From Isoetes taiwanensis (taxonomy: Eukaryota > Streptophyta > Lycopodiopsida > Isoetales > Isoetaceae), in the NCBI GenBank assembly GCA_021234155.1, contig JAJEKV010000040.1, positions 7,060,438 to 7,124,437 of the forward strand: 64,000 bases of DNA, given 5' to 3'. The notes below the pieces were generated by a model, which ran no database searches, was not told the DNA's origin, and saw only the letters and a list, made by a program, of their open reading frames with translations. Of this stretch, positions 1 through 64,000 are shown one piece after another (the first letter of the stretch is position 1; each line of letters opens with the position of its first letter). A program made the translations under genes and the position numbers.

Positions 1-716
1 GTAAACCGGGCGTAAAATCGCGGGTAAGCTTCGGCCATGGATCGAATCACCATCCATTTTTGCCAATGCATCATGCATCGGCCATCCCGGATGGCCCATC
101 CGCTATCAGAGGCATGCATCCAAGCCCATGCTATGGATGGGAACCGAAGGAAAGGGATCGCTCACACCAGCTTAAGGAATGGACTCCTGTTGCTATGGAG
201 AATGATGATCCCTCAATCATCACCGCACATTCGCTCTCGCAATGGCACTTGCAACTGCGGGGGCAGGCCGTTTGAAAACCACCAAGTATGATTTGAAGAT
301 GCTATTGTAAAGAAATAAATATTATTTTACGCTATTGTTTTGCCCACGGTTTTATGAAAGTGTTTTTTAGTAATGTGCTCCATTGCTCCAATGTGCTCCA
401 TTTTGAAGATACATGTCAACCTAACAACTTTCTTTTGCTAAGAAAGCCCAACTTATCAAGTTTTTTAGCAAAATCAGTTAAGTATTGTAACTGGATAACC
501 AACCTTAACAGTAAGTATTGTCACATAATCACCCTAACCTAATGTCATATACGTGCATAGAAGTTAACCCTAGACAACCATAGTAGTTAACCTAGTGACA
601 TATGCAAGTGTAATGGTTAGCCTAGACAACCATGTCCAGTGGTAAACCTGGACATGCAAGTGTAATGGTAAACCTGGACAATTAAGTGTAGTGGTAAACC
701 TGAACATGCAAGTCAC
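1..716 (+). mobile_element. Terminal segment of foldback element FB1 (left arm, outer part)
   Basis: This stretch closely matches 36590-37230 (same orientation) and 45010-45790 (reverse complement), the two ends of FB2. It starts within the terminal repeat, so the true end of FB1 lies just outside the window. It holds a GC-richer tip with short inverted motifs around CCATGGATCG and ATGCATCATGCATCGG. An AT-rich stretch follows, then the first units of the 26-bp minisatellite (from about 590). The minisatellite is cut at 716 and resumes at 15596. Open frames here have no recognisable product and are not called as genes. Confidence 0.7.
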
Positions 717-743
717 ATTAGGGCGGATTTGGGGTCTCAAAAC

Positions 744-1770
744 AGCCTCCTATCAGCCATTCCATGTCATATTTCCGCTCCTTTTTTCCCACGCCACCTA
801 GGATACCAAACTCTCATAATTACAGATTTGCTTGGAATATTCTCCCGGAATAAGGGGGATCGCACATTCATGGCGCCATATGTATTTAATTCTGTTGGTT
901 GTCAGACAGACTGATGCAACACGTGGCGCTTCTAAAAAGCCACTTGCATTATAGCATACCGGCAACTCATGACAGTGTCTCTTGGTTTGTCAGATACCAA
1001 GCGTGCACGTCACCGCCTTCTACATTTCAAAATTTGAATGTGTAGGTTGAAGCTTTGTATCAGATCAGACTTTCATTTCGAGGCGCTGCGGCTGCGCCTT
1101 AACCGGGATCTTTACTTCATCCTAATAGAGGCTTCCCGCCCCTACAATTCGAAATTTGAATTTGCTTAATGTATAAAAGCATGGATTGTAGGAGAATGGA
1201 CTTTTCGATTTCCATATGCACGTTGCAAATTTCAAAAACGAGATTAGTACGGACGTTCGGCTCACATGAAGCGAATTGTGTTGGGGCATACAAATTGTAC
1301 ACCTTCATTTTGCGCCGTGCGATCCACGCTGTATGGAAGTTGCTTGTTGTCAAATTAAACTTAAACACAAGGGAGGTCGGCACTTACGTGGTTTTCTCGA
1401 AAAGGGTTTGGAGTGTTTTTTTTTTTTAAATCCCAATTATCGACATAGTGTGACGTAGTATCTTGGTATTAAATAGTATGTTAAATTCGAATCGGTGTTC
1501 ATTTTCAGGTTAAACTCAAATCATATAGGTTTAGGAATAAGGTTAAAAAAGGAAGATATTGGATATTTAGGAATAAGGTTAAAAAATGAAGATATTGGAT
1601 ATGGCTCAAATTTCGAGACATGCACATAATGGCATGTAATGATGGTTTATATGACTAGAATTCGAATCATTCCTACGATTTTCACGTCTAATCCAGCCTA
1701 TATCTATTCCAGCCTAGATTGACGCCCATTCTCCCCCCATTCTCTGCCCAATCTTCGCTAGATCCTTTGC
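744..1770. other. Non-coding part of the nested element
   Basis: I see no convincing gene here. The stretch is AT-rich. A short direct duplication lies at about 1531-1603, where a unit of about 37 bp containing GAATAAGGTTAAAAAA and GAAGATATTGGATA is repeated. The open frames at 1117-1458 overlap each other on both strands and lack family features. Confidence 0.4.
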
Positions 1771-1774
1771 CTAA

Positions 1775-2130
1775 TTTTCGCTAGTCCATCGCCATGAAGA
1801 GATCAGTTCTGTACAGAATTTAGGAGGTGTCCTCCAAGAGGCACCTATTACGGCTGGAAGAGGTGTTCCCTCATTTGTTCCCTCCATTTTGCCCACGGTT
1901 CTTGCTTTGAATGCTTCCGATTTCTCTCGATTCCTCGATGAGGAATCGAGAATGAGGAATCGAGGAAATTCCGGGCTTGAGGAGTTCATCACGAGTGTTC
2001 TTGAAGGGAAAGGAGATTCTTGAGAGAATGAGTGGTCTCCCAAGGAGAAGAAGCCAAAGATGATGAAGTAGATGAAGAAGTTGAAGACGAATCCACTGAC
2101 TTGGGGAGCTCATGGCGTTGCTAAATGGTA
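1775..2130 (+). pseudogene. Unidentified coding-like fragment with acidic tail
   Basis: One plus-strand frame without an ATG stays open from about 1775 to a stop near 2020. It reads as ordinary protein, including LNASDFSRFLDEES and GLEEFITSVLEGKGDS. Shortly downstream, in another frame, is an acidic stretch (KDDEVDEEVEDESTDLG) that ends at a stop. This could be a decayed exon pair of a gene carried by the nested element. I do not recognise the family. The minus-strand frames over the same bases look like shadows. Confidence 0.25.
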
Positions 2131-2149
2131 CATGCATGTTTTTCTTTCT

Positions 2150-3075
2150 TTTCTTAAGCATTCAACTAACTGTTATTTCTTATTTTTTTGTTTTGCGGAT
2201 GGTGAAGCAGGATGAATGAAATTTGTTAGGGCAAAGCACCTCTTTTTTTTTTTTTTCCTTGTTCTTAGCCTCGGCTTGCCTCCAAATTTTAGCCTCCGAC
2301 TTCTTACCATATGATTGCAAGCCTCAAGACTTTTTGTTGTGAATAGTTGAAACCTCCCGCATTTAAATTTACAAAATGATGTTCGATGTAAAGCCATACT
2401 ACCATAAAAAATTTGAATGTAAAAAGTTTTTGCTTCTAATTCCATTTGAATACCCTAACTTGTTTTTTTACTTTGTACATGTTTTGGTGCTTATAGGATT
2501 TGTGTATATGACAAGGGAGGCCTAGTGTAGGCAATTGTGTGAATAGAGTCAATTGGATGAATGTAGGCAATTGTATAAATTTTATGAATGGATGTGAATT
2601 GTATGGAAATATGCAATTTTATGATTGGTTTATACAAAGGGTTTATACATTCTTGAAGTACAAAGGTTGTGGTGTTTGTGTTTAGATACCTCTAATACAA
2701 GAAGTCTTTGACTACTTTTCACAACAGATTCCTTTAAAAATCTATTGCTATTTAAATTATAGCAAAAATGAGTCTTGAAACTCTTTAAGTAGTAGAAGAA
2801 CTCTTTGACTAGTTATCCATTTGATGACCATTTTTTAAGAAAATATGATATGTGACATTCTTATATGCAAACATTCATAAAATTTATGAACATTGAAGGT
2901 CAAAGCCATCCTTGTTTAAAGAGGATTCGTCTGGTGTGATCCTTGCGTAAAAAAGTAAATAGAAACACAAATATTGAACTTACAACTTTACATACTAACA
3001 CTTTATACTTTAAATATGATATTTCTTTCTTTCCTTTTACTTGAAAGCTATTTACTATTCTATTCTATTCTATTT
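2150..3075. other. AT-rich stretch without recognisable gene
   Basis: The sequence is very AT-rich, with a poly-T run near 2243-2258 and short pentamer repeats (TTCTATTCTATTC) near 3057-3075. I found no supported coding region or RNA gene. Confidence 0.4.
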
Positions 3076-3080
3076 TCAAG

Positions 3081-3151
3081 GTGGATCACACCAAGCGAAT
3101 AATACATATGCAAAAAAAAGGGACACACTAAATTCGCATGGTGTGATCCAC
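3081..3151. repeat. Hairpin repeat, copy 1 (GGATCACACCAAGCGAAT type)
   Basis: The arms GTGGATCACACCAAGCGAAT (3081-3100) and ATTCGCATGGTGTGATCCAC (3132-3151) are inverted, with a short AT-rich loop. Related copies lie at 3278-3345 and 13871-13937, and a weaker one at about 14629-14696. The repeat belongs to the 717-15595 element, on both sides of the MULE. Confidence 0.75.
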
Positions 3152-3277
3152 TTTCTTATTTGTTGTCAAATTAAAATTAAACACAAGTACTCATTCCTAT
3201 TTGTATCTAAAATGCTTTACCATTCTTAAGTACATAAGTCATTATCCCTTTTCAAAGAGCATATTATTTTTCAAGAA

Positions 3278-3345
3278 GGATCACACCAAGCGAATAGTAC
3301 ATATGCAACAAAAATGGAACACACTAAATTCGCATCGTGTGATCC
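3278..3345. repeat. Hairpin repeat, copy 2
   Basis: This has the same inverted arms as copy 1, with one mismatch in the right arm (ATTCGCATCGTGTGATCC). The flanks are also repeated (poly-T, then TTTGTTGTCAAATTAAAATTAA). The larger unit is therefore a direct tandem repeat of about 195 bp. Confidence 0.75.
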
Positions 3346-3419
3346 ACTTTCTTATTTGTTGTCAAATTAAAATTAAGCACAAGTACCCCATCTCATTTAA
3401 TGCTTTACCACCCTAAGTG

Positions 3420-4150
3420 GGCTCAGGATAGTCTTACCCTGGTTTGGGGATCAGGAGGTAAACCGATCCTCCGTTATCAGCGAAGGGTCTCGAGCGAGAA
3501 TCGGATTCCCGAGGGACCCCAGTTTGCGTCTTACGACACCGTGAGGGTCACCGCATAAATGCGGGCCCGTCAGGCCCGCCTTGACACATCCGGGACCGTC
3601 CAGGTGGTGTTCCCAGCCTCCACGTTATCCTGCTTGCCCTGATCCACCCTCCGGAATCGCAGGCCTTTGATCAGCCCTCGGGATCCCGCAAACCTGGCCG
3701 ATATGGCGCCCAGATGTCGGTAGGTGGGTGTGATCCCCTCTCGGGATCGCCATCAGCGTGTGATACTCGACCCCATCAGATATCGCTTCATCTGATCCGA
3801 CCTCGGGGTCCACCACCGCGGGCTTCGGTAGATCGAGGGGAGACGGTAAATCCGACCTCGGGATCCGCAGCTACCGCCGGACGTGATTCCTTCCTCAGGG
3901 ATCCTCTACCGATATTCGGCGGACGATATCGGCGCGTTATCCACCGGGATCACACCGGGGGCCGATATCGGCGATCCGATATCCCTTCGTTATCCCCTCG
4001 GGATCACCACCTCCCGGCCGTGATTCCTTCCTCGGGATCCCCACGTCGCATTTGCATGAAAATCGACGGTGGTAGGGATGGAATGATCGTCGCGGCCGAT
4101 TTTGAACATGTCGGCCCATGCGCGGACCAACCATCCCGACCGGACACGGG
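3420..4150. repeat. GC-rich left subterminal region of the MULE
   Basis: The region is much more GC-rich than its surroundings. It is packed with GGGATC/GATCCC words (TCGGGATC, GAGGGGATC) and with GATATCGGC motifs. The right end (about 12930-13604) has the same composition and words in mirror orientation. Such subterminal repeat clusters often bind transposase, but that function is inferred here. The overlapping open frames on both strands reflect composition, not genes. Confidence 0.6.
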
Positions 4151-7100
4151 GCCGTGAAACCACCCTAGGGATCGCACATTTGTCTTCCGAATTTCTTTTT
4201 GACCACGCATATGCAGAGCCGGATGTTGACGGGCCCCTTCGGCTATGGGCGTTTGGGGCCGGAGGAGAAGATATACTGTGTATTTATCCGCTTAAGATCA
4301 TTTTAGGAGGTAAAAAACATTATATCCGGTTCCCTTTCGCCATTCCCGGTGCGTCTTTGCTTAAATATGTGGAGTCACCCCCAATGGCATTTTCACCACA
4401 AAGAACCTACACCGGTTTCCTTAAGAGCACCAAGTTCATCCATTATGGAGGTGGAGAAATGCTTGTGTGGACCTGCTACCTCCCAACAATAGGGTTGAAG
4501 ACTTCATTCTTGGAGAGCAAAGAAATTGTGTGGCACCGTGCAGCTTCTACTTAAGGAGTTCCAATCCCGAGAGGGTGCTAAAGAGGCCAACCAGGGATTC
4601 TTATTTGACTATGAAAAGGTATGTATTTAAAAAACCCTATCCTCTAGTTTAATGTTGTTGTTGTTGTTGTTGTTTATGTAGTAGAAAACATTGTAAGCGT
4701 AAGTATATTTAATTCTTAGATGTACATGCACTACTTTCATGCACTAATTTTGAACACTCAAAATAGGTATTGGTGCACATATGGTCCCCAGGACAAGACT
4801 TTGAACACTCACGTGGTTGCTGATGGACCACGTCAACCTGGCACACGCAGGAAAAGAGTTGAGAGGGGTGAGAGTGTGCGTAGGGGCTGCCACTGCCATT
4901 TTACCATTAGGCAACTCTACCTTCTCCCAGAATGCTCTCAAGTTACTTATTATGGGTTTGAGCATAGAAATCTCCAAGGTGAGCCTTGCCATGGTAAATT
5001 TGTTGACGAGAGAAAGGTATCGATTCAAGCTAGCACCGTGGATCTCACAGAATTGAGGGAATGGGTTAGAAAAGCTCGCGTGCATTGGCACACCCTTACC
5101 TAAGTGTTATGAACATGCACGAGGAGAGGTGGAGATTTAAAGTAGATGTGCATGGCAAGGATAGTTTGTGTAGGGATGACATTTGAAGATTAGGGATGTT
5201 TACAACATTGAGAAGAGTGTTGTTAGAAACACTTGGAAGCTACATGAAGACCTTCCCACTAGCATCAACATGTGGGTGCAACAACATCTAGAGTCAGTGT
5301 TCTTGTATGAACATGGTGACACGTTCAATTGGGAGTGATGACTCCAATCCAAAGAGAGGCAATGCTGAAATTTGGAAAGAATAGGGACCATTGCATGGAT
5401 GCAACCTTCAAAACTAATGACAAGAGGTACACTCTAAGAGTTCATTTCCATTCTAGATCTTTTCCATAGTCACTTTAAAATGGCTATAGTAGTTGGTTTC
5501 AATCATGCAATGACATCTATTGGTTTAAAATTCAAGATGCAATGATGACTATTGGTTTCAATTATGCAGGTACTATCTTTTTACACTCATTGCCTTCGAT
5601 GACCATTGCAATGGCATGCCATTGGCATATGTCATAACCAATTCTCAAAAAAGTAGGGCTATAACTAAGTGGTTGAAAGCAAGAAAGGATTCATTATGCG
5701 GGATGATCCGGATGGCACCCTTCTTGCATCATAACCGACGATGCGATCTTCGGAAATCAAGGCGGTAAAAAAATGTAAGTGATGCCCCGCAATTTTCCCC
5801 AAGTTATACTTTCTTGCATACTTTCTAACACTAACACTTGTAGGTTTTCCCAAACGCGTGCACTGTGCAAATATGCATTTGGCATGTGAGAAGAGCCCTG
5901 GATTAAGTGGCTAAGCAAAAAATGTAAGGAGTAAGGTGCATAGAAATGAAATGTTCAAGGAGCTAGGGAATATAATGTACAAGAGGAGGGTCCTGTGAGG
6001 GGACAATGAGTATGGTCATGAGTAAGGGAAGAAGCTGTTAGGAAAGAGGCTATCAAGAGATTGGAAGAGTTGGTGAGGAAGTATCCTCAATACCCTAAAT
6101 TGTCGCCTACATGAGTAAGGAGTGGACTAAGAACATATGTGAATGGGTATTGGCTACAAGAATGTACATGCACTCCAATCAAGAGACCAATGCTGCCATA
6201 GAGGCATGGCATGCTGCCCTTAAGTTGCGCCTAGGCATATGTAAACGTGCACCGAGAGGGAGAATTGATTGGTTGCTCTACATTCTCACTAACAATGTGG
6301 AGACACACATGGCTTATATGAGGTAACATTTACATATCACTATTTACCTTGCAAATTTACCTTTGCAAATGGTTGATATATAGCTATGTTCTAGGTCTAT
6401 GAAGGAACATGGATTTGTAGTGAACACCTCACGAGGGAACAAATAGTAGAGTGTAATTAGAGGGCTTCGGAGAATTCTTACTCTAACAAGTCACAATTAC
6501 CAACTCGAGGAGGGCGAGGCTGAAGTGCAAACCGAAGCGCACTCTTGGACGGGGGTCTGTACTTTGTTGCTTTGGAGCACACAAGAATTGGGCATGTTGT
6601 GATTGCCCCTTGGGGAGCCAAGGGTAATCTATGTAAGCATCAGTGAAAGTTATGCAAATGCTTGGCAATTCTGAGGGATCAAGATCTCTTACAGTGCTGG
6701 GTTCCCAATATGGGACAATAGGTGGGGCATGGACCACTGGAAGGCACATCTGGCCGTGCAAGAGAGTTGTGGAGACCAGGGGATGGGAGGTGCTTGAGAT
6801 AGCAACGCCTGGGGAAGAGTCTCCCTTGCAAACAAGCAATCAAGTGGACTTGAACAAGACTCAGGCCTCCTTGGAGGCTGTGAATTGCTAGAGTGATGTC
6901 TAGGGCTCAAAAAAAGATCCTAACATTTTAGTTGCAACCGATTCTCTCATGAGGCTGACTCGACTTTAGACTTGAGAAGATGGATGACATAGTTGGCACG
7001 AAAGCACTAATATATCAACTCTACGAACTTACCTTGGAGGTGAATTGTGGTACTAGCTTGTCACTATTTGAAGCATTGTTATAGAACTTGGAAAACATAA

Positions 7101-7170
7101 GGTGAAGAAAGCAAGGAAGAGTTGGAAAGAAACTTCGATGGATGGAGGCTTCATGCAAGGCACCATGATT
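4102..7170 (+). pseudogene. MULE transposase (FAR1-like finger, DDE core, SWIM finger), decayed
   Basis: The recognisable parts occur in order. About 4764-5100 encodes a cysteine/histidine-rich N-terminal DNA-binding module (RRGCHCHFTIRQLYL, then FEHRNLQGEPCHG). About 5577-5650 reads LFTLIAFDDHCNGMPLAYV, the first catalytic Asp region. ITDDAIFG near 5730 is the second, in a different frame. NQETNAAIEAWHAALKLRL (6178-6234) has the spacing of the catalytic Glu region. About 6597-6660 gives CDCPWGAKGNLCKH, a CxCx(n)CxH SWIM zinc finger, but split by frameshifts. Probable introns end at TAG/GCAG near 4763 and 5568. Frameshifts and stops mean it is not functional as read. The assignment to the MULE transposase family rests on these motifs and the 9-bp target duplication. 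Confidence 0.8.
4654..4674. repeat. (TTG)n microsatellite
   Basis: Seven copies of TTG inside a probable intron of the MULE transposase gene. Confidence 0.9.
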
Positions 7171-7316
7171 CCCAAATTCGGGACTGAAACATGACTCTAA
7201 TCGAGAACATGACTTTTATTTCTCAATCTTTCAATGAATATCACTAAATGTAATGTTTAAATGTTCTAAGGTAATGGTAAATGGTAAATGGTAAATGTTA
7301 TGTAATGGTAAATGTT

Positions 7317-8165
7317 TCCCCCAAGGTATCATGGTTCTAAGGTTATCATTTTAATCCCGTCCTTGCTTTGGTGATCCCGAGCATGGGATCACGTGTGGTG
7401 ATCCCCACCTCCGGATCACGCAGCAAATGGACGGGATTATTTTTAATTTTTTTCACCTAAGGTACAATGGTTCTAGGGTTATCAATTTAATCCCATCTCC
7501 CTTTGGTGATCCGGGAGGATGGGATCACGTGTGGTGATCCCCACCTCGGGATCACCAGTGGGGGACGAGATTATTTTTTAATTTTTCACCCTAAGGTACA
7601 ATGGTTCTAGGGTTATCAATTTAATCCGCCCTGTTGGTGATCCCGGGAGGATGGGATCACGTGTGGTGATCCCCACCTCCGGGATCACCGCAAAGTGAGA
7701 CGGATTATTTTTAATTTTTTTTCCCCCAACGCATACAATGGTTCTAAAGGTTATCATTTTAATCATTTTGGATGGTGATCCGGGAGGATGGGATCACGTG
7801 TGGTGATCCCCACCTCCCAGGGATCACCAAAGCAAGTGGACGGGATTATTTTTTAATTTTTTTCCCCAACGCATAATGGTTCTAAGGTTACCATTTTAAT
7901 CCCGTCCCTTCTTTGGTGATCCCGAGGAGGATGGGATCACGTGTGGTGATCCCCACCTCGGGGATCTCCAACAACGAACGGATTCATTTTTTAATTTTTT
8001 TCCCTAAGGTACAATGGTTCTAAGGTTATCATTTTAATCCCGGCCCTTTCTTTGGTGATCGGGAGGATGGGATTACGTGTGGTGATCCCACCTCGGGATC
8101 ACCGGCCCAGCGGGACGGGATTCATTTTTTATTTTTTTTTCTCCCCCTAAGGTACCATGGTTCTA
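7317..8165. repeat. Tandem array of six palindromic hairpin units (about 137-bp period)
   Basis: Six units recur at about 137 bp, anchored by ATGGGATCACGTGTGGTG near 7383, 7519, 7651, 7788, 7931 and 8067 (the last reads ATGGGATTACG). Each unit is an inverted repeat. CCCGTCC...GGTGATCCC is mirrored by GGGATCACC...GGACGGG, so a GC-rich stem sits between AT-rich linkers (TTTTTAATTTTTT). Units are joined by a conserved AAGGTACAATGGTTCTA. The inverted symmetry recalls MITEs arrayed in tandem. Confidence 0.85.
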
Positions 8166-8279
8166 AGGTCTATTTATTTCCTAATGGTTTAATTCAATTC
8201 ATTTGCATGTTTCAAATGGATCATAAGTTACAATGGGGCCTTACAATGGCCTAAAAGCGACATTCTAATTCCAAATCAT

Positions 8280-11200
8280 TACGAATCAACATCAAGAATT
8301 GCCATGCCTTCCGCCCGGACGCCCTCAGTTGATATCCGGCACACCACAGGGGTAGTGTCCACATGATGTGATCAAGATGTCGCATAAAGATGGATCAGAC
8401 CCTCTAGGACTTCCCTAATTAGAACCTTCTTCGCGACCCTCAGGCAAAGCATACATTTCCTCGGCTGAGGCTTTTTAGGGTGTTGCCTTCCCGGACAATG
8501 TCCAGTAGCTAGCAAATTCTTCAAAGCCTTGCCCTGGATAATGCACTTCTTCAATTTTCAAAGCAATGCTTTGTGGCTTGGCCGCCGGGATCATTGTCCA
8601 GAGGCCTAGGGGTCTCTCTGTTGTATTCCCCATTCTCCACGGTCTCTGCATGAACCATGGGGGATCATGCAAAGATGGTTGAAAAGATTAGTATGAAAGT
8701 AGAACATAAAATGTGAAGGAAGACAACAACATGCTTACTTTGGAGCGTTTTGATCTTTGTCGGGTTGAGGCGAGATCTAGCCCCACTTCCTCCCGAATTT
8801 CATTCAAGTGGACGAGAATATCCTCAAGGTGTGGGCATTGATGGTGCGCCTTTGCCACTTTGTGGCTTGCGTCCGGGTCCTCACCATCCATCACTTAGCT
8901 CTCCCGAACTCAATTGAAACCAAGCCCCAACTTACTTTCTAGCAAGAACCACTAAGGCAAGGGTATATATAGACTCATGAATCAATGGGTTGTACTATCC
9001 GATTTGTACAAGCGGTTAACCCTTGATTTCAATTTGTAATGGTAAAAGTGGTAAAGTGGACCTTTTTTCAATGGCTAGGTACCTCTATTATTTTTTTTGG
9101 ACGTGGGGATCAGGAGGACGGAATCCACGCTTTGGGGATCCCGGGAGGGATCGGGATGGATTCTGGTGGTGATCCCCACCTCCGGGATCACCGGATGGCG
9201 GACCCAGCCTTTTTTTCTAAGGCTCTATGGTTCTAAGGTTTTCGGGATTTATTCCCGTCAGCGATCCGGTGATCCGTGAGGTGGGGATCACCACTAGTGA
9301 TCCCAACCTCGGGATCACCGATGCGGACGGACTTTATTTTTTTTCCCTCGCTTATTTGGGTACAATGGTTATATTCCCGTCCGCTACTTGGTGATCCCGA
9401 GAGATGGGGATCACCACCTCCGGGATCACCGGATGGTGGACGAGCCTTTTTTCTAAGGCTCTATGGTGCTAAGCTTTTCAAATTTATTCCCGTCAGGATC
9501 GGTGATCCCTGAGGTCGGGATCACTTTTATTTTCTTTTTTCGCCTATTAGGTACAATGGTTATATTCCCGTCAGCATCCGGTGATCCCGGTGGGGATCAC
9601 CATGGCTTTTCAATTTATTCGTTCTAAGCACATCCGGTGATCAAGGAGGTGGGGATCACTAGTAGTGATCCCCACCCGAGGATCACCGATCGCGACCGGA
9701 CTTATTTTTTTTCCCCCGCCTATTAGGTACAATGGTTATATTCCGTCAGCCATCCGGTGATCCAGGAGGTGGGGGATCACCATGGTGATCCGGAGGTGTC
9801 GGGGATCACCGGATGGGAGACGAGCCTTTTTTTTCTAAGGCTCTATGGTTCTAAGGTTTTGAATTTATTCCCGCCCTCCGGGATCGTACACACAATATTG
9901 TTTTTTTTTTTTGTGTTTGTCTTTTCCATTGGTTGTTTTAATATTTGCCTCCACGGGATCCCGGAGGTGTTCAAACGGGATCCGAGAGCTATTCAAGTTT
10001 GGGGATCCCAGAGGTGTTCAAATTCCCAAACATCTATGGCCAACATCATTATGAATTGAGGGGATACAGATTGATTCGGGAGTAAACCCGGATAAGGAAA
10101 AACAAAAGCTATTTCCCACATCAATTAACCATTTCGAAACTGTCATATTTTACAATCATAGCAAAAATTTACATGTTGAACAAGGATCAAAAAGTTTTTT
10201 TTCATTATGGACCATTCAAAGATCAAACGGGTCCACGGGCCGATCAATTGGTTGCTACCCTCGGGCAAGTAGAAGGTTGATTTTCCCGCTTTTAGGCGGT
10301 CACTTAACTTCAAGTAAAGATGACTTTGAAGCTTGTCCTCAAATTGTCCATGTCTTCTTTGGCAAAACCGGTCCCTGTGGATCACCATCGTACCACGATA
10401 GATTATAAATGGACACTAAATAAATTTGCTGATCAAGAAAGATAAGATAAGACATAGACAACTCACATCTATATCCTTCATGTAGATTTCTTTGATGAAT
10501 TTACGCACACAACCAATAACATAGATGCCACAATCTGGTTGTTGTGTTGCTGTGGAGCTTCCATCAAGATTCTTGGTGCATTATGCAATGCCGATGCCTC
10601 GTGCCTCCACCTCTTAAATACATCACTTAAAAACACGCAATTCAAGGCATTAGAAGATAGGCTATGAATGAATAGTTACCAAATTTTGCATTCACAAAGT
10701 GATGAACCGGCGTGTTGGAGCATGGAGGGATCAAAGGAATCGAAGTGCAATATGCAAGGGCAAAGGCTTCTTCAATTTACGGCATGCCAAAGGATCGACC
10801 ACCAAAATGAGCAGGGCTCCAAAGTAGCCCTTCGCATAGGACAAGCTGCCATCAATTCAAAACCGAGAACTAAAAAGGCAATAAAAATCCACTTCCCAAA
10901 CCCAATTTACGGCATTGACCGGGTATGTAGTAGAACGTGCATCTTGGATTTTCCACACGGCCTTGCCAAGGGGATCGAATTAGCTTGACGAAGCGCTCAT
11001 AGGCACTACAGAGGCCTGGTTTTTGTGCCATTTAGAAACAGCCAAAAGCAGCGAGGTGGAGGAAGACATGATGGCGGCGTTTTTGGTGAGGAATTGAGTG
11101 TGCAAGAACCGCCAAAGCTCAACTTAGCATACCATGCAAGAAATAAAAACAAAGACAACACACATACAAATTAAATAGGCTCCTAGGCAGTCGGCATCGA

Positions 11201-12460
11201 TCTCTCGAATCTTCAATCACAGGGTCACCCGGAATAGTCGAGAATTTTCGTACCTCTGTCTCGAGATGTGGAATTCAACATCGGATGATTTGTCGCCCAC
11301 CTTCAGGAGGACTTTGAACCACAATTGGATAATCCGGAGAAAATCTAAAGCGCCAAAGCTCCTTTCTAATCCCTCCATCATATAATTTTAGAGATTCAAA
11401 GAAGTGGAGGTCCGGCATATACAAATACCACATTTTTATCTTGCTCGGCTCCGGGAGCCAATTCATACGCATTTTGGGCTCCTCCTCCTCCTCGATTCTT
11501 CATGCACAATATAGTTTGAGCCATCAAATCAGATCCCTCCGTGCCTCTGCACAAAAGTCCGCTTCCTTGGGGTCACCAGAGACTTGGGCTATTGAATTTG
11601 GGGTTTTGGGAGGAGGTGAATTAAAATCAAGCGTATCTTGGCGACTTCAAACTCCGTGACTCACATCGTCTTCGGCCCAACTGGTGCTGTTCATAGCTCA
11701 AATCACCAAACAAATCCTTCTCATCCAAATTGCCATGCTTGCCCCTAATCCTTTTCCTTGATTTCCCTTATCCGCTCTACGCATTTCTAGTTACGTGGCC
11801 TCCTTTCTCACTTTTCTGGTTTATAAACTCGGCTCAGACGTGTCATCCAAAAGGCCGAGGGCTTATTTGCTCATCGCCATACGCCTCTGCTGCCTTGCCC
11901 TTGCCCTCAAGTTTTCGTCTCAGTTGTGGCTAAATTTGAAGTCGGGGTCAAGAGATCTCTCCACTTATCTTCCCATAATCTCTAACCCTCACCTCGTGCC
12001 TTGTTCTTGAATTCGACCCCTGCATCCGGAAGCCCTCATAATTTTGCCATAATTGATGCACCCCTGAACCTATGATTCTCGGTTCGATCTTCCCGGCTTT
12101 GTAGTTTTGCTGCGATCCACCGAACTGCAACGCGCCATTTTCGTGACTTTGATCATTTTGTAGTCCTTCAAAATTTCTTGATGGTCGGTTCCTCGTTTGG
12201 ATTGGCGTTAAAACATTCAATATTACTTTTAGGGGCCTCATCCCCTCATCCGCATTTTTAGCATTCTTTAGATCATCTCGCTTTTTTCGTGGCATTGGCC
12301 ATCAACTGAAACCCCTCGTCCCTCGGCAAAGCGAGGGTATTCTTACGTGGTGAAGCCCTTAGCTCTTGCTTCGCCCTTAATCTCTTCTTGTTGTTGGGAT
12401 TGAACCTCTTGGTGGATTCAATCGAGCAATATCTTTGAGGCGGTCGGGCAATGGCCAAGC
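8280..12460 (-). pseudogene. Second MULE-borne gene, unknown product, multi-exon and decayed
   Basis: Protein-like minus-strand segments run from about 12460 down to 8280. A basic first segment (12458-12273) contains NPNNKKRLRAKQELR. A frame at 12295-11948 contains VHQLWQNYEGFRMQGS. Another at 11472-11275 has MYLYMPDLHFFESLKLYD-like text (read as WYLYMPDLHFFESLKLYDG) and RFRFSPDYPIVVQ. About 10980-10690 gives FDPLGKAVWKIQDARS and IDGSLSYAKGYFGALL. At 10388-10143 there is HLYLKLSDRLKAGKSTFYL, and 8891-8735 contains HLEDILVHLNEIREEVGLD. They look like exons of one gene facing the transposase gene. I do not recognise the family. It could be an accessory MULE gene or a captured host gene. Frame breaks suggest decay. 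Confidence 0.45.
9090..9880. repeat. Second array of palindromic GGTGATCC hairpins
   Basis: Two related hairpin types alternate. Anchors are GGTACAATGGTTATATTCCC near 9359, 9550 and 9727, and TCTAAGGCTCTATGGT near 9219, 9447 and 9836. Stems again pair GGTGATCC with GGATCACC, with loops such as CACTAGTG or CATGG. The array shares linker words with the 7317-8165 array but is less regular. It lies within the span of the minus-strand gene, probably inside an intron. Confidence 0.75.
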
Positions 12461-12929
12461 CGAGTTTCCTTCCATTTCCCCATTCAGTTCACCGTTAATG
12501 GAGGTATTTAGGCTGATTTGAAGTTAATCGACTCCTCCACCATCGTAAAATAACATAACCGGTTAGAATAAGACTAAAATAGACTTTAACAATGGATGCG
12601 TCCATGCGCTTACCTTTAAATACTTTCGGCGGATGCTTGGCGGCCGGCGGCGCCTTGGATGGCAATCGGGCCCTTTCCAATCGATTCCGATCGGAAAGGG
12701 GCAATCGTTCTTAGGCGCCACGAGTTGGACATAGCCATCGCACCAGCATTGCTCCCTTCCTCCGGGATCCCCCACCGCTGCGTGGCGACGCGCAATTGGG
12801 CCCGTCTGAATAGCGGCGGTTTTCGGCTCTCCGGTTACACCATTAGTGGATGGCGTGACGACAACGACCTAGGCCGTCAGGCATTAATTCAAACCAATGG
12901 CATCGATTGAACCACGGACGGCCCCCGGC

Positions 12930-13604
12930 TTTCGTCAAGGCAGTGGTGATCCCGAGGGGTTTTCACCGAAGGACTTCGGGATCCTGAGGTCGGAATAAGC
13001 CTGGTGATAACGGCATCCGATATCGGCCAGCAATGGCGATCCCGGAGGAGGGATCATCACTGTCGTGATTCGTGATCCCGGAGGAAGTAATCACGCCTCG
13101 GGGTGGCTCGTGATCCCTGAGGAGGATTCACCACTACCGACATCGGCAAGCGGTTATCGGCCAGAGTCCTTCCGGATCCCGTGAGGGCGCGATCTTCCCC
13201 GTCCTCGCCGCCCGAGTCGAAGCCTGCTGATGGTGGTGATCCCGAGACGGATCGCATGATATCGGGTGGCCGAGCATCGGCCACGACGGGCGATCCCGAG
13301 AGGGGATCACACCCCACGCAACATATCGGCGCTTATCGGCCAGTGGCTTGGCAGGATCCCGAGGGCTGGATCAGCGCTTGATTCCGGAGGGCTGATCAGC
13401 ATGGTGATCACCGGGGCGGGGAACACCCCGGGACGGCCCGGATGTGTCGCGTGGCGGACGGCCCAGTTATTTATGGGACTCCTCACGCGTGTGTGTCGAT
13501 GCAGCAGGGGGTCTGAAGCGGATCCATCGAGCCTGGCGGTGCGATACCGAGGGCGGTTTTTTACCTCCGGGATCCCCGAAACCAGGGTAAGACTATCCTG
13601 AGCC
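12930..13604. repeat. GC-rich right subterminal region of the MULE
   Basis: This is the mirror of the left subterminal region. It has repeated GATCCCGAGG, GGATCAC and GATATCGGC words, high GC content, and the inverted tip at 13579-13604. No supported gene. Confidence 0.6.
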
Positions 13605-13613
13605 CCCTAAATG

Positions 13614-15568
13614 CATAAAGTTATTAGTCCTTTTCAAAGAGCATATCTTTTTTTAAGAAGGATCACATCAAGCATCCTATTTGCATCTAAAATACTTTAC
13701 CAACTCTAGTAGTACATAAAGTTATTAGCCTTTTTCAAAAAGCAAACACTTTATCAATAAATGAGCACGTCACATATCTACACTTAACTTCAAATAAGAC
13801 ACATATATATTTCTTTTATTAAAAGATAATCAAAGTAATTATAGTATAGGAAGTCATCTTTTTCCAAAAAGATCACACCAAGCGAATTTTGTATAAGCTA
13901 AAAGGTTGGAATATACTAAATTCGTATGGTGTGATCCACTTTCTTGTTTGTTGTCAATAGATAATAACACCAAGTCCCTCATCAATAGTCTCCCATTTGC
14001 ATATAAAATATGTATCATTCAAGTTATATTATGTTTTATGAACTAAACTTTTCAAAAGGGGTCCCAAAGCAAAATACAAACACTTAACCAATAAGCCAAC
14101 ACTTTACCAACAATCAAAGCTTTATTAAATAAGATTTTTATGTTATTTTATCAAACCTAACAATGTTTCCATATGTGACACTTTGAGTTAACTGATCCAA
14201 AGGCTCATGAAAGCGACAATTTATACAATATATCTTTGGAGCTTTTGTGCGTGGCATTAGTAAACACACCTCTAATGGAGCAAATATTTTTGTAACTCAT
14301 TTTTCAACAACCACGGATGCAAGTCTTATCAAACATTTCTTCATTGCAAGGACACCATTCTCATAAGGCTTGCACAATTCGCTAAAAGAGGTCATGGGGA
14401 CGACTTTTAAGCTCGGCTCTCACAACTTTACAACGTAAAACTAGATGCCCATTGCCCTGAATGTATATCTTGGAAAAGCATGTCTCTTATGTCCATATGT
14501 TGGACACCAACGATGCTAGTAATGCTTTTCCCTAGTCTCAAATCCCGACATCCGATAAATATAGCCCAAAGATAAATATTTGATTTAGTGAGTGAATATA
14601 AATCAAGAAGAGGGAAGAAAAAGAAGCAAGGATCACATGGCCGAAATCTCACTACACATTTACAAAGTGCATATGCATTTTGCATGGTGTGATCCGTATT
14701 ATTGAGGTGCAAATTTGCAAAATATCCTCCTCTTCAAATCCCTTCCCCCCCTCCCTTTTTTTTTTTTTTGCAATATACTATCCATAGCATTTATTTTGAA
14801 CCCTATAGTTCTACCTATTCATTGCGTATGAATGTCGCCTCGTGATGTAACTCCATAGTCACCCTGCCGTTTAGGGATAGCATTCTCACCTACGAGCCTA
14901 TGGATAGATATCCTTCCACCGTCATGCCTTTATTGTTTTGTAAGTGATGAACTACGGAAGCAATGTAGGAGTACTAGGAGCAATGATGGATGCAATTAGA
15001 TCTACGCACGATCGGTCGTTGAGTTGTAAGAATGAATGGCGGGGAGCAATACGATGAATGGGAAGAGCTGAAAAGTAGGAAAACTTGAATGAAAATTTGG
15101 GTAATAAAACATGGCATGTAATGCACGTTTGCTTGTCCCAACACATCGCCTCGCCGTTGTTGCTTAACTCTCTATGCAAGCCCCTTAAAAACACAGACAC
15201 TATTGGAGACTTGGATTCCAAATGAAGAGCGAAGGCGGAGAGGATGCACGAATGGCGGTGCTAATCTGAACAATGGAAATCTTGGTGCCAAAATTTGATA
15301 AGGTGGTTGGTGCATGTGGGCATGTGCGATGGAGGTGGGAAAAGTAGCCATTATTTTGGTCGCTGATACGATTTTTGAAAAATGCGGGCCATTAATGTTG
15401 TTGCAATGAATGCACAAACATGTCCTATGAAATTTTGCCATGTGGATGCCAAGTAAGCCTGCTCCTCTTTCTACTTGCCAACTAATCTGCCGACTTTGGA
15501 AAAAAAATCGCAAACATCATTGGTGCGAGAAACATGACGTGGAATTCTGGCATCCAAGATATGGGCCA
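13614..15568. other. Right part of the 717-15595 element, no gene supported
   Basis: The sequence is AT-rich with further copies of the GGATCACACCAAGCGAAT hairpin (13871-13937, and a diverged one at 14629-14696). A poly-T run lies at about 14756-14769. Several minus-strand frames (14428-15513) are open for 60-110 codons, but none shows a family motif. Confidence 0.4.
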
Positions 15569-15595
15569 TTTTGAGACCCCAAATCCGCCCTAATG

Positions 15596-16795
15596 AATGG
15601 TAAACCTGGACATGTAAGTGCAATGGTTAACCTAGACAACCATGTGTAGTGGTAAACCTAGACAACATAGTGTAGTGGTAAACTTTGGACATGCACTTGA
15701 GATGGTAAACTTGGACATGTAGGTGCAATGGTTAGCACGGACAAACTAAGTGTAGTGGTAAACTTGGACTTCCAAGTAAAATGGTAAACCTGGACATGTA
15801 GGTGTAATGGTTAACCTAGACAACCATGTCCAGTGGTAAACCTAGACAACTAAGTGTAGTGGTAAACTTGGACATGCAAGTCAATGGTAAACTTGGACAT
15901 GCAAGTGCAATGGTTAGCCTGGACAACCATGTCCAGTGGTAAACCTGGACATGCAAGTGTAATGGTAAACCTGGACAACTAAGTGTAGTGGTAAACCTGG
16001 ACATGCAAGTCAAATGGTAAACCTGGACATATAGGTGCAATGGTTAACCTAGACAACCATGTGTAGTGGTAAACCTAAACAACTTGGTGTAGTGGTAAAC
16101 CTGGACATGCACTTGAGATGGTTAACTTGGACGTGTAGGTGCAATGGTTAGCCTGGACAACTAAGTCTAGTGGTAAACTTGGACTTCCAAGTTAAATGGT
16201 AAACCTGGACATGTAGGTGTAATGGTTAACCTAGACAACCATGTCAGTGGTAAACCTAGACAACTAAGTGTAATGGTAAACTTGGACATGCAAGTCCAAT
16301 GGTAAACTTGGACATGCAAGTGCAATGGTTAGCCTGGACAATCATGTCTAGTGGTAAACCTAGACAACTTAGTGTAGTGGTAAACCTGGACATGCAATTG
16401 AGATGGTAAACATGGACATGTAGGTGCAATGGTTGCTTTGGACATGCAAGTCAATGGTAAACTTGGACATGCAAGTGTAATGGTTAGCCTGGACAACCAT
16501 GTCCAGTGGTAAACCTGGACATGCAAGTGTAATGGTAAACCTAGACAACTAAGTCTAGTGGTAAACCTGAACATGCACTTGAGATGGTAAACCTGGACAT
16601 GTAGGTGCAATGGTTAACCTAGACAACCATGTCTAGTGGTAAACCTAGACAACTAAGTGTAGTGGTAAAGCTGGACATGCACCTGAGATGGTAAACCTGG
16701 ACATGCAAGTCTAATGGTAAACCTGGACATGTAGGTGCAATGGTTAACCTAGACAACCATGTCTAGTGGTAAACCTAGACAACTAGGTGTAATGG
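15596..16795 (+). repeat. 26-bp minisatellite, block A of FB1 (forward orientation)
   Basis: The unit is about 26 bp, of the form TGGTAAACCTGGACATGCAA plus GTGTAA. Variants (GACAACTAAGTGTAG, GACAACCATGTCTAG) alternate and form higher-order pairs. There are about 46 units. The same family in reverse orientation forms the blocks at 20190-24880 and 42481-43720. The minus-strand frames 15816-16040 and 16329-16610 are just this repeat translated. Confidence 0.9.
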
Positions 16796-17377
16796 CAAAT
16801 AATTAGGAAGCATGGTAGAAAATGTTGCACCAGTTACAGTGGAACAGTGCCATGCAACTTAGATAATGAAAGTGGATTGCACGGAACATCAATCATGCTA
16901 TATTATTCCCCTGTATTGCCTGTGTTATTATTAAATGCTACATCAATCATAGTTGAAGAGTCCCATATCAATCATAGCCTGCATCTGGGTTATAAGAAAC
17001 CTCGACTATCTGAAACCTAATTGTCCTACTCGCAAATGGTGAGCCGAGACCATTTTATATTTGACATGAAATCTAATGGTTGGAGCGAGCATATTTTTAA
17101 ATTGAAATGAAATCTAATGGTTGAAATGAGCAAATGGTCATTTTGCCACGTGTAAACTGTCTGAAGGCATGAACTCATTTGTTTTGGCTATGGCGAGGGT
17201 TACATTTTCGGTGAATCGCCAGTCTTAGTTACATAAGCTCAGCTCCCACCGATCAAGGCGAGGCAAACCGGAAGCCCAAGCGGAGTTCATCCGGGCGCCG
17301 CTTGGGCGCTTGCATTGAAGGGCGGGGGCTGCCACAGAGCTAAGCTTTATTTTTGTGGAATCTTAGGCTCAAGCGCA
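16796..17377. other. Linker between minisatellite block A and the Ulp1-like gene
   Basis: This stretch is conserved at 38051-38667 and, inverted, at about 44720-45000. It includes repeated phrases such as CATCAATCATAGTTGAAGAG. It probably contains the promoter and 5' leader of the Ulp1-like gene. I could not pick a TATA box or start with confidence. Confidence 0.5.
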
Positions 17378-19699
17378 ATGTCATCGATTGAGAGAGCCTT
17401 TCCGACTCAGATAATGAGTACCAGCCCAAACTATGAAGAGAGGAAAGGCTGCAGCAGCCGAGAAGGGAAGGATCTGGGTTGCTTTTCAAAGGGGGCAAAG
17501 AAGGGATGCGCCAAGAAGACACATGTAGAAGAAGGGGAAGAAGGCACAGGGTCCGTTTACCTCACGAGTTGAGGCGGCTTTTCGGTGATGGCGACTTCAC
17601 GAGATAGAAGAACATCACATGAAGCGGGCATACTATCACTCCCTTAAGAAGAAGAGCCACCGTTGTTTAGTTCGAGTGTGTTTGGGACATTGAAAAGCGA
17701 TTGAGGTGCAAGGCACACATGAGCAATGTACATAACCTTGCAGTTGTTGTGGAGGGAGCACCGGTGGGGAAGACGCAAACAAGCAACCACAAAGCAAAAG
17801 AAGGCCAACCCGTGACCTTTTCGGCATATCATCTTGCCTATAGAATGGACCACGAGTGCAGTGCGAGGGTTAATCGAGAGAAGATATCACGAGAAGGTGC
17901 CAAGACCATGCACTCAAGATTGGTTGGGATTGGATTAGCAAAATGAAGGGGTTGATAGGAGATAAGGAGGCAAAGTGACCAAGAAATATCTTTGAAAGAG
18001 TATGTTGCCGGGAGGAATCTTGGGTGGGAAAAAGACAAGGAGGCTAGAATGGCCCGGATATCACGAAGACTATAGCCACTGTTTATGGCTTGGAGGGTGT
18101 TGAGGAGCAAGAGTGGAATCCCTTGGCTGTTGATGACAAGCAGACAAGAGAATCTGAGTGGACTTCCCAAGTTAACCGTGTCATGGCAGATCTAAATAAA
18201 GAAATCCTCAAATCTGATGTGTCGGAGGAAGCCCCAGAGGAGCCACCATGTGAGCCCCCTCGGGCAGCCAGGTAAGTCCACATCCTTCATCTAGTCATGA
18301 GAATCAGCATTCCCCTTTTCCTTCCCCTCTGCTGCAGCTTTCTGATATGATTACACCATCAAAACCAATGAGAGGGTCCTGCCCCATGAGAACAATACCG
18401 AGCCTAGCTCTAGACTATAAGCTAGTTTTCCACACCTTGCAGTAGATAGAGGACCTCTTTACCATGCATTTGGGACTGGGAGGCCTAAATCGGGAAGAAA
18501 ATTGTGCTTTCATACAACTGCCAATGGCCCATTCATGTCAAGAGCCCAATATGGGCTTGGGGTTTTGTCAAGAGAGGTGAATTTGTGATAGAAGCGGGCC
18601 CAGGCCGAGTGCTTTGGCCGGGCCGAACGCGGACGATCCCGAAAAAGATGTTTAAATCATGGGTGAGCGAGGAATGTTGTTGGGGCATATCTAATGTAAG
18701 TTCGGATGATGTAATTGATTTGCTATGTTTGCTTCAATTTAAAACCATGATATGCATTACAATGCGGCTTTAATCCAATTTTTGCTTTATTTGCTTTTAT
18801 GCATTCAAAAGCGCAGGATTCTATCCCATGCAATTTCCATTGATCGGAGGAAGCATCGTTCTTTGGATACATCCTAGTTTGATGGGTGCGTATCTCTGCA
18901 AACATGATCACCTCTTGAATTTGCTCCCACTCCCCAGCTCCATTGAAGCGAAGAAGAAGAGGCGGGAGTCAAAGGAAGGCGAAGACCCAATAGAAGAAAT
19001 ATTTTGGTATTGAAGTATGCGAAGGTAAGTTGACCAATTCTATTTCCCATTAGTGTGTTTTTTTTTTTTACCCTCAAGCACTGATTTTTGCACCGCTGCG
19101 GTGGCCATTGGAGCACTGTATGTATACGCTATGATGTCGAGATACGCAAAGCTCTTGGGACGAACACACCCTCGTTGCTCCACTTTGATTGTGTTAGTGG
19201 CTACCATTCAACCTTGGAAAATCTTTTGCCATGAAGTAAGTTTATTCCTTTGTGTATTGGTTTAGTCATCACAATCTGAATTTCTTTTGATTTGCTTTAG
19301 TGTTCTCAAGAAAGTGCACGAGTCATGGTGCGCCAATCTGCACACGGGTATAGATGTCCTCTTCTTTTTGTGTGCCATGCCAGAGCAAGACAATGGATCG
19401 ATTGTGGCATCTACACTATGTTGTATGCCAAGTATTTTTCCAGAATTTCATTTTGAAGAAGGCCGATGAACCCTATCCAGAAGGCAAGTAAAAAGTCATA
19501 TATTGTTTTGTTAACAATTGTTTATCACGGGGTCCAAATTGACCTTGCATTCCGTTTCCTTTCGGATAACCAAGAAATGGTTTACCATTTCAGCGAATTA
19601 ACCAATTGTAGGAAGTCCTTTTCCTTTATGCTAGGTAAACTGCATCAGGCTATAGTGACAGGTCAAACGCCAAGGAAGACTCCAGCACAGGTTGAATGA
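17378..19699 (+). pseudogene. Ulp1-like (C48) protease gene, FB1 left-arm copy, broken
   Basis: Homologous to the copies at 32300-35815 (-) and 38668-40792 (+). The start (17378) is chosen from the aligned ATG of the third copy. It encodes in order an acidic/serine-rich N-terminus, a C2H2-like region (frame lost near 17655), and a middle segment with ESEWTSQVNRVMADLNKEIL (18154-18213). The C-terminal Ulp1 domain follows: GHWS near 19102 (catalytic His), LLHFDCVSGYHST near 19176 (catalytic Asp) and PEQDNGS-CGIY near 19381-19410. A one-base deletion there shifts the frame just before the catalytic Cys. Introns with GTAAG donors are likely (for example after AGCCAG near 18271). Ulp1-like genes carried by plant MULE and foldback elements are known (Kaonashi-type). 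The role here is inferred. Confidence 0.7.
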
Positions 19700-19829
19700 G
19701 AATAATTATCTGAAAATTTCTGCTCTAAAAACAATTATCCGAAAATCATTTCTTGTCTGTTTGCTTTTTTTCCTGCTAAAACTTTTTTCTTGCTAACCCT
19801 TTTATGTCGGGCGAGGGGGTGCCTTTTGT

Positions 19830-22800
19830 ATTTATATCATTTCGGTGCCACTATAAGTATATAAAAAGCTGATGTTATTTTGGCTTCAGATTTAAACATA
19901 TCATGCAAACATATCATGTAAACATAAAATTCCAAACATAATGTAAGCATATTAAGTATATAGTTCTAAACATCATGTAAACATATCTTGTAAATATAAA
20001 GTAAGTATATCTTGCAAACATATCATGTGAACATAAAATAGACTTACATAAAATTCTAAACATCATGTATGTAAATAAACATCATGTGCACATATCAAGT
20101 ATACATTTCCAAACATCATGTAAACATATCTTGTAAACATCAAGTAAACATATCTTGCAAACATATCTTGCTAACATATCTTGCTAACATGTCTATACTT
20201 ACATGTCTAGGTTAACCACTTTATATGGATGTCCAGGTTAACCAGAAGACTTACATGTCTAGGTTTACCACTTTACATGGATGTCCAGGTTAACCACTAG
20301 ACTTACATGTCTAGGTTAACCACTAGAGTTGCATGTCTAGGTTTACCACTAGAGTTACATGTCCAGGTTTACCACTAGACTTGCGTGTCTAGGTTAACCA
20401 CTAGAGTTGCATGTCTAGGTTAACCACTTTACATGGATGTCGGGTTTACCACTAGAGTTACATGTCTTGGTTAACCACTAGAGTTTCATGTCTAGGTTAA
20501 CCACTTTATATGGATGTCCAGGTTTACCACTAGACTTACTTGTCTAGGTTAACCACTAGAGTTGCATGTCTAGGTTAACCACTTTACATGGATGTCCAGG
20601 TTTACCACTAGACTTACTTGTCTAGGTTAACCACTAGAGTTGCATGTCTGGGTTAACCACTTTACATGGATGTCGGGTTTATGCTTACTTGTCTAGGTTA
20701 ACCACTAGAGTTGCATGTCTAGGTTAACCACTTTACATGGATGTCGGGTTTACCACTAGGCGTGTTACATGTCTAGATTAACCACTAGAGTTGCATGTCT
20801 GGGTTAACCACTTTACATGGATGTCGGGTTTACCACTAGACTTACTTGTCTAGGTTAACCACTAGAGTTACATGTCTGGGTTAACCACTTTACATGGATG
20901 TCGGGTTTACCACTAGACTTACTTGTCTGGGTTAACCACTAGAGTTGCATGTCTAGGTTAACCACTTTACATGGATGTCGGGTTTACCACTAGACTTACT
21001 TGTCGGGTTAACCACTAGAGTTGCATGTCTGGGTTAACCACTTTACATGGATGTCGGGTTTACCACTAGGCTTGTCTGGGTTAACCACCTAAATTGGATC
21101 ATTTGTCTAGGTTAACCACTATACATGTGTCTTGTCTGGGTTAACCACTTTACATGGTTACATGTCAGGTTAACCACTAGACTTACATGTCTAGGTTAAC
21201 CACTAGAGTTGCATGTCTGGGTTAACCACTTTACATGGATGTCGGGTTTACCACTAGACTTGCATGTTAACCACCTAATGTCGGGATCACTTTTGTCTAG
21301 GTTAACCACTATACTTGTCTGGGTTAACCACTTTACATGGTTGTCGGGTTAACCACTAGACTTACATGTCTGGGTTAACCACTAGAGTTACATGTCTAGG
21401 TTAACCACTTTACATGGATGTCGGGTTTACCACTAGATGTCCGGGTTAACCACCTAAGTGGATCATTTGTCTAGGTTAACCACTATACTTGTCTAGGTTA
21501 ACCACTCTACTTGTCTAGGTTAACCACTTTACATGGTTGTCCAGGTTAACCACTAGACTTACATGTCTAGGTTAACCACTATAGTTACTTGTCCGGGTTT
21601 GACATGGATGTCAGGTTGACCACTGGTTACCACTAGGTTACATGTTCTTTTACCACTAGATTTAAACATATCGTGCAAACATATCATGTAAATGTAAAAT
21701 TCCAAACATAATGTAAGTCATATTAAGTATATAGTTTAACCATCATGTAAATATATCTTGTAAATATAAAGTAAGTATATCTTGCAAACATATCATGTGA
21801 ACATAAAATAGACTTACATAAAATTCTAAACATCATGTATGTAAATAAACATCATGTGTCACATATCAAGTATACATTTCCAAACATCATGTAAACATAT
21901 CTTGTTAAACACAAGGTTAAACATATCTTGCAAACATATCTTGCTATCATGTCTATACTTACATGTCTGGGTTAACCACTTTATATGGATGTCGGGTTAA
22001 CTATGAAGACCTACATGTCTAGGGTTTACCACTTTACATGGATGTCGGGTTAACCACTAGACTTACATGTCTGGGTTAACCACTAGAGTTGCATGTCTGG
22101 GTTTACCACTAGAGTTACATGTCAGGTTTACCACTAGACTTTACATGTCTAGGTTAACCACTAGAGTTGCATGTCTAGGTTAACCACTTTACATGGATGT
22201 CGGGTTTACCACTAGAATTGACATGTCTAGGTTAACCACTAGAGTTGCATGTTTGGGTTAACCACTTTATATGGATGTCGGGTTTACCACTAGACTTACT
22301 TGTCTAGGTTAACCACTAGAGTTGCATGTCTAGGTTAACCACTTTACATGGATGTCAAGGTTTACCACTAGATGTCTTACTTGTCTAGGTTAACCACTAG
22401 AGTTGCATGTCTAGGTTAACCACTTTACATGGATGTCCAGGTTTACCACTAGACTTACATGTCTAGGTTAACCACTATAGTTGCATGTCGGGTTAACCAC
22501 TTTACATGAATGTCAGGTTTACCACTAGATGTCTAGATTAACCACTAGAGTTACATGTCTAGGTTAACCACTTTACATGGATGTCCAGGTTTACCACTAG
22601 ACTTACTTGTCTTGGTTAACCACTAGAGTTGCATGTCTTGGTTAACCACTTTACATGGATGTCGAGGTTTACCACTAGACATAGATGTCTAGGTTAACCA
22701 CTAGAGTTGGATGTCTAGGTTAACCACTTTACATGGATGTCAGGTTTACCACTAGAAGGTTAACCACTAGAGTTGCATGTCAGGGTTAACCACTAGACAT

Positions 22801-24880
22801 GGATGTCTACCCTCAAACCACTAGACTTACATGTCTAGGTTAACCACTAGAGTTGCATGTCTAGGTTAACCACTTTACATGGATGTCGGGTTTACCACTA
22901 GGCTTGTCTAGGTTAACCACCTAAGACTGGATCATTTGTCTAGGTTAACCACTACTTGTCTAGGTTAACCACTATACTTGTCTAGGTTAACCACTTTACA
23001 TGGTTGTCTAGGTTAACCACTAGACTTACATGTCTAGGTTAACCACTAGAGTTGCATGTCTAGGTTAACCACTTTACATGGATGTCCAGGTTTACCACTA
23101 GACTTGTCCAGGTTAACCACCTAAGTGGATCATTTGTCTAGGTTAACCACTATACTTGTCTAGGTTAACCACTTTACATGGTTGTCCAGGTTAACCACTA
23201 GACTTACATGTCTAGGTTAACCACTAGAGTTGCATATCTAGGTTAACCACTTTACATGGATGTCCAGGTTTACCACTAGACTTGTCGGGTTAACCACCTA
23301 AGTGGGATCATTTGTCTAGGTTAACCACTATACTTGTCTAGGTTAACCACTCTACTTGTCTAGGTTAACCACTTTACATGGTTGTCCAGGTTAACCACTA
23401 GACTTACATGTCTAGGTTAACCACTATAGTTACTTGTCCAGGTTAACCACTTGACATGGATGTCCAGGTTGACCAGGGTGCCTTTTGTATTTGTATCGAC
23501 TCGGTGCCACTATAAGTATATAAAAAGCTGATGTTACTTTGGCTTCAGATTTAAACATATCGTGCAAACATATCATGTCTGGGTTAAGCATATTAATGTA
23601 TATAGTTCTAAACATCATGTTAACATCATCTTGTAAATATAAAGTAAGTATATCTTGCAAACATATCATGTGGGTTAAAATAGACTTACATAAAATTCTA
23701 AACATCATGTATGTAAATAAACATCATGTGCACATATATCAAGTATACATTTCCAAACATCATGTAAACATATCTTGTAAACATCTTTAAACATATCTTG
23801 TTAAAAACATATCTTGCTAACATGTCTATACTTACATGTCTAGGTTAACCACTTTATATGGATGTTAAGACTTACATGTCTAGGTTTACCACTTTACATG
23901 GATGTCCAGGTTAACCACTAGACTTACATGTCTAAGGTTAACCACTAGAGTTGCATGTCTAAAGTGGGTTTACCACTAGAGTTACATGTGGTTTACCATG
24001 TCTAGGTTAACCACTAGACTTGCATGTCTAGGTTAACCACTTTACATGGATGTCTAGGTTTACCACTAGGACTGACATGTCTAGGTTAACCACTAGACTT
24101 GCATGTCTAGGTTAACATATACATGTCTAGGTTTACATGGATGTCGGGTTTACCACTAGGCTTACTTGTCTAGGTTAACCACTAGTTGCATGTCTAGGTT
24201 AACCACTTTACATGGATGTCCAGGTTTACCACTAGACTTACATGGATGTCCAGGTTTACCACTAGACTTGTCCAGGTTAACCACCTAAGTGGATCACTTG
24301 TCTAGGTTAACCACTATACTTGTCTAGGTTAACCACTTTACATGGTTGTCGGGTTAACCACTAGACTTACATGTCTAGGTTAACCACTAGAGTTGCATAT
24401 CTAGGTTAACCACTTTACATGGATGTCCAGGTTTACCACTAGACTTGTCCAGGTTAACCACCTAAGTGGATCATTTGTCTAGGTTAACCACTATACTTGT
24501 CTAGGTTAACCACTCTACTTGTCTAGGTTAACAACTTTACATGGTTGTCGGGTTAACCACTAGACTTACATGTCTGGGTTAACCACTATAGTTACTTGTC
24601 CAGGTTAACCACTTGACATGGATGTTCAGGTTGACCACTAGACAGCCTAGTCTAGGTTAACCACTAGAGTTGCATGTCTAGGTTAAGCACTTGACATGGT
24701 TGTTCTGGTTAACCACTAGAGTTGTCTAGGTTATCCACTAGAGTTGTCCAGGTTAACCACCATACTTGTCTAGTTTAACCACTATACTTGTCCAGGTTTA
24801 CCACTATACTTGTCGAGGGTTTACCACTATACTTCTCGGGTTAGGTTAACCAATGGTCCTTGTCTAGGTTAACCAATAGC
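19830..24880 (-). repeat. Minisatellite block B of FB1 (reverse orientation), three higher-order units
   Basis: The block is the same 26-bp family as block A in reverse orientation: GGTTAACCACTAGAGTTGCA plus TGTCTA. Three higher-order units of about 1.8 kb start near 19830, 21656 and 23477. Each opens with an AT-rich preface of 12-mers such as AAACATATCTTG and AAACATCATGTA. The first and third prefaces also share a stretch containing AAGTATATAAAAAGCTGATG. The block holds on the order of 150 units. It is the mirror partner of 26885-28970. Confidence 0.9.
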
Positions 24881-25046
24881 TAGAATGTCGTCTAGGGTAG
24901 GTAAATGTATTTCTTGGGTAGGTAAATGTCGTCTAGGTGGGTAGGTGAATGCTCTATAGTGAGGGTAGGTAATAGTAGACTTCATTGAGTAGGTAAATGT
25001 CTTTATCGATGAAGGGATGTGTTTTAAAACCCTAAACCCCATATTC

Positions 25047-25055
25047 TATAAATAG
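25047..25055 (+). promoter_or_regulatory. TATA box of the small FB gene, left arm
   Basis: TATAAATAG lies about 75 bp upstream of the ATG at 25126. It sits in a block (CCCTAAACCCCATATTC) that is conserved at the same distance in all three copies of the gene (25047, 26676 and 43887). Conservation of position and sequence supports a core promoter. Confidence 0.6.
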
Positions 25056-25125
25056 TTCTATCTACGTCGTTCTTCCATTGTGCGACTTCCACTCCCATTC
25101 TTTCAATTGATTTTTTAGTGAAGCT

Positions 25126-25640
25126 ATGGAAGATGTGCTCAGGGTGCTTGAACCCTAGAGATCAAAGGTTCTTTTGGGAGTAGCATAATATACCGGTTTT
25201 ACTAGTAGGCCTTGCTTACATGCAACTTGTATAAATTTTTTCTTTAAACCATGTAGGTGTGGGATCTTCTATCTTGGTGTAGGAGTCGATTTGAGGAAGA
25301 TAATGGGAGTATTCGAATACCCCCCCCTCTAGTGGTGAAGAGGAAGAGGACATGAGATGAGGATACAACGGATGAAGCTCTTCAAAGAAATACGATGCCC
25401 GAAAAGGCAATGAGGGCCTTTGCTTGGGGTACTATTTTGCCTCGAAGGGTAAGAGTGTGTCTATGGTACCTTTTGGAACCACACCCGAGAAAAAGTTGAT
25501 AAAAACCTTCTATCAACTATACTACGGAGAGCCTTCTCGACATGGGTTGTGGTTCAAGGGTGACCCGAGGCCGGCGACTTCACACTAGAACAGACACGGT
25601 TTTCGAGAGGAATCTGAGAGAGTTCTTTGGGTGAAGTCCT
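25126..25640 (+). pseudogene. Small FB-borne gene, left-arm copy, broken
   Basis: This aligns with the copy at 43968-44388. It begins MEDVLRVLEP and stops at once, where the third copy reads MEDVLRRLNQIQGELRIRE. The second exon, after a GGTGTAGGAG acceptor near 25283, is also frameshifted. The family is unknown. Confidence 0.5.
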
Positions 25641-26095
25641 ATGGTTTCGGATTGATTTCGTTGTTTTTCTAGTAATGGTCTAAGGAAGGTTTCTCATAAT
25701 GTAATTGTTTTTTCAAATTTACACTTGGTTTCTTCTTATTTGGTGAGTGCTTAGACATCTAAGTCTAGTGGTAAAAATGTGTAACCAAGAATAACTTTGG
25801 ACATCTCCGTTGGTTAACACAGTGGGCCTAGTTTAGTAGTTATTGAAACTATTATACTAAACCACTAAACTAGGTCTCTGGGTTAACCTGGAGATTTCAG
25901 TGGTTAACCACCTTGGTTACACATTTTACCACTAGACTTAGATGTCTAAGCACTCCCTCAAATAAGAAGAAACCAAGTGTAAATTTGAAAAAACTATTAC
26001 ATTATGAGAAACCTTCCTTAGACCATTAGACTATGAAAAATAACGTGGTTCAATCTGAACCATAGGACTTCACCCAAACAACTCTGTATTCTCGA
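25600..26095. repeat. Central hinge of FB1 inverted repeat
   Basis: Symmetry centre near 25850, with innermost arms CCTAGTTTAGT (25827-25837) and ACTAAACTAGG (25864-25874). Outward on both sides run matching segments: CTAGTGGTAAAAATGTG against CACATTTTACCACTAG, TTACACTTGGTTTCTTCTTA against its complement, and the GAAGTCCTATGGTT block. Similarity then continues for kilobases on each side. Confidence 0.85.
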
Positions 26096-26149
26096 GCATT
26101 CGACTCACGGTTTCTAGTGTGAAGTCCCGACCTCGCCATCACCCTTGAA

Positions 26150-26603
26150 CCACAACTCCATGTCAAGAAGGTCGGGCCAGAATATAGTGGATTGCGGTAA
26201 TCATTTTTATCAACTATCTATTCTTAGTGGTGCTTCCAAAGTCTAAGCCATCTCACGGAGACACACTCTTACCCTTCGAAAGAGGGTGCTTTGCCCCCCA
26301 ATGAGTGCCCTCATTGCCTTTTCGCCGATCAGGTATTTCTTCAAGACCTTCATCTGTTGTATCCTCATCTCATAGTCCTCTTCCTCTTCCGGAGGAGGGG
26401 GTATTCGAGTGACTCCCTTCTCGGCCATCTTCTCGACGGCTCCTACACCAAGATAGAAGATCCCACACGAAGTTAGAAAGGAAAAATCTACAGAAGTTGC
26501 ATGTAAGCAAGGCCTTACTAGTAAAAACCGGTTCCATATTATGCTGCTCCCGAATTCTGAGCTCCCCTTGGATCTGGTTCAAGCGTCGGAGCACATCTTC
26601 CAT
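26150..26603 (-). pseudogene. Small FB-borne gene, right-arm copy
   Basis: The minus-strand ATG at 26603 gives MEDVLRRLNQIQGELRIRE. A second segment (26428-26243) reads MAEKGVTRIPPPPEEEEDYE, then MRIQQMKVLKKYLIGEKAMR, and ends RVCLREMA. The two segments lie in different frames and are probably joined by splicing. The predicted product is small, proline/glutamate-rich, then basic and amphipathic. A one-base difference near 26300 changes the tail relative to the third copy. Family unknown. Confidence 0.5.
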
Positions 26604-26675
26604 AGCTGGTCACTAAAAAACAATTGCAAGAATGGGAGTGGAAGCTGCACAATGGAAGAACGCATCGAGATAGAA

Positions 26676-26684
26676 CTATTTATA
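26676..26684 (-). promoter_or_regulatory. TATA box of the small FB gene, right arm
   Basis: On the minus strand this is TATAAATAG, 73 bp before the ATG at 26603. It is the mirror of the site at 25047-25055. Confidence 0.6.
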
Positions 26685-26884
26685 GAATATGGGTTTTAGG
26701 GTTTTAGAAACACATCCCTTCATCGATAAAGACATTTACCTACTCTGGCAAAAGACATCCACTATTACCTACCCTCACTATAGAGCATTCACCTAGTGGC
26801 GAGGCGACATTTACTACCCCTACCGAAATGACATTTACCTACCCTCGAGACGACATTTACCTACCCTCAAGACGACATTCTAGC

Positions 26885-28970
26885 TATTGGTTAACCTAGA
26901 CAAGTGACCCTAGTGGTTAACCTGGACATGTATAGTGGTAAACCTGGACAAGTATAGTGGTTAAACTAGACAAGTATGGTGGTTAACCTGGACAACTCTA
27001 TTGGATAACCTGGACAACTCTAGTGGTTAACCAGGACAACCATGTCAAGTGCTTAGCCTAGACATGCAACTCTAGTGGTTAACCTAGACTGGGCTGTCTA
27101 GTGGTCAACCTGGACATCCATGTCAAGTGGTTAACCTGGACAAGTAACTATAGTGGTTAACCTAGACATGTAAGTCTAGTGGTTAACCTGAACAACCATG
27201 TAAAGTGGTTAACCTAGACAAGTAGAGTGGTTAACCTAGACAAGTATAGTGGTTAACCTAGACAAATGATCCACTTAGGTGGTTAACCTGCACAAGTCTA
27301 GTGGTAAACCTGGACATCCATGTAAAGTGGTTAACCTAGACATGCAACTCTAGTGGTTAACCTAGACAAGTAACTCTAGTGGCCTAGACAAGTAAGCCTA
27401 GTGGTAAACCACGGACATCCATGTAAAAGTGGTTAACCTAGACATGCAACTCTAGTGGTTAACCCTAGACAAGTAAGTCTAGTGGTAAACCTGGACATCC
27501 ATGTAAAGTGGTTAACCTAGACATGCAACTCTAGTGGTTAACCTAGACAAGTAAGTCTAATGGTAAACCTGGACAACCATGTAAAGTGGTTAACCTAGAC
27601 ATGCAACTCTAGTGGTTAACCTAGACATGTAAGTCTAGTGGGTAACCTGGACAACCATGTAAAGTGGTTAACCTAGACAAGTATAGTGGTTAACCTAGAC
27701 AAATGATCCACTTGGGTGGTTAACCTGGACAAGTCTAGTGGTAAACCTGGACATCCATGTAAAGTGGTTAACCTATACATGCAACTCTAGTGGTTAACCC
27801 AGACATGTAAAGTCTAGTGGTTTAACACGGACAACCATGTAAAAGTGGTTAACCTAGACAAGTATAGTGGTTAACCTAGACAAGTATAGTGGTTAACCTA
27901 GACAAATGATCCACTTAGGTGGTTGACCTGGACAAGCCTAGTGGTAAACCTGGACATCCATGTAAAGTGGTTAACCTAGACATGCAACTCTAGTGGTTAA
28001 CCTAGACAAGTAAGTCTAGTGGTAAACCTGGACATCCATGTAAAGTGGTTAACCTAGACATGCAACTCTAGTGGTTAACCTAGACAAGTAAGTCTAGTGG
28101 TAAACTTGGACATCCATGTAAAAGTGGTTAACCTAGACATGCAACTCTAGTGGTTAACCTAGACGGACAAGTCTAGTAGTAAACCACGGACATCCATGTA
28201 AAGAGGTTAACCCTAGACATGCAATTCTAGTGGTTAACCTAGACAAGTAAGTCTAGTGGTAAACCTGGACATCCATGTAAAGTGGTTAAGCTAGACATGC
28301 AACTCTAGTGGTTAACCTAGACAAGTAAGTCTAGTGGTAAACCGGACATCCATGTAAAAGTGGTTAACCTAGACATGCAACTCTAGTGGTTAACCTAGAC
28401 AAGTAAGTCTAGTGGTAAACCTGGACATCCATGTAAAGTGGTTAACCTAGACATGCAACTCTAGTGGTTAACCTAGACATGTAAGTCTAGTGGTAAACCT
28501 GGACATCCATGTAAAGTGGTTAACCTAGACATGCAACTCTAGTGGTTAACCTAGACATGCAAGTCTAGTGGTAAACCTGGACATGTAACTCTAGTGGTAA
28601 ACCTGGACATGTAACTCTAGTGGTAAACCTAGACATGCAACTCTAGTGGTTAACCTAGACATGTAAGTCTAGTGGTTAATCTGGACATCCATGTAAAGTG
28701 GTAAACCTAGACATGTAAGTCTTCTGGTTAACCTGGACATCCATGTAAAGTGGTTAACCTAGACATGTAAGTATAGACATGTTAGCAAGATATGTCTGCA
28801 AGATATGTTTACAAGATATGTTTACATGATGTTTGGAAATGTATACTTGATATGTGCACATGAATGATGTTTAGAATTTTATGTAAGTTTATTTTATGTT
28901 CACATGATATGTTTGCAAGATATGCTTACTTTATGTTTACAAGATATGTTTACATGATGTTTAGAACTAT
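26885..28970 (+). repeat. Minisatellite block C of FB1 (forward orientation) and its AT-rich preface
   Basis: This is the reverse complement of block B with fewer units (about 70). It is followed at 28790-28970 by the mirrored AT-rich 12-mers (CAAGATATGTTTACAAGATA). The block ends abruptly at 28970 where the next segment is inserted. Its continuation resumes at 31909. Confidence 0.9.
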
Positions 28971-29119
28971 CTACACATATATAAGTTAGCTTCCTATTTC
29001 TATTTTCTGTTTTTGTCGTGCAGATTTTTTCTGCGCCGCAATCTAGTTCTCTATTTACATAACACGTGTTATTCAAACTATCTCCTCCGATCAATTATTT
29101 GTAACGCCGAGCCGCTGCT

Positions 29120-30760
29120 ATGGCGCTTCTTTCGCGCTCCGCCTCTTGCCTATATGGTCGATTGCTTCTTCAAAGGGCTTTTTTAGGCTCCTGCGCACTT
29201 CCTCAAAGGCTCCAACGCCGCTTCTTTGGCACTTCAGAAGCGGTAAAAGGCCTCAACTCAAAAAACGTTTGTAGCAAGATTGGAGCAGATCATTTTAAGG
29301 CTCGTGGCTAATCAAGTGCTTAGCTATGATTCTTTTCTTCAGATTTATTTGTCTCTAGAGACCCATAGTAGACATGCTCCAATCGCATACTTATCAAGGA
29401 TTTCTTCTGAGAGCGCATCCACATATCAAAACATTGAATTACACGTGTATAAAAAATGTATTCCTCAAAAGGGGAGCTTCAATCTCGTTTCTTTGCTTTT
29501 CGAGAGAAGTCCGGAGCTCATTGAAAAAAACAAATAGTAGGAATCTTCCTTACATGCTTGCAAAGAATGCTTGATGCGTTCAAACGCTTTGACTTTTTCT
29601 TTTCTATGCGGGTGGGTTGTTCAAGAATGAAGAAGACCCTAATACAAAATGTAAAGTTGTAAACATTACTATGTTATGCATATGATGGCGAGTTTCTCGA
29701 TATGACATGGGAGGAGTTAGGAAAACCCATCTATTTGAGTCTCAAGATTGTTCAGCTACAAAAGGAAATCATGTAATCGTCCTAATGTTGCGGCACCAAT
29801 TGGGTTAGACACATTTACTAATTATTTTTGCCCTTCCTTGCCTCTAACATGAGAGGTTATTGTTCACCATAATCTAGAAAGATTGGCTGACGATAAGATA
29901 GTAAGCCCTCTAAAGGACCAAGGTGATTGTGGCTCTTGTTGGACATTCAAAGGTACATAAACACTATAAACAACAATAAGGTTTTCATAAAACATATGAG
30001 TGACATGCAAAGACAACAGAGCTTTGAGGCAGACTCATACACAAGCAACTGGAGAATATGTTCTTTATCGGCAATTGGTAGACTGTCTTTGGTGACTTTA
30101 ACAATTTTGGATGTGATGGAGGTTTGCCATCTCAAGCATTTGAGTATATAAAATACAATGGTGGATTGGACGGAGGAGGCATATCCATATACAAAGCCTG
30201 GATGGGCACCGCAAATTTTCTCGTAATTCTATTGGTGCAAGTGTATGATGTTGTCAACATTTCAACGGTAAGCGTGTTCATTTTATTCTATAATACCATC
30301 AAATGAATAAATGACATGCAATATTGAGGGCTCAGAAGAAGAGCTTATAGATGCGATAGGGTTTGAAGAGACCGGTGATCAGTAGCATATGAGGCTCTGA
30401 GCGATTTTATGTTATCTGATGGCGGTGTGTATACTAGTTCCAGTGTAGATCCGATCTTTGCTTTGTAAAAGCTGATTCATTTCTCCAAGCTTTTAAACCG
30501 AGGTTTGGATATAAGTGTGTAAATTTGATTTTCTTCCTTTATATTGCGGAGAATGTGAACCATCTTTGTGTTAGGCGTGGGATACAAATGTGAGGGTGGG
30601 ATACAACAGAGCAGACGGCTTGCCATCTTTGGATTATAAAGAATTCATGGGGGCGAATCATGGGGACTCAAGGGCTACTTTCACATGGATCTCGGGAAGA
30701 ATATGTGTGGTAATGTCTTTGTCTTCAAAACCCAATGCATTATGCAAAAGCGAAAAAAAG
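29120..30760 (+). pseudogene. Aleurain-type papain-family (C1A) cysteine protease pseudogene
   Basis: The parts lie in the order of aleurain/cathepsin H. A propeptide end is at about 29700-29785 (DMTWEE, then RKTHLFESQDCSATKGNH after a shift). The active-site Cys region is at 29894-29950 (DDKIVSPLKDQGDCGSCWTF). [20 protein letters not shown] is split over frames at 30101-30160. VYDVVNIST is near 30241, GSEEELIDAIGFEETGD near 30327, and VAYEALSDFMLSDGGVYTSS near 30385. The Asn region WIIKNSWG is near 30632, followed by GYFHMDLGKNMCG. Several frameshifts, in-frame stops and partly retained introns make it non-functional. The first 60 codons (29120) read like an organelle-targeting leader and may not belong to this gene. 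Confidence 0.85.
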
Positions 30761-31149
30761 CAACAACAAATGCTTATAGGTGCATCTTTAGCACGGGCTT
30801 TAATGTCGATTAACACATACAATACTAGAAGCGCTGTGGCTAAAACATTGCAAACGTTTTGTAGAAAATTCGATAGATTGTCTTTAGGTCCTTTAAAACC
30901 AACCGGTTTCGTAGCTCTCAAGAGCGGTAAAACACGTTACTTTTTTTCGTCTCAGATACGGTCAATACCAAAATTACACGAAGATGACTAGCGTAAAATG
31001 ACAAATAAAACATAACACAAGCTTAGAAACCTTAGAGGAAACAAATGTAAAATTGTAAACATCAAATATGCAAATGTCATTAGAAAATCCTAACTCTCTC
31101 TCAAATTTGAATGTAGGTATTGCAACTTGTGCATCCTATCCTATGGTGG

Positions 31150-31479
31150 CAAAAGACATCGTTTAACACATCCCTCACACATATGTAAATAACAATATTT
31201 GATTATTTGTAAATATGTGTAAGCATAAGTCAAAAGACATTGTTTAACACGTATCGCACACGTGTAAATTACAATATTTAATCATTTGTAAATAATGTGT
31301 AAGCATAAACTGCATCCTATCCTATAGTCAGAGAAGACATGGTTTAACACATACCTCACAAGATATGTAAATTACATGTTTAATATTTGTAAGTGTATAA
31401 GGCTAGAGAAGACATGGTTTAACACATACCTCACAAGATATGTAAATTACATGTTTATTAATATTTGTAAGTGTATAAG
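31150..31479. repeat. Four-copy tandem repeat, about 70-105 bp
   Basis: Four units carry AGACAT(T/G)GTTTAACAC, then a CACA-rich stretch, TGTAAATTACA and TTTGTAA...GTGTAAG. They begin near 31154, 31233, 31331 and 31405. The last two are nearly identical. Confidence 0.75.
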
Positions 31480-31636
31480 GGCGCTTTCCCATGGACGGAC
31501 GGACCTGGATGAGGTCAGGCCCAGGTCCAAAAGTAATCGTCGGGCCACTCAGGTTCTTAGCCCATGGGAACATCGGAATAGCAGACTAGACCTTCAGGAA
31601 ACCTGGAGATTTTCTGCCCATAGGAAAGCACTCTAA
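31479..31636. mobile_element. Possible small inverted-repeat element (MITE)
   Basis: The left end GGGCGCTTTCCCATGG and the right end CCCATAGGAAAGCACTCT are imperfect inverted copies. The interior is GC-richer than its surroundings. No target duplication is evident. Confidence 0.35.
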
Positions 31637-31908
31637 GAATTATGTGTTAGTTATCTTGAGACCTAATTACTATAAGAGATTATTGCGGTGGGAGACAATC
31701 ATTGTCGCGCGGAATCTATCGTGTGATCAAGCACCCGTGACTAACTTATTGGTTTGAATTGTTAATAGACCCACTTTTTGGCTTGAATTTGAAATGGTTC
31801 AAACAAACGTATTCAAATCCTTAAATTTGAGAGCGAAAACATTTGAAGAGACGAGTTGGGGAAGAGAAACGTTCGCGGCGGCCTTGGCCGCCGCGATAAG
31901 TTTCTTGT

Positions 31909-32300
31909 ATACTTAATATGCTTACATTATGTTTGGAATTTTATGTTTACATGATATGTTTGCACGATATGTTTAAATCTGAAGCCAAAATAACATCAGC
32001 TTTTCATATACTTATAGTGGCACCGAGCCGATACAAATACAAAAGGCACCCTGGCCTGATACAAAGGGTTAGCAAGAAAAAAAGTTTTAGCAGGAAAAAA
32101 CAGAAAACTGTATCAAGAACAGAAAACTGTATTTTCAGATAACTGTTTTTAGAGCAAAAATTTTCAGATAATTGTTCTCATTCAACCTGTGTTGGAGTCT
32201 TCCTTGGCGTTTGACCTGTCATTATAGCCTGATGCAGTTTACCTAGCATAAAGGAAAAGGACTTCCTGCAATTGGCCACTGCTGAAATGGTAAACCATTT
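31909..32300. other. FB1 right arm: mirrored AT-rich preface and 3' flank of the Ulp1 gene
   Basis: Reverse complement of about 19690-19960, including the mirrored TATA-like CTTTTCATATACTTATAG stretch. No separate gene. Confidence 0.7.
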
Positions 32301-35300
32301 CTTGGTTATCTGGAAAGGAAACGGAATGCAAGGTCAATTTGGACCCTGCATAAACAATTGTTAACAAAACAATATATGACTTTTTTACTTGCCTTTGGAT
32401 AGGGTTCCTCGGTCTTCTTCAAAATGAAATCCTGGAGAAAATACTTGGCATACAATATAGTGTAGATGCCACAATCGAGATCCATTGTCTTGCTTTCGGG
32501 GCATGGCACCGCGAAGAAGAGGACATCCGTACCGAGGCAGATTGATTGCGGACCATGACTTCGTGCACTTTCTTGAGAACACTAAAGCAAATCAAAAGAA
32601 ATTCAGATTGTGATGACTAAACCAATACACAAAGGGAATAAACTTACTTCATGGCAGCATTTTCCAAGGTTGAATGGTAGCCACTAACACAATCAAAGTG
32701 GAGCAACGAGGGTGTGTTCGTCCCAAGAGCTTTGCAGATCTCGACATCATAGCAGAATACATACAGGCTCCAATGGCCACTGCAATGTGCACAAATCAGT
32801 GCCTGAGGGTAAAAAAAAAACACACTAATGGGAAATAGAATTGGTCAACTTACCTTCGGCATACGGGCAGCCAATACCAAAATATTTCTTCTATTGGATC
32901 TTCGTCTTCCTTTGAATCCTGTCTCTTCTTCTTCTGCTTCAATGGAGCTGGTGGGAGTGGGAGTAGTTTCTCGAAGAGGTGATCATGTTTGCAGAGATAT
33001 AGACCCATCAAACTAGGATGTATCCAGCAATGATGCTTCCTCTGATCAATGGGAATTGCATGGGATAGAATCCTGTTTTGAATGCATGAAAGGAAATAAA
33101 GCAAAATTGGATTAAAGCCAGACAGAATGCACATCATGGTTTTTAAATTGAAGCAAACATAGCAAATCAATTATAGTGGAAGAACTTACATTAGATATGC
33201 CCCAACAGATTCCTCGTTCACCCATGATTTAAACATCTTTTCGGGATCGTCCGTGCCTGTCTGCTCAAAGCACTCTGCCTGGGCCTACTCTATCACAAAT
33301 TCACCTCTCTTGACAGAACCCCAGGCCCATATTGGGCTCTTGACGTGAATGGGCCATTGGCAGTTGTATGAAAGCACAATTTTCTTCCCAGATTTAGGCC
33401 TCCCAGTCCCAGCCATGGTAAAGAGGTCCTCTATCTGCTCCAAGGTGTGGAAATCTAGCTTATAGTCTGGAGCTAGGCTCAGCATTGTTCTCATGGGGCA
33501 GGACCCTCTCATTGGTTTTGATGGTATAATCATATCAGAAAGTTCTACTACAGCATGGGGCAGCAGAGGGGAAGGAAAAGGGGAATGCTGATTCTCATGA
33601 CTAGATGAAGGATGTGGACTTACCTGGCTGCCCGAGGGCTCTGCTGATGGTGGCTCCTCGGGGGCTTCCTCCGACACAGCAGATTTGAGGATTTCTTCAT
33701 TTAGATCTGCCACGACACGGTTAACTTGGGAAGTCCACTCGGATTCTCTTGTCTGCTTGTCATCAGCAGCCAAGGGATTCCACTCTTCCTCCTCAACATC
33801 CTCCAAACCATAAACAGTGGCTATAGTCTTTGTTATCTGGAAAGGAAACGGAATGCAAGGTCAATTTGGACCCTCCATAAACAATTGTTAACAAAACAAT
33901 ATATGACCTTTTTACTTACCTTCGGATAGGGTTCCTCGGCCTTCTTCAAAATGAAATCCTGGAGAAAATACTTGGCATACAATATAGTATAGATGCCACA
34001 ATCAGATCCATTGTCTTGCTCGGGGCATGGCACACGAAGAAGAGGACATCTGTACCAGGCAGGCAGATTGGCAGACCATGACTCGTGCACTTTCTTGAGA
34101 ACACTAAAGCAAATCAAAAGAAATTCAGATTGTGATGACTAAGCCAATACACAAAGGGAATAAACTTACTTTATGTCAGCATTTTCCAAGGTTGAATGGT
34201 AGCCACTAACACAATCAAAGTGGAGCAACGAGGGTGTGTTCGTCCCAAGAGCTTTGCAGATCTCGACATCATAGCAGAATATATACAGATGGCCACTGCA
34301 GTGTGCAAAAATCAGTGCTTGAGGGTAAAAAAAACACACTAATGGAAAATAGAATTGGTCAACTTACCTTCGGCATACGGGCAGCCAATACCAAAATATT
34401 TCTTCTATTGGATCTTCGTCTTCCTTTGAATCCTGTCTCTTCTTACCTTCAATGGAGCTGGTGGGAGTGGGGCTTGACTTCTTCGAAGAGGTGATCATGT
34501 TTGCAGAGAATCTGAGACCCATCAAACTAGGATGTATCCGGCAATGATGCTTCCTCTGATCAATCCTGTTTTGAATGCATGAAAGCAAATAAAACAAAAT
34601 TTGATTAAAGCCAGACAGAATGCACATCATGGTTTTTAAATTGAAGCAAACATAGCAAATCAATTACATTGGAAGAACTTACATTAGATATGCCCCAACA
34701 GATTCCTCGTTCACCCATGATTTAAACATCTTTTCGGGATCGTCAGGTTGCTGTTAGCTCAAAGCACTGCACGGGCCTGCTCTATCACAAATTCACCTCT
34801 CTTGAGAACCCCGGGCCCATATTGGGCTCTTGGCGTGAATGGGCCATTGGCGGTTTGTATGAAAGCACAATTTTCTTCCCATTTAGGCCTCCCGGTCCCC
34901 AGGTGGTAAAGAGATCCTCTATCTGCTGCAAGGTGTGGAAATCTAGCTTATAGTCTGGAGCTAGGCTCAGCATTGTTCTCATGGGGCAGGACCCTCTCAT
35001 TGGTTTTGATGGTGTAATCGTATCGAGAAAGCTCTACTACGACATGGGCGCAGAGAGGGGAAGGAAGCGGGGAATGCTTGATTCTCATGACTAGATGAAG
35101 GATGTGGACTTACGGCTGTCAGAGGGCTCTGCTGATGGTGGCTCCTCGGGGGCTTCCTCCGACACATCAGATTTGAGGATTTCTTCATTTAGATCTGCCA
35201 TGATACGGTTAACTTGGGAAGTCCACTCGGATTCTCTTATGCGCTTGTCATCGCAGCCAAGGGATTCCACTCTTGCTCCTCAACACCCTCCAAGCCATAA

Positions 35301-35815
35301 GCAATTGGCTATAGTCTTCGTTATATCGGCCATTCTAGCCTCCTTGTCTTTTTTTCCCACTTTCGGCATTCCTCCCGGCAACATACTCTCAAAGCATATT
35401 TCTTGGGGCTTTGCCTCCTTATCTCCTATCAACCCCTTCATTTTGCTAACCCGATCCCAACCAATCTTGAGTGCATGGTCTTGGCACCTTTCGGATATCT
35501 TCTACGATTAATCCCTGCACTGTACTGGTTTCGGGGTCCATTCTATAGGCAAGATGATATGACGAAAGGTCACGGTTGGGCCTTCTCTTTTGCTCTGTGG
35601 TTGCTTGCCTGCGTCTTCCCACTGGTGCTCCCTCCACAACAACTGCAAGGTTATGTACATTGCTCATGTGTGCCTGCACCCTCAACCTCTTTTCAGTGTC
35701 CCATACACACTCGGGAACTAAACAGTAGTGCCTCTTCTTCTTAAGGGAGTAATAGTATGCCTGCTTAATATGATGTTCCTCTATCTCATGTACGAAATCA
35801 GTGAAAGGGGCAATC
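32200..35815 (-). pseudogene. Ulp1-like (C48) protease gene, FB1 right-arm copy, with internal tandem duplication
   Basis: Read on the minus strand, the 5' part (35815-35650) is the best preserved of all copies. It gives a C2H2-type finger: CLVPEC (35724-35707), then HMSNVH (35670-35653). The middle and protease segments then occur twice. Unit b (about 35310-33833) has PCPEQDNGSDCGIY (near 34030-33989) but its GHWSL region is shortened to GHLY. Unit a (33832-32300) has an intact GHWSLYVFCYD (near 32780), LLHFDC (near 32706) and DCGIYTI (near 32480). Two small indels between Glu and Asp of the PEQ..DCG loop restore the frame there. The duplicated unit is about 1.5 kb and joins at CTATAGTCTTTG/TTATCTGG near 33830. 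Together the two units supply the catalytic His, Asp and Cys, but no single open frame was traced. Confidence 0.75.
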
Positions 35816-35887
35816 CAATCTCGCCATTCATATTAAATTCTGGCATTTATGAGGAGCGGATCTCATCGATCAAAAAATTCTAATTCA

Positions 35888-35984
35888 ATTGGAAACCTCT
35901 CCAATTTTCCCAATGGAAACCTCCCCAAGCTTCCAGGGAAAACTGGGGAGGTTTCCATATAAGAAAATTGGGGAGGTTTCCAAT
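35888..35984. repeat. Nested double hairpin
   Basis: The outer arms are 35888-35909 and 35963-35984 (21 of 22 pairing or better). The inner arms are 35913-35929 and 35943-35958 (ATGGAAACCTCCCCA against TGGGGAGGTTTCCAT). All four arms share the word GGAAACCTC(T/C)CC. The folded form would be a stem of about 40 bp with a short loop. It lies just outside the Ulp1 similarity, between FB1 and FB2. Confidence 0.8.
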
Positions 35985-36556
35985 CTTGGGAGTCTAACCA
36001 AATTCGGGCGTAGATAGTTTGATCGTTGGATTCGGGATATTACGTCATTTTTTGAATTGTTTTTTGTCTTATCTAGATCACTGCCTCTCTATTACCATTC
36101 TTCCTCTCGCACCCACCGCCTGAGCGCCCAACCTATTCCGACCATGTGACCCAGCTAGGGGTGTGAGCACCAAAGACCTCCGTAGGACTTAGGCCTAGTG
36201 ATTATGGGCAAATCGGCAGCATGCCAGGCCGTTCCTAGCACTAGGCATTTCGGCCCTTCTTGTTCAAGTAGCTTTAGCAGGCATGTTCAAATAAAACAAG
36301 AAACAGAAGAAGAAGATCAGCTTCACGGCTGTGGGCTCCAGCAATGGCCTCACCAGCCTCCAGTTCGGTCTGCCATCATCAATTCCGACCAGCCCATTTA
36401 GCCACGACCAGCTCATAAAATCACCATAGAGGTGTCAATCAGTTTACAGGCCTGCCCAGTGTATAGCCCCATCAGATGCGTCTCAAGGAAGTTGGCGACA
36501 AAACGTATAGCATTCAAGCACATCATCACGCAATCCCCACAAGGCCATCATCCAAA
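35985..36556. other. Spacer between FB1 and FB2
   Basis: No gene supported. The segment is of mixed composition and contains a GGGGTGTGAGCACC stretch near 36156. Short open frames at 36198-36401 and 36432-36614 show no family features. Confidence 0.35.
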
Positions 36557-37109
36557 GACGGGCGCCAGTATTCCTACTCCGGAAGTGGTAAACCCGGGCA
36601 GAAAATCGTGGTAAGCTCGGCCATGGATCGAATCACCATCGGCCTGCCAATGCATCATGCATCGGCCATCCCGGATGGCCCATCCGCTATCCGAGGCATG
36701 CATCCGAAGCCCATGCTATGGATGGGAACCGGCGAAAGGGATCGCCACACCCCGCTTTAAGGAATGGACTCCTGAGGGGCCGCTATGGAGAATGATGATC
36801 CCTCAATCATCACCGTACGCTCCCCGCAATGGCAGGCCGTTTGAACCACCCGAAGTATGATTTCGAAGATGCTATTGTAAAGAAATAAATATTATTTTCT
36901 GCTATTGTTTTGCCACGGTTTTATGAAAGTGTTTTTTTAGTAATGTGCTCCATTGCTCCAATGTGCTCCATTTTGAAGATACATGTCAACCTAACAACTT
37001 TTTTTTGCTAAAAAAACCCAACTTATCAAGTTTTTTAGCAAAATCAGTAAGTATTGTCACTGGATAACCAACCTTAACAGTAAGTATTGTCACATAATCA
37101 CCCTAACCT

Positions 37110-38050
37110 AATGTAACCCTAGACAACCATAGTAGTTAACCTAGTGACATATGCAAGTGTAATGGTTAGCCTAGACAACCATGTCCAGTGGTAAACCTGG
37201 ACATGCAAGTGTAATGGTAAACCTAGACAACTAAGTGTAGTGGTAAATCTGGACATGCACTTGAGATGGTAAACTTGGATATGTAGGTGCAATGGTTAGC
37301 CTGGACAACTAAGTCTAGTGGTAAACTTGAACTTCCAGAGCATATTTGGTAAACCTGGACATGTAGGTGTGCTGGTTAACCTAGACAACAATGTCTAGTG
37401 GTAAACCTAGACAACTAAGTGTAGTGGTAAACTTGGACATGCAAGTCCAATGGTTAGCCTGGACAACCATGTCCAGTGGTAAACCGGGACATGCAAGTGT
37501 AATGGTAAACCTAGACAACTAAGTGTAGTGGTAAACATGAACATGCAAGTCAAATGGTAAACCTGGACATGTAGGTGCAATGGTTAACCTAGACAACCAT
37601 GTGTAGTGGTAAGCCTAGACAACATAGTGTAGTGGTAAACCTGGACATGCACTTGAGATGGTAAACTTGGACATGTAGATGCAATGGTTAGCCTGGACAA
37701 TAAGTGTAGTGGTAAACTTGGACTTCCAAGTTAAATGGTAAACCTGGACATGTAGGTGTAATGGTTAACCTAGACAACCATGTCCAGTGGTAAACCTAGA
37801 CAACTAAGTGTAGTGGTAAACTTGGACATGCAAGTCCAATGGTAAACTTGAACATGCAAGTGCAATAGTTAGCCTGGACAACCATGTCCAGTGGTAAACC
37901 TGGACATGCAAGTGTAATGGTAAACCTGGACAACTAAGTGTAGTGTTAAACCTGGACATGCAAGTCAAATGGTAAACCTGGACATGTAGGTGCAATGGTT
38001 AACCTAGACAACCATGTCTAGTGGTAAACCTAGACAACTAGGTGTAATGG
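37110..38050 (+). repeat. Minisatellite block of FB2 (forward orientation)
   Basis: About 36 units of the 26-bp family (TGGTAAACCTGGACATGCAA and variants), in the same order of variants as block A of FB1. The minus-strand frame 37804-37995 is repeat translation only. Confidence 0.9.
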
Positions 38051-38667
38051 CAAATAATTAGGAAGCATGGTAGAAAATGTTGCAGCAGTCACAGTGGAAC
38101 AGTGCCATGCAACTTAGATAATGAAAGTGGATTGCACGGAACATCAATCATGTTATATTATTCCCCTGCATTGCCTGTGTTATTATTAAATGCTACATCA
38201 ATCATAGTTGAAGAGTCCCATATCAATCATAGTTGAAGAGTTCCATATCAATCACAGCCTGCATCTGGGTTATAAGAAACCTCGACTATCCTGCAGAATT
38301 GTCCTACTCTGCAAATGGTGAGCCCGAGACCATTTTTATATTTGACATGAAATCTAACGGTGGAACATAGCATATTTTTAAATTTGAAATAAAATCTAAT
38401 GGTTGAAATGAGCAAATGGTTGTTTGCCACGTGTAAACCTGTCTGAAGGCATGAACTCGACTATTTTGGCTATGGCTGAGTTCTGTTTCCCGGGTGAATG
38501 CGCTCAGTATTAGTTCTGTTCAGCTCGCGCTCCCACCTGATCAAGGCCGAGAGGCAAACCGAAGCTCAAACGGAGTTCATCTGGCGCCGGCTTGGGCCGC
38601 TTGCATTGAAGGGCAGGGCTGCCACAGAGCTAAGCTTTATTTTTGTGGAATCTTAGGCTCAAGCGCA
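38051..38667. other. Linker and presumed 5' region of the FB2 Ulp1-like gene
   Basis: Homologous to 16796-17377. It includes CATCAATCATAGTTGAAGAG repeated twice (about 38197-38235) and a GC-richer part before the ATG. No convincing TATA box. Confidence 0.45.
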
Positions 38668-40792
38668 ATGTCATCAGATTCAGAGAGCCTTTCCGACTCT
38701 GATAATGAGTACCAGCCCAGCTATGAAGAGAGGAAAGCTGCAGCAGCCGCGAAGGGGAAGGATCCGGTTGCTTTTCAAAAGGGGGCAAAGAAGGGATCGC
38801 CAAGAAGACACGATAGAAGAAGGGAAGAAGGCGCAGGGTCCGTTTACCTCCCCGAGGTTGAAGCGACTTTTCAGTGATGACGACTCGAGATAGAGGAACA
38901 TCACATGAAGCGTGCATACTATCACTCCTTTAAGAAGAAGAGGCACGACCGTTGTTTAGTTTCCGAAAGTGTGTATGGGACCCCGAAAAGAGGTTGAGGC
39001 TGCAGCACACATGAGCAATGTACATAACCTTGCGCTTGTTGTGGAGGGAGCAATTTTTGGGAAGGCGCTGAGGGCAAGCAACCACAAAGCAAAAAGAGAA
39101 GGCCCAACCGGTGACCTTTCGCATATCATCTTGCCTATAGAATGGACCCGAGTACAGTGCAATGTGGTTAATCGAGAGAAGATATCCGAGAAGGTGCCAA
39201 GACCATGCACTCAAGATTGGTTGGGATCGGGTTAGCAAAATGAAGGGGTTGATAGGAGATAAGGAGGCAAAGCACCAAGAAATATCTTTGAAGAGTATGT
39301 TGCCAGGAGGAATGCTGAGTGGGAAAAAGACAAGGAGGCTAGAATGGCCAGATATACGAAGACTATAGCCACTGTTTATGGCTTGGAGGGTGTTGAGGAG
39401 CAAGAATGGAATCCCTTGGCTGCTGATGACAAGCAGACAAGAGAATCTGAGTGGACTTCCCAAGTTAACCGTGTCATGGCAGATCTAAATAAAGAAATCC
39501 TCAAATCTGATGTGTCGGAGGAAGCCCCCGAGGAGCCACCATCAGCAGAGCCCTCGGGCAGCCAGGTAAGTCCACATCCTTCATCTAGTCATGAGAATCA
39601 GCATTCCCCTTTTCCTTCCCCTCTGCTGCAGCTTTCTGATATGATTACACTATCAAAACCAATGAGAGGGTCCTGCCCCATGAGAACAATGCTGAGCCTA
39701 GCTCTAGACTATAAGCTAGATTTCCACACCTTGCAGTAGATAGAGGACCTCTTTACCACGGCTGGGACTGGGAGGCCTAAATCCGGGAAGAAAATTGTGC
39801 TTTCATACAACTGCCAATGGCCCATTCACGTCAAGAGCCCAATATGGGCCTGGGGTTCTCATCAAGAGAGGTGAATTTGTGATAGAGCAGGCCCAGGTGT
39901 AGTGCTTTGAGTTTAACAGCACCAGACGATCCAGAAAAAGATGTTTAAATCATGGGTGAACGAGGAATCTGTTGGGCCATATCTAATGTAAGTTCTTCCA
40001 CTGTAATTGATTTGCTATGTTTGCTTCAATTTAAAAACCATGATGTGCATTCATGCGGCTTTAATCCAATTTTTTTTTTGCTTTATTTGCTTTCATGCAT
40101 TCAAAGCAGATTGATCGGAGGAAGCATCATTCTTTGGATACATCCTAATTTGATGGGTCTCGTATCTGCAAAACATGATCACCTCTTCGAGAAGTCAAGC
40201 CCCACTCCCACCAGCTCCATTGAAGCGTAAGAAGAAGAGACAGGATTCAAAGGAAGACGAAGATCCAATAGAAGAAATATTTTGGTATTGGCTGCCCGTA
40301 TGCTGAAGGTAAGTTGACCAATTCTATTTCCCATTAGTGTGTTTTTTTTTAACCCTCAAGCACTGATTTTTGCACACCGCAGTGGGCCATTGAGCCCCTC
40401 AGATGTATTCTCGCTATGATGTTCTAGATCTGCAAAGCTCTTGGGACGAATACACCCTCGTTGCTCCACTTTGATTGTGTTAGTGACTACCATTCAACCT
40501 TGGAAAATGCTGCCATGAAGTAAGTGTATTCCCTTTGTGTATTGGTTTAGTCATCATAATCTGAATTTCTTTTGATTTGCTTTAGTATTCTCAAGAAAGT
40601 GCACGAGTCATGGTCTGCCAATCACCACGCGTATGCGGATGTCCTTCTTCTTCGTGTGCCATGCCCCGAGCAAGACAATGGATCTGATTGTGGCATCTAC
40701 ACTATATTGTATGCCAAGTATTTTCTCCAGGATTTCATTTTGAAGAAGGCCGAGGAACCCTATCCGAAGGCAAGTAAAAAAGTCATATATTG
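38668..40792 (+). pseudogene. Ulp1-like (C48) protease gene, FB2 copy, nearly intact but broken
   Basis: The ATG at 38668 opens an acidic serine-rich N-terminus (MSSDSESLSDSDNEYQPSYE), then an Ala/Lys stretch. The C2H2-like region lies at about 38945-39020. The middle frame 39344-39739 is long and clean (TIATVYGLEGVEEQEWNPL, TRESEWTSQVNRVMADLNKE, SEEAPEEPPSAEP), and probably ends at a GTAAG donor after AGCCAG (39566). FHTLQ is followed by TAG near 39737. In the Ulp1 domain the His region reads GGCCATTGAGCC (40386), so the Trp after the catalytic His is a stop. LLHFDCVSDYHST is near 40462. The Cys loop is intact: PCPEQDNGSDCGIYTILYAK (40662-40721). The gene is truncated at about 40792 by a replaced segment. 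Confidence 0.75.
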
Positions 40793-42253
40793 CTTCGGTT
40801 CTATTGCGCTAGCAATAGAACCGCCATTCCTTGGATGGGGACGCCACCTCAGCTCCTTTCCCTTTTTATAGCCCATTTTTCCTTTTCTTTGGTTATCGGC
40901 GTTCTCCTTGGGCTTTTCTCCTATCTTACGGTCGCCTCTACCTGGTTTCCTACCTTCAACTAAGCCGGTCGTACCTGAAGAGCTCAACTGTGGTGTGCCT
41001 ACCGCCTACGTGCCTACCCAAGAAAGCTTGTTCAAGGTACGATGATCGTGATATTTTTTATTTTAATCCTGTTTCGTTTGTGGTTCGTGATTCTTCTCTG
41101 GGTTGGGATGCATTTTTTCGGAGTCTTGGCGTCAATCCCCTCCCGGTTATGGCATGGTCAAGGATTTCTTGAGCGTTTTTCGGTTAGTTGGTTGCTTTCG
41201 ATTTTTGTTCCTGTTTGTTTTGATTCAGTTGAATCCGGCTTGCTTGCCAACAACTTGGCTCTTCTTGCCTCCGGAACCTTTTTTGGTTTTTCTGTTTTTG
41301 TCGGCCTCGCCCGGGGAATTGTGGGCTTAATCGGGACCCGTTATCGCCTCCCGCTAAGACGGTTTGGCGATTGGGGCGTGGGGTGCTCTCGATTTCGTTC
41401 GGTTTTGTTTTGATTCGGCCGAATCCGTCTTGGCCTTTGGGTCTTCTTGTTTCCGGAAACCCTTTGGTTTTTTCTCTTTGTCCAGCCTCTGCCATTGAAT
41501 TGTGGGCAAATCCGGCCCGTTACTATCTCCTGCCAGTCGGTTTGGCAGTGGGGCATGGATTCGGCTGCCATAGCCCGAGCCTGCTGCTCCGGTGCTCGAT
41601 CCGGTTTCGGCCACCCTCCCTAGCTCCTCCTCAGATCATTTTCCAGGTCCGATTTCTTGTATTTCCAATCTATTGCTCAAGTTCCTCTTCGATACTGCTT
41701 CTCGGTCTCTGTGTTGGCTTCAAGATCGGCCTCCTTTGCTTACTCCAGTTACTGCCCTTACTTTTTGGTTTTCGGCTCTGTCAGGCCCTCCAGCATCCAT
41801 CTCCTCTGCCACCTTCTGTGTTGCCGTCTTTCTCTGCATTCGGTTGTTTTCCCTCTCTGCGTTCCGCCTTCACCGACCTTCATAGCTGCCGCTTCCGTCA
41901 CTTATGATGCAGGGATACCGGACCGTCAACCCGGTTTACCCCGGTTGGTTGGGATACGCTGTCCCAGATTCCCCTCGAACCATTGTTTTTTCTTTTTTGT
42001 TGGGTTAATTTTCGTTTTCGTACCTTATTTGTTTGAGGTTGTTCTTTGGATGTCTTTGTTGTTGGTGTTGTCTTTACCATTTCGTTCTCTGGGTTTCTTT
42101 TCTGGTTGTTATTATTATTTTTGGTCGCAAGTCTCTTTTTCTTTGGGCTTCTTCTCTTCCTAACATTGTCACGTTGGTGCTGTGGGTTCGGTTTTTCTTG
42201 CTTCTTTGCCTTTCCTCGCCCTTTACGTTTTCTCGTCAATTTTTCATCATATG
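40793..42253. other. Replaced segment in FB2, T-rich, with a 191-bp tandem duplication
   Basis: It replaces what in FB1 is about 19506-19945. It starts with a perfect hairpin (arms CGGTTCTATTGC and GCAATAGAACCG, 4-base loop, 40796-40823). It is rich in T and in TC/TG words. A unit of about 191 bp (starting TTTTGATTC(A/G)G near 41219 and 41410) is repeated once and diverged. Many overlapping frames are open on both strands (for example 41371-41907), but none looks like a protein family. Its origin is unknown. Confidence 0.55.
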
Positions 42254-43730
42254 TTAAGTATATAGATCTAAACATCATGTAAACATATCTTGTAAATATA
42301 AAGTAAGCATATCTTGCAAACATATCATGTGAACATAAAATAGACTTACATAAAATTCTAAACATCATGTATGTAAATAAACATCATGTGCACATATCAA
42401 GTATACATTTCCAAACATCATGTAAACATATCTTGTAAACATCAAGTAAACATATCTTGCAAACATATCTTGCTAACATGTCTATACTTACATGTCTAGG
42501 TTAACCACTTTACATGGATGTCCAGGTTAACCAGAAGACTTACATGTCTAGGTTTACCACTTTACATGGATGTCCAGGTTAACCACTAGACTTACATGTC
42601 TAGGTTAGCCACTAGAGTTGCATGTCTACGTTTACCACTAGAGTTACATGTCCAGGTTTACCACTAGACTTGCATGTCTAGGTTAACCACTAGAGTTGCA
42701 TGTCTAGGTTAACCACTTTACATGGATGTCCAAGTTTACCACTAGACTTACATGTCTAGGTTAACCACTAGAGTTGCATGTCTAGGTTAACCACTTTACA
42801 TGGATGTCCAGGTTTACCACTAGACTTACTTGTCTAGGTTAACCACTAGAGTTGCATGTCTAGGTTAGCCACTTTACATGGATGTCCAGCTTTACCACTA
42901 GACTTACTTGTCTAGGTTAACCACTAGAGTTGCATGTCTAGGTTAACCACTTTACATGGATGTCCAGGTTTACCACTAGACTTACTTGTCTAGGTTAACC
43001 ACTAGAGTTGCATGTCTAGGTTAACCACTTTACATGGTTGTCCAGGTTAACCACTAGACTTACATGTCTAGGTTAACCACTAGAGTTGCATGTCTAGGTT
43101 AACCACTTTACATAGATGTCCAGGTATACCACTAGACTTGTCCAGGTTAACCACCTAAGTGGATCATTTGTCTAGGTTAACCACTTTACATGGTTGTCCA
43201 GGTTAACCACTAGACTTACATGTCTAGGTTAACCACTAGAGTTGCATGTCTAGGTTAACCACTTTACATGGATGTCCAAATTTACCACTAGACTTGTCCA
43301 GGTTAACCACCTAAGTGGATCATTTGTCTAGGTTAACCACTATACTTGTCTAGGTTAACCACTCTACTTGTCTAGGTTAACCACTTTACATGATTGTCCA
43401 GGTTAACCACTAGACTTACATGTCTAGGTTAACCACTATATTTACTTGTCCAGGTTAACCACTTGACATGGATGTCCAGGTTGACCACTAGACAGCCTAG
43501 TCTAGGTTAACCACTAGAGTTGCATGTCTAGGTTAAGCACTTGACATGGTTGTCCTGGTTAACCATTAGAGTTGTCCAGGTTATCCACTAGAGTTGTCCA
43601 GGTTAACCACCATACTTGTATAGTTTAACCACTATACTTGTCCAGGTTTACCACTATACTTGTCCACTATACTTGTCCAGGTTAACCACTAGGGTCACTT
43701 GTCTAGGTTAACCAATAGCTAGAATGTCGT
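42254..43730 (-). repeat. Minisatellite block of FB2 (reverse orientation) with AT-rich preface
   Basis: The AT-rich 12-mers (AAACATATCTTG) occupy 42254-42480. About 48 units of GGTTAACCACTAGAGTTGCA plus TGTCTA follow to 43730. It corresponds to one higher-order unit of FB1 block B. Confidence 0.9.
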
Positions 43731-43886
43731 CTTGAGGGTAGGTAAATGTCGTCTCGAGGGTAGTTAAATGTCGTCTCGTGGGTAGGTGAATGCTCTATAG
43801 TGAGGGTAGGTAATAGTCGACTCGTGAGTAGGTAAATGTCTTTATCGATGAAGGGATGTATTTCTAAAACCCTAAACCCCATATTC

Positions 43887-43895
43887 TATAAATAG
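43887..43895 (+). promoter_or_regulatory. TATA box of the small FB gene, FB2
   Basis: TATAAATAG lies 73 bp before the ATG at 43968. It sits in the same conserved context as the sites at 25047 and 26676. Confidence 0.65.
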
Positions 43896-43967
43896 TTCTA
43901 TCTCGATGCGTTCTTCCATTGTGCAGCTTCCACTCCCATTCTTGCAATTGTTTTTTAGTGACCAGCT

Positions 43968-44388
43968 ATGGAAGATGTGCTCCGACGCTTGAACCAGATC
44001 CAAGGGGAGCTCAGAATTCGGGAGTAGCATAATATAAAACCGGTTTTTACTAGTAAGGCCTTGCTTACATGCAACTTCTGTAGATTTTTCCTTTCTAACT
44101 TCGTCTGGGTTCTTCTATCTTGGTGTAGGAGCCGTCGAGAAGATGGCCGAGAAGGGAGTCACTCGAATACCCCCTCCTCCGGAAGAGGAAGAGGACTACG
44201 AGATGAGGATACAACAGATGAAGGCCTTGAAGAAATACCTGATCGGCGAAAAGGCAATGAGGGCACTGCTTGAGGGCACTGCACTGCCTCGAAGGATAAG
44301 AGTGTGTCTCCAGGAGATGGCTCGAGTTTGGAAGCACCACAGAAAAGAGTTGATAAAAATGATTCTGCAGTCAACTCACGGTTTCTAG
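43968..44388 (+). CDS. Small FB-borne gene, best-preserved copy, unknown product
   Basis: Exon 1 from 43968 reads MEDVLRRLNQIQGELRIRE and runs into TAG. A donor (GTAGCA) overlaps that stop, and an acceptor (TTGGTGTAG) lies at 44121-44129. From there a frame gives AVEKMAEKGVTRIPPPPEEE, then DYEMRIQQMKALKKYLIGEK and AMRALLEGTALPRRIRVCLQ, ending ...ILQSTHGF at 44388. The ATG at 44143 could also start it without splicing (81 residues). The product is acidic and proline-rich at the front and basic and helical behind. I do not recognise a family. The alternative frame (44061-44273) is probably a shadow. Exact exon joining is uncertain. Confidence 0.45.
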
Positions 44389-44399
44389 TGTGAAGTCGT

Positions 44400-44700
44400 C
44401 GACCTCGCCATCACCCTTGAACCACAACTCCATGTCGAGAAGGTCGGGCCAGAGTCGAGCTCGAGAGGAATACAGAGAGTTGTTTGGGTGAAGTCCTATG
44501 GTTCAGATTGACTCGTTGTTTTTTCATAGTCTAATGGTCTAAGGAAGGTTTCTCATAATGTAATTGTTTTTTTCAAATTTACACTTGGTTTCTTCTTATT
44601 TGAGGGAGTGCTTAGACATCTAAGTAACCTGAACAGCCTAGTTTAGTGGTTTAGTCAATCTGAACCATAGGACTTCACCCAAACAACCTGATGAAAGCAC
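44400..44700. other. Hinge of FB2 (deletion junction)
   Basis: Matches the central hinge of FB1 up to CCTAGTTTAGTGG. A short mirrored piece (AATCTGAACCATAGGACTTC, complementary to 44488-44510) follows. After about 44690 the sequence is directly the reverse complement of the linker near 38340. The Ulp1 gene and minisatellite expected on the right arm are absent. Confidence 0.65.
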
Positions 44701-46050
44701 AATCAAGTCAAATATAAAAATGGTCTCGGGCTCACCGTTTGCAGAGTAGGACAATTCTGCAGGATAGTCGAGGTTTCTTATAACCCAGATGCAGGCTGTG
44801 ATTGATATGGGACTCTTCAACTATGATTGATATGGGACTCTTCAACTATGATTGATGTAGCATTTAATAATAACACATGCAATGCAGAGGAATAATATAA
44901 CATGATTGGTGTTCCGTGCAATCCAGTTTCATTATCTAAGTTGCATGGCACTGTTCCACTGTAACTGGTGCAACATTTTCCACCATGCTTCCTAATTATT
45001 TGCCATTACACCTAGTTGTCTAGGTTTACCACTAGACATGGTTGTCTAGGTTAACCATTGCACCTACATGTCCAGGTTTACCATCTCAAGTGCATGTCCA
45101 GGTTTACCACTAGACTTAGTTGTCTAGGTTTACCATTACACTTGCATGTCCAGGTTTACCACTGGACATGGTTGTCCAGGCTAACCATTACACTTGCATA
45201 TGTCACTAGGTTAACTACTATGGTTGTCTAGGGTTAACTTCTATGCACGTATATGACATTAGATTAGGGTGATTATGTGACAATACTTACTGTTAAGGTT
45301 GGTTATCCAGTGACAATACTTACTGATTTTGCTAAAAAACTTGATAAGTTGGGTTTTCTTAGCAAAAGAAAGTTGTTAGGTTGACATGTATCTTCAAAAT
45401 GGAGCACATTGGAGCAATGGAGCATATTACTAAAAAAACACTTTCATAAAACCGTGGCAAAACAATAGCAGAAAATAATATTTATTTCTTTACAATAGCA
45501 TCTTCAAAATTATACTTCGGGTGGTTCAAACGGCCTGTCACTGCAGGTTACAAGTGCCATTGTAGGAGCGGGTACGGTGATGATTGAGGGATCACCATTC
45601 TCCATAGCAGCGAGGAGTCCATTCCTTAAGCGGGTGTGAGCAGTCCCTTTCCTTCGGTTCCCGCTTCGGATGCATGCCTCGGATAGCGGATGGGCCATCC
45701 CGGATGGCCGATGCATGATGCATTGGCAGGCCGATGGTGATTCGATCCATGGCCGAGCTTACCACGATTTTCTGCCCGGGTTTACCACTTCTCGGAGTAG
45801 GAATATGGCGCTTCGTCCAGCACACATAAACATCAGTTCAAAGCCCACATCTGTTCAAAGCATATTCTTTTCCAGCTTTGTTTTTGCCTTTTCGCTTTGG
45901 TCCTCCATCACTTTTACGGATACCTCGGCCCAGATGCATGTCGGCAGTTGGACGCAGGTACTGGATATGCTGGAATTCTTGATCAAGGAATATGCATGAG
46001 ATGCTAGTTGCTCTCGCACAGCAAATCGACGAGCCCATCAGACGAACACT

Positions 46051-46560
46051 ATGGTACAGACTGAGCCACTGGAGGAACCACACATGTGTGGATTTAGATA
46101 TACCCATGCAGGAGCTAGTTTAGGAGCATACACCCCGGTCAGCGTTAGCCACCAGATGGATGGCATGATAAGGCTATTCGGGTGGTACACACGTGACTCG
46201 TGTAGCACACGCAGCGTCATCACTCACCTCGCCCTCCAAAGAAGATCGCCAAGTGAAATCGGTCTTCTTTGGTGTCTTGTGGGGGGTTCCGGCGACGCAG
46301 ACTATAGATCTGAGAGGTGGGCATTTTTTCATGGACACCATGCCTATTCGCAGCCCAGGATCTTTCACAGTGCACCGGGTGGGAGCTAATCGGCCTGACC
46401 GGCCACGCCATCTTCTGGTGCATTTTTCGACGTCCCTGGACAGACTATATGTTTTACATCACAGTAGTCACCTCCAGGGCAGTCACTTCTCAGTACAAGA
46501 GGGCCTCTCTCTAACCCAGCTCACTTTCGGCGAATCTAGATGATGCAAAGGTCCGTGGAG
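46051..46560 (+). pseudogene. LINE ORF1-like fragment
   Basis: The frame 46193-46543 ends with RPDRPRHLLVHFSTSLDRLY, then SSHLQGSHFSVQEGLSLTQL. This resembles the RNA-binding part of L1-type ORF1 proteins (PRxxLVxF ... LxG..xSVQEDLS). A second fragment with the same words lies at 52372-52581 on the minus strand. Earlier parts of the segment (46051-46389, another frame) may be the same protein frameshifted. Assigned from motif resemblance only. Confidence 0.45.
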
Positions 46561-47947
46561 GCCGTGCTCCGTAAGAAATGCCGGCGTTAATGCGAGGCGG
46601 CTAAGAATTACTCTTGATCAGTGGCCGGCAGACCCCTGGTTGGGATACATCTAGTAGCCCTGCCTTATTTTTGTATATGTTTTCTTTGTGTTTTGGGATG
46701 GGGTTTGCTCCCTGAGTTCCATTTGGGCTTCGGCTCCTTGCTGTATTGGTGCCATAACCCGATTGGGTTCCCCTAGACGTTAAAAACTTTTCTTTCTTTC
46801 TTTTTTTCTTAGCATCTATCCCAACTTTTTGTGCTTTTTACAGGGCTTTGTATAGGTTTGCAAGTGATAAAGGTAATCAAAGCATTGGAGAGTTACATAT
46901 AGACGAAACACTAGCTTCATCACAATCAATTCAAGTAAGGATGTGAAGCTAGACTTGTGAAGGCAACATAGAAAGCAGCCTGTTAAAATTCAAAGAACCT
47001 ATTAAAATTCAAAGAACCTATTGCATTATTTATCCGTTGTCTTGCTGCTTTGTCATTTGCATATTTAGCAAGAAACATCTCACTTTCATTACTACATGCA
47101 ATTGCACATATTATGCCCCCCCAAGTATAGATTACATTTTAGCAGATTTTGACTTCATTAATGCATTTCTTGTAATTGCGTTAGCATTCTGCTTTCTAGG
47201 AATCGAGTGGCACATGTTCTAGTACAGAAGATTCGTAGGCTGTAACAAAAGCTTCTGCATATTGAAAACTATGTCTTGGAGATTTCTACATTGTTTAAGT
47301 TTCTCAATCCACTAGATATATTTTAACATTGTAGCAATCCTTCCAACCTAATAGCCATGCAACTCCCTATTGAAGTTGGCAATTCTTCACCTTGCAAGAG
47401 GACCTTATTTTTCAATACTCATAACAAACATTATTTGCGTCATTAAAACAGCAAATTCAACGTTAGAAATCATTTATGCCCCTTGTGCTTTTTTTGTCTT
47501 TGTTCTCTACATATGTGAACTCATTTGCCCACTATACGAGAATAAATTATCCGCTACAAAAACTACCGAACCTAAAATTATCAAGTTCAAAACATCTCAT
47601 TTGCCCACCATATGACGATAAACTATCCAATGTAAAAACTGCCGAACCTAAAACTACAAGTTCAAATGCATATCAATATTATTAATTTGGGATTTTCAGG
47701 TTTGTCTAGTAATGTTTTCATCCCTAATCAAATGCAAAACTAGATCCAAGCCTAAAACTGCCCAAGCCTCCTGTTGCGCCTTTTTGCTAGTTCTTTCTTT
47801 AAATTTTTATATAATGGAGTTCATTCTTCTTCTAAAAATGTCAATTATAAAATCAACCCTATCCTGTCCATTTTTTAATCCTTTTTCTTCCAAAGCTGCT
47901 GAAAAGCAACCTTTCATTGGCCTTTGTGAAAGAGATTTGGCACACAA
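46561..47947. other. Intergenic region downstream of the alpha-galactosidase-like gene
   Basis: A T-rich tract (TTTCTTTCTTTCTTTTTTTC near 46791-46809) may be the end of the retroelement fragment above. The rest is AT-rich with short open frames and no family features. Confidence 0.4.
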
Positions 47948-50197
47948 TTATGCTGGGGTTAATATAACCATTTTCGATTGGTGAACATTTAAGTAAGCTC
48001 CATAGCTATCAGTATATGTCCCATCCAATGCACGGTGCTGCATGTTCAGATGATACCACATAGTGAGATAAATGTGATCCAAAAAAGGATATGAAAAACT
48101 GAAGATTAAGTTACCAGCCATAGATCTCGTATAGTAACAACAGTGCCAGATTTAAGACCAATATCTTGCCAGTGAGCAACCACTTGGGCAGCATATTTGC
48201 TTCTGTTCCAAAGTACCAGAGCTACTCTACCTCCTGAAAGAGGACCAGCCCAAACCTGCCAAAGGGAAGAGAGAAAAATAATGGAACAGTTTTTATGTCA
48301 TATTTCATGTTCTTGCTGCATTTAGGTTCTCACCTCCAATAAGTACTGGCTAGTAATCTTTTTCCCTTGCACTCCAAGAGCATCTATTACAGTCACAAGC
48401 CCAAATTTGCGCTGATTTATTTATCCAAAATGCAGAGGGAAGTTTGTAGTAAACATGAATGTACTTCACCTTGGTTTACCCCAATCACCTCTTTGTTTGT
48501 TACAATCTGAATGTAAGGTTTTTGCAAATTTCTCAAGTCACTACCAAGGAGGAGTGGAGCCTGAAATGAAAAGAAGGTTTATGTCAGAAGCAGATATAAA
48601 GGATCTGTACCACTATGACGATGAGAAAATAACCTTCATGAGCGCCCAGATATTGAAATGAGTTTTGTACTCTTCAATCGTCATGTTTCCATTTCCGACC
48701 TCCAGCATATCAGGATCTGATACAGAACCATTAAAGACTATGAACAAGAATAGGTATAGGTATGGTTACATTCGTGAGGTTGACAAGAATTACCATTCCA
48801 AGAACCAGGCGAAGCATATGCTGCCCATTTATCATTTGTATCTGCATTATTAGTCACACTGCAAAGAACCCCAAATGTAACTACACTCAAACATTATATA
48901 ACTTTTTTAATGAAAGCAACTGTTATAAATATCATACCTTTCCCAGGTATCACCTATATCCAGAGTTGTACGCCAGCTATTTGCAATCTTCGGTGCCCAA
49001 AGAGCAGGATTGCTTGCTCCCCTATATAACACATAGATGCCCTTAGAGTAATCGTTGATTTCTTTTCCACTCTTAAGGCCTTACCATTCACAAATTGAAT
49101 AGAAAATAGGACGCCCACTGGCCACAAGGGCATCATGCATTGCTTTAAACCTGTAAATGAAAACTTTAAACTTAGTCTTTTGACCTTACTGCCCTTTTGG
49201 TCATTAAACTTCAACAGTCACCAGTAAGATGAGCCAAACTTACCGGACCTCAGATGTATTGCCATCAGGGTAACAACTAGTATACTTGAGGTAATCTACA
49301 CCCTGCATACAGATACAAGCTAAGATTTCTAACATATCCTGCTATGATAAACATGTTTACCCATGCAGCAAATTTCTTGGCGTCTTGAACTTCATGATAG
49401 AGTGATCCTGGCCGATGTGAACATGTGAAAAATCTACAAGTACGAATATTAATTATGTTTTGGCTTTAGATATAAGAATGTACAATGCATCACAAGAAAC
49501 TTACCCAGCATCACCAAAGATTCCCAACTTGAGACCTTTTGAGTGGATATAATCTGCAAGAGATTTCATACCAGATGGGAAAGTGCTTGGATTTGCCTGC
49601 AGGTCACCCTGCAGAACAAACAACATTTAAGACTTATCTCTTGAACTATGAATCATGTTCATGAACATTATCTAAATTACCTGGCTGTCACGATCATTTG
49701 CAGCCCAACAATCATCTGCAGTTTAAAATAAGATCCTTTACATGTATTCTTGGCATAGCTCATTTTGGCTTAAGGGGCACTAACCAATGTTGACATAGAC
49801 ATAACCAAGAGCAGCAAGTCCATTGGAAACTAGTGCATCGGCTGTTGATAAATTTGTACAGACTTGTTAGCTAGTTCAAGTATAGTTTGCAGAAAAGTAT
49901 ATTGCGAGTAGTGGGACCTATTTGTTTGATCACAGTCTCGTTCACATTGCAGCCAAAATGGTTCCAGCTACTCCATCTGCATAGACGAGCAGGCTTTCAT
50001 TAGAGTTCCCATGGATTAAATGACTACACAATGCATTACATCAGGAAATTATTAAAATTTAATCAAAAGTTTCACCCCATCTGTGGTTTGCTACCAAGAC
50101 CAGTAACAGAGATAGCATCTTGCTCTTCGGGCCTGCCTTCTGCATTGCCTAAGATTGCACAGCAGACGATCAGAAGGAAGAAAACCCGTCTTGCCAT
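47948..50197 (-). CDS. GH27 alpha-galactosidase-like protein, 15 exons, nucleophile Asp replaced by Thr
   Basis: Exons (minus strand): 50197-50076, 49976-49918, 49841-49785, 49715-49681, 49608-49505, 49433-49361, 49302-49244, 49150-49085, 49021-48938, 48858-48794, 48716-48634, 48560-48470, 48383-48334, 48255-48115, 48037-47948. All junctions are GT-AG and in frame; 1179 nt, 392 residues, close to plant alpha-galactosidases. Residues 1-20 look like a signal peptide ([20 protein letters not shown]), so the protein is probably secreted, to wall or vacuole. Family landmarks: [12 protein letters not shown] (40-51), VNIDDCWA (77-84), [11 protein letters not shown] (116-126), ICEW (189-192), NSWRTTLDI (206-214; Asp213 is the expected acid/base), [10 protein letters not shown] and [12 protein letters not shown]. 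The nucleophile motif, KYDNC in active plant enzymes, reads KYTSC here (Thr158, codon 49281-49279). The fold should form, but hydrolysis is doubtful unless that base is wrong. Confidence 0.9.
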
Positions 50198-50216
50198 CGG
50201 ATGCACCTTTGCAACA

Positions 50217-50339
50217 CTGCCGTGGTGACACCAAAAGCAAGGTTATTAATGCTCCTCAGTACAACAAAAGACATTTCTTTCAGAGAACAAAGCAAAAAAA
50301 TGAATATATCATTCTGCCATGCACAGTTATTTAGCTTAC
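50217..50339 (-). other. Probable 5'-UTR intron of the alpha-galactosidase-like gene
   Basis: On the minus strand a strong donor (ATTG/GTAAGC at 50340/50339) and an acceptor (CGGCAG/TGTTGC at 50217/50216) lie 19 bp upstream of the ATG. Splicing would place the ATG in a short leader. No clear TATA box was chosen upstream. Confidence 0.45.
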
Positions 50340-50639
50340 CAATCCGCATGTTTCAGCCATGTGCGCGTGAGACAACGACAAAAGACCGAAAGGTCACGGG
50401 AAATAGGAATTGTTGCAGCGGGAATCAAAAAGTATACTGGCCTTTTTGTTCGCAGCACAGCATTGTTTGGCCGATTAATGATTTAGGATCTCGAACTTCT
50501 AATTTCAGATAATTAGAAAATCTAAGATGCCTTCCTTCCAAGCATGCAAGGCCTTCTTTGATCAACGGAACAGCTAACGAAAGATTCTATGGAAATAATG
50601 CTCCACCATGGCAGGATTCTCTTAGTGTTAATCAGGATG

Positions 50640-52220
50640 CCGCTCTTTATTTACACTTTACACGGGAGTTTTGAGAAAAGAAAAAGTCCTCTAATTTGCA
50701 GGTTCTTACAATTTTTTAACAAAAATTTGACCTGAAATTTGCCAGCATCTACATATTAAATTTGATTTTTCCAACTTTAATCCGAATTTCTGAGGAGGAA
50801 TACCTCAATTTCAATCATTGGAGGTGACAAAAAACCAAGAGCAGGAAGGAAGACATCAATTAGAGATCTCACTTGAATACTTGACATAGCAAGTGCTAGA
50901 AGATAGAAGAGAGAAGAGACACAAAACTTAACATGGTTTAGTTCGAGTAAGGAGTAAGGAGCAGTTAGAGCAATGTTGGTGTGGTGTGCGCCTGAATCGG
51001 CCAGTTGAGATTGGATTTTCCCAATTCTACAGGTTTATTTTTTACAAATTCTATAAGTCCATTGTCATATATAATCATTCCAATAATCTTCAGCTTATCT
51101 CCAATTATTTTCAGCTATCCTCCAAGAAGCAGTACAAAGTTCAATGACTTTCTCCTTATAATCTTAAGCCAAGATCTTCATTGAGAGCTTCGTAATAAAC
51201 AGTGGTTTGACATCAAGGAGATCTCGAGAGAATCTCAAAGCATCTTGAGGCACCCATGCCATCAGGGGAATATCTAAAAATTTATGAATCTTCATAGAAC
51301 CTAGGGGATCTAGCAGAATCTAAGAACCTCCAGGGAATCTTAAGGAATCTCAAGAAATCTAATCAGATTTGAAAGAATCTTGAGGAATATCGAGAAATCT
51401 TTATTGAGGGTAAAGCCAAACAACGAATATCTTTCACATTGTTCCAACTATTGGGGAAAAGAAATGCATGCTAAGGCCTGCATCGCCGTGATAAATTTCT
51501 TATCACTATACTAACAAACCAAGACCATCATTACTACACTAAGATTGGAAAACATTCAATGAATAAGCATCTTCTAAGACGACAAACAAGCAACAGATGT
51601 AAAGCATTACCTTTGTCGGGTCCATCTACAAATCATCCTTGAGAAAGAAACTAATAGCCAGCAACGATGAGCCCAGTATTCCCTCCAAAAAATATATCAT
51701 TGATATCACAATTGTATGCATAGAAGTTTCCATCCCTAGCACTGTTTCTCCATTACTCCGTTTTCAGGCATGATATACTTTTCATGCATAACATCGATTG
51801 CAGATATTCACTACCGTAGTAGCACTGTAATTCATGAAAACATACAAATGTGAAGCATTACCTCTGCACAACATCTCTATATCTAAGATTTTGTTCATTC
51901 CAGTGTAATATTCTATAATAGAATATTAATATAATCTTTTGTATCAATTGCGTTGTTTATAATACAAAAAAAATTATTGAGGCGGCAGGCCTCCTGAACA
52001 TTTCTTTGGTTCCAAACTTGTGGAGTTGCACCATTGTTAATGTCCAATGTGTGTCTGTACAGAATAACTTATTTGAGTTGTAAGGATGGAAACTCTTTAA
52101 GACTCCCTTTTCATATAGATTGGCTTATTTCGATTCATTAATACACTTTTAGATTAAACTTCAGAAGAAGTTAGAAATGAACAAGTTTGAATAGGCTTGC
52201 TAAAAGAAAATTGAGATAGA
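50640..52220. other. Intergenic region, no gene seen
   Basis: AT-rich with scattered short repeats. One stretch (51215-51410) repeats AATCT(C/T)AAG...GAATCT in several variants (GAGAATCTC, GGGAATCTTAAGGAATCTC, GAAAGAATCTTGAGG), a loose degenerate tandem. No supported coding sequence. Confidence 0.4.
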
Positions 52221-52224
52221 TATA

Positions 52225-52247
52225 TAGGTAGGTAGGTAGGTAGGTAG
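52225..52247. repeat. (TAGG)n microsatellite
   Basis: Nearly six perfect copies of TAGG. Confidence 0.95.
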
Positions 52248-52371
52248 AGTTTTTAGCATCCTTGGAGACCAAATTGGCCATGGGACCCAAACAATAAAAT
52301 GGACCAGAAGCCTATAAGCAAACGATAATGCTAATGCTAATGCTAATAATATTTTGTGCTATTTAAATGGT

Positions 52372-52590
52372 CTAGAACGACTGTTGCGCCTCCCCTGTAC
52401 ACCGCCCATTTCTTTGCAGGTGGCCTACCCTCACCTTGCAGAGCTCCTCCTTGCAGTTACATAATTGAAGAAGAGAGAGGTCCTCTTGCACTGAGAAACT
52501 AGCCCCTCTTAGATGGTTGCCATGCGCTAAAAAACATGTACGTGGCTGAGAGCATCTTGAAAACGAACCAAAAGATGTCAAGGTCGATCA
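52372..52590 (-). pseudogene. LINE ORF1-like fragment
   Basis: The minus frame reads AHGNHLRGASFSVQEDLSLL and QLCNCKEEL. It shares HL(Q/R)G..FSVQE.LSL with the fragment at 46450-46530. It probably comes from the same retroelement family. It is truncated at both sides. Confidence 0.4.
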
Positions 52591-52821
52591 GGTCTTGCTC
52601 CCCCTATTCTAGTAGTAGAGACAATTCTACCAACCTTCATACGCATGACATCAATGAAGAAATGCAAATCCTCATCCAAATCTGAATGGGCATCAACCTC
52701 AGCCTTTGCAACCCCTATAATATGTAAGTTCAGGGTAATGAGAGCAACAGGTACTGATGCAGCCTGGTCCTATCCGCTAGCCTGGCGCCATAGTCTTGGT
52801 CCACTGTAGATTGTCGAGTTG

Positions 52822-53493
52822 TCTGTACTCCCACCTCAACATATTCCTTTCCAATGTTTGCCCTCCCCTTTAACACAATGTTGTTCTTGTGGCTGTAACT
52901 CTGACCCTAATGTCTGCACTAAAGCGTCATTTGTTTCCACATACTGGCCACTAGAGCCTGGAATCAAGGCATGTATTAACTGTAACAATTGTTTCCATCT
53001 CACAATAGACATGGTCATAGATGTGGCCATCATCCCTCCCTTAGTGGATAGTTTGTACCTGGTCACGGAATGTAGGCAGGAACTAATGAACTTGCAAGTC
53101 TAGAGGATTTTAGAGACAGACGGCTAGCAAGATTGGATAAACTAGCAGCAAGTAGTAGTGGTTCTCATATTTTTTTAATTAATGTTAGTTGTCCCAATAT
53201 GTTGCGCATGAAATGTGCCTAATGAAGGTGATGTTTCTTGCATATTGGTCTTCTTTTCAACATTCTCAATAATTTATGTTTGCTCTTTCTAACATTGCAT
53301 GACATCAGGCCATTAGCCTTGTGTCTATTGAGAAATGGACACACTTATTACAGTTAATATAGAGTCCAGTATGTGGGCAGAAGTGATGCCTCAGTACAGG
53401 CACTAGATACAGAATTACAGCCACAGAAGAAACATTGTGTTGAAGCGGGAGTGCAGACATTGGAAAGGGAATATGTTGAGGTGGGAGTACAGA
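52822..53493. repeat. Imperfect inverted repeat between the two host genes
   Basis: Arm 1 is 52822-53011 and arm 2 is 53322-53493 (reverse complement), with a 310-bp spacer. They share TCTGTACTCCCACCTCAACA, TATTCC, CACAATGTT, TGTGGCTGTAA, CCACATACTGG, ATTAACTGTAA and CTCAATAGACA. Arm 1 has an extra segment of about 20 bp near 52955-52975. Read outward from the spacer, both arms encode similar peptides (ALVQTLGSELQPQEQHCV and ASVQALDTELQPQKKHCV). The repeat may therefore be two copies of a coding fragment facing each other, not a MITE. Confidence 0.8.
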
Positions 53494-53972
53494 TATATCC
53501 CAGGGGGACCAAGAGTCGCAGTTTGTCATTCCTTTTTTTTTGCAATCAATACTTGATTTTCTAGCTTCTGCAAGTTTATGATTTTTAATGTGTCTTTTGT
53601 TGGGTATGATAATATGGATTTAAAAAATCTTTCTTCCTATGTTCTTTGCTTTTTGTCTGTTTACTTTTGGGGAGAAACTGTCGAAGTCTTGCACGCAGAA
53701 AATTAGATATACAAAACTTGGGAATGTGTATTTGAAGACATGGCATAAGGTTGTCATCGATCAATGGGGTTCAATGGGGTAGATGAAAAGTCATTTATAT
53801 ACATTGTTATGTAACAGACTAATTCCAGCTTAGTAATTCTAAACTATGGTAAATATCTCTCACTTTATGTCTGCAGAACAACAAATATGTTCATAGCACA
53901 TTGAGCAAGTACCAACCACTCATGTACATATGAACATTTTGGCAAAACGAATTACCAAATGCATACTAAACC

Positions 53973-55698
53973 TTAAGTGCTATTATTACCATAAATCCCT
54001 GAGGGATCTGCATTAGCAACAATCCATGGATGGGTAAGCAGTTCTTTTAAAGGAAGCCGTTGCAAAGAATCTTTCACTAGCAGCTGAAACAGAAAATATA
54101 GGAATCCATGAGATGTGCAAGGTGAAAAGGGAAGACGTGAAACAGGTAAGATGTGTAATAAAGCTTTACTACACCTGGCAAATGAGATCTTTGGCAGCAG
54201 AGGATACCACTGGCTTTGGCGGAAACTTCAGGTCCACCCGGACAATTCTGCACATATCAAGTTAGAAATGAAAAGTGAAACAGCAAGCACATAAGACTGA
54301 TGAAAGAAAGATACCGCCGATATGTGTCAGAGTGTTTTTGTGCCTCAAATGGAGGAGAACCAAAAAGGAATTCATAACACAATATGCCCAAGCTCCAAAT
54401 ATCTACACCAGCATCATGTTCCTTGCTTTCCACTGTAATAATGTGAAAATCATGTAGGCTGTTTTGCGACTTATACACATAACGAGGATGAAATCTTGCA
54501 CTTAGCAGCATAATGATATAAACATATATATAAATTACCCATTTCGGGTGGTAGGTAATCAAGTGTTCCACACATTGTACGCCTCCTGTTGAAAGTGTGA
54601 ACAGACCACCCAAAATCTGCTATCTTAAGTTCCCCCTGCTACAAATAGGAAATGGTGAGCCTAGAAAAACACATTACAATAGGGGGATAAACACTAAGCT
54701 TACCTTTATTCCAATAAGCAAATTCTCGGGTTTAATATCCCGATGGATAACATGTTTCTCGTGACAATACAGCAGTGCACGTGCCAGAGAAGCAATGTAC
54801 TGAAAGCAACAAAGGTTAAGCATTAGAATAATGTTATAGATATACAATACAATAAAAATTACTCATGTCTTACAGTTGCAGCACGCTTCTCACTAAAAAC
54901 TTTGCAACGCTGGAGCTCCTTGTAGAGCTCTCCTTTTGCAGCATATTCTAGTATCAAATAGACACGATTCTGAAATGGCATGTCCCCACATCAATAAAAC
55001 GATGCATCTAATTGGTGCAGACATTTTGCCCAGACCTACTAGCAAAGAACAAGCATCCAATGAGTACCTGATCATAAAAGTATCCATACAACCTAAGGAT
55101 GTTGGGGTGCCTTAAATGGCTCTGTATTTCAATTTCTCTTCGTAGCTGATGCTCAACTTGTGACTGCTGAAGTTGATTTTTAAATAGCACCTTTAATGCT
55201 ACCACATATTTGCTCTGGCCACAAAACATCACAACAAACTGCAATATAAGCTGCTGATTATTCTAGTACACAATAAAAATGTATAAACAAAATATTTACC
55301 TTCCTTTCCCTGGCCAGATACACATTCCCGAATTTCCCTCTACCAAGAGGCTTTCCAATATCAAAATCAGCTAATGACCATCTTTTTTCCTCTTTCTTCT
55401 GATTTTCCTCAGCATTCCCAGAAGAAACCTGCAAACAAAAATAAAGGTGGATGAAATGGTTTTAGAGATCCCTAAATTTTGCATGGAAATTGAAATTTTC
55501 TTTGAATTATTAGTTTCAAGGCCATTTCGTTGACCCTAATTTCAAAAAAGTAGAATTTCAATGCAGAATCCACTTAATCAGAACCGTGAGCTCTAAACCA
55601 GTAGAGCAATCACTTATTTAGGGCTCCATTATTCTTTGTAACAAGCACCTATTGAACAAGCAAGTAGAATGTACCTTATTATCCGAGGCTTCAACCAT
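53973..55698 (-). CDS. AUR1: Aurora kinase (plant alpha-Aurora type), 9 exons
   Basis: Exons (minus strand): 55698-55675, 55428-55300, 55214-55068, 54969-54874, 54799-54704, 54635-54539, 54432-54315, 54247-54175, 54083-53973. All are GT-AG; 891 nt, 296 residues, the usual size for plant Aurora kinases. It is a Ser/Thr kinase of mitotic spindle and chromosome segregation. Motifs: [20 protein letters not shown] (glycine loop, 37-42), VALK Lys59, HRDIKPEN (Asp153), DFG Asp171, activation loop [17 protein letters not shown] (Thr184), [26 protein letters not shown] near the end. The short N-terminus resembles AtAUR1/2 more than AUR3. At exon 3 an upstream acceptor (55239) would add eight residues (FVVMFCGQ); the acceptor at 55215 matches the family better. 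The start is the only ATG in frame with the first donor. The symbol is by similarity. Confidence 0.95.
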
Positions 55699-55909
55699 CT
55701 TAAGCAGACTTATCAAGCATCACATATGACCAAAAAACCCCATAAAGGAAACTCAAGATTTACATTTCGCTTTTAAGTGACCAGATCCGGCGCCCAGCGA
55801 AGAAATGCATCTCGTTCTAGAAAAATGGATACGTTTGCCCCGCCCCTGTAATTTAAATCGAAATGCAGATACGCACCAATACAAAAAAAAATATTTTTGA
55901 CCTTGCATA

Positions 55910-56885
55910 AATTTATTTTAACGTTCATGGGAAGCCCTAAGTTATGGGACAATTTACAAACACACTTATGAGTCATGTCCCCACTAATGTACATAGCTGA
56001 AGTGAGTCCTTCCGGTGCATTTATTGGCTCCCGATTATGGGTTGGATTCCAATGGGGTATTAGACTCGTAGATTGGCTTCTATTTTGCAAGTCGAATACC
56101 AAAAATGGTGTATTCGACTTGTAGATTCGCATGTAAATTACGTAAGTCAAATACGCCCAAAAATTATTGCGTGAGTTGAATACCCCTCAAAGTAAAAAAA
56201 TGTTAAAAAGGTGTGTTCGAACTCGCGCAAGGAAGTTAAAAACTGAACGAACTGACTATCTGCACCATGCAGCATTACTACAATAAAATTGATTTTCATA
56301 TCATAATAAAATATGATTATTATGCACGGCGTATTCGGCTCGCCGTTTTTTGGAATCCAACCCCCTTTCGAGAGCCAATATTTCGCTCGGAGTCCTTCCC
56401 CATCAACTTTAAAACGATGCATGGTCACTTTCACAACCAGGCAGAATGAGTGACTTTGTGTAAGGCAAAACTATCCTTCAATACTACTAATCATAAAACC
56501 TTATATGCATATTTGAAAGTCCATTTAGGTGACTTCCCTAACGTCGGGGACGGAGGTTGACACATCAGGAAGGCACATAAATAGACACATAGATAGATGG
56601 TATTTTAATGCTCATGGAAAGCCCTAACTTATGGGGCAATTTGGAAACACACTCAGATGGGTCTTGTCCCCACTAATGTACATGGCTAAAGTGGGTCCTT
56701 CCCCACCAACTTAAACAATGCATGGCCACTTCCACAAAGAGGCAGGACCCATGACTTTGGATAAGGTAAAACTACCCTTCATACTACTAATTATATAAAT
56801 GACTAGGTTGATACGTCAGGGAAGTCACCTACATGGAGTTTCTATACATAAGGTTCTCAAAGATCATTTCTATAATTAGTAGTAT
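55910..56885. repeat. Duplicated repeat, two diverged direct copies plus inverted ends
   Basis: Copy 1 (about 55915-56013 and 56391-56480) and copy 2 (about 56607-56790) share GGGAAGCCCTAA-like text, CCCCACTAATGTACAT, GGTCCTTCC and ACTACTAAT. Copy 1 is split by the MITE at 56014-56390. The segment 56490-56540 is mirrored at 56815-56885 (AGGGAAGTCACCTA, ATTAGTAGTATTGA). The unit is therefore part of a larger inverted-repeat element. Confidence 0.65.
56014..56390. mobile_element. MULE-type MITE, 377 bp, with perfect 9-bp target duplication
   Basis: AGTCCTTCC occurs on both sides (56005-56013 and 56391-56399). The ends are imperfect inverted copies. ATTTATTGGCTCCCG and TGGGTTGGATTCCAA on the left are matched by GGAATCCAACCCCC and GAGAGCCAATATTTC on the right. 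Excision restores the repeat present uninterrupted at about 56690-56710. It has no coding capacity; the overlapping frames are incidental. Confidence 0.85.
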
Positions 56886-57125
56886 TGACAGCGCGGAGGC
56901 AGGTTGAGATATGAGAGAAGCCACTTAAATGGATTTCTCCATAATGTGGACGACGCTTACGTGTCATTCTACGCAGCATCATGTCATGTTTTTTCCCGTG
57001 AGTTTTTTTCCCCTCTTTTCTCCTTGTTTTTTTTTCCTCTTCTCGCACTTGCCATGGTTGAATCTCCCCAGCATTTGAAACGATGTTGGAAAGAGAATTG
57101 TAATGCATGGTTTGCCCGCTAGTCT

Positions 57126-57482
57126 GTGCAACTAAAACACTGCATGGTGTTTGCTAGTTCTGATTCTGAGCTTTTGCAACAATATCTCGATGGTCGTTTT
57201 TCTCAGAAGATGTGGGATGCAGTTACCTTAGTCCAAGTTAAAACTTGTCATTATCATGCACATATAAATCCCACTTTGGCACCAGGACCACAAGCTTATT
57301 TGCTTGCTTTCTTGTCCAAGAAAAAGCTTGTAGCTATTGCATCATTTCGCACAGGGTTCCACATGCTACGGATTGAGACAAGTAGATGGGAGCGGATTGA
57401 GATAGGTAGATGGGAGCGAGATTATGTGTATGTTGCCAGTTACTGGTTCTTGAAGATCAAAACTATGATGTCCTGCTTTTGA
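57126..57482 (+). pseudogene. Fragment resembling the C-terminus of a LINE polyprotein
   Basis: The frame contains HINPTLAPGPQAYLLAFLSK, then KLVAIASFRTGFHMLRIETS. It matches in layout the minus-strand fragment at 61700-61580 (HINPALARGLRIYPLPRLEK, RRLIASIRDGAHHLRDETG). The layout, Ile-Arg-Thr/Asp-Gly...His-x-Leu-Arg-x-Glu-Thr, is typical of the tail after the reverse transcriptase in some plant LINEs. The usual CxxC box is not visible here. Confidence 0.4.
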
Positions 57483-58590
57483 AATGGTCAGGAATTGTTA
57501 TTTGACTTTAGCATTCCATTCCACACTCTCACAACTTCTCAAAGCCCCATCTGTGCATAACTTGGCATTATACATACTTGAGGTTCTAGATGCGCGTCTT
57601 CAATTACTGAGCCCTCAGTAGTCATCATTGCCTACGTCTATTTTCTTCTTGCTTGTCTCGTACCATCATTACTACATAGGTTTTTCTCTTGGAAACCTTT
57701 CGAGGCATCCTAGTAGTAATGGTTGTATTGGGCTATGACCTCTTTCTCTTCATGGATGTTAAAAGTTCTATTCTATTCTATTCTTGTCTTGGAGCTTATC
57801 ATCGAAGGGTCGGTCGTTGTTTCTGGAGGCAACCTAAGGTCCTTCATTTTTCAATTAGCACAAACTGGGGCAGTATATTGGTCAAGAGTTTTTCAGATTT
57901 CAAGGTTTTTTGGCAAGAATCTTAGGCGCTGGCCTAAGATCCTAATTTTTAGTTGGCGTAGGCTGGGATGGTATTTTAGTCGGGAGTTTTCTTTGCTTTC
58001 AATTTTTTTTCAAGAATCTGAGGTAGCTTAGGTGACTTAGTTTATTGGAGGCAGAATTTGAGCCTTTTGGAGCTATTGTCCTTGTTCTTATGCTTGTAGG
58101 CATGGAGTCTTCATACTAGGATCAAAATCTTGTAATATTTTGGCCTTTTTTCATCTTGGAGTCACATTTTGTCGAGAATATAATAGCTCTGCCGAGCTTG
58201 AATCTTAAGCTTGTTAACAGTGCATTTTTGAGGTAAGGATTTAGTTTTATGTTCTGCATATTTGTAGGTTTGCTTGAATTCTAATTTTCAGTTTGTAGGT
58301 TCAAGATTTGTTGTTGGAAGGTTTGATATGGATTCTGTTACGAAGCTTTGGGCAAAACCATCTAGACGTTTATGAATAGTTGCTTCTACTCATTTATGCC
58401 AATGTCTCGGGAATGTGACACAGCAGTCTTCCATAGGTCTGTTACAATCTCTTCCACTAGAACTATGCTTATTCTCGAGCATCACAAACCATAGATCACA
58501 CCATCCCATGGTGTCTAAGACCAAGTCATGACCTACTGTCCAATGGTATTCCGAGTCATACTTGCCCCCATGGAGAGTCGGCTCGAGCCC
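57483..58590. other. Region without recognisable gene
   Basis: T-rich; two loosely repeated phrases of about 80 bp containing GCCTAAG(A/G)TCCT and TTTAGT(T)GGC occur at 57830-57960. Frames at 57689-58031 lack family features. Confidence 0.35.
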
Positions 58591-58591
58591 T

Positions 58592-58603
58592 GCTCTGATA
58601 CCA
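58592..58603 (-). other. LTR-type primer-binding motif (initiator Met tRNA), orphan 1
   Basis: On the minus strand it reads TGGTATCAGAGC, complementary to the 3' end of plant initiator tRNA-Met. An LTR would start just upstream on that strand (TAACATTACATT region, from 58606). I found no second LTR copy, so this may be a solo remnant. The minus frame below it (58641-58390) reads as the short internal region. Confidence 0.5.
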
Positions 58604-59285
58604 AATGTAATGTTCCTAACCGACATGCCCTTAACAAACATGAGAATCTTTTAGAAATCCTCCAAATATAGTAATGATGATTGATTTGTGATATTTCTTT
58701 TAATATCAACACTATTCTTCTCTATACATTCTTAAAACAACTATCCTGCCTCTTTCATCATAGTGATATCAAATAATATCCGAGTATACTTACCCTTAGC
58801 TCAAAATTTGTCTGGCAACTACACTACTATGATGTAAGCATTTGAAGCCATCTCAGTACCACTAGATTTCACTTTTATTATTCTCAAAACCTCGCCTTGG
58901 CAACTTCCACAGCTAGTGCACGATCTACTTTGTGTACAGATCCACCACTAGACCATCTACAGTTATAGAAATTTGTAGCAATCTTAAAATACCATACCTC
59001 CCTATTACCATGGCTCATTGTTCATGCTCCATATAAAAAAGTCTATCTCAGCATCCCTTCAAAATCTGTGCAACTTTCAACCAAGCCTAGCTCCTTCTTG
59101 CTAGATTTTCTACCTTGCACAATATAAATTAGCAACCAAACTAAGATACTATACCACCAACTTCACATATCTTCATTCCTCCTCCATTGAGTCCATCACC
59201 TCTGCATTTTCCTAAGGAATAACAATACCATCGTATATCTCAAACTTAAATCTATAATCAGATTAGAACTCACTGGTCCAACTAT

Positions 59286-59297
59286 GCTCTGATACCA
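59286..59297 (-). other. LTR-type primer-binding motif, orphan 2
   Basis: A second TGGTATCAGAGC on the minus strand, followed by CATAG. The upstream LTR-like sequence (59300 onward, TAACGGGCTTGCGGGG) has no second copy in the window. Confidence 0.45.
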
Positions 59298-59309
59298 ACT
59301 ATAACGGGC

Positions 59310-60460
59310 TTGCGGGGTTAACCCTCCAGGTAACCAGGGATTCCATTAAAGACTTGTATTAACACTGATAAGTTGGTATGCGTGAATTATGTTATGTCAA
59401 TGCAGCAGCATTCTCACAAAACTCAAGGTAAAGAATTGAATCTTTAATCTCGGTACATCCAATTACACGTTGAACGCAACCCTCATTTACATAATATCTG
59501 AATCTACTCAATCCGAAATGCTAAACGCTCTAAGAATCCACAATATCAAGTTTATCCAGTAGCCACAAAGCCTTGCTAAAGGCTCACGAGATTAGGTCTT
59601 TAGCTCCATTCTGGGGCTCCATTGCACAACGATCCTTAAGCTTCATATCTATCTGCTTACACCATGAACATATATGGGGTTAGTTACATAGACTAAGTGG
59701 GGGTTCGAAGCATTTAGAATATATTGGCATAATCAACAAGATATTGTGTGATGTAACAATCACCATAATTACTCTTAGACTTTGATATCTCACCTGAGAA
59801 TCTTTTATGGCACTAGCTTGGGGGTGTGGCTCAGAGGAAGGACTTGCAGAGACAAACACAGAGGCAAGGGCTTTTAGATAAATATTCTGTAACTTGATTG
59901 ATTGTTAGAAGTTCTAAAAGCATAATAAAAGAACTATTGAAAACTTAAAAACTAGCCAAGAACGAAATTGTTAAAAAAAAGTACAACGTAGAAGATAAAA
60001 GCAGGAACGAATGGTTCATCCGGAATTAGTTCCTGGGCCAACGCAACTGGCCGGATTGCAGAAAAAGGGCGCCGGATTTAGCCAAAAAGGTAAAGGGAAA
60101 TCCAGATTTAGACGCACAAAACCTTTTAGAATAGTATATAGCAATCGATCTGCAGAATTGAGGAAGGGGGAAGTGTTTGCGTGTGATAGAAGTCTGATTG
60201 CTGTAGAACTTCTGATAATCTGTGGTTGAATTAAGTGCCTTCCTTAGTTCTAGAGAATTCTAGAGAATCCCAGAAAGGCTATCCAGTTGGTTAGCAAACT
60301 CTCAGAATTGGGAAGAATCTGAGTCTAGTCTTGCCGTGTTTGCAAATCAGAGCCCAGTTGGGTGGAGAAGTTGTGCCGAAAGAACTTGATCTGGAGTTTC
60401 CAGGTTGTTTTGATTAACCGTGACTGTTAGTTTTGCAGACAGAGAAGACCGTTTGTATCA
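59310..60460. other. Region without recognisable gene
   Basis: AT-rich. The frame 60011-60229 (MVHPELVPGPTQLAGLQKKG...) is basic and shows no family motif; coding status is unknown. The stretch 60241-60400 repeats AGAGAATTCTAGAGAATCCC-like words. Confidence 0.35.
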
Positions 60461-60463
60461 AAA

Positions 60464-60797
60464 TGTTACGCACTAGCACCTCTAGTGATAACCAACACAC
60501 CAAAAGGGCGGATCCTTCAAGGTAATCGTTATCCAATGGGCCCCAACCTTTCCAGGCTTTATCCCATACCCCACATACCATATCAATTCCTCCCCCTCCT
60601 CGAGATGCTTGCCCTCAAGCATGTGGAACACACATATGTTGCCACGAGGAATTGAACCTTGGCTCTGATACCAAATGTTACACACTAGCACCTCTAGTGA
60701 TAACCAACACATCAAAAGGGCGGATCCTTCAAGGTAATCGTTATCCAATGGGCCCCAACCTTTCCAGGCTTTATCCCATACCCCACATACCATATCA
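60464..60797 (-). mobile_element. TRIM (miniature LTR retroelement), complete, 334 bp
   Basis: Two nearly identical 122-bp terminal repeats lie at 60464-60585 and 60676-60797. Each begins TG and ends CA on the minus strand (TGATATGG...GTAACA). Between them is a 90-bp internal region. It has TGGTATCAGAGC (60673-60662) close to the upstream repeat as primer-binding site. A purine tract (GAGGAGGGGGAGG, 60601-60589) lies next to the downstream repeat. Mobility would depend on another element's enzymes. No 5-bp target duplication was seen (left CAAAA, right GAATC). Confidence 0.9.
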
Positions 60798-61102
60798 GAA
60801 TCCCTTGCTATCCAGTAATGCAATATTAGCACTTAATATGAACAAAGTTAATAAGAACTCACATTATGTGAAATACCTGAACATCATCAAGCCATCTAAA
60901 TACATTGAAAATACACGTGCTATACCCTTACAATTCATGAAACAACCATAAACCATGAGAAACCATAAAATAACCATGAGGTATCCACAAGTATGCAGTG
61001 CAACTCCAGTTCCTACGGCTGCCCTGGCTGATCAGGCCCTGCAATAAATAAGGGTGGGATAAGCCTCATGTATACACATCCTCCTAGCCTGCATCCAGCA
61101 CT

Positions 61103-61125
61103 AAGGAAGGAAGGAAGGAAGGAAG
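61103..61125. repeat. (AAGG)n microsatellite
   Basis: Nearly six copies of AAGG. Confidence 0.95.
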
Positions 61126-61368
61126 TTACTTTTATCGTCCCACGAGACCAATCGGTCTATGGGACCCAATACAAAAACGCAGCAACGGATTACTTGCCGG
61201 ATTAAAACCCAGCCCGAAGGGGTTTCGAGGGAAAAACCGTGGCGACAATCACCACGACAAAGCGTGCTAATCATATAAAATCGAAACATCCCAATATATA
61301 CTGATCATGCACCACCCGTGAGTGCCTAGTCGGGCTGACCGGCCGGGGGCAAAAGTGACTCTCGCGAG

Positions 61369-63400
61369 TCAATTACCTCTGGATGTATGACCCAGGCCAC
61401 ATCTTGCGGCGGTGTGTTCATCGGCAAATGCAAAGAACGCGTCGGTAGTACTAAAGGGGCGTGATTCGCCCGAATCGGCCCGGAGCGGTAAGGCAACTCT
61501 GGAAAGTGTGAGACTCATCCTCAGCGGCACCGTTTGACAAAGCAGCGAGCAGTCTGGGGCGGGGCTCCCCAATCCACCGCCCGTCTCGTCACGAAGATGG
61601 TGGGCACCGTCGCGAATGGAGGCAATGAGCCTGCGCTTTTCGAGGCGGGGGAGCGGGTAAATTCGTAGGCCCCGGGCTAACGCGGGGTTGATGTGCTCCT
61701 TGTAATGGGCCATTTTGACTGCTCTAGAGCAATGGGGTCCCGAGCTTGCCAAAGGAAACAAGCATCTAGGTACTCCATGAAGCTGTCCACGATCGGCCAG
61801 CTGCGCTATCTGTCGCTTATCTGTGCTCACCGCGCGTTCCATCTGGCGAACCAGCGATCTCTCTTACCCTCCAGCTGGGGCCCTAAGCGTTGCGGACTCA
61901 TAGCCCGCAGTGTAAGCCCAGTGCGGCGGCCGAGGCATCACCCATAGTAACCACTTTAAAGAAAATAGGCGATGTGTCTATCAAAGAGTACTGCCGAAGC
62001 GGCGTAAGAATCCGATTTCTACTACTTGAGAGTCGATGGGGACTGAAGGTTTCACCCAAGTGCGATTGCCAAAATGCATATACACCTGCTCAAGTCATTC
62101 AGTCGTCAAAGGCAAATAGGGCCTAAACTCGACCGTCTGAAGGGCGGGGCTCGACCGATTAGGAACAGATGTGTTGATGGCCCCAATCATATAGCTACTT
62201 TGCTGGTAGTATTTTTGTGCATTGCATAAAGCGCTTTCCGGCTTCTTTATCACATAGCGGATAAGCGCCTCCAATGAGGAAGCGAGGAGGAACTCCACCC
62301 TAGGTACTTGTAGGTGGCGTGGCCCCACGGTACATCCCCGATATGTGAGTCACGGGGAGGCATGGGGGTGGCGTGAAGAGGATATGAGAACCACCACAGT
62401 CTTGGCGGATTTGCGCATAATACGTAGCGACAAAATGTGTCTAGGGCATCCGGGTGAAATTTGCATATCTTGGGGTGTGGGCGGCCAGGCCAACATCGTC
62501 GCATAGATGAGCTGGCGGATGACACGGTGCAAAAGATGTATGCCATCGCCCCCATGCTTTCGATAAGCGGGCTCTAAGCGATCAATGTAGAGGCCAAAAG
62601 TGTCGGCGAGGAGGGGCAACCTGCGGGACCGATACCTCTTGGTAAATGCTTGGCCGTCGGCATCATCTGCCAAAACAACTCTCATACAACTTTGTATATG
62701 GCATTACGCAGGCAGCGGGAGCCCGGACGCCGATCTAGCCCACAACTTTTCGGGGGCCCGTATCAAAAAGCCTTTGCGAAGTCCCAAAGCGGCAATACAA
62801 GTCCAGTAGGGTGATTAAATCTGTCTTCAATCCCGCTTGGCGTAAAGATATAGTCAATCGTTGAGTGGCGGGTCTTTACTGTGTGAGGGCTGTTTTATCC
62901 GTACCCTCGCCGGTAGTCGGGTCATGCTTTCGAGAATGCCGATAGCAGTTTGGCAAATCTTACCGAACCGACCATGATCGTCATTGGTGGTGGTTGATTA
63001 TTGTGGGTCGCCTTTGTGAATGGGAACAACCCGTAGAAGGGTCCATTGTCGGGAAACCCTCCCGCAATGCTCTGTTGAACGAGGGGTAGTGAGGACCGCA
63101 CAAGCTGCCGCCCCGCCCTTGGAGTAACTTCTACACGCATACCATCGAGGGTGTTGCCTTCCCATTAGCTAGCCGTTTGAGGCCCTCCCTCAACATCCTC
63201 ATCCACGAGAACCAATGGGGGCCATCACGGTGGGGTATGGTCTGGCGTCCCTGGCCCGGGTCATAGAGCTCTTTGCAAATCTTTCATTCCCCGCTGCGGG
63301 TGTGATGTCCCACAGAGGCTGGGCTGGCCTTGAAGCACTTCTGCGCCAAGGTTGAGAGGATGAGTATCAACAGCCGAACATCTCCCGATGATTAGTGGCA
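61369..63400 (-). pseudogene. Decayed LINE (non-LTR) reverse transcriptase and C-terminal domain
   Basis: Read on the minus strand, GKA-type text (KRLANGKATPSMV) appears near 63180. LVQQSIAGGFPDNGPFYG is near 63080. LFGLYID-like TFGLYIDRLEPAYRKHGG lies at 62605-62550. The catalytic box LIYA-DDVGLA is at 62512-62491, split by a one-base deletion. It is followed by DALDTFCRY and KTVVVLIS in alternating frames. The tail is HINPALARGLRIYPLPRLEK and LIASIRDGAHHLRDETG (61690-61570). Order and spacing fit a LINE polymerase, palm then tail. Frameshifts are frequent, so it is dead. Sequence to the window end (63400-63999) probably continues it but is not readable. Confidence 0.65.
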
Positions 63401-64000
63401 AGGTACAGCGCCTTTATTGTCCTTCGGATGGGATGCGTATCAGTAACTGGCAAGCGGTACTGGATCGAGGATGCGAGCAGACTGCCGCTTGCGTTCTTCT
63501 GATCGCATCAAACCATCGAGTTCTGGCGGGAATGTTAATAGCGACCCTGGCCCGGCCGGGGATGCATAAAGCACTGTCCATTTGCATCAGTAATGGCGAA
63601 GTCGGCTAGTGCAATGCAACTCTAGTGTGGAGGTCTGCTTGAAGTGCTGGGAGGCGTTCATGAGCATCTCGGTAGTAGTCCTAAACTATGGTAAATTCTC
63701 AAGCTGAGGACGGGGTTGGCATAGTGTTGGGGATTTTGGCGCAAGCCAAACCAGGTCCAAATAAAGTGGGAGGTGATGAGGTCGACCTCCTCATCGGCTT
63801 ATGCTGTGCCCACCCGGAAAGCGGCCCGATGAGATGCATATCTTAGCGCAACTACAAGCACATAGTCCACCACACTAGACCCTCCCCCATTGTTATCATG
63901 CGCATGTGCACTTGCGAGAATCGGACCCTTTGTGAAAGGCCATTGCAAATTATCAAGTCAAAATGCCACATAGCGTGAGCAACCGTCACAAAGCGAAGTG

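Follow-up and report, generated by a model that had tools for sequence, protein, structure and literature searches.

The 64-kb stretch of lycophyte DNA analyzed here (the window) carries rearranged copies, FB1 and FB2, of a transposon family that belongs to the Mutator superfamily, terminal inverted repeat (TIR) type. In the reading we favor, at roughly even odds (probability about 0.5), an element-encoded protein would read a short word present both in the TIRs and on internal tandem arrays, which would give this rearranged Mutator-like element (MULE) remnant a self-targeted, VANC-like anti-silencing. The occurrence of the array word near the family's own tips suggests self-recognition as in the anti-silencing of Arabidopsis transposons.

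A search of the host genome with the tip pattern returned 170 matches, compared with 0 for the reversed control; as the original prediction had anticipated, the family is multicopy and its ends coincide with the FB2 tips. The terminus GGAGCG[CT]CGTAT begins 19 of the 20 tips that we fetched, the exception being the FB1 tip (L017), which lies ~27 bp upstream of the window start. Target site duplications (TSDs) were checked in 14 rows. An exact 9-bp TSD was present in seven (C1031, C1034, C118, C954, C1060, C1095, and the MITE C4), C712 and C1041 matched at 8 of 9 positions, and none was seen at FB2, C68, C457, or the two rows of composite C235. Copy C1034 encodes a MULE transposase domain (PF10551, E = 6.4e-19), and related transposase sequence occurs in other family copies too. 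The SWIM zinc finger (PF04434) matched this transposase weakly, at 18.3 bits against a cut-off of 19.6.

The fuller copies share the order TIR, array A, finger/Ulp1 gene, array B, small gene, convergent transposase, TIR, and the order of genes and arrays is constant among long copies wherever the parts occur. TIRs measure about 60-340 bp, and the arrays are internal, on either side of the Ulp1 gene, so the minisatellites are not foldback arms as had been proposed. The 100 tips listed among the matches include 24 MITE-size pairs. These MITEs (~330-460 bp, with an exact TSD in 1 of 3 fetched) have spread without arrays, and arrays are therefore dispensable for movement. The features of the window are as follows.

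1..613, + strand: FB1 left TIR and subterminal part (window 3-710 matches 36591-37259 at 87% and 45782-45091 at 90%)
614..712, + strand: start of FB1 array A, 26-bp repeat (repeat mapping)
713..15595, strand not given: foreign transposon nested in FB1 array A, with inverted ends ATTAGGGCGGATTTGGGGTCTCAAAA; it interrupts the array and lies outside the family
15596..16799, + strand: continuation of FB1 array A (30 strict-core-pattern matches)
17378..19479, + strand: FB1 zinc-finger/Ulp1 gene, decayed (tblastn and alignment)
19893..20180, + strand: FB1 AAACAT-type 13-bp repeats between the Ulp1 gene and array B
20193..24879, - strand: FB1 array B, in three stretches with AAACAT repeats ahead of each
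25071..25842, + strand: FB1 left palindrome arm, small-gene region (alignment to copy C712)
25856..26659, - strand: FB1 right palindrome arm, small-gene region, after a 13-bp spacer (25843-25855)
26884..28776, + strand: inverted array B of the FB1 right arm (repeat mapping)
28974..31907, strand not given: papain-like protease fragment in DNA unmatched among other copies
31908..33836, - strand: inverted zinc-finger/Ulp1 gene copy 1 (tblastn and alignment)
33827..35806, - strand: inverted zinc-finger/Ulp1 gene, second copy, in tandem with the first (tblastn and alignment)
35785..36559, + strand: duplicate of the FB1 left-end flank (L038 8254-9000 aligned with 35785-36587)
36560..45814, + strand: FB2, second element copy (ends mapped; no target duplication seen)
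36560..37153, + strand: FB2 left TIR and subterminal part, with the array-type word GTGGTAAACCCGGGCA at 36585
37154..38054, + strand: FB2 array A (repeat mapping)
38668..40775, + strand: FB2 zinc-finger/Ulp1 gene, with apparent frameshifts and stops, of which some may be assembly errors
42269..42483, + strand: FB2 AAACAT repeats (repeat mapping)
42482..43717, - strand: FB2 array B (repeat mapping)
43887..44376, + strand: FB2 small gene, with a TATA-like box TATAAATA at 43887, ATG at 43968, and a second coding stretch at 44140-44376
44371..44453, - strand: FB2 segment inverted relative to C1034, C712, the FB1 arms, and most other matches
44703..45814, - strand: FB2 right end, an inverted copy of the FB2 left end (TIR, array units, leader) replacing the transposase half

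Tandem Repeats Finder and motif clustering confirmed that one 26-bp repeat makes up all six blocks originally described, with 22-bp variants in array B, and refined their spans to 15596-16799, 20193-24879, 26884-28776, 37154-38054, 42482-43717, and 44999-45199. The blocks are inverted across each Ulp1 gene as claimed, but they do not strictly alternate, their order being +, -, +, +, -, -. The family's own transposase was not found within the 64-kb window, in agreement with the original prediction; a MULE-like transposase remnant related to it lies at 5183-6705, inside the nested element. Scans of the window for tRNAs and Rfam families gave no matches, nor did a Pfam search with five window open reading frames.

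The inversion of FB1 around a hinge was also borne out: the palindrome is centered at 25849 with 13 bp between its arms, and both arms align to one stretch of C712 (25071-25842, +, 76%; 26659-25856, -, 89%). FB1 is an inverted duplication that has lost its transposase half. The right end of FB2 matches its left end at 96% over 497 and 88% over 806 aligned columns, and the left flanks of FB2 and FB1 agree at 94% (456 aligned columns) and 83% (318 aligned columns). Because this left flank is common to both, FB2 is not an independent insertion; it is a segmental duplicate of FB1 that bears an inverted left end. The segment after the FB2 small gene, considered as a conserved hairpin, was rejected as such, being an inversion in FB2 relative to C1034, C712, and the FB1 arms. 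The nested two-level foldback thus reflects local rearrangement of FB1 plus the duplicated FB2 and is not the design of the family.

We then considered the array sequence. In the host genome, the exact 16-mer GGTTAACCTAGACATG has 497 occurrences and its reversed control 0, which excludes a chance origin of the repeat; the 16-mer adjoins family features at all of the 100 places listed of the 497. Array length differs widely among copies, and the spacing of units varies (22, 25, 26, 27, 30), but the arrays keep a conserved core of ~15 bp. This conservation was seen in 430 + 365 core-selected units. Among 798 in-register units that were not core-selected, core positions carried 0.64-1.64 bits, 13 of 15 at about 0.9 or more, and spacer positions 14-19, -5, and -4 carried 0.30-0.71 bits. 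A spacer-anchored control, which was too loose, gave no clear core (0.18-1.68 bits). The core word is also found ~27 bp from the TIR tip of the window family. The consensus tip scored 17.97. None of 20000 Markov shuffles (maximum 11.03) scored as high, nor did any of 538 background tiles, and 18 of 20 genomic ends exceeded 11.03 (exceptions: C1031_R, 9.33, and C1034_L, 10.35). A weaker second copy of the word, 23 bp further inward, scored 9.33, below the shuffle maximum of 11.03.

Arrays are a recurrent feature of related families (I-VI). They stand beside the finger/Ulp1 gene in all eight relatives; of 11 further left ends of homologues, seven had them and four showed no such array within 3.7 kb. 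Array words differ between related families. Both arrays run in the same direction in family IV, and mostly so in family II, so foldback geometry is inessential. In families I, II, and IV, the family's own array matrix ranked top among five on every one of the 13 TIR rows, and only 4 of 720 permutations scored as high as the own TIR/array pairing in a diagonal test. The fit was tied with other families in families III and VI. The TIR of family V fits the family III array (14/15) better than its own (12/15), and, for its own matrix, 696 and 630 of 2000 shuffles scored as high. In these comparisons, array words on the whole followed the TIR sites of their own families, with some families as exceptions. 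Arrays were found in none of three distant MULEs without the finger/Ulp1 gene; these also lack a close transposase and therefore do not separate lineage from gene.

The protein between the arrays carries the predicted C2H2 finger ahead of Ulp1, as a C-x4-C-x12-H-x4-H module. In the structure predicted for the finger region (mean pLDDT, 64.8), a pair of short strands followed by a helix lies around the Cys/His residues. When spliced conceptually, every copy (12 rows) contained stops, partly because one column set was applied to all, and we therefore used a composite splice for the domain search; it matched PF02902 (Peptidase_C48; E = 7e-8, 33.0 bits). Catalytic-type His, Asp, and Cys residues (HWSL, HFDC, DCG) are in frame in C1031 and C1095, which rules out loss of the catalytic His. 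The product is a predicted C48-type protease, and pooled dN/dS is 0.21-0.42 over the parts of its gene. The small gene noted near the hinge recurs in the family; its constraint is weak (dN/dS, 0.78), its protein has no Pfam match, and tblastn found no match to it in eight relatives. Neither DUF1985 nor DUF287 (VANC-type) was matched by Pfam in the finger, Ulp1, or small protein.

We propose to see in this locus the rearranged remains of a once-autonomous TIR Mutator-like family, in which a sequence-specific element protein would bind the word in the TIRs as well as in the arrays. The likeliest reader is the finger/Ulp1 protein, possibly together with the transposase, loading onto the arrays. 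There, its SUMO-protease domain may strip SUMO from silencing factors, so that element genes would stay expressed. Arrays would have grown by slippage and would confer self-specificity; template switching or recombination would later have produced the large palindrome and the end of FB2. Counting against a finger/Ulp1 reader, the transposase must bind the TIRs and is therefore an equally natural reader of the word. More tentatively, and with the odds tilted slightly against it, this lycophyte MULE clade may have a zinc-finger SUMO protease that reads a TIR word amplified around its own gene, the word diverging with the TIR, in a deSUMOylation-based anti-silencing either much older than eudicot VANC/KIU or evolved in parallel to it.

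A somewhat unlikely alternative is that the arrays are auxiliary transposase-binding sites, or transposition enhancers, that grew by amplification of the TIR site, with an unrelated role for Ulp1. The word lies 27-65 bp from the tip, TIR and array words are the same in families I, II, and IV, Mutator TIRs are described as holding a ~32-bp MURA-bound motif (available text of PMC3310237), and the tandem repeats of Galileo TIRs as providing several sites to which its transposase binds (available text of PMC3688188). However, MITEs of ~330-460 bp have spread without arrays, the arrays surround the Ulp1 gene and not the termini, and the three MULEs without a finger/Ulp1 gene, distant as they are, have no arrays. 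Alternatively, the arrays could be functionless minisatellites grown by slippage, their likeness to the TIR dating from amplification of an old TIR fragment. The widely varying array lengths, the misfit in family V, and the known MULEs with duplicated TIRs (PMC3310237, available text) agree with this; the core kept while spacer and spacing vary, the presence of arrays beside the gene in 8/8 relatives and 7/11 further ends, and the overall tracking of TIR and array words make it improbable.

Ordinary promoter or enhancer elements, bound by a host factor and serving the Ulp1 and small genes, would explain why array A is upstream of the former and array B of the latter, and MuDR TIRs are described as containing promoters and enhancer motifs (PMC3310237, available text). 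One would not expect a host factor to need a different word in each related family, and the 16-mer keeps to family surroundings at the 100 places listed of 497, so we regard this as very unlikely. Least probable, to the point of being barely credible, is a new transposase-less foldback family with minisatellite arms, as in the original prediction, here taken to depend on those arms for its mobility. The window indeed shows palindromes and inverted arrays and has no family transposase, but the fuller copies have a MULE transposase, TIRs, and 9-bp TSDs, family IV arrays are in direct orientation, and the structure of the fuller copies rules out a foldback element as the basic unit. TSD-bearing copies lack the long, internally repetitive inverted ends of foldback elements; the 806-column inverted end is found in FB2 only, without a TSD. 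What stands of that proposal is a mobile family with Ulp1, finger, small gene, and minisatellites among its features.

How a transposon escapes silencing without waking the remaining genome is an open question, for which VANC of Arabidopsis is a worked case. Here, several families in one plant distant from Arabidopsis have array words that overall follow TIR sites, beside a gene for both a DNA-binding-type finger and a SUMO protease domain. Coevolution of reader and target becomes testable across families, and candidate readers of short DNA words fused to a deSUMOylase are on offer.

In the available text of PMC5735166 and PMC10398659, VANC acts in anti-silencing of Arabidopsis VANDAL elements, and some VANC genes carry Ulp1 (Kaonashi/KIU; PMC13317346, available text). 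Like VANDAL/VANC as described there (PMC5735166, PMC10398659, PMC13317346), the window family is a MULE with a transposase and extra genes, and it has noncoding tandem repeats of a short motif that differs between related families. Unlike VANDAL, it resides in a lycophyte and has clear TIRs and a C2H2-type module with no DUF1985/DUF287 match, and its anti-silencing is putative; its array word also occurs in the TIR, which the available text of these three sources does not describe for VANDAL. Ulp1 cargo is shared, by description, with MULEs of melon, rice, and grapevine (review PMC13317346, available text, and work on grapevine), to which the window family adds the finger fusion and arrays. 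Galileo, a foldback-like P-element type of Drosophila, similarly has transposase-binding words in tandem repeats (PMC3688188, available text), but it belongs to another superfamily and its repeats lie inside long TIRs. With MuDR/Mutator, the window family has in common a MULE transposase (the SWIM match being weak), a 9-bp TSD, and a TIR with an internal site. It differs in adding the finger/Ulp1 gene, internal arrays, and a small protein without a Pfam match. FARE of Arabidopsis and FB of Drosophila are foldback elements with tandem-repeat arms; the window copies resemble these after rearrangement, whereas the fuller copies are TIR-MULEs with internal arrays.

The original prediction had taken the repeats in the window for parts of a foldback transposon family with Ulp1 cargo. 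A search of the host genome (1,658,258,908 bp in 1110 contigs, including the window) with the TIR tip scored 40 of 94 candidates and gave at least 41 matches. An rbcL copy in this genome looks like that of a non-seed plant. Allowing up to 3 mismatches, a 30-base tip pattern matched 84 + 86 genomic places, and the reversed control matched 0. GGAGCG[CT]CGTAT starts 19 of the 20 fetched tips, the deviant being the FB1 left end (L017). The flanks of these tips are unlike one another, save for FB1 versus FB2 and two duplicated pairs. In these pairs (L009/L010 and L002/L003, ~141 kb and ~28 kb apart), the flanks are near-identical, marking local duplications in which the element is included. Among the first 100 pattern matches listed, which were used for pairing, 24 tip pairs are of MITE size (326–413 bp apart) and 5 lie 7–28 kb apart. 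Exact 9-bp target duplications were found in 7/14 rows tested (C1031, C1034, C118, C954, C1060, C1095, and C4), and 8 of 9 bp agreed in 2/14 (C712 and C1041); none was found for FB2, C68, C457, or the two rows of the composite C235.

Where present, the parts of eight long copies follow a single order: TIR, array A, finger/Ulp1 gene, array B, small gene, convergent transposase, and TIR. Array B is reduced to a short remnant and the small gene is absent in C1031; C954 is without array A and the Ulp1 end, and C1095 is without array B, the small gene, and part of the transposase. No match to the finger was found in C118. AAACAT repeats 3′ of the Ulp1 gene exceed the threshold only in C1031, C1034, and the window copies, and are seen by alignment also in C712, C68, C118, and C1060. 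C1034 additionally has reverse-transcriptase-like frames, read as a putative LINE insertion.

The family transposase matches PF10551 (E 6.4e-19), with a SWIM match below its cut-off. A composite conceptual splice of Ulp1 matches PF02902 (E 7e-8), and the His, Asp, and Cys residues are in frame in C1031 and C1095. In the finger module (C-x4-C-x12-H-x4-H), both cysteines and the second histidine are invariant across nine aligned sequences, one of which is missing the first histidine; AlphaFold2 models the region with low confidence as two short strands and a helix. Pooled dN/dS, each figure drawn from 7–8 partly decayed copies, was 0.42, 0.21, and 0.38 for the finger, middle, and Ulp1 end of the finger/Ulp1 gene, 0.59 and 0.62 for the transposase parts, and 0.78 for the small gene.

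Mismatches at CAG/CTG/CCG/CGG, deletions as well as substitutions, occur at ~2–3 times the rate elsewhere in FB1, FB2, FB1i2, and C1060 (window 17350–19750, 33840–35830, and 38640–41000; L032+L033), with rates of 0.289 versus 0.100 in FB1; C712 and C954 had no such excess. The assembly is described as nanopore-based and Illumina-polished (PMC8566536); therefore, apparent stops and frameshifts may be base-calling errors at CHG-methylated sites. Such errors may mark silenced copies, or the mismatches may stem from older deamination.

The predicted layout of the window copies largely held. All six blocks are built from a single 26-bp repeat, some of whose units in the B arrays are 22-bp variants, and oppositely oriented blocks flank the Ulp1-like genes on both sides. 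Most of the proposed block coordinates were off by only tens of bases, but the second block takes in AAACAT repeats before array B. The FB2 tips were placed at 36560 and 45814, and the inversion of FB1 proposed near 25850 is a palindrome about 25849 with a 13-bp spacer. Its arms (25071–25842, 76%; 26659–25856, 89%) align to the same 0.8-kb stretch of C712. The right part of FB1 repeats the inner left part in inverted form and carries the Ulp1 gene twice, with other DNA occupying 28974–31907. The right end of FB2 is its own left end, inverted, and 44371–44453 is inverted relative to C1034, C712, and the FB1 arms. Because the FB1 left flank, beyond the window, matches 35785–36240 at 94% and 36275–36587 at 83%, FB2 and its flank duplicate the FB1 left side. 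We infer that template switching produced these rearrangements.

A 14.9-kb transposon (713–15595) inserted in array A also interrupts FB1. Its inverted ends are ATTAGGGCGGATTTGGGGTCTCAAAA, and it contains the remnant of a MULE transposase (5183–6705, 37–53% identity); no target duplication was visible by eye. A papain-like cysteine protease fragment at 29840–30000 in the FB1 right part (PF00112, E 1.4e-5, 32 aa) is possibly a captured host gene. In FB2, the ~1.4 kb that separates the Ulp1 gene from the AAACAT repeats (40795–42250) contains internal repeats at 72% and had no blastn match in eight other copies. A protein kinase exon at 54257–54619 (PF00069, E 3e-8) likely belongs to a host gene.

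In nine copies of the window's family (family I), 430 A and 365 B units show a conserved core, TGGTWAACCTRGACA, and an unconserved spacer, although picking units by the core itself favors this outcome. When 798 units were taken one period onward, with no selection for the core, core positions carried 0.64–1.64 bits (13/15 above 1.0) and spacer positions 14–19, −5, and −4 carried 0.30–0.71. Conservation also extends to −6 (T, 1.56), −3 (A, 1.11), and −2 (G, 0.84). No clear core emerged from a control anchored on the spacer, a design judged too loose. The TIR consensus, typed by hand, carries the core at +27 from the tip with a score of 17.97, reached by 0/20000 Markov shuffles (maximum 11.03) and 0/538 background tiles. 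A weaker copy at +50 scores 9.33, below the shuffle maximum. Eighteen of 20 genomic ends exceed 11.03, the exceptions being C1031_R and C1034_L. The array word GTGGTAAACCTAGACA is present in one MITE tip (L037). An exact 16-mer of the array repeat occurs 497 times in the genome (control, 0); the 100 places listed form seven clusters, all assigned by hand to positions beside family features.

With 150 of 539 finger candidates and 150 of 1724 transposase candidates scored, homologs of both are common in the genome, often with no more than some kilobases between them. In all eight fetched relatives, arrays lie close to the finger/Ulp1 gene; their words differ from that of family I.

Array words of the related families
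Family II: GGGTTAATGTGGCC; C930, C919
Family III: TGGTTTATCTGGACA; C1106
Family IV: GGTGTTTCTGGCCA; C1031b, C1048, C985, C932
Family V: GGTTAATCAGGACA; C1025
Family VI: GGTATTTCTGGCCA; from further left ends

Such arrays occur in 7/11 further left ends and were not found in C929, C1007, C1027, or C996. C1007 carries a different kind of repeat, 28 bp long, and the C929 element may be little covered, since the TIR-like word there is near the gene. Three MULE loci in which no finger/Ulp1 was detected had no array of at least 4 units in the surrounding 7.5 kb, whereas 7/8 relatives have one within 3.75 kb of the transposase (that of C1106 is further off). This control sample is small, and its loci represent a distant lineage, as none had a tblastn match to the family I transposase.

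For families I, II, and IV, the family's own array matrix scored highest of five on 13/13 TIR rows (10.8–24.0; reached by 0–22 of 2000 shuffles). The two family V rows failed, with their own matrix reached by 696 and 630 of 2000 shuffles. In a diagonal test on one or two hand-typed array words per family, own pairings summed to 75 (mean, 65.3) for the first TIR site and 76 (mean, 66.2) for all sites, with 4/720 permutations as high in each case. The own pairing alone ranked first in I, II, and IV, was tied in III and VI, and was beaten in V; the family III TIR is known from one degenerate end. Judged from the listed consensus units, families I, III, and V have their two arrays in inverted orientation and family IV in direct orientation; those of family II are mostly direct, with a third array of mixed orientation.

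The array-type word sits near the element tip. In maize Mutator, a MURA binding motif is reported within the TIR (PMC3310237), and the arrays could be transposase docking sites like those described for Galileo (PMC3688188). We consider docking rather unlikely: movement does not depend on the arrays, since MITEs lack them. In the titles and abstract openings surveyed, we found no earlier description of family I or of arrays that flank a finger/Ulp1 gene and match the TIR. We favor, at a probability of roughly one-half, that the finger/Ulp1 protein would be a self-targeted anti-silencing factor, because the word lies near the tip, the arrays are dispensable for movement, and VANDAL MULEs offer a precedent. 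There, VANC proteins are reported to bind motifs forming rapidly diverging tandem repeats in noncoding DNA, with loss of methylation (PMC5735166, PMC10398659), and some VANC genes are reported to contain Ulp1 (PMC13317346).
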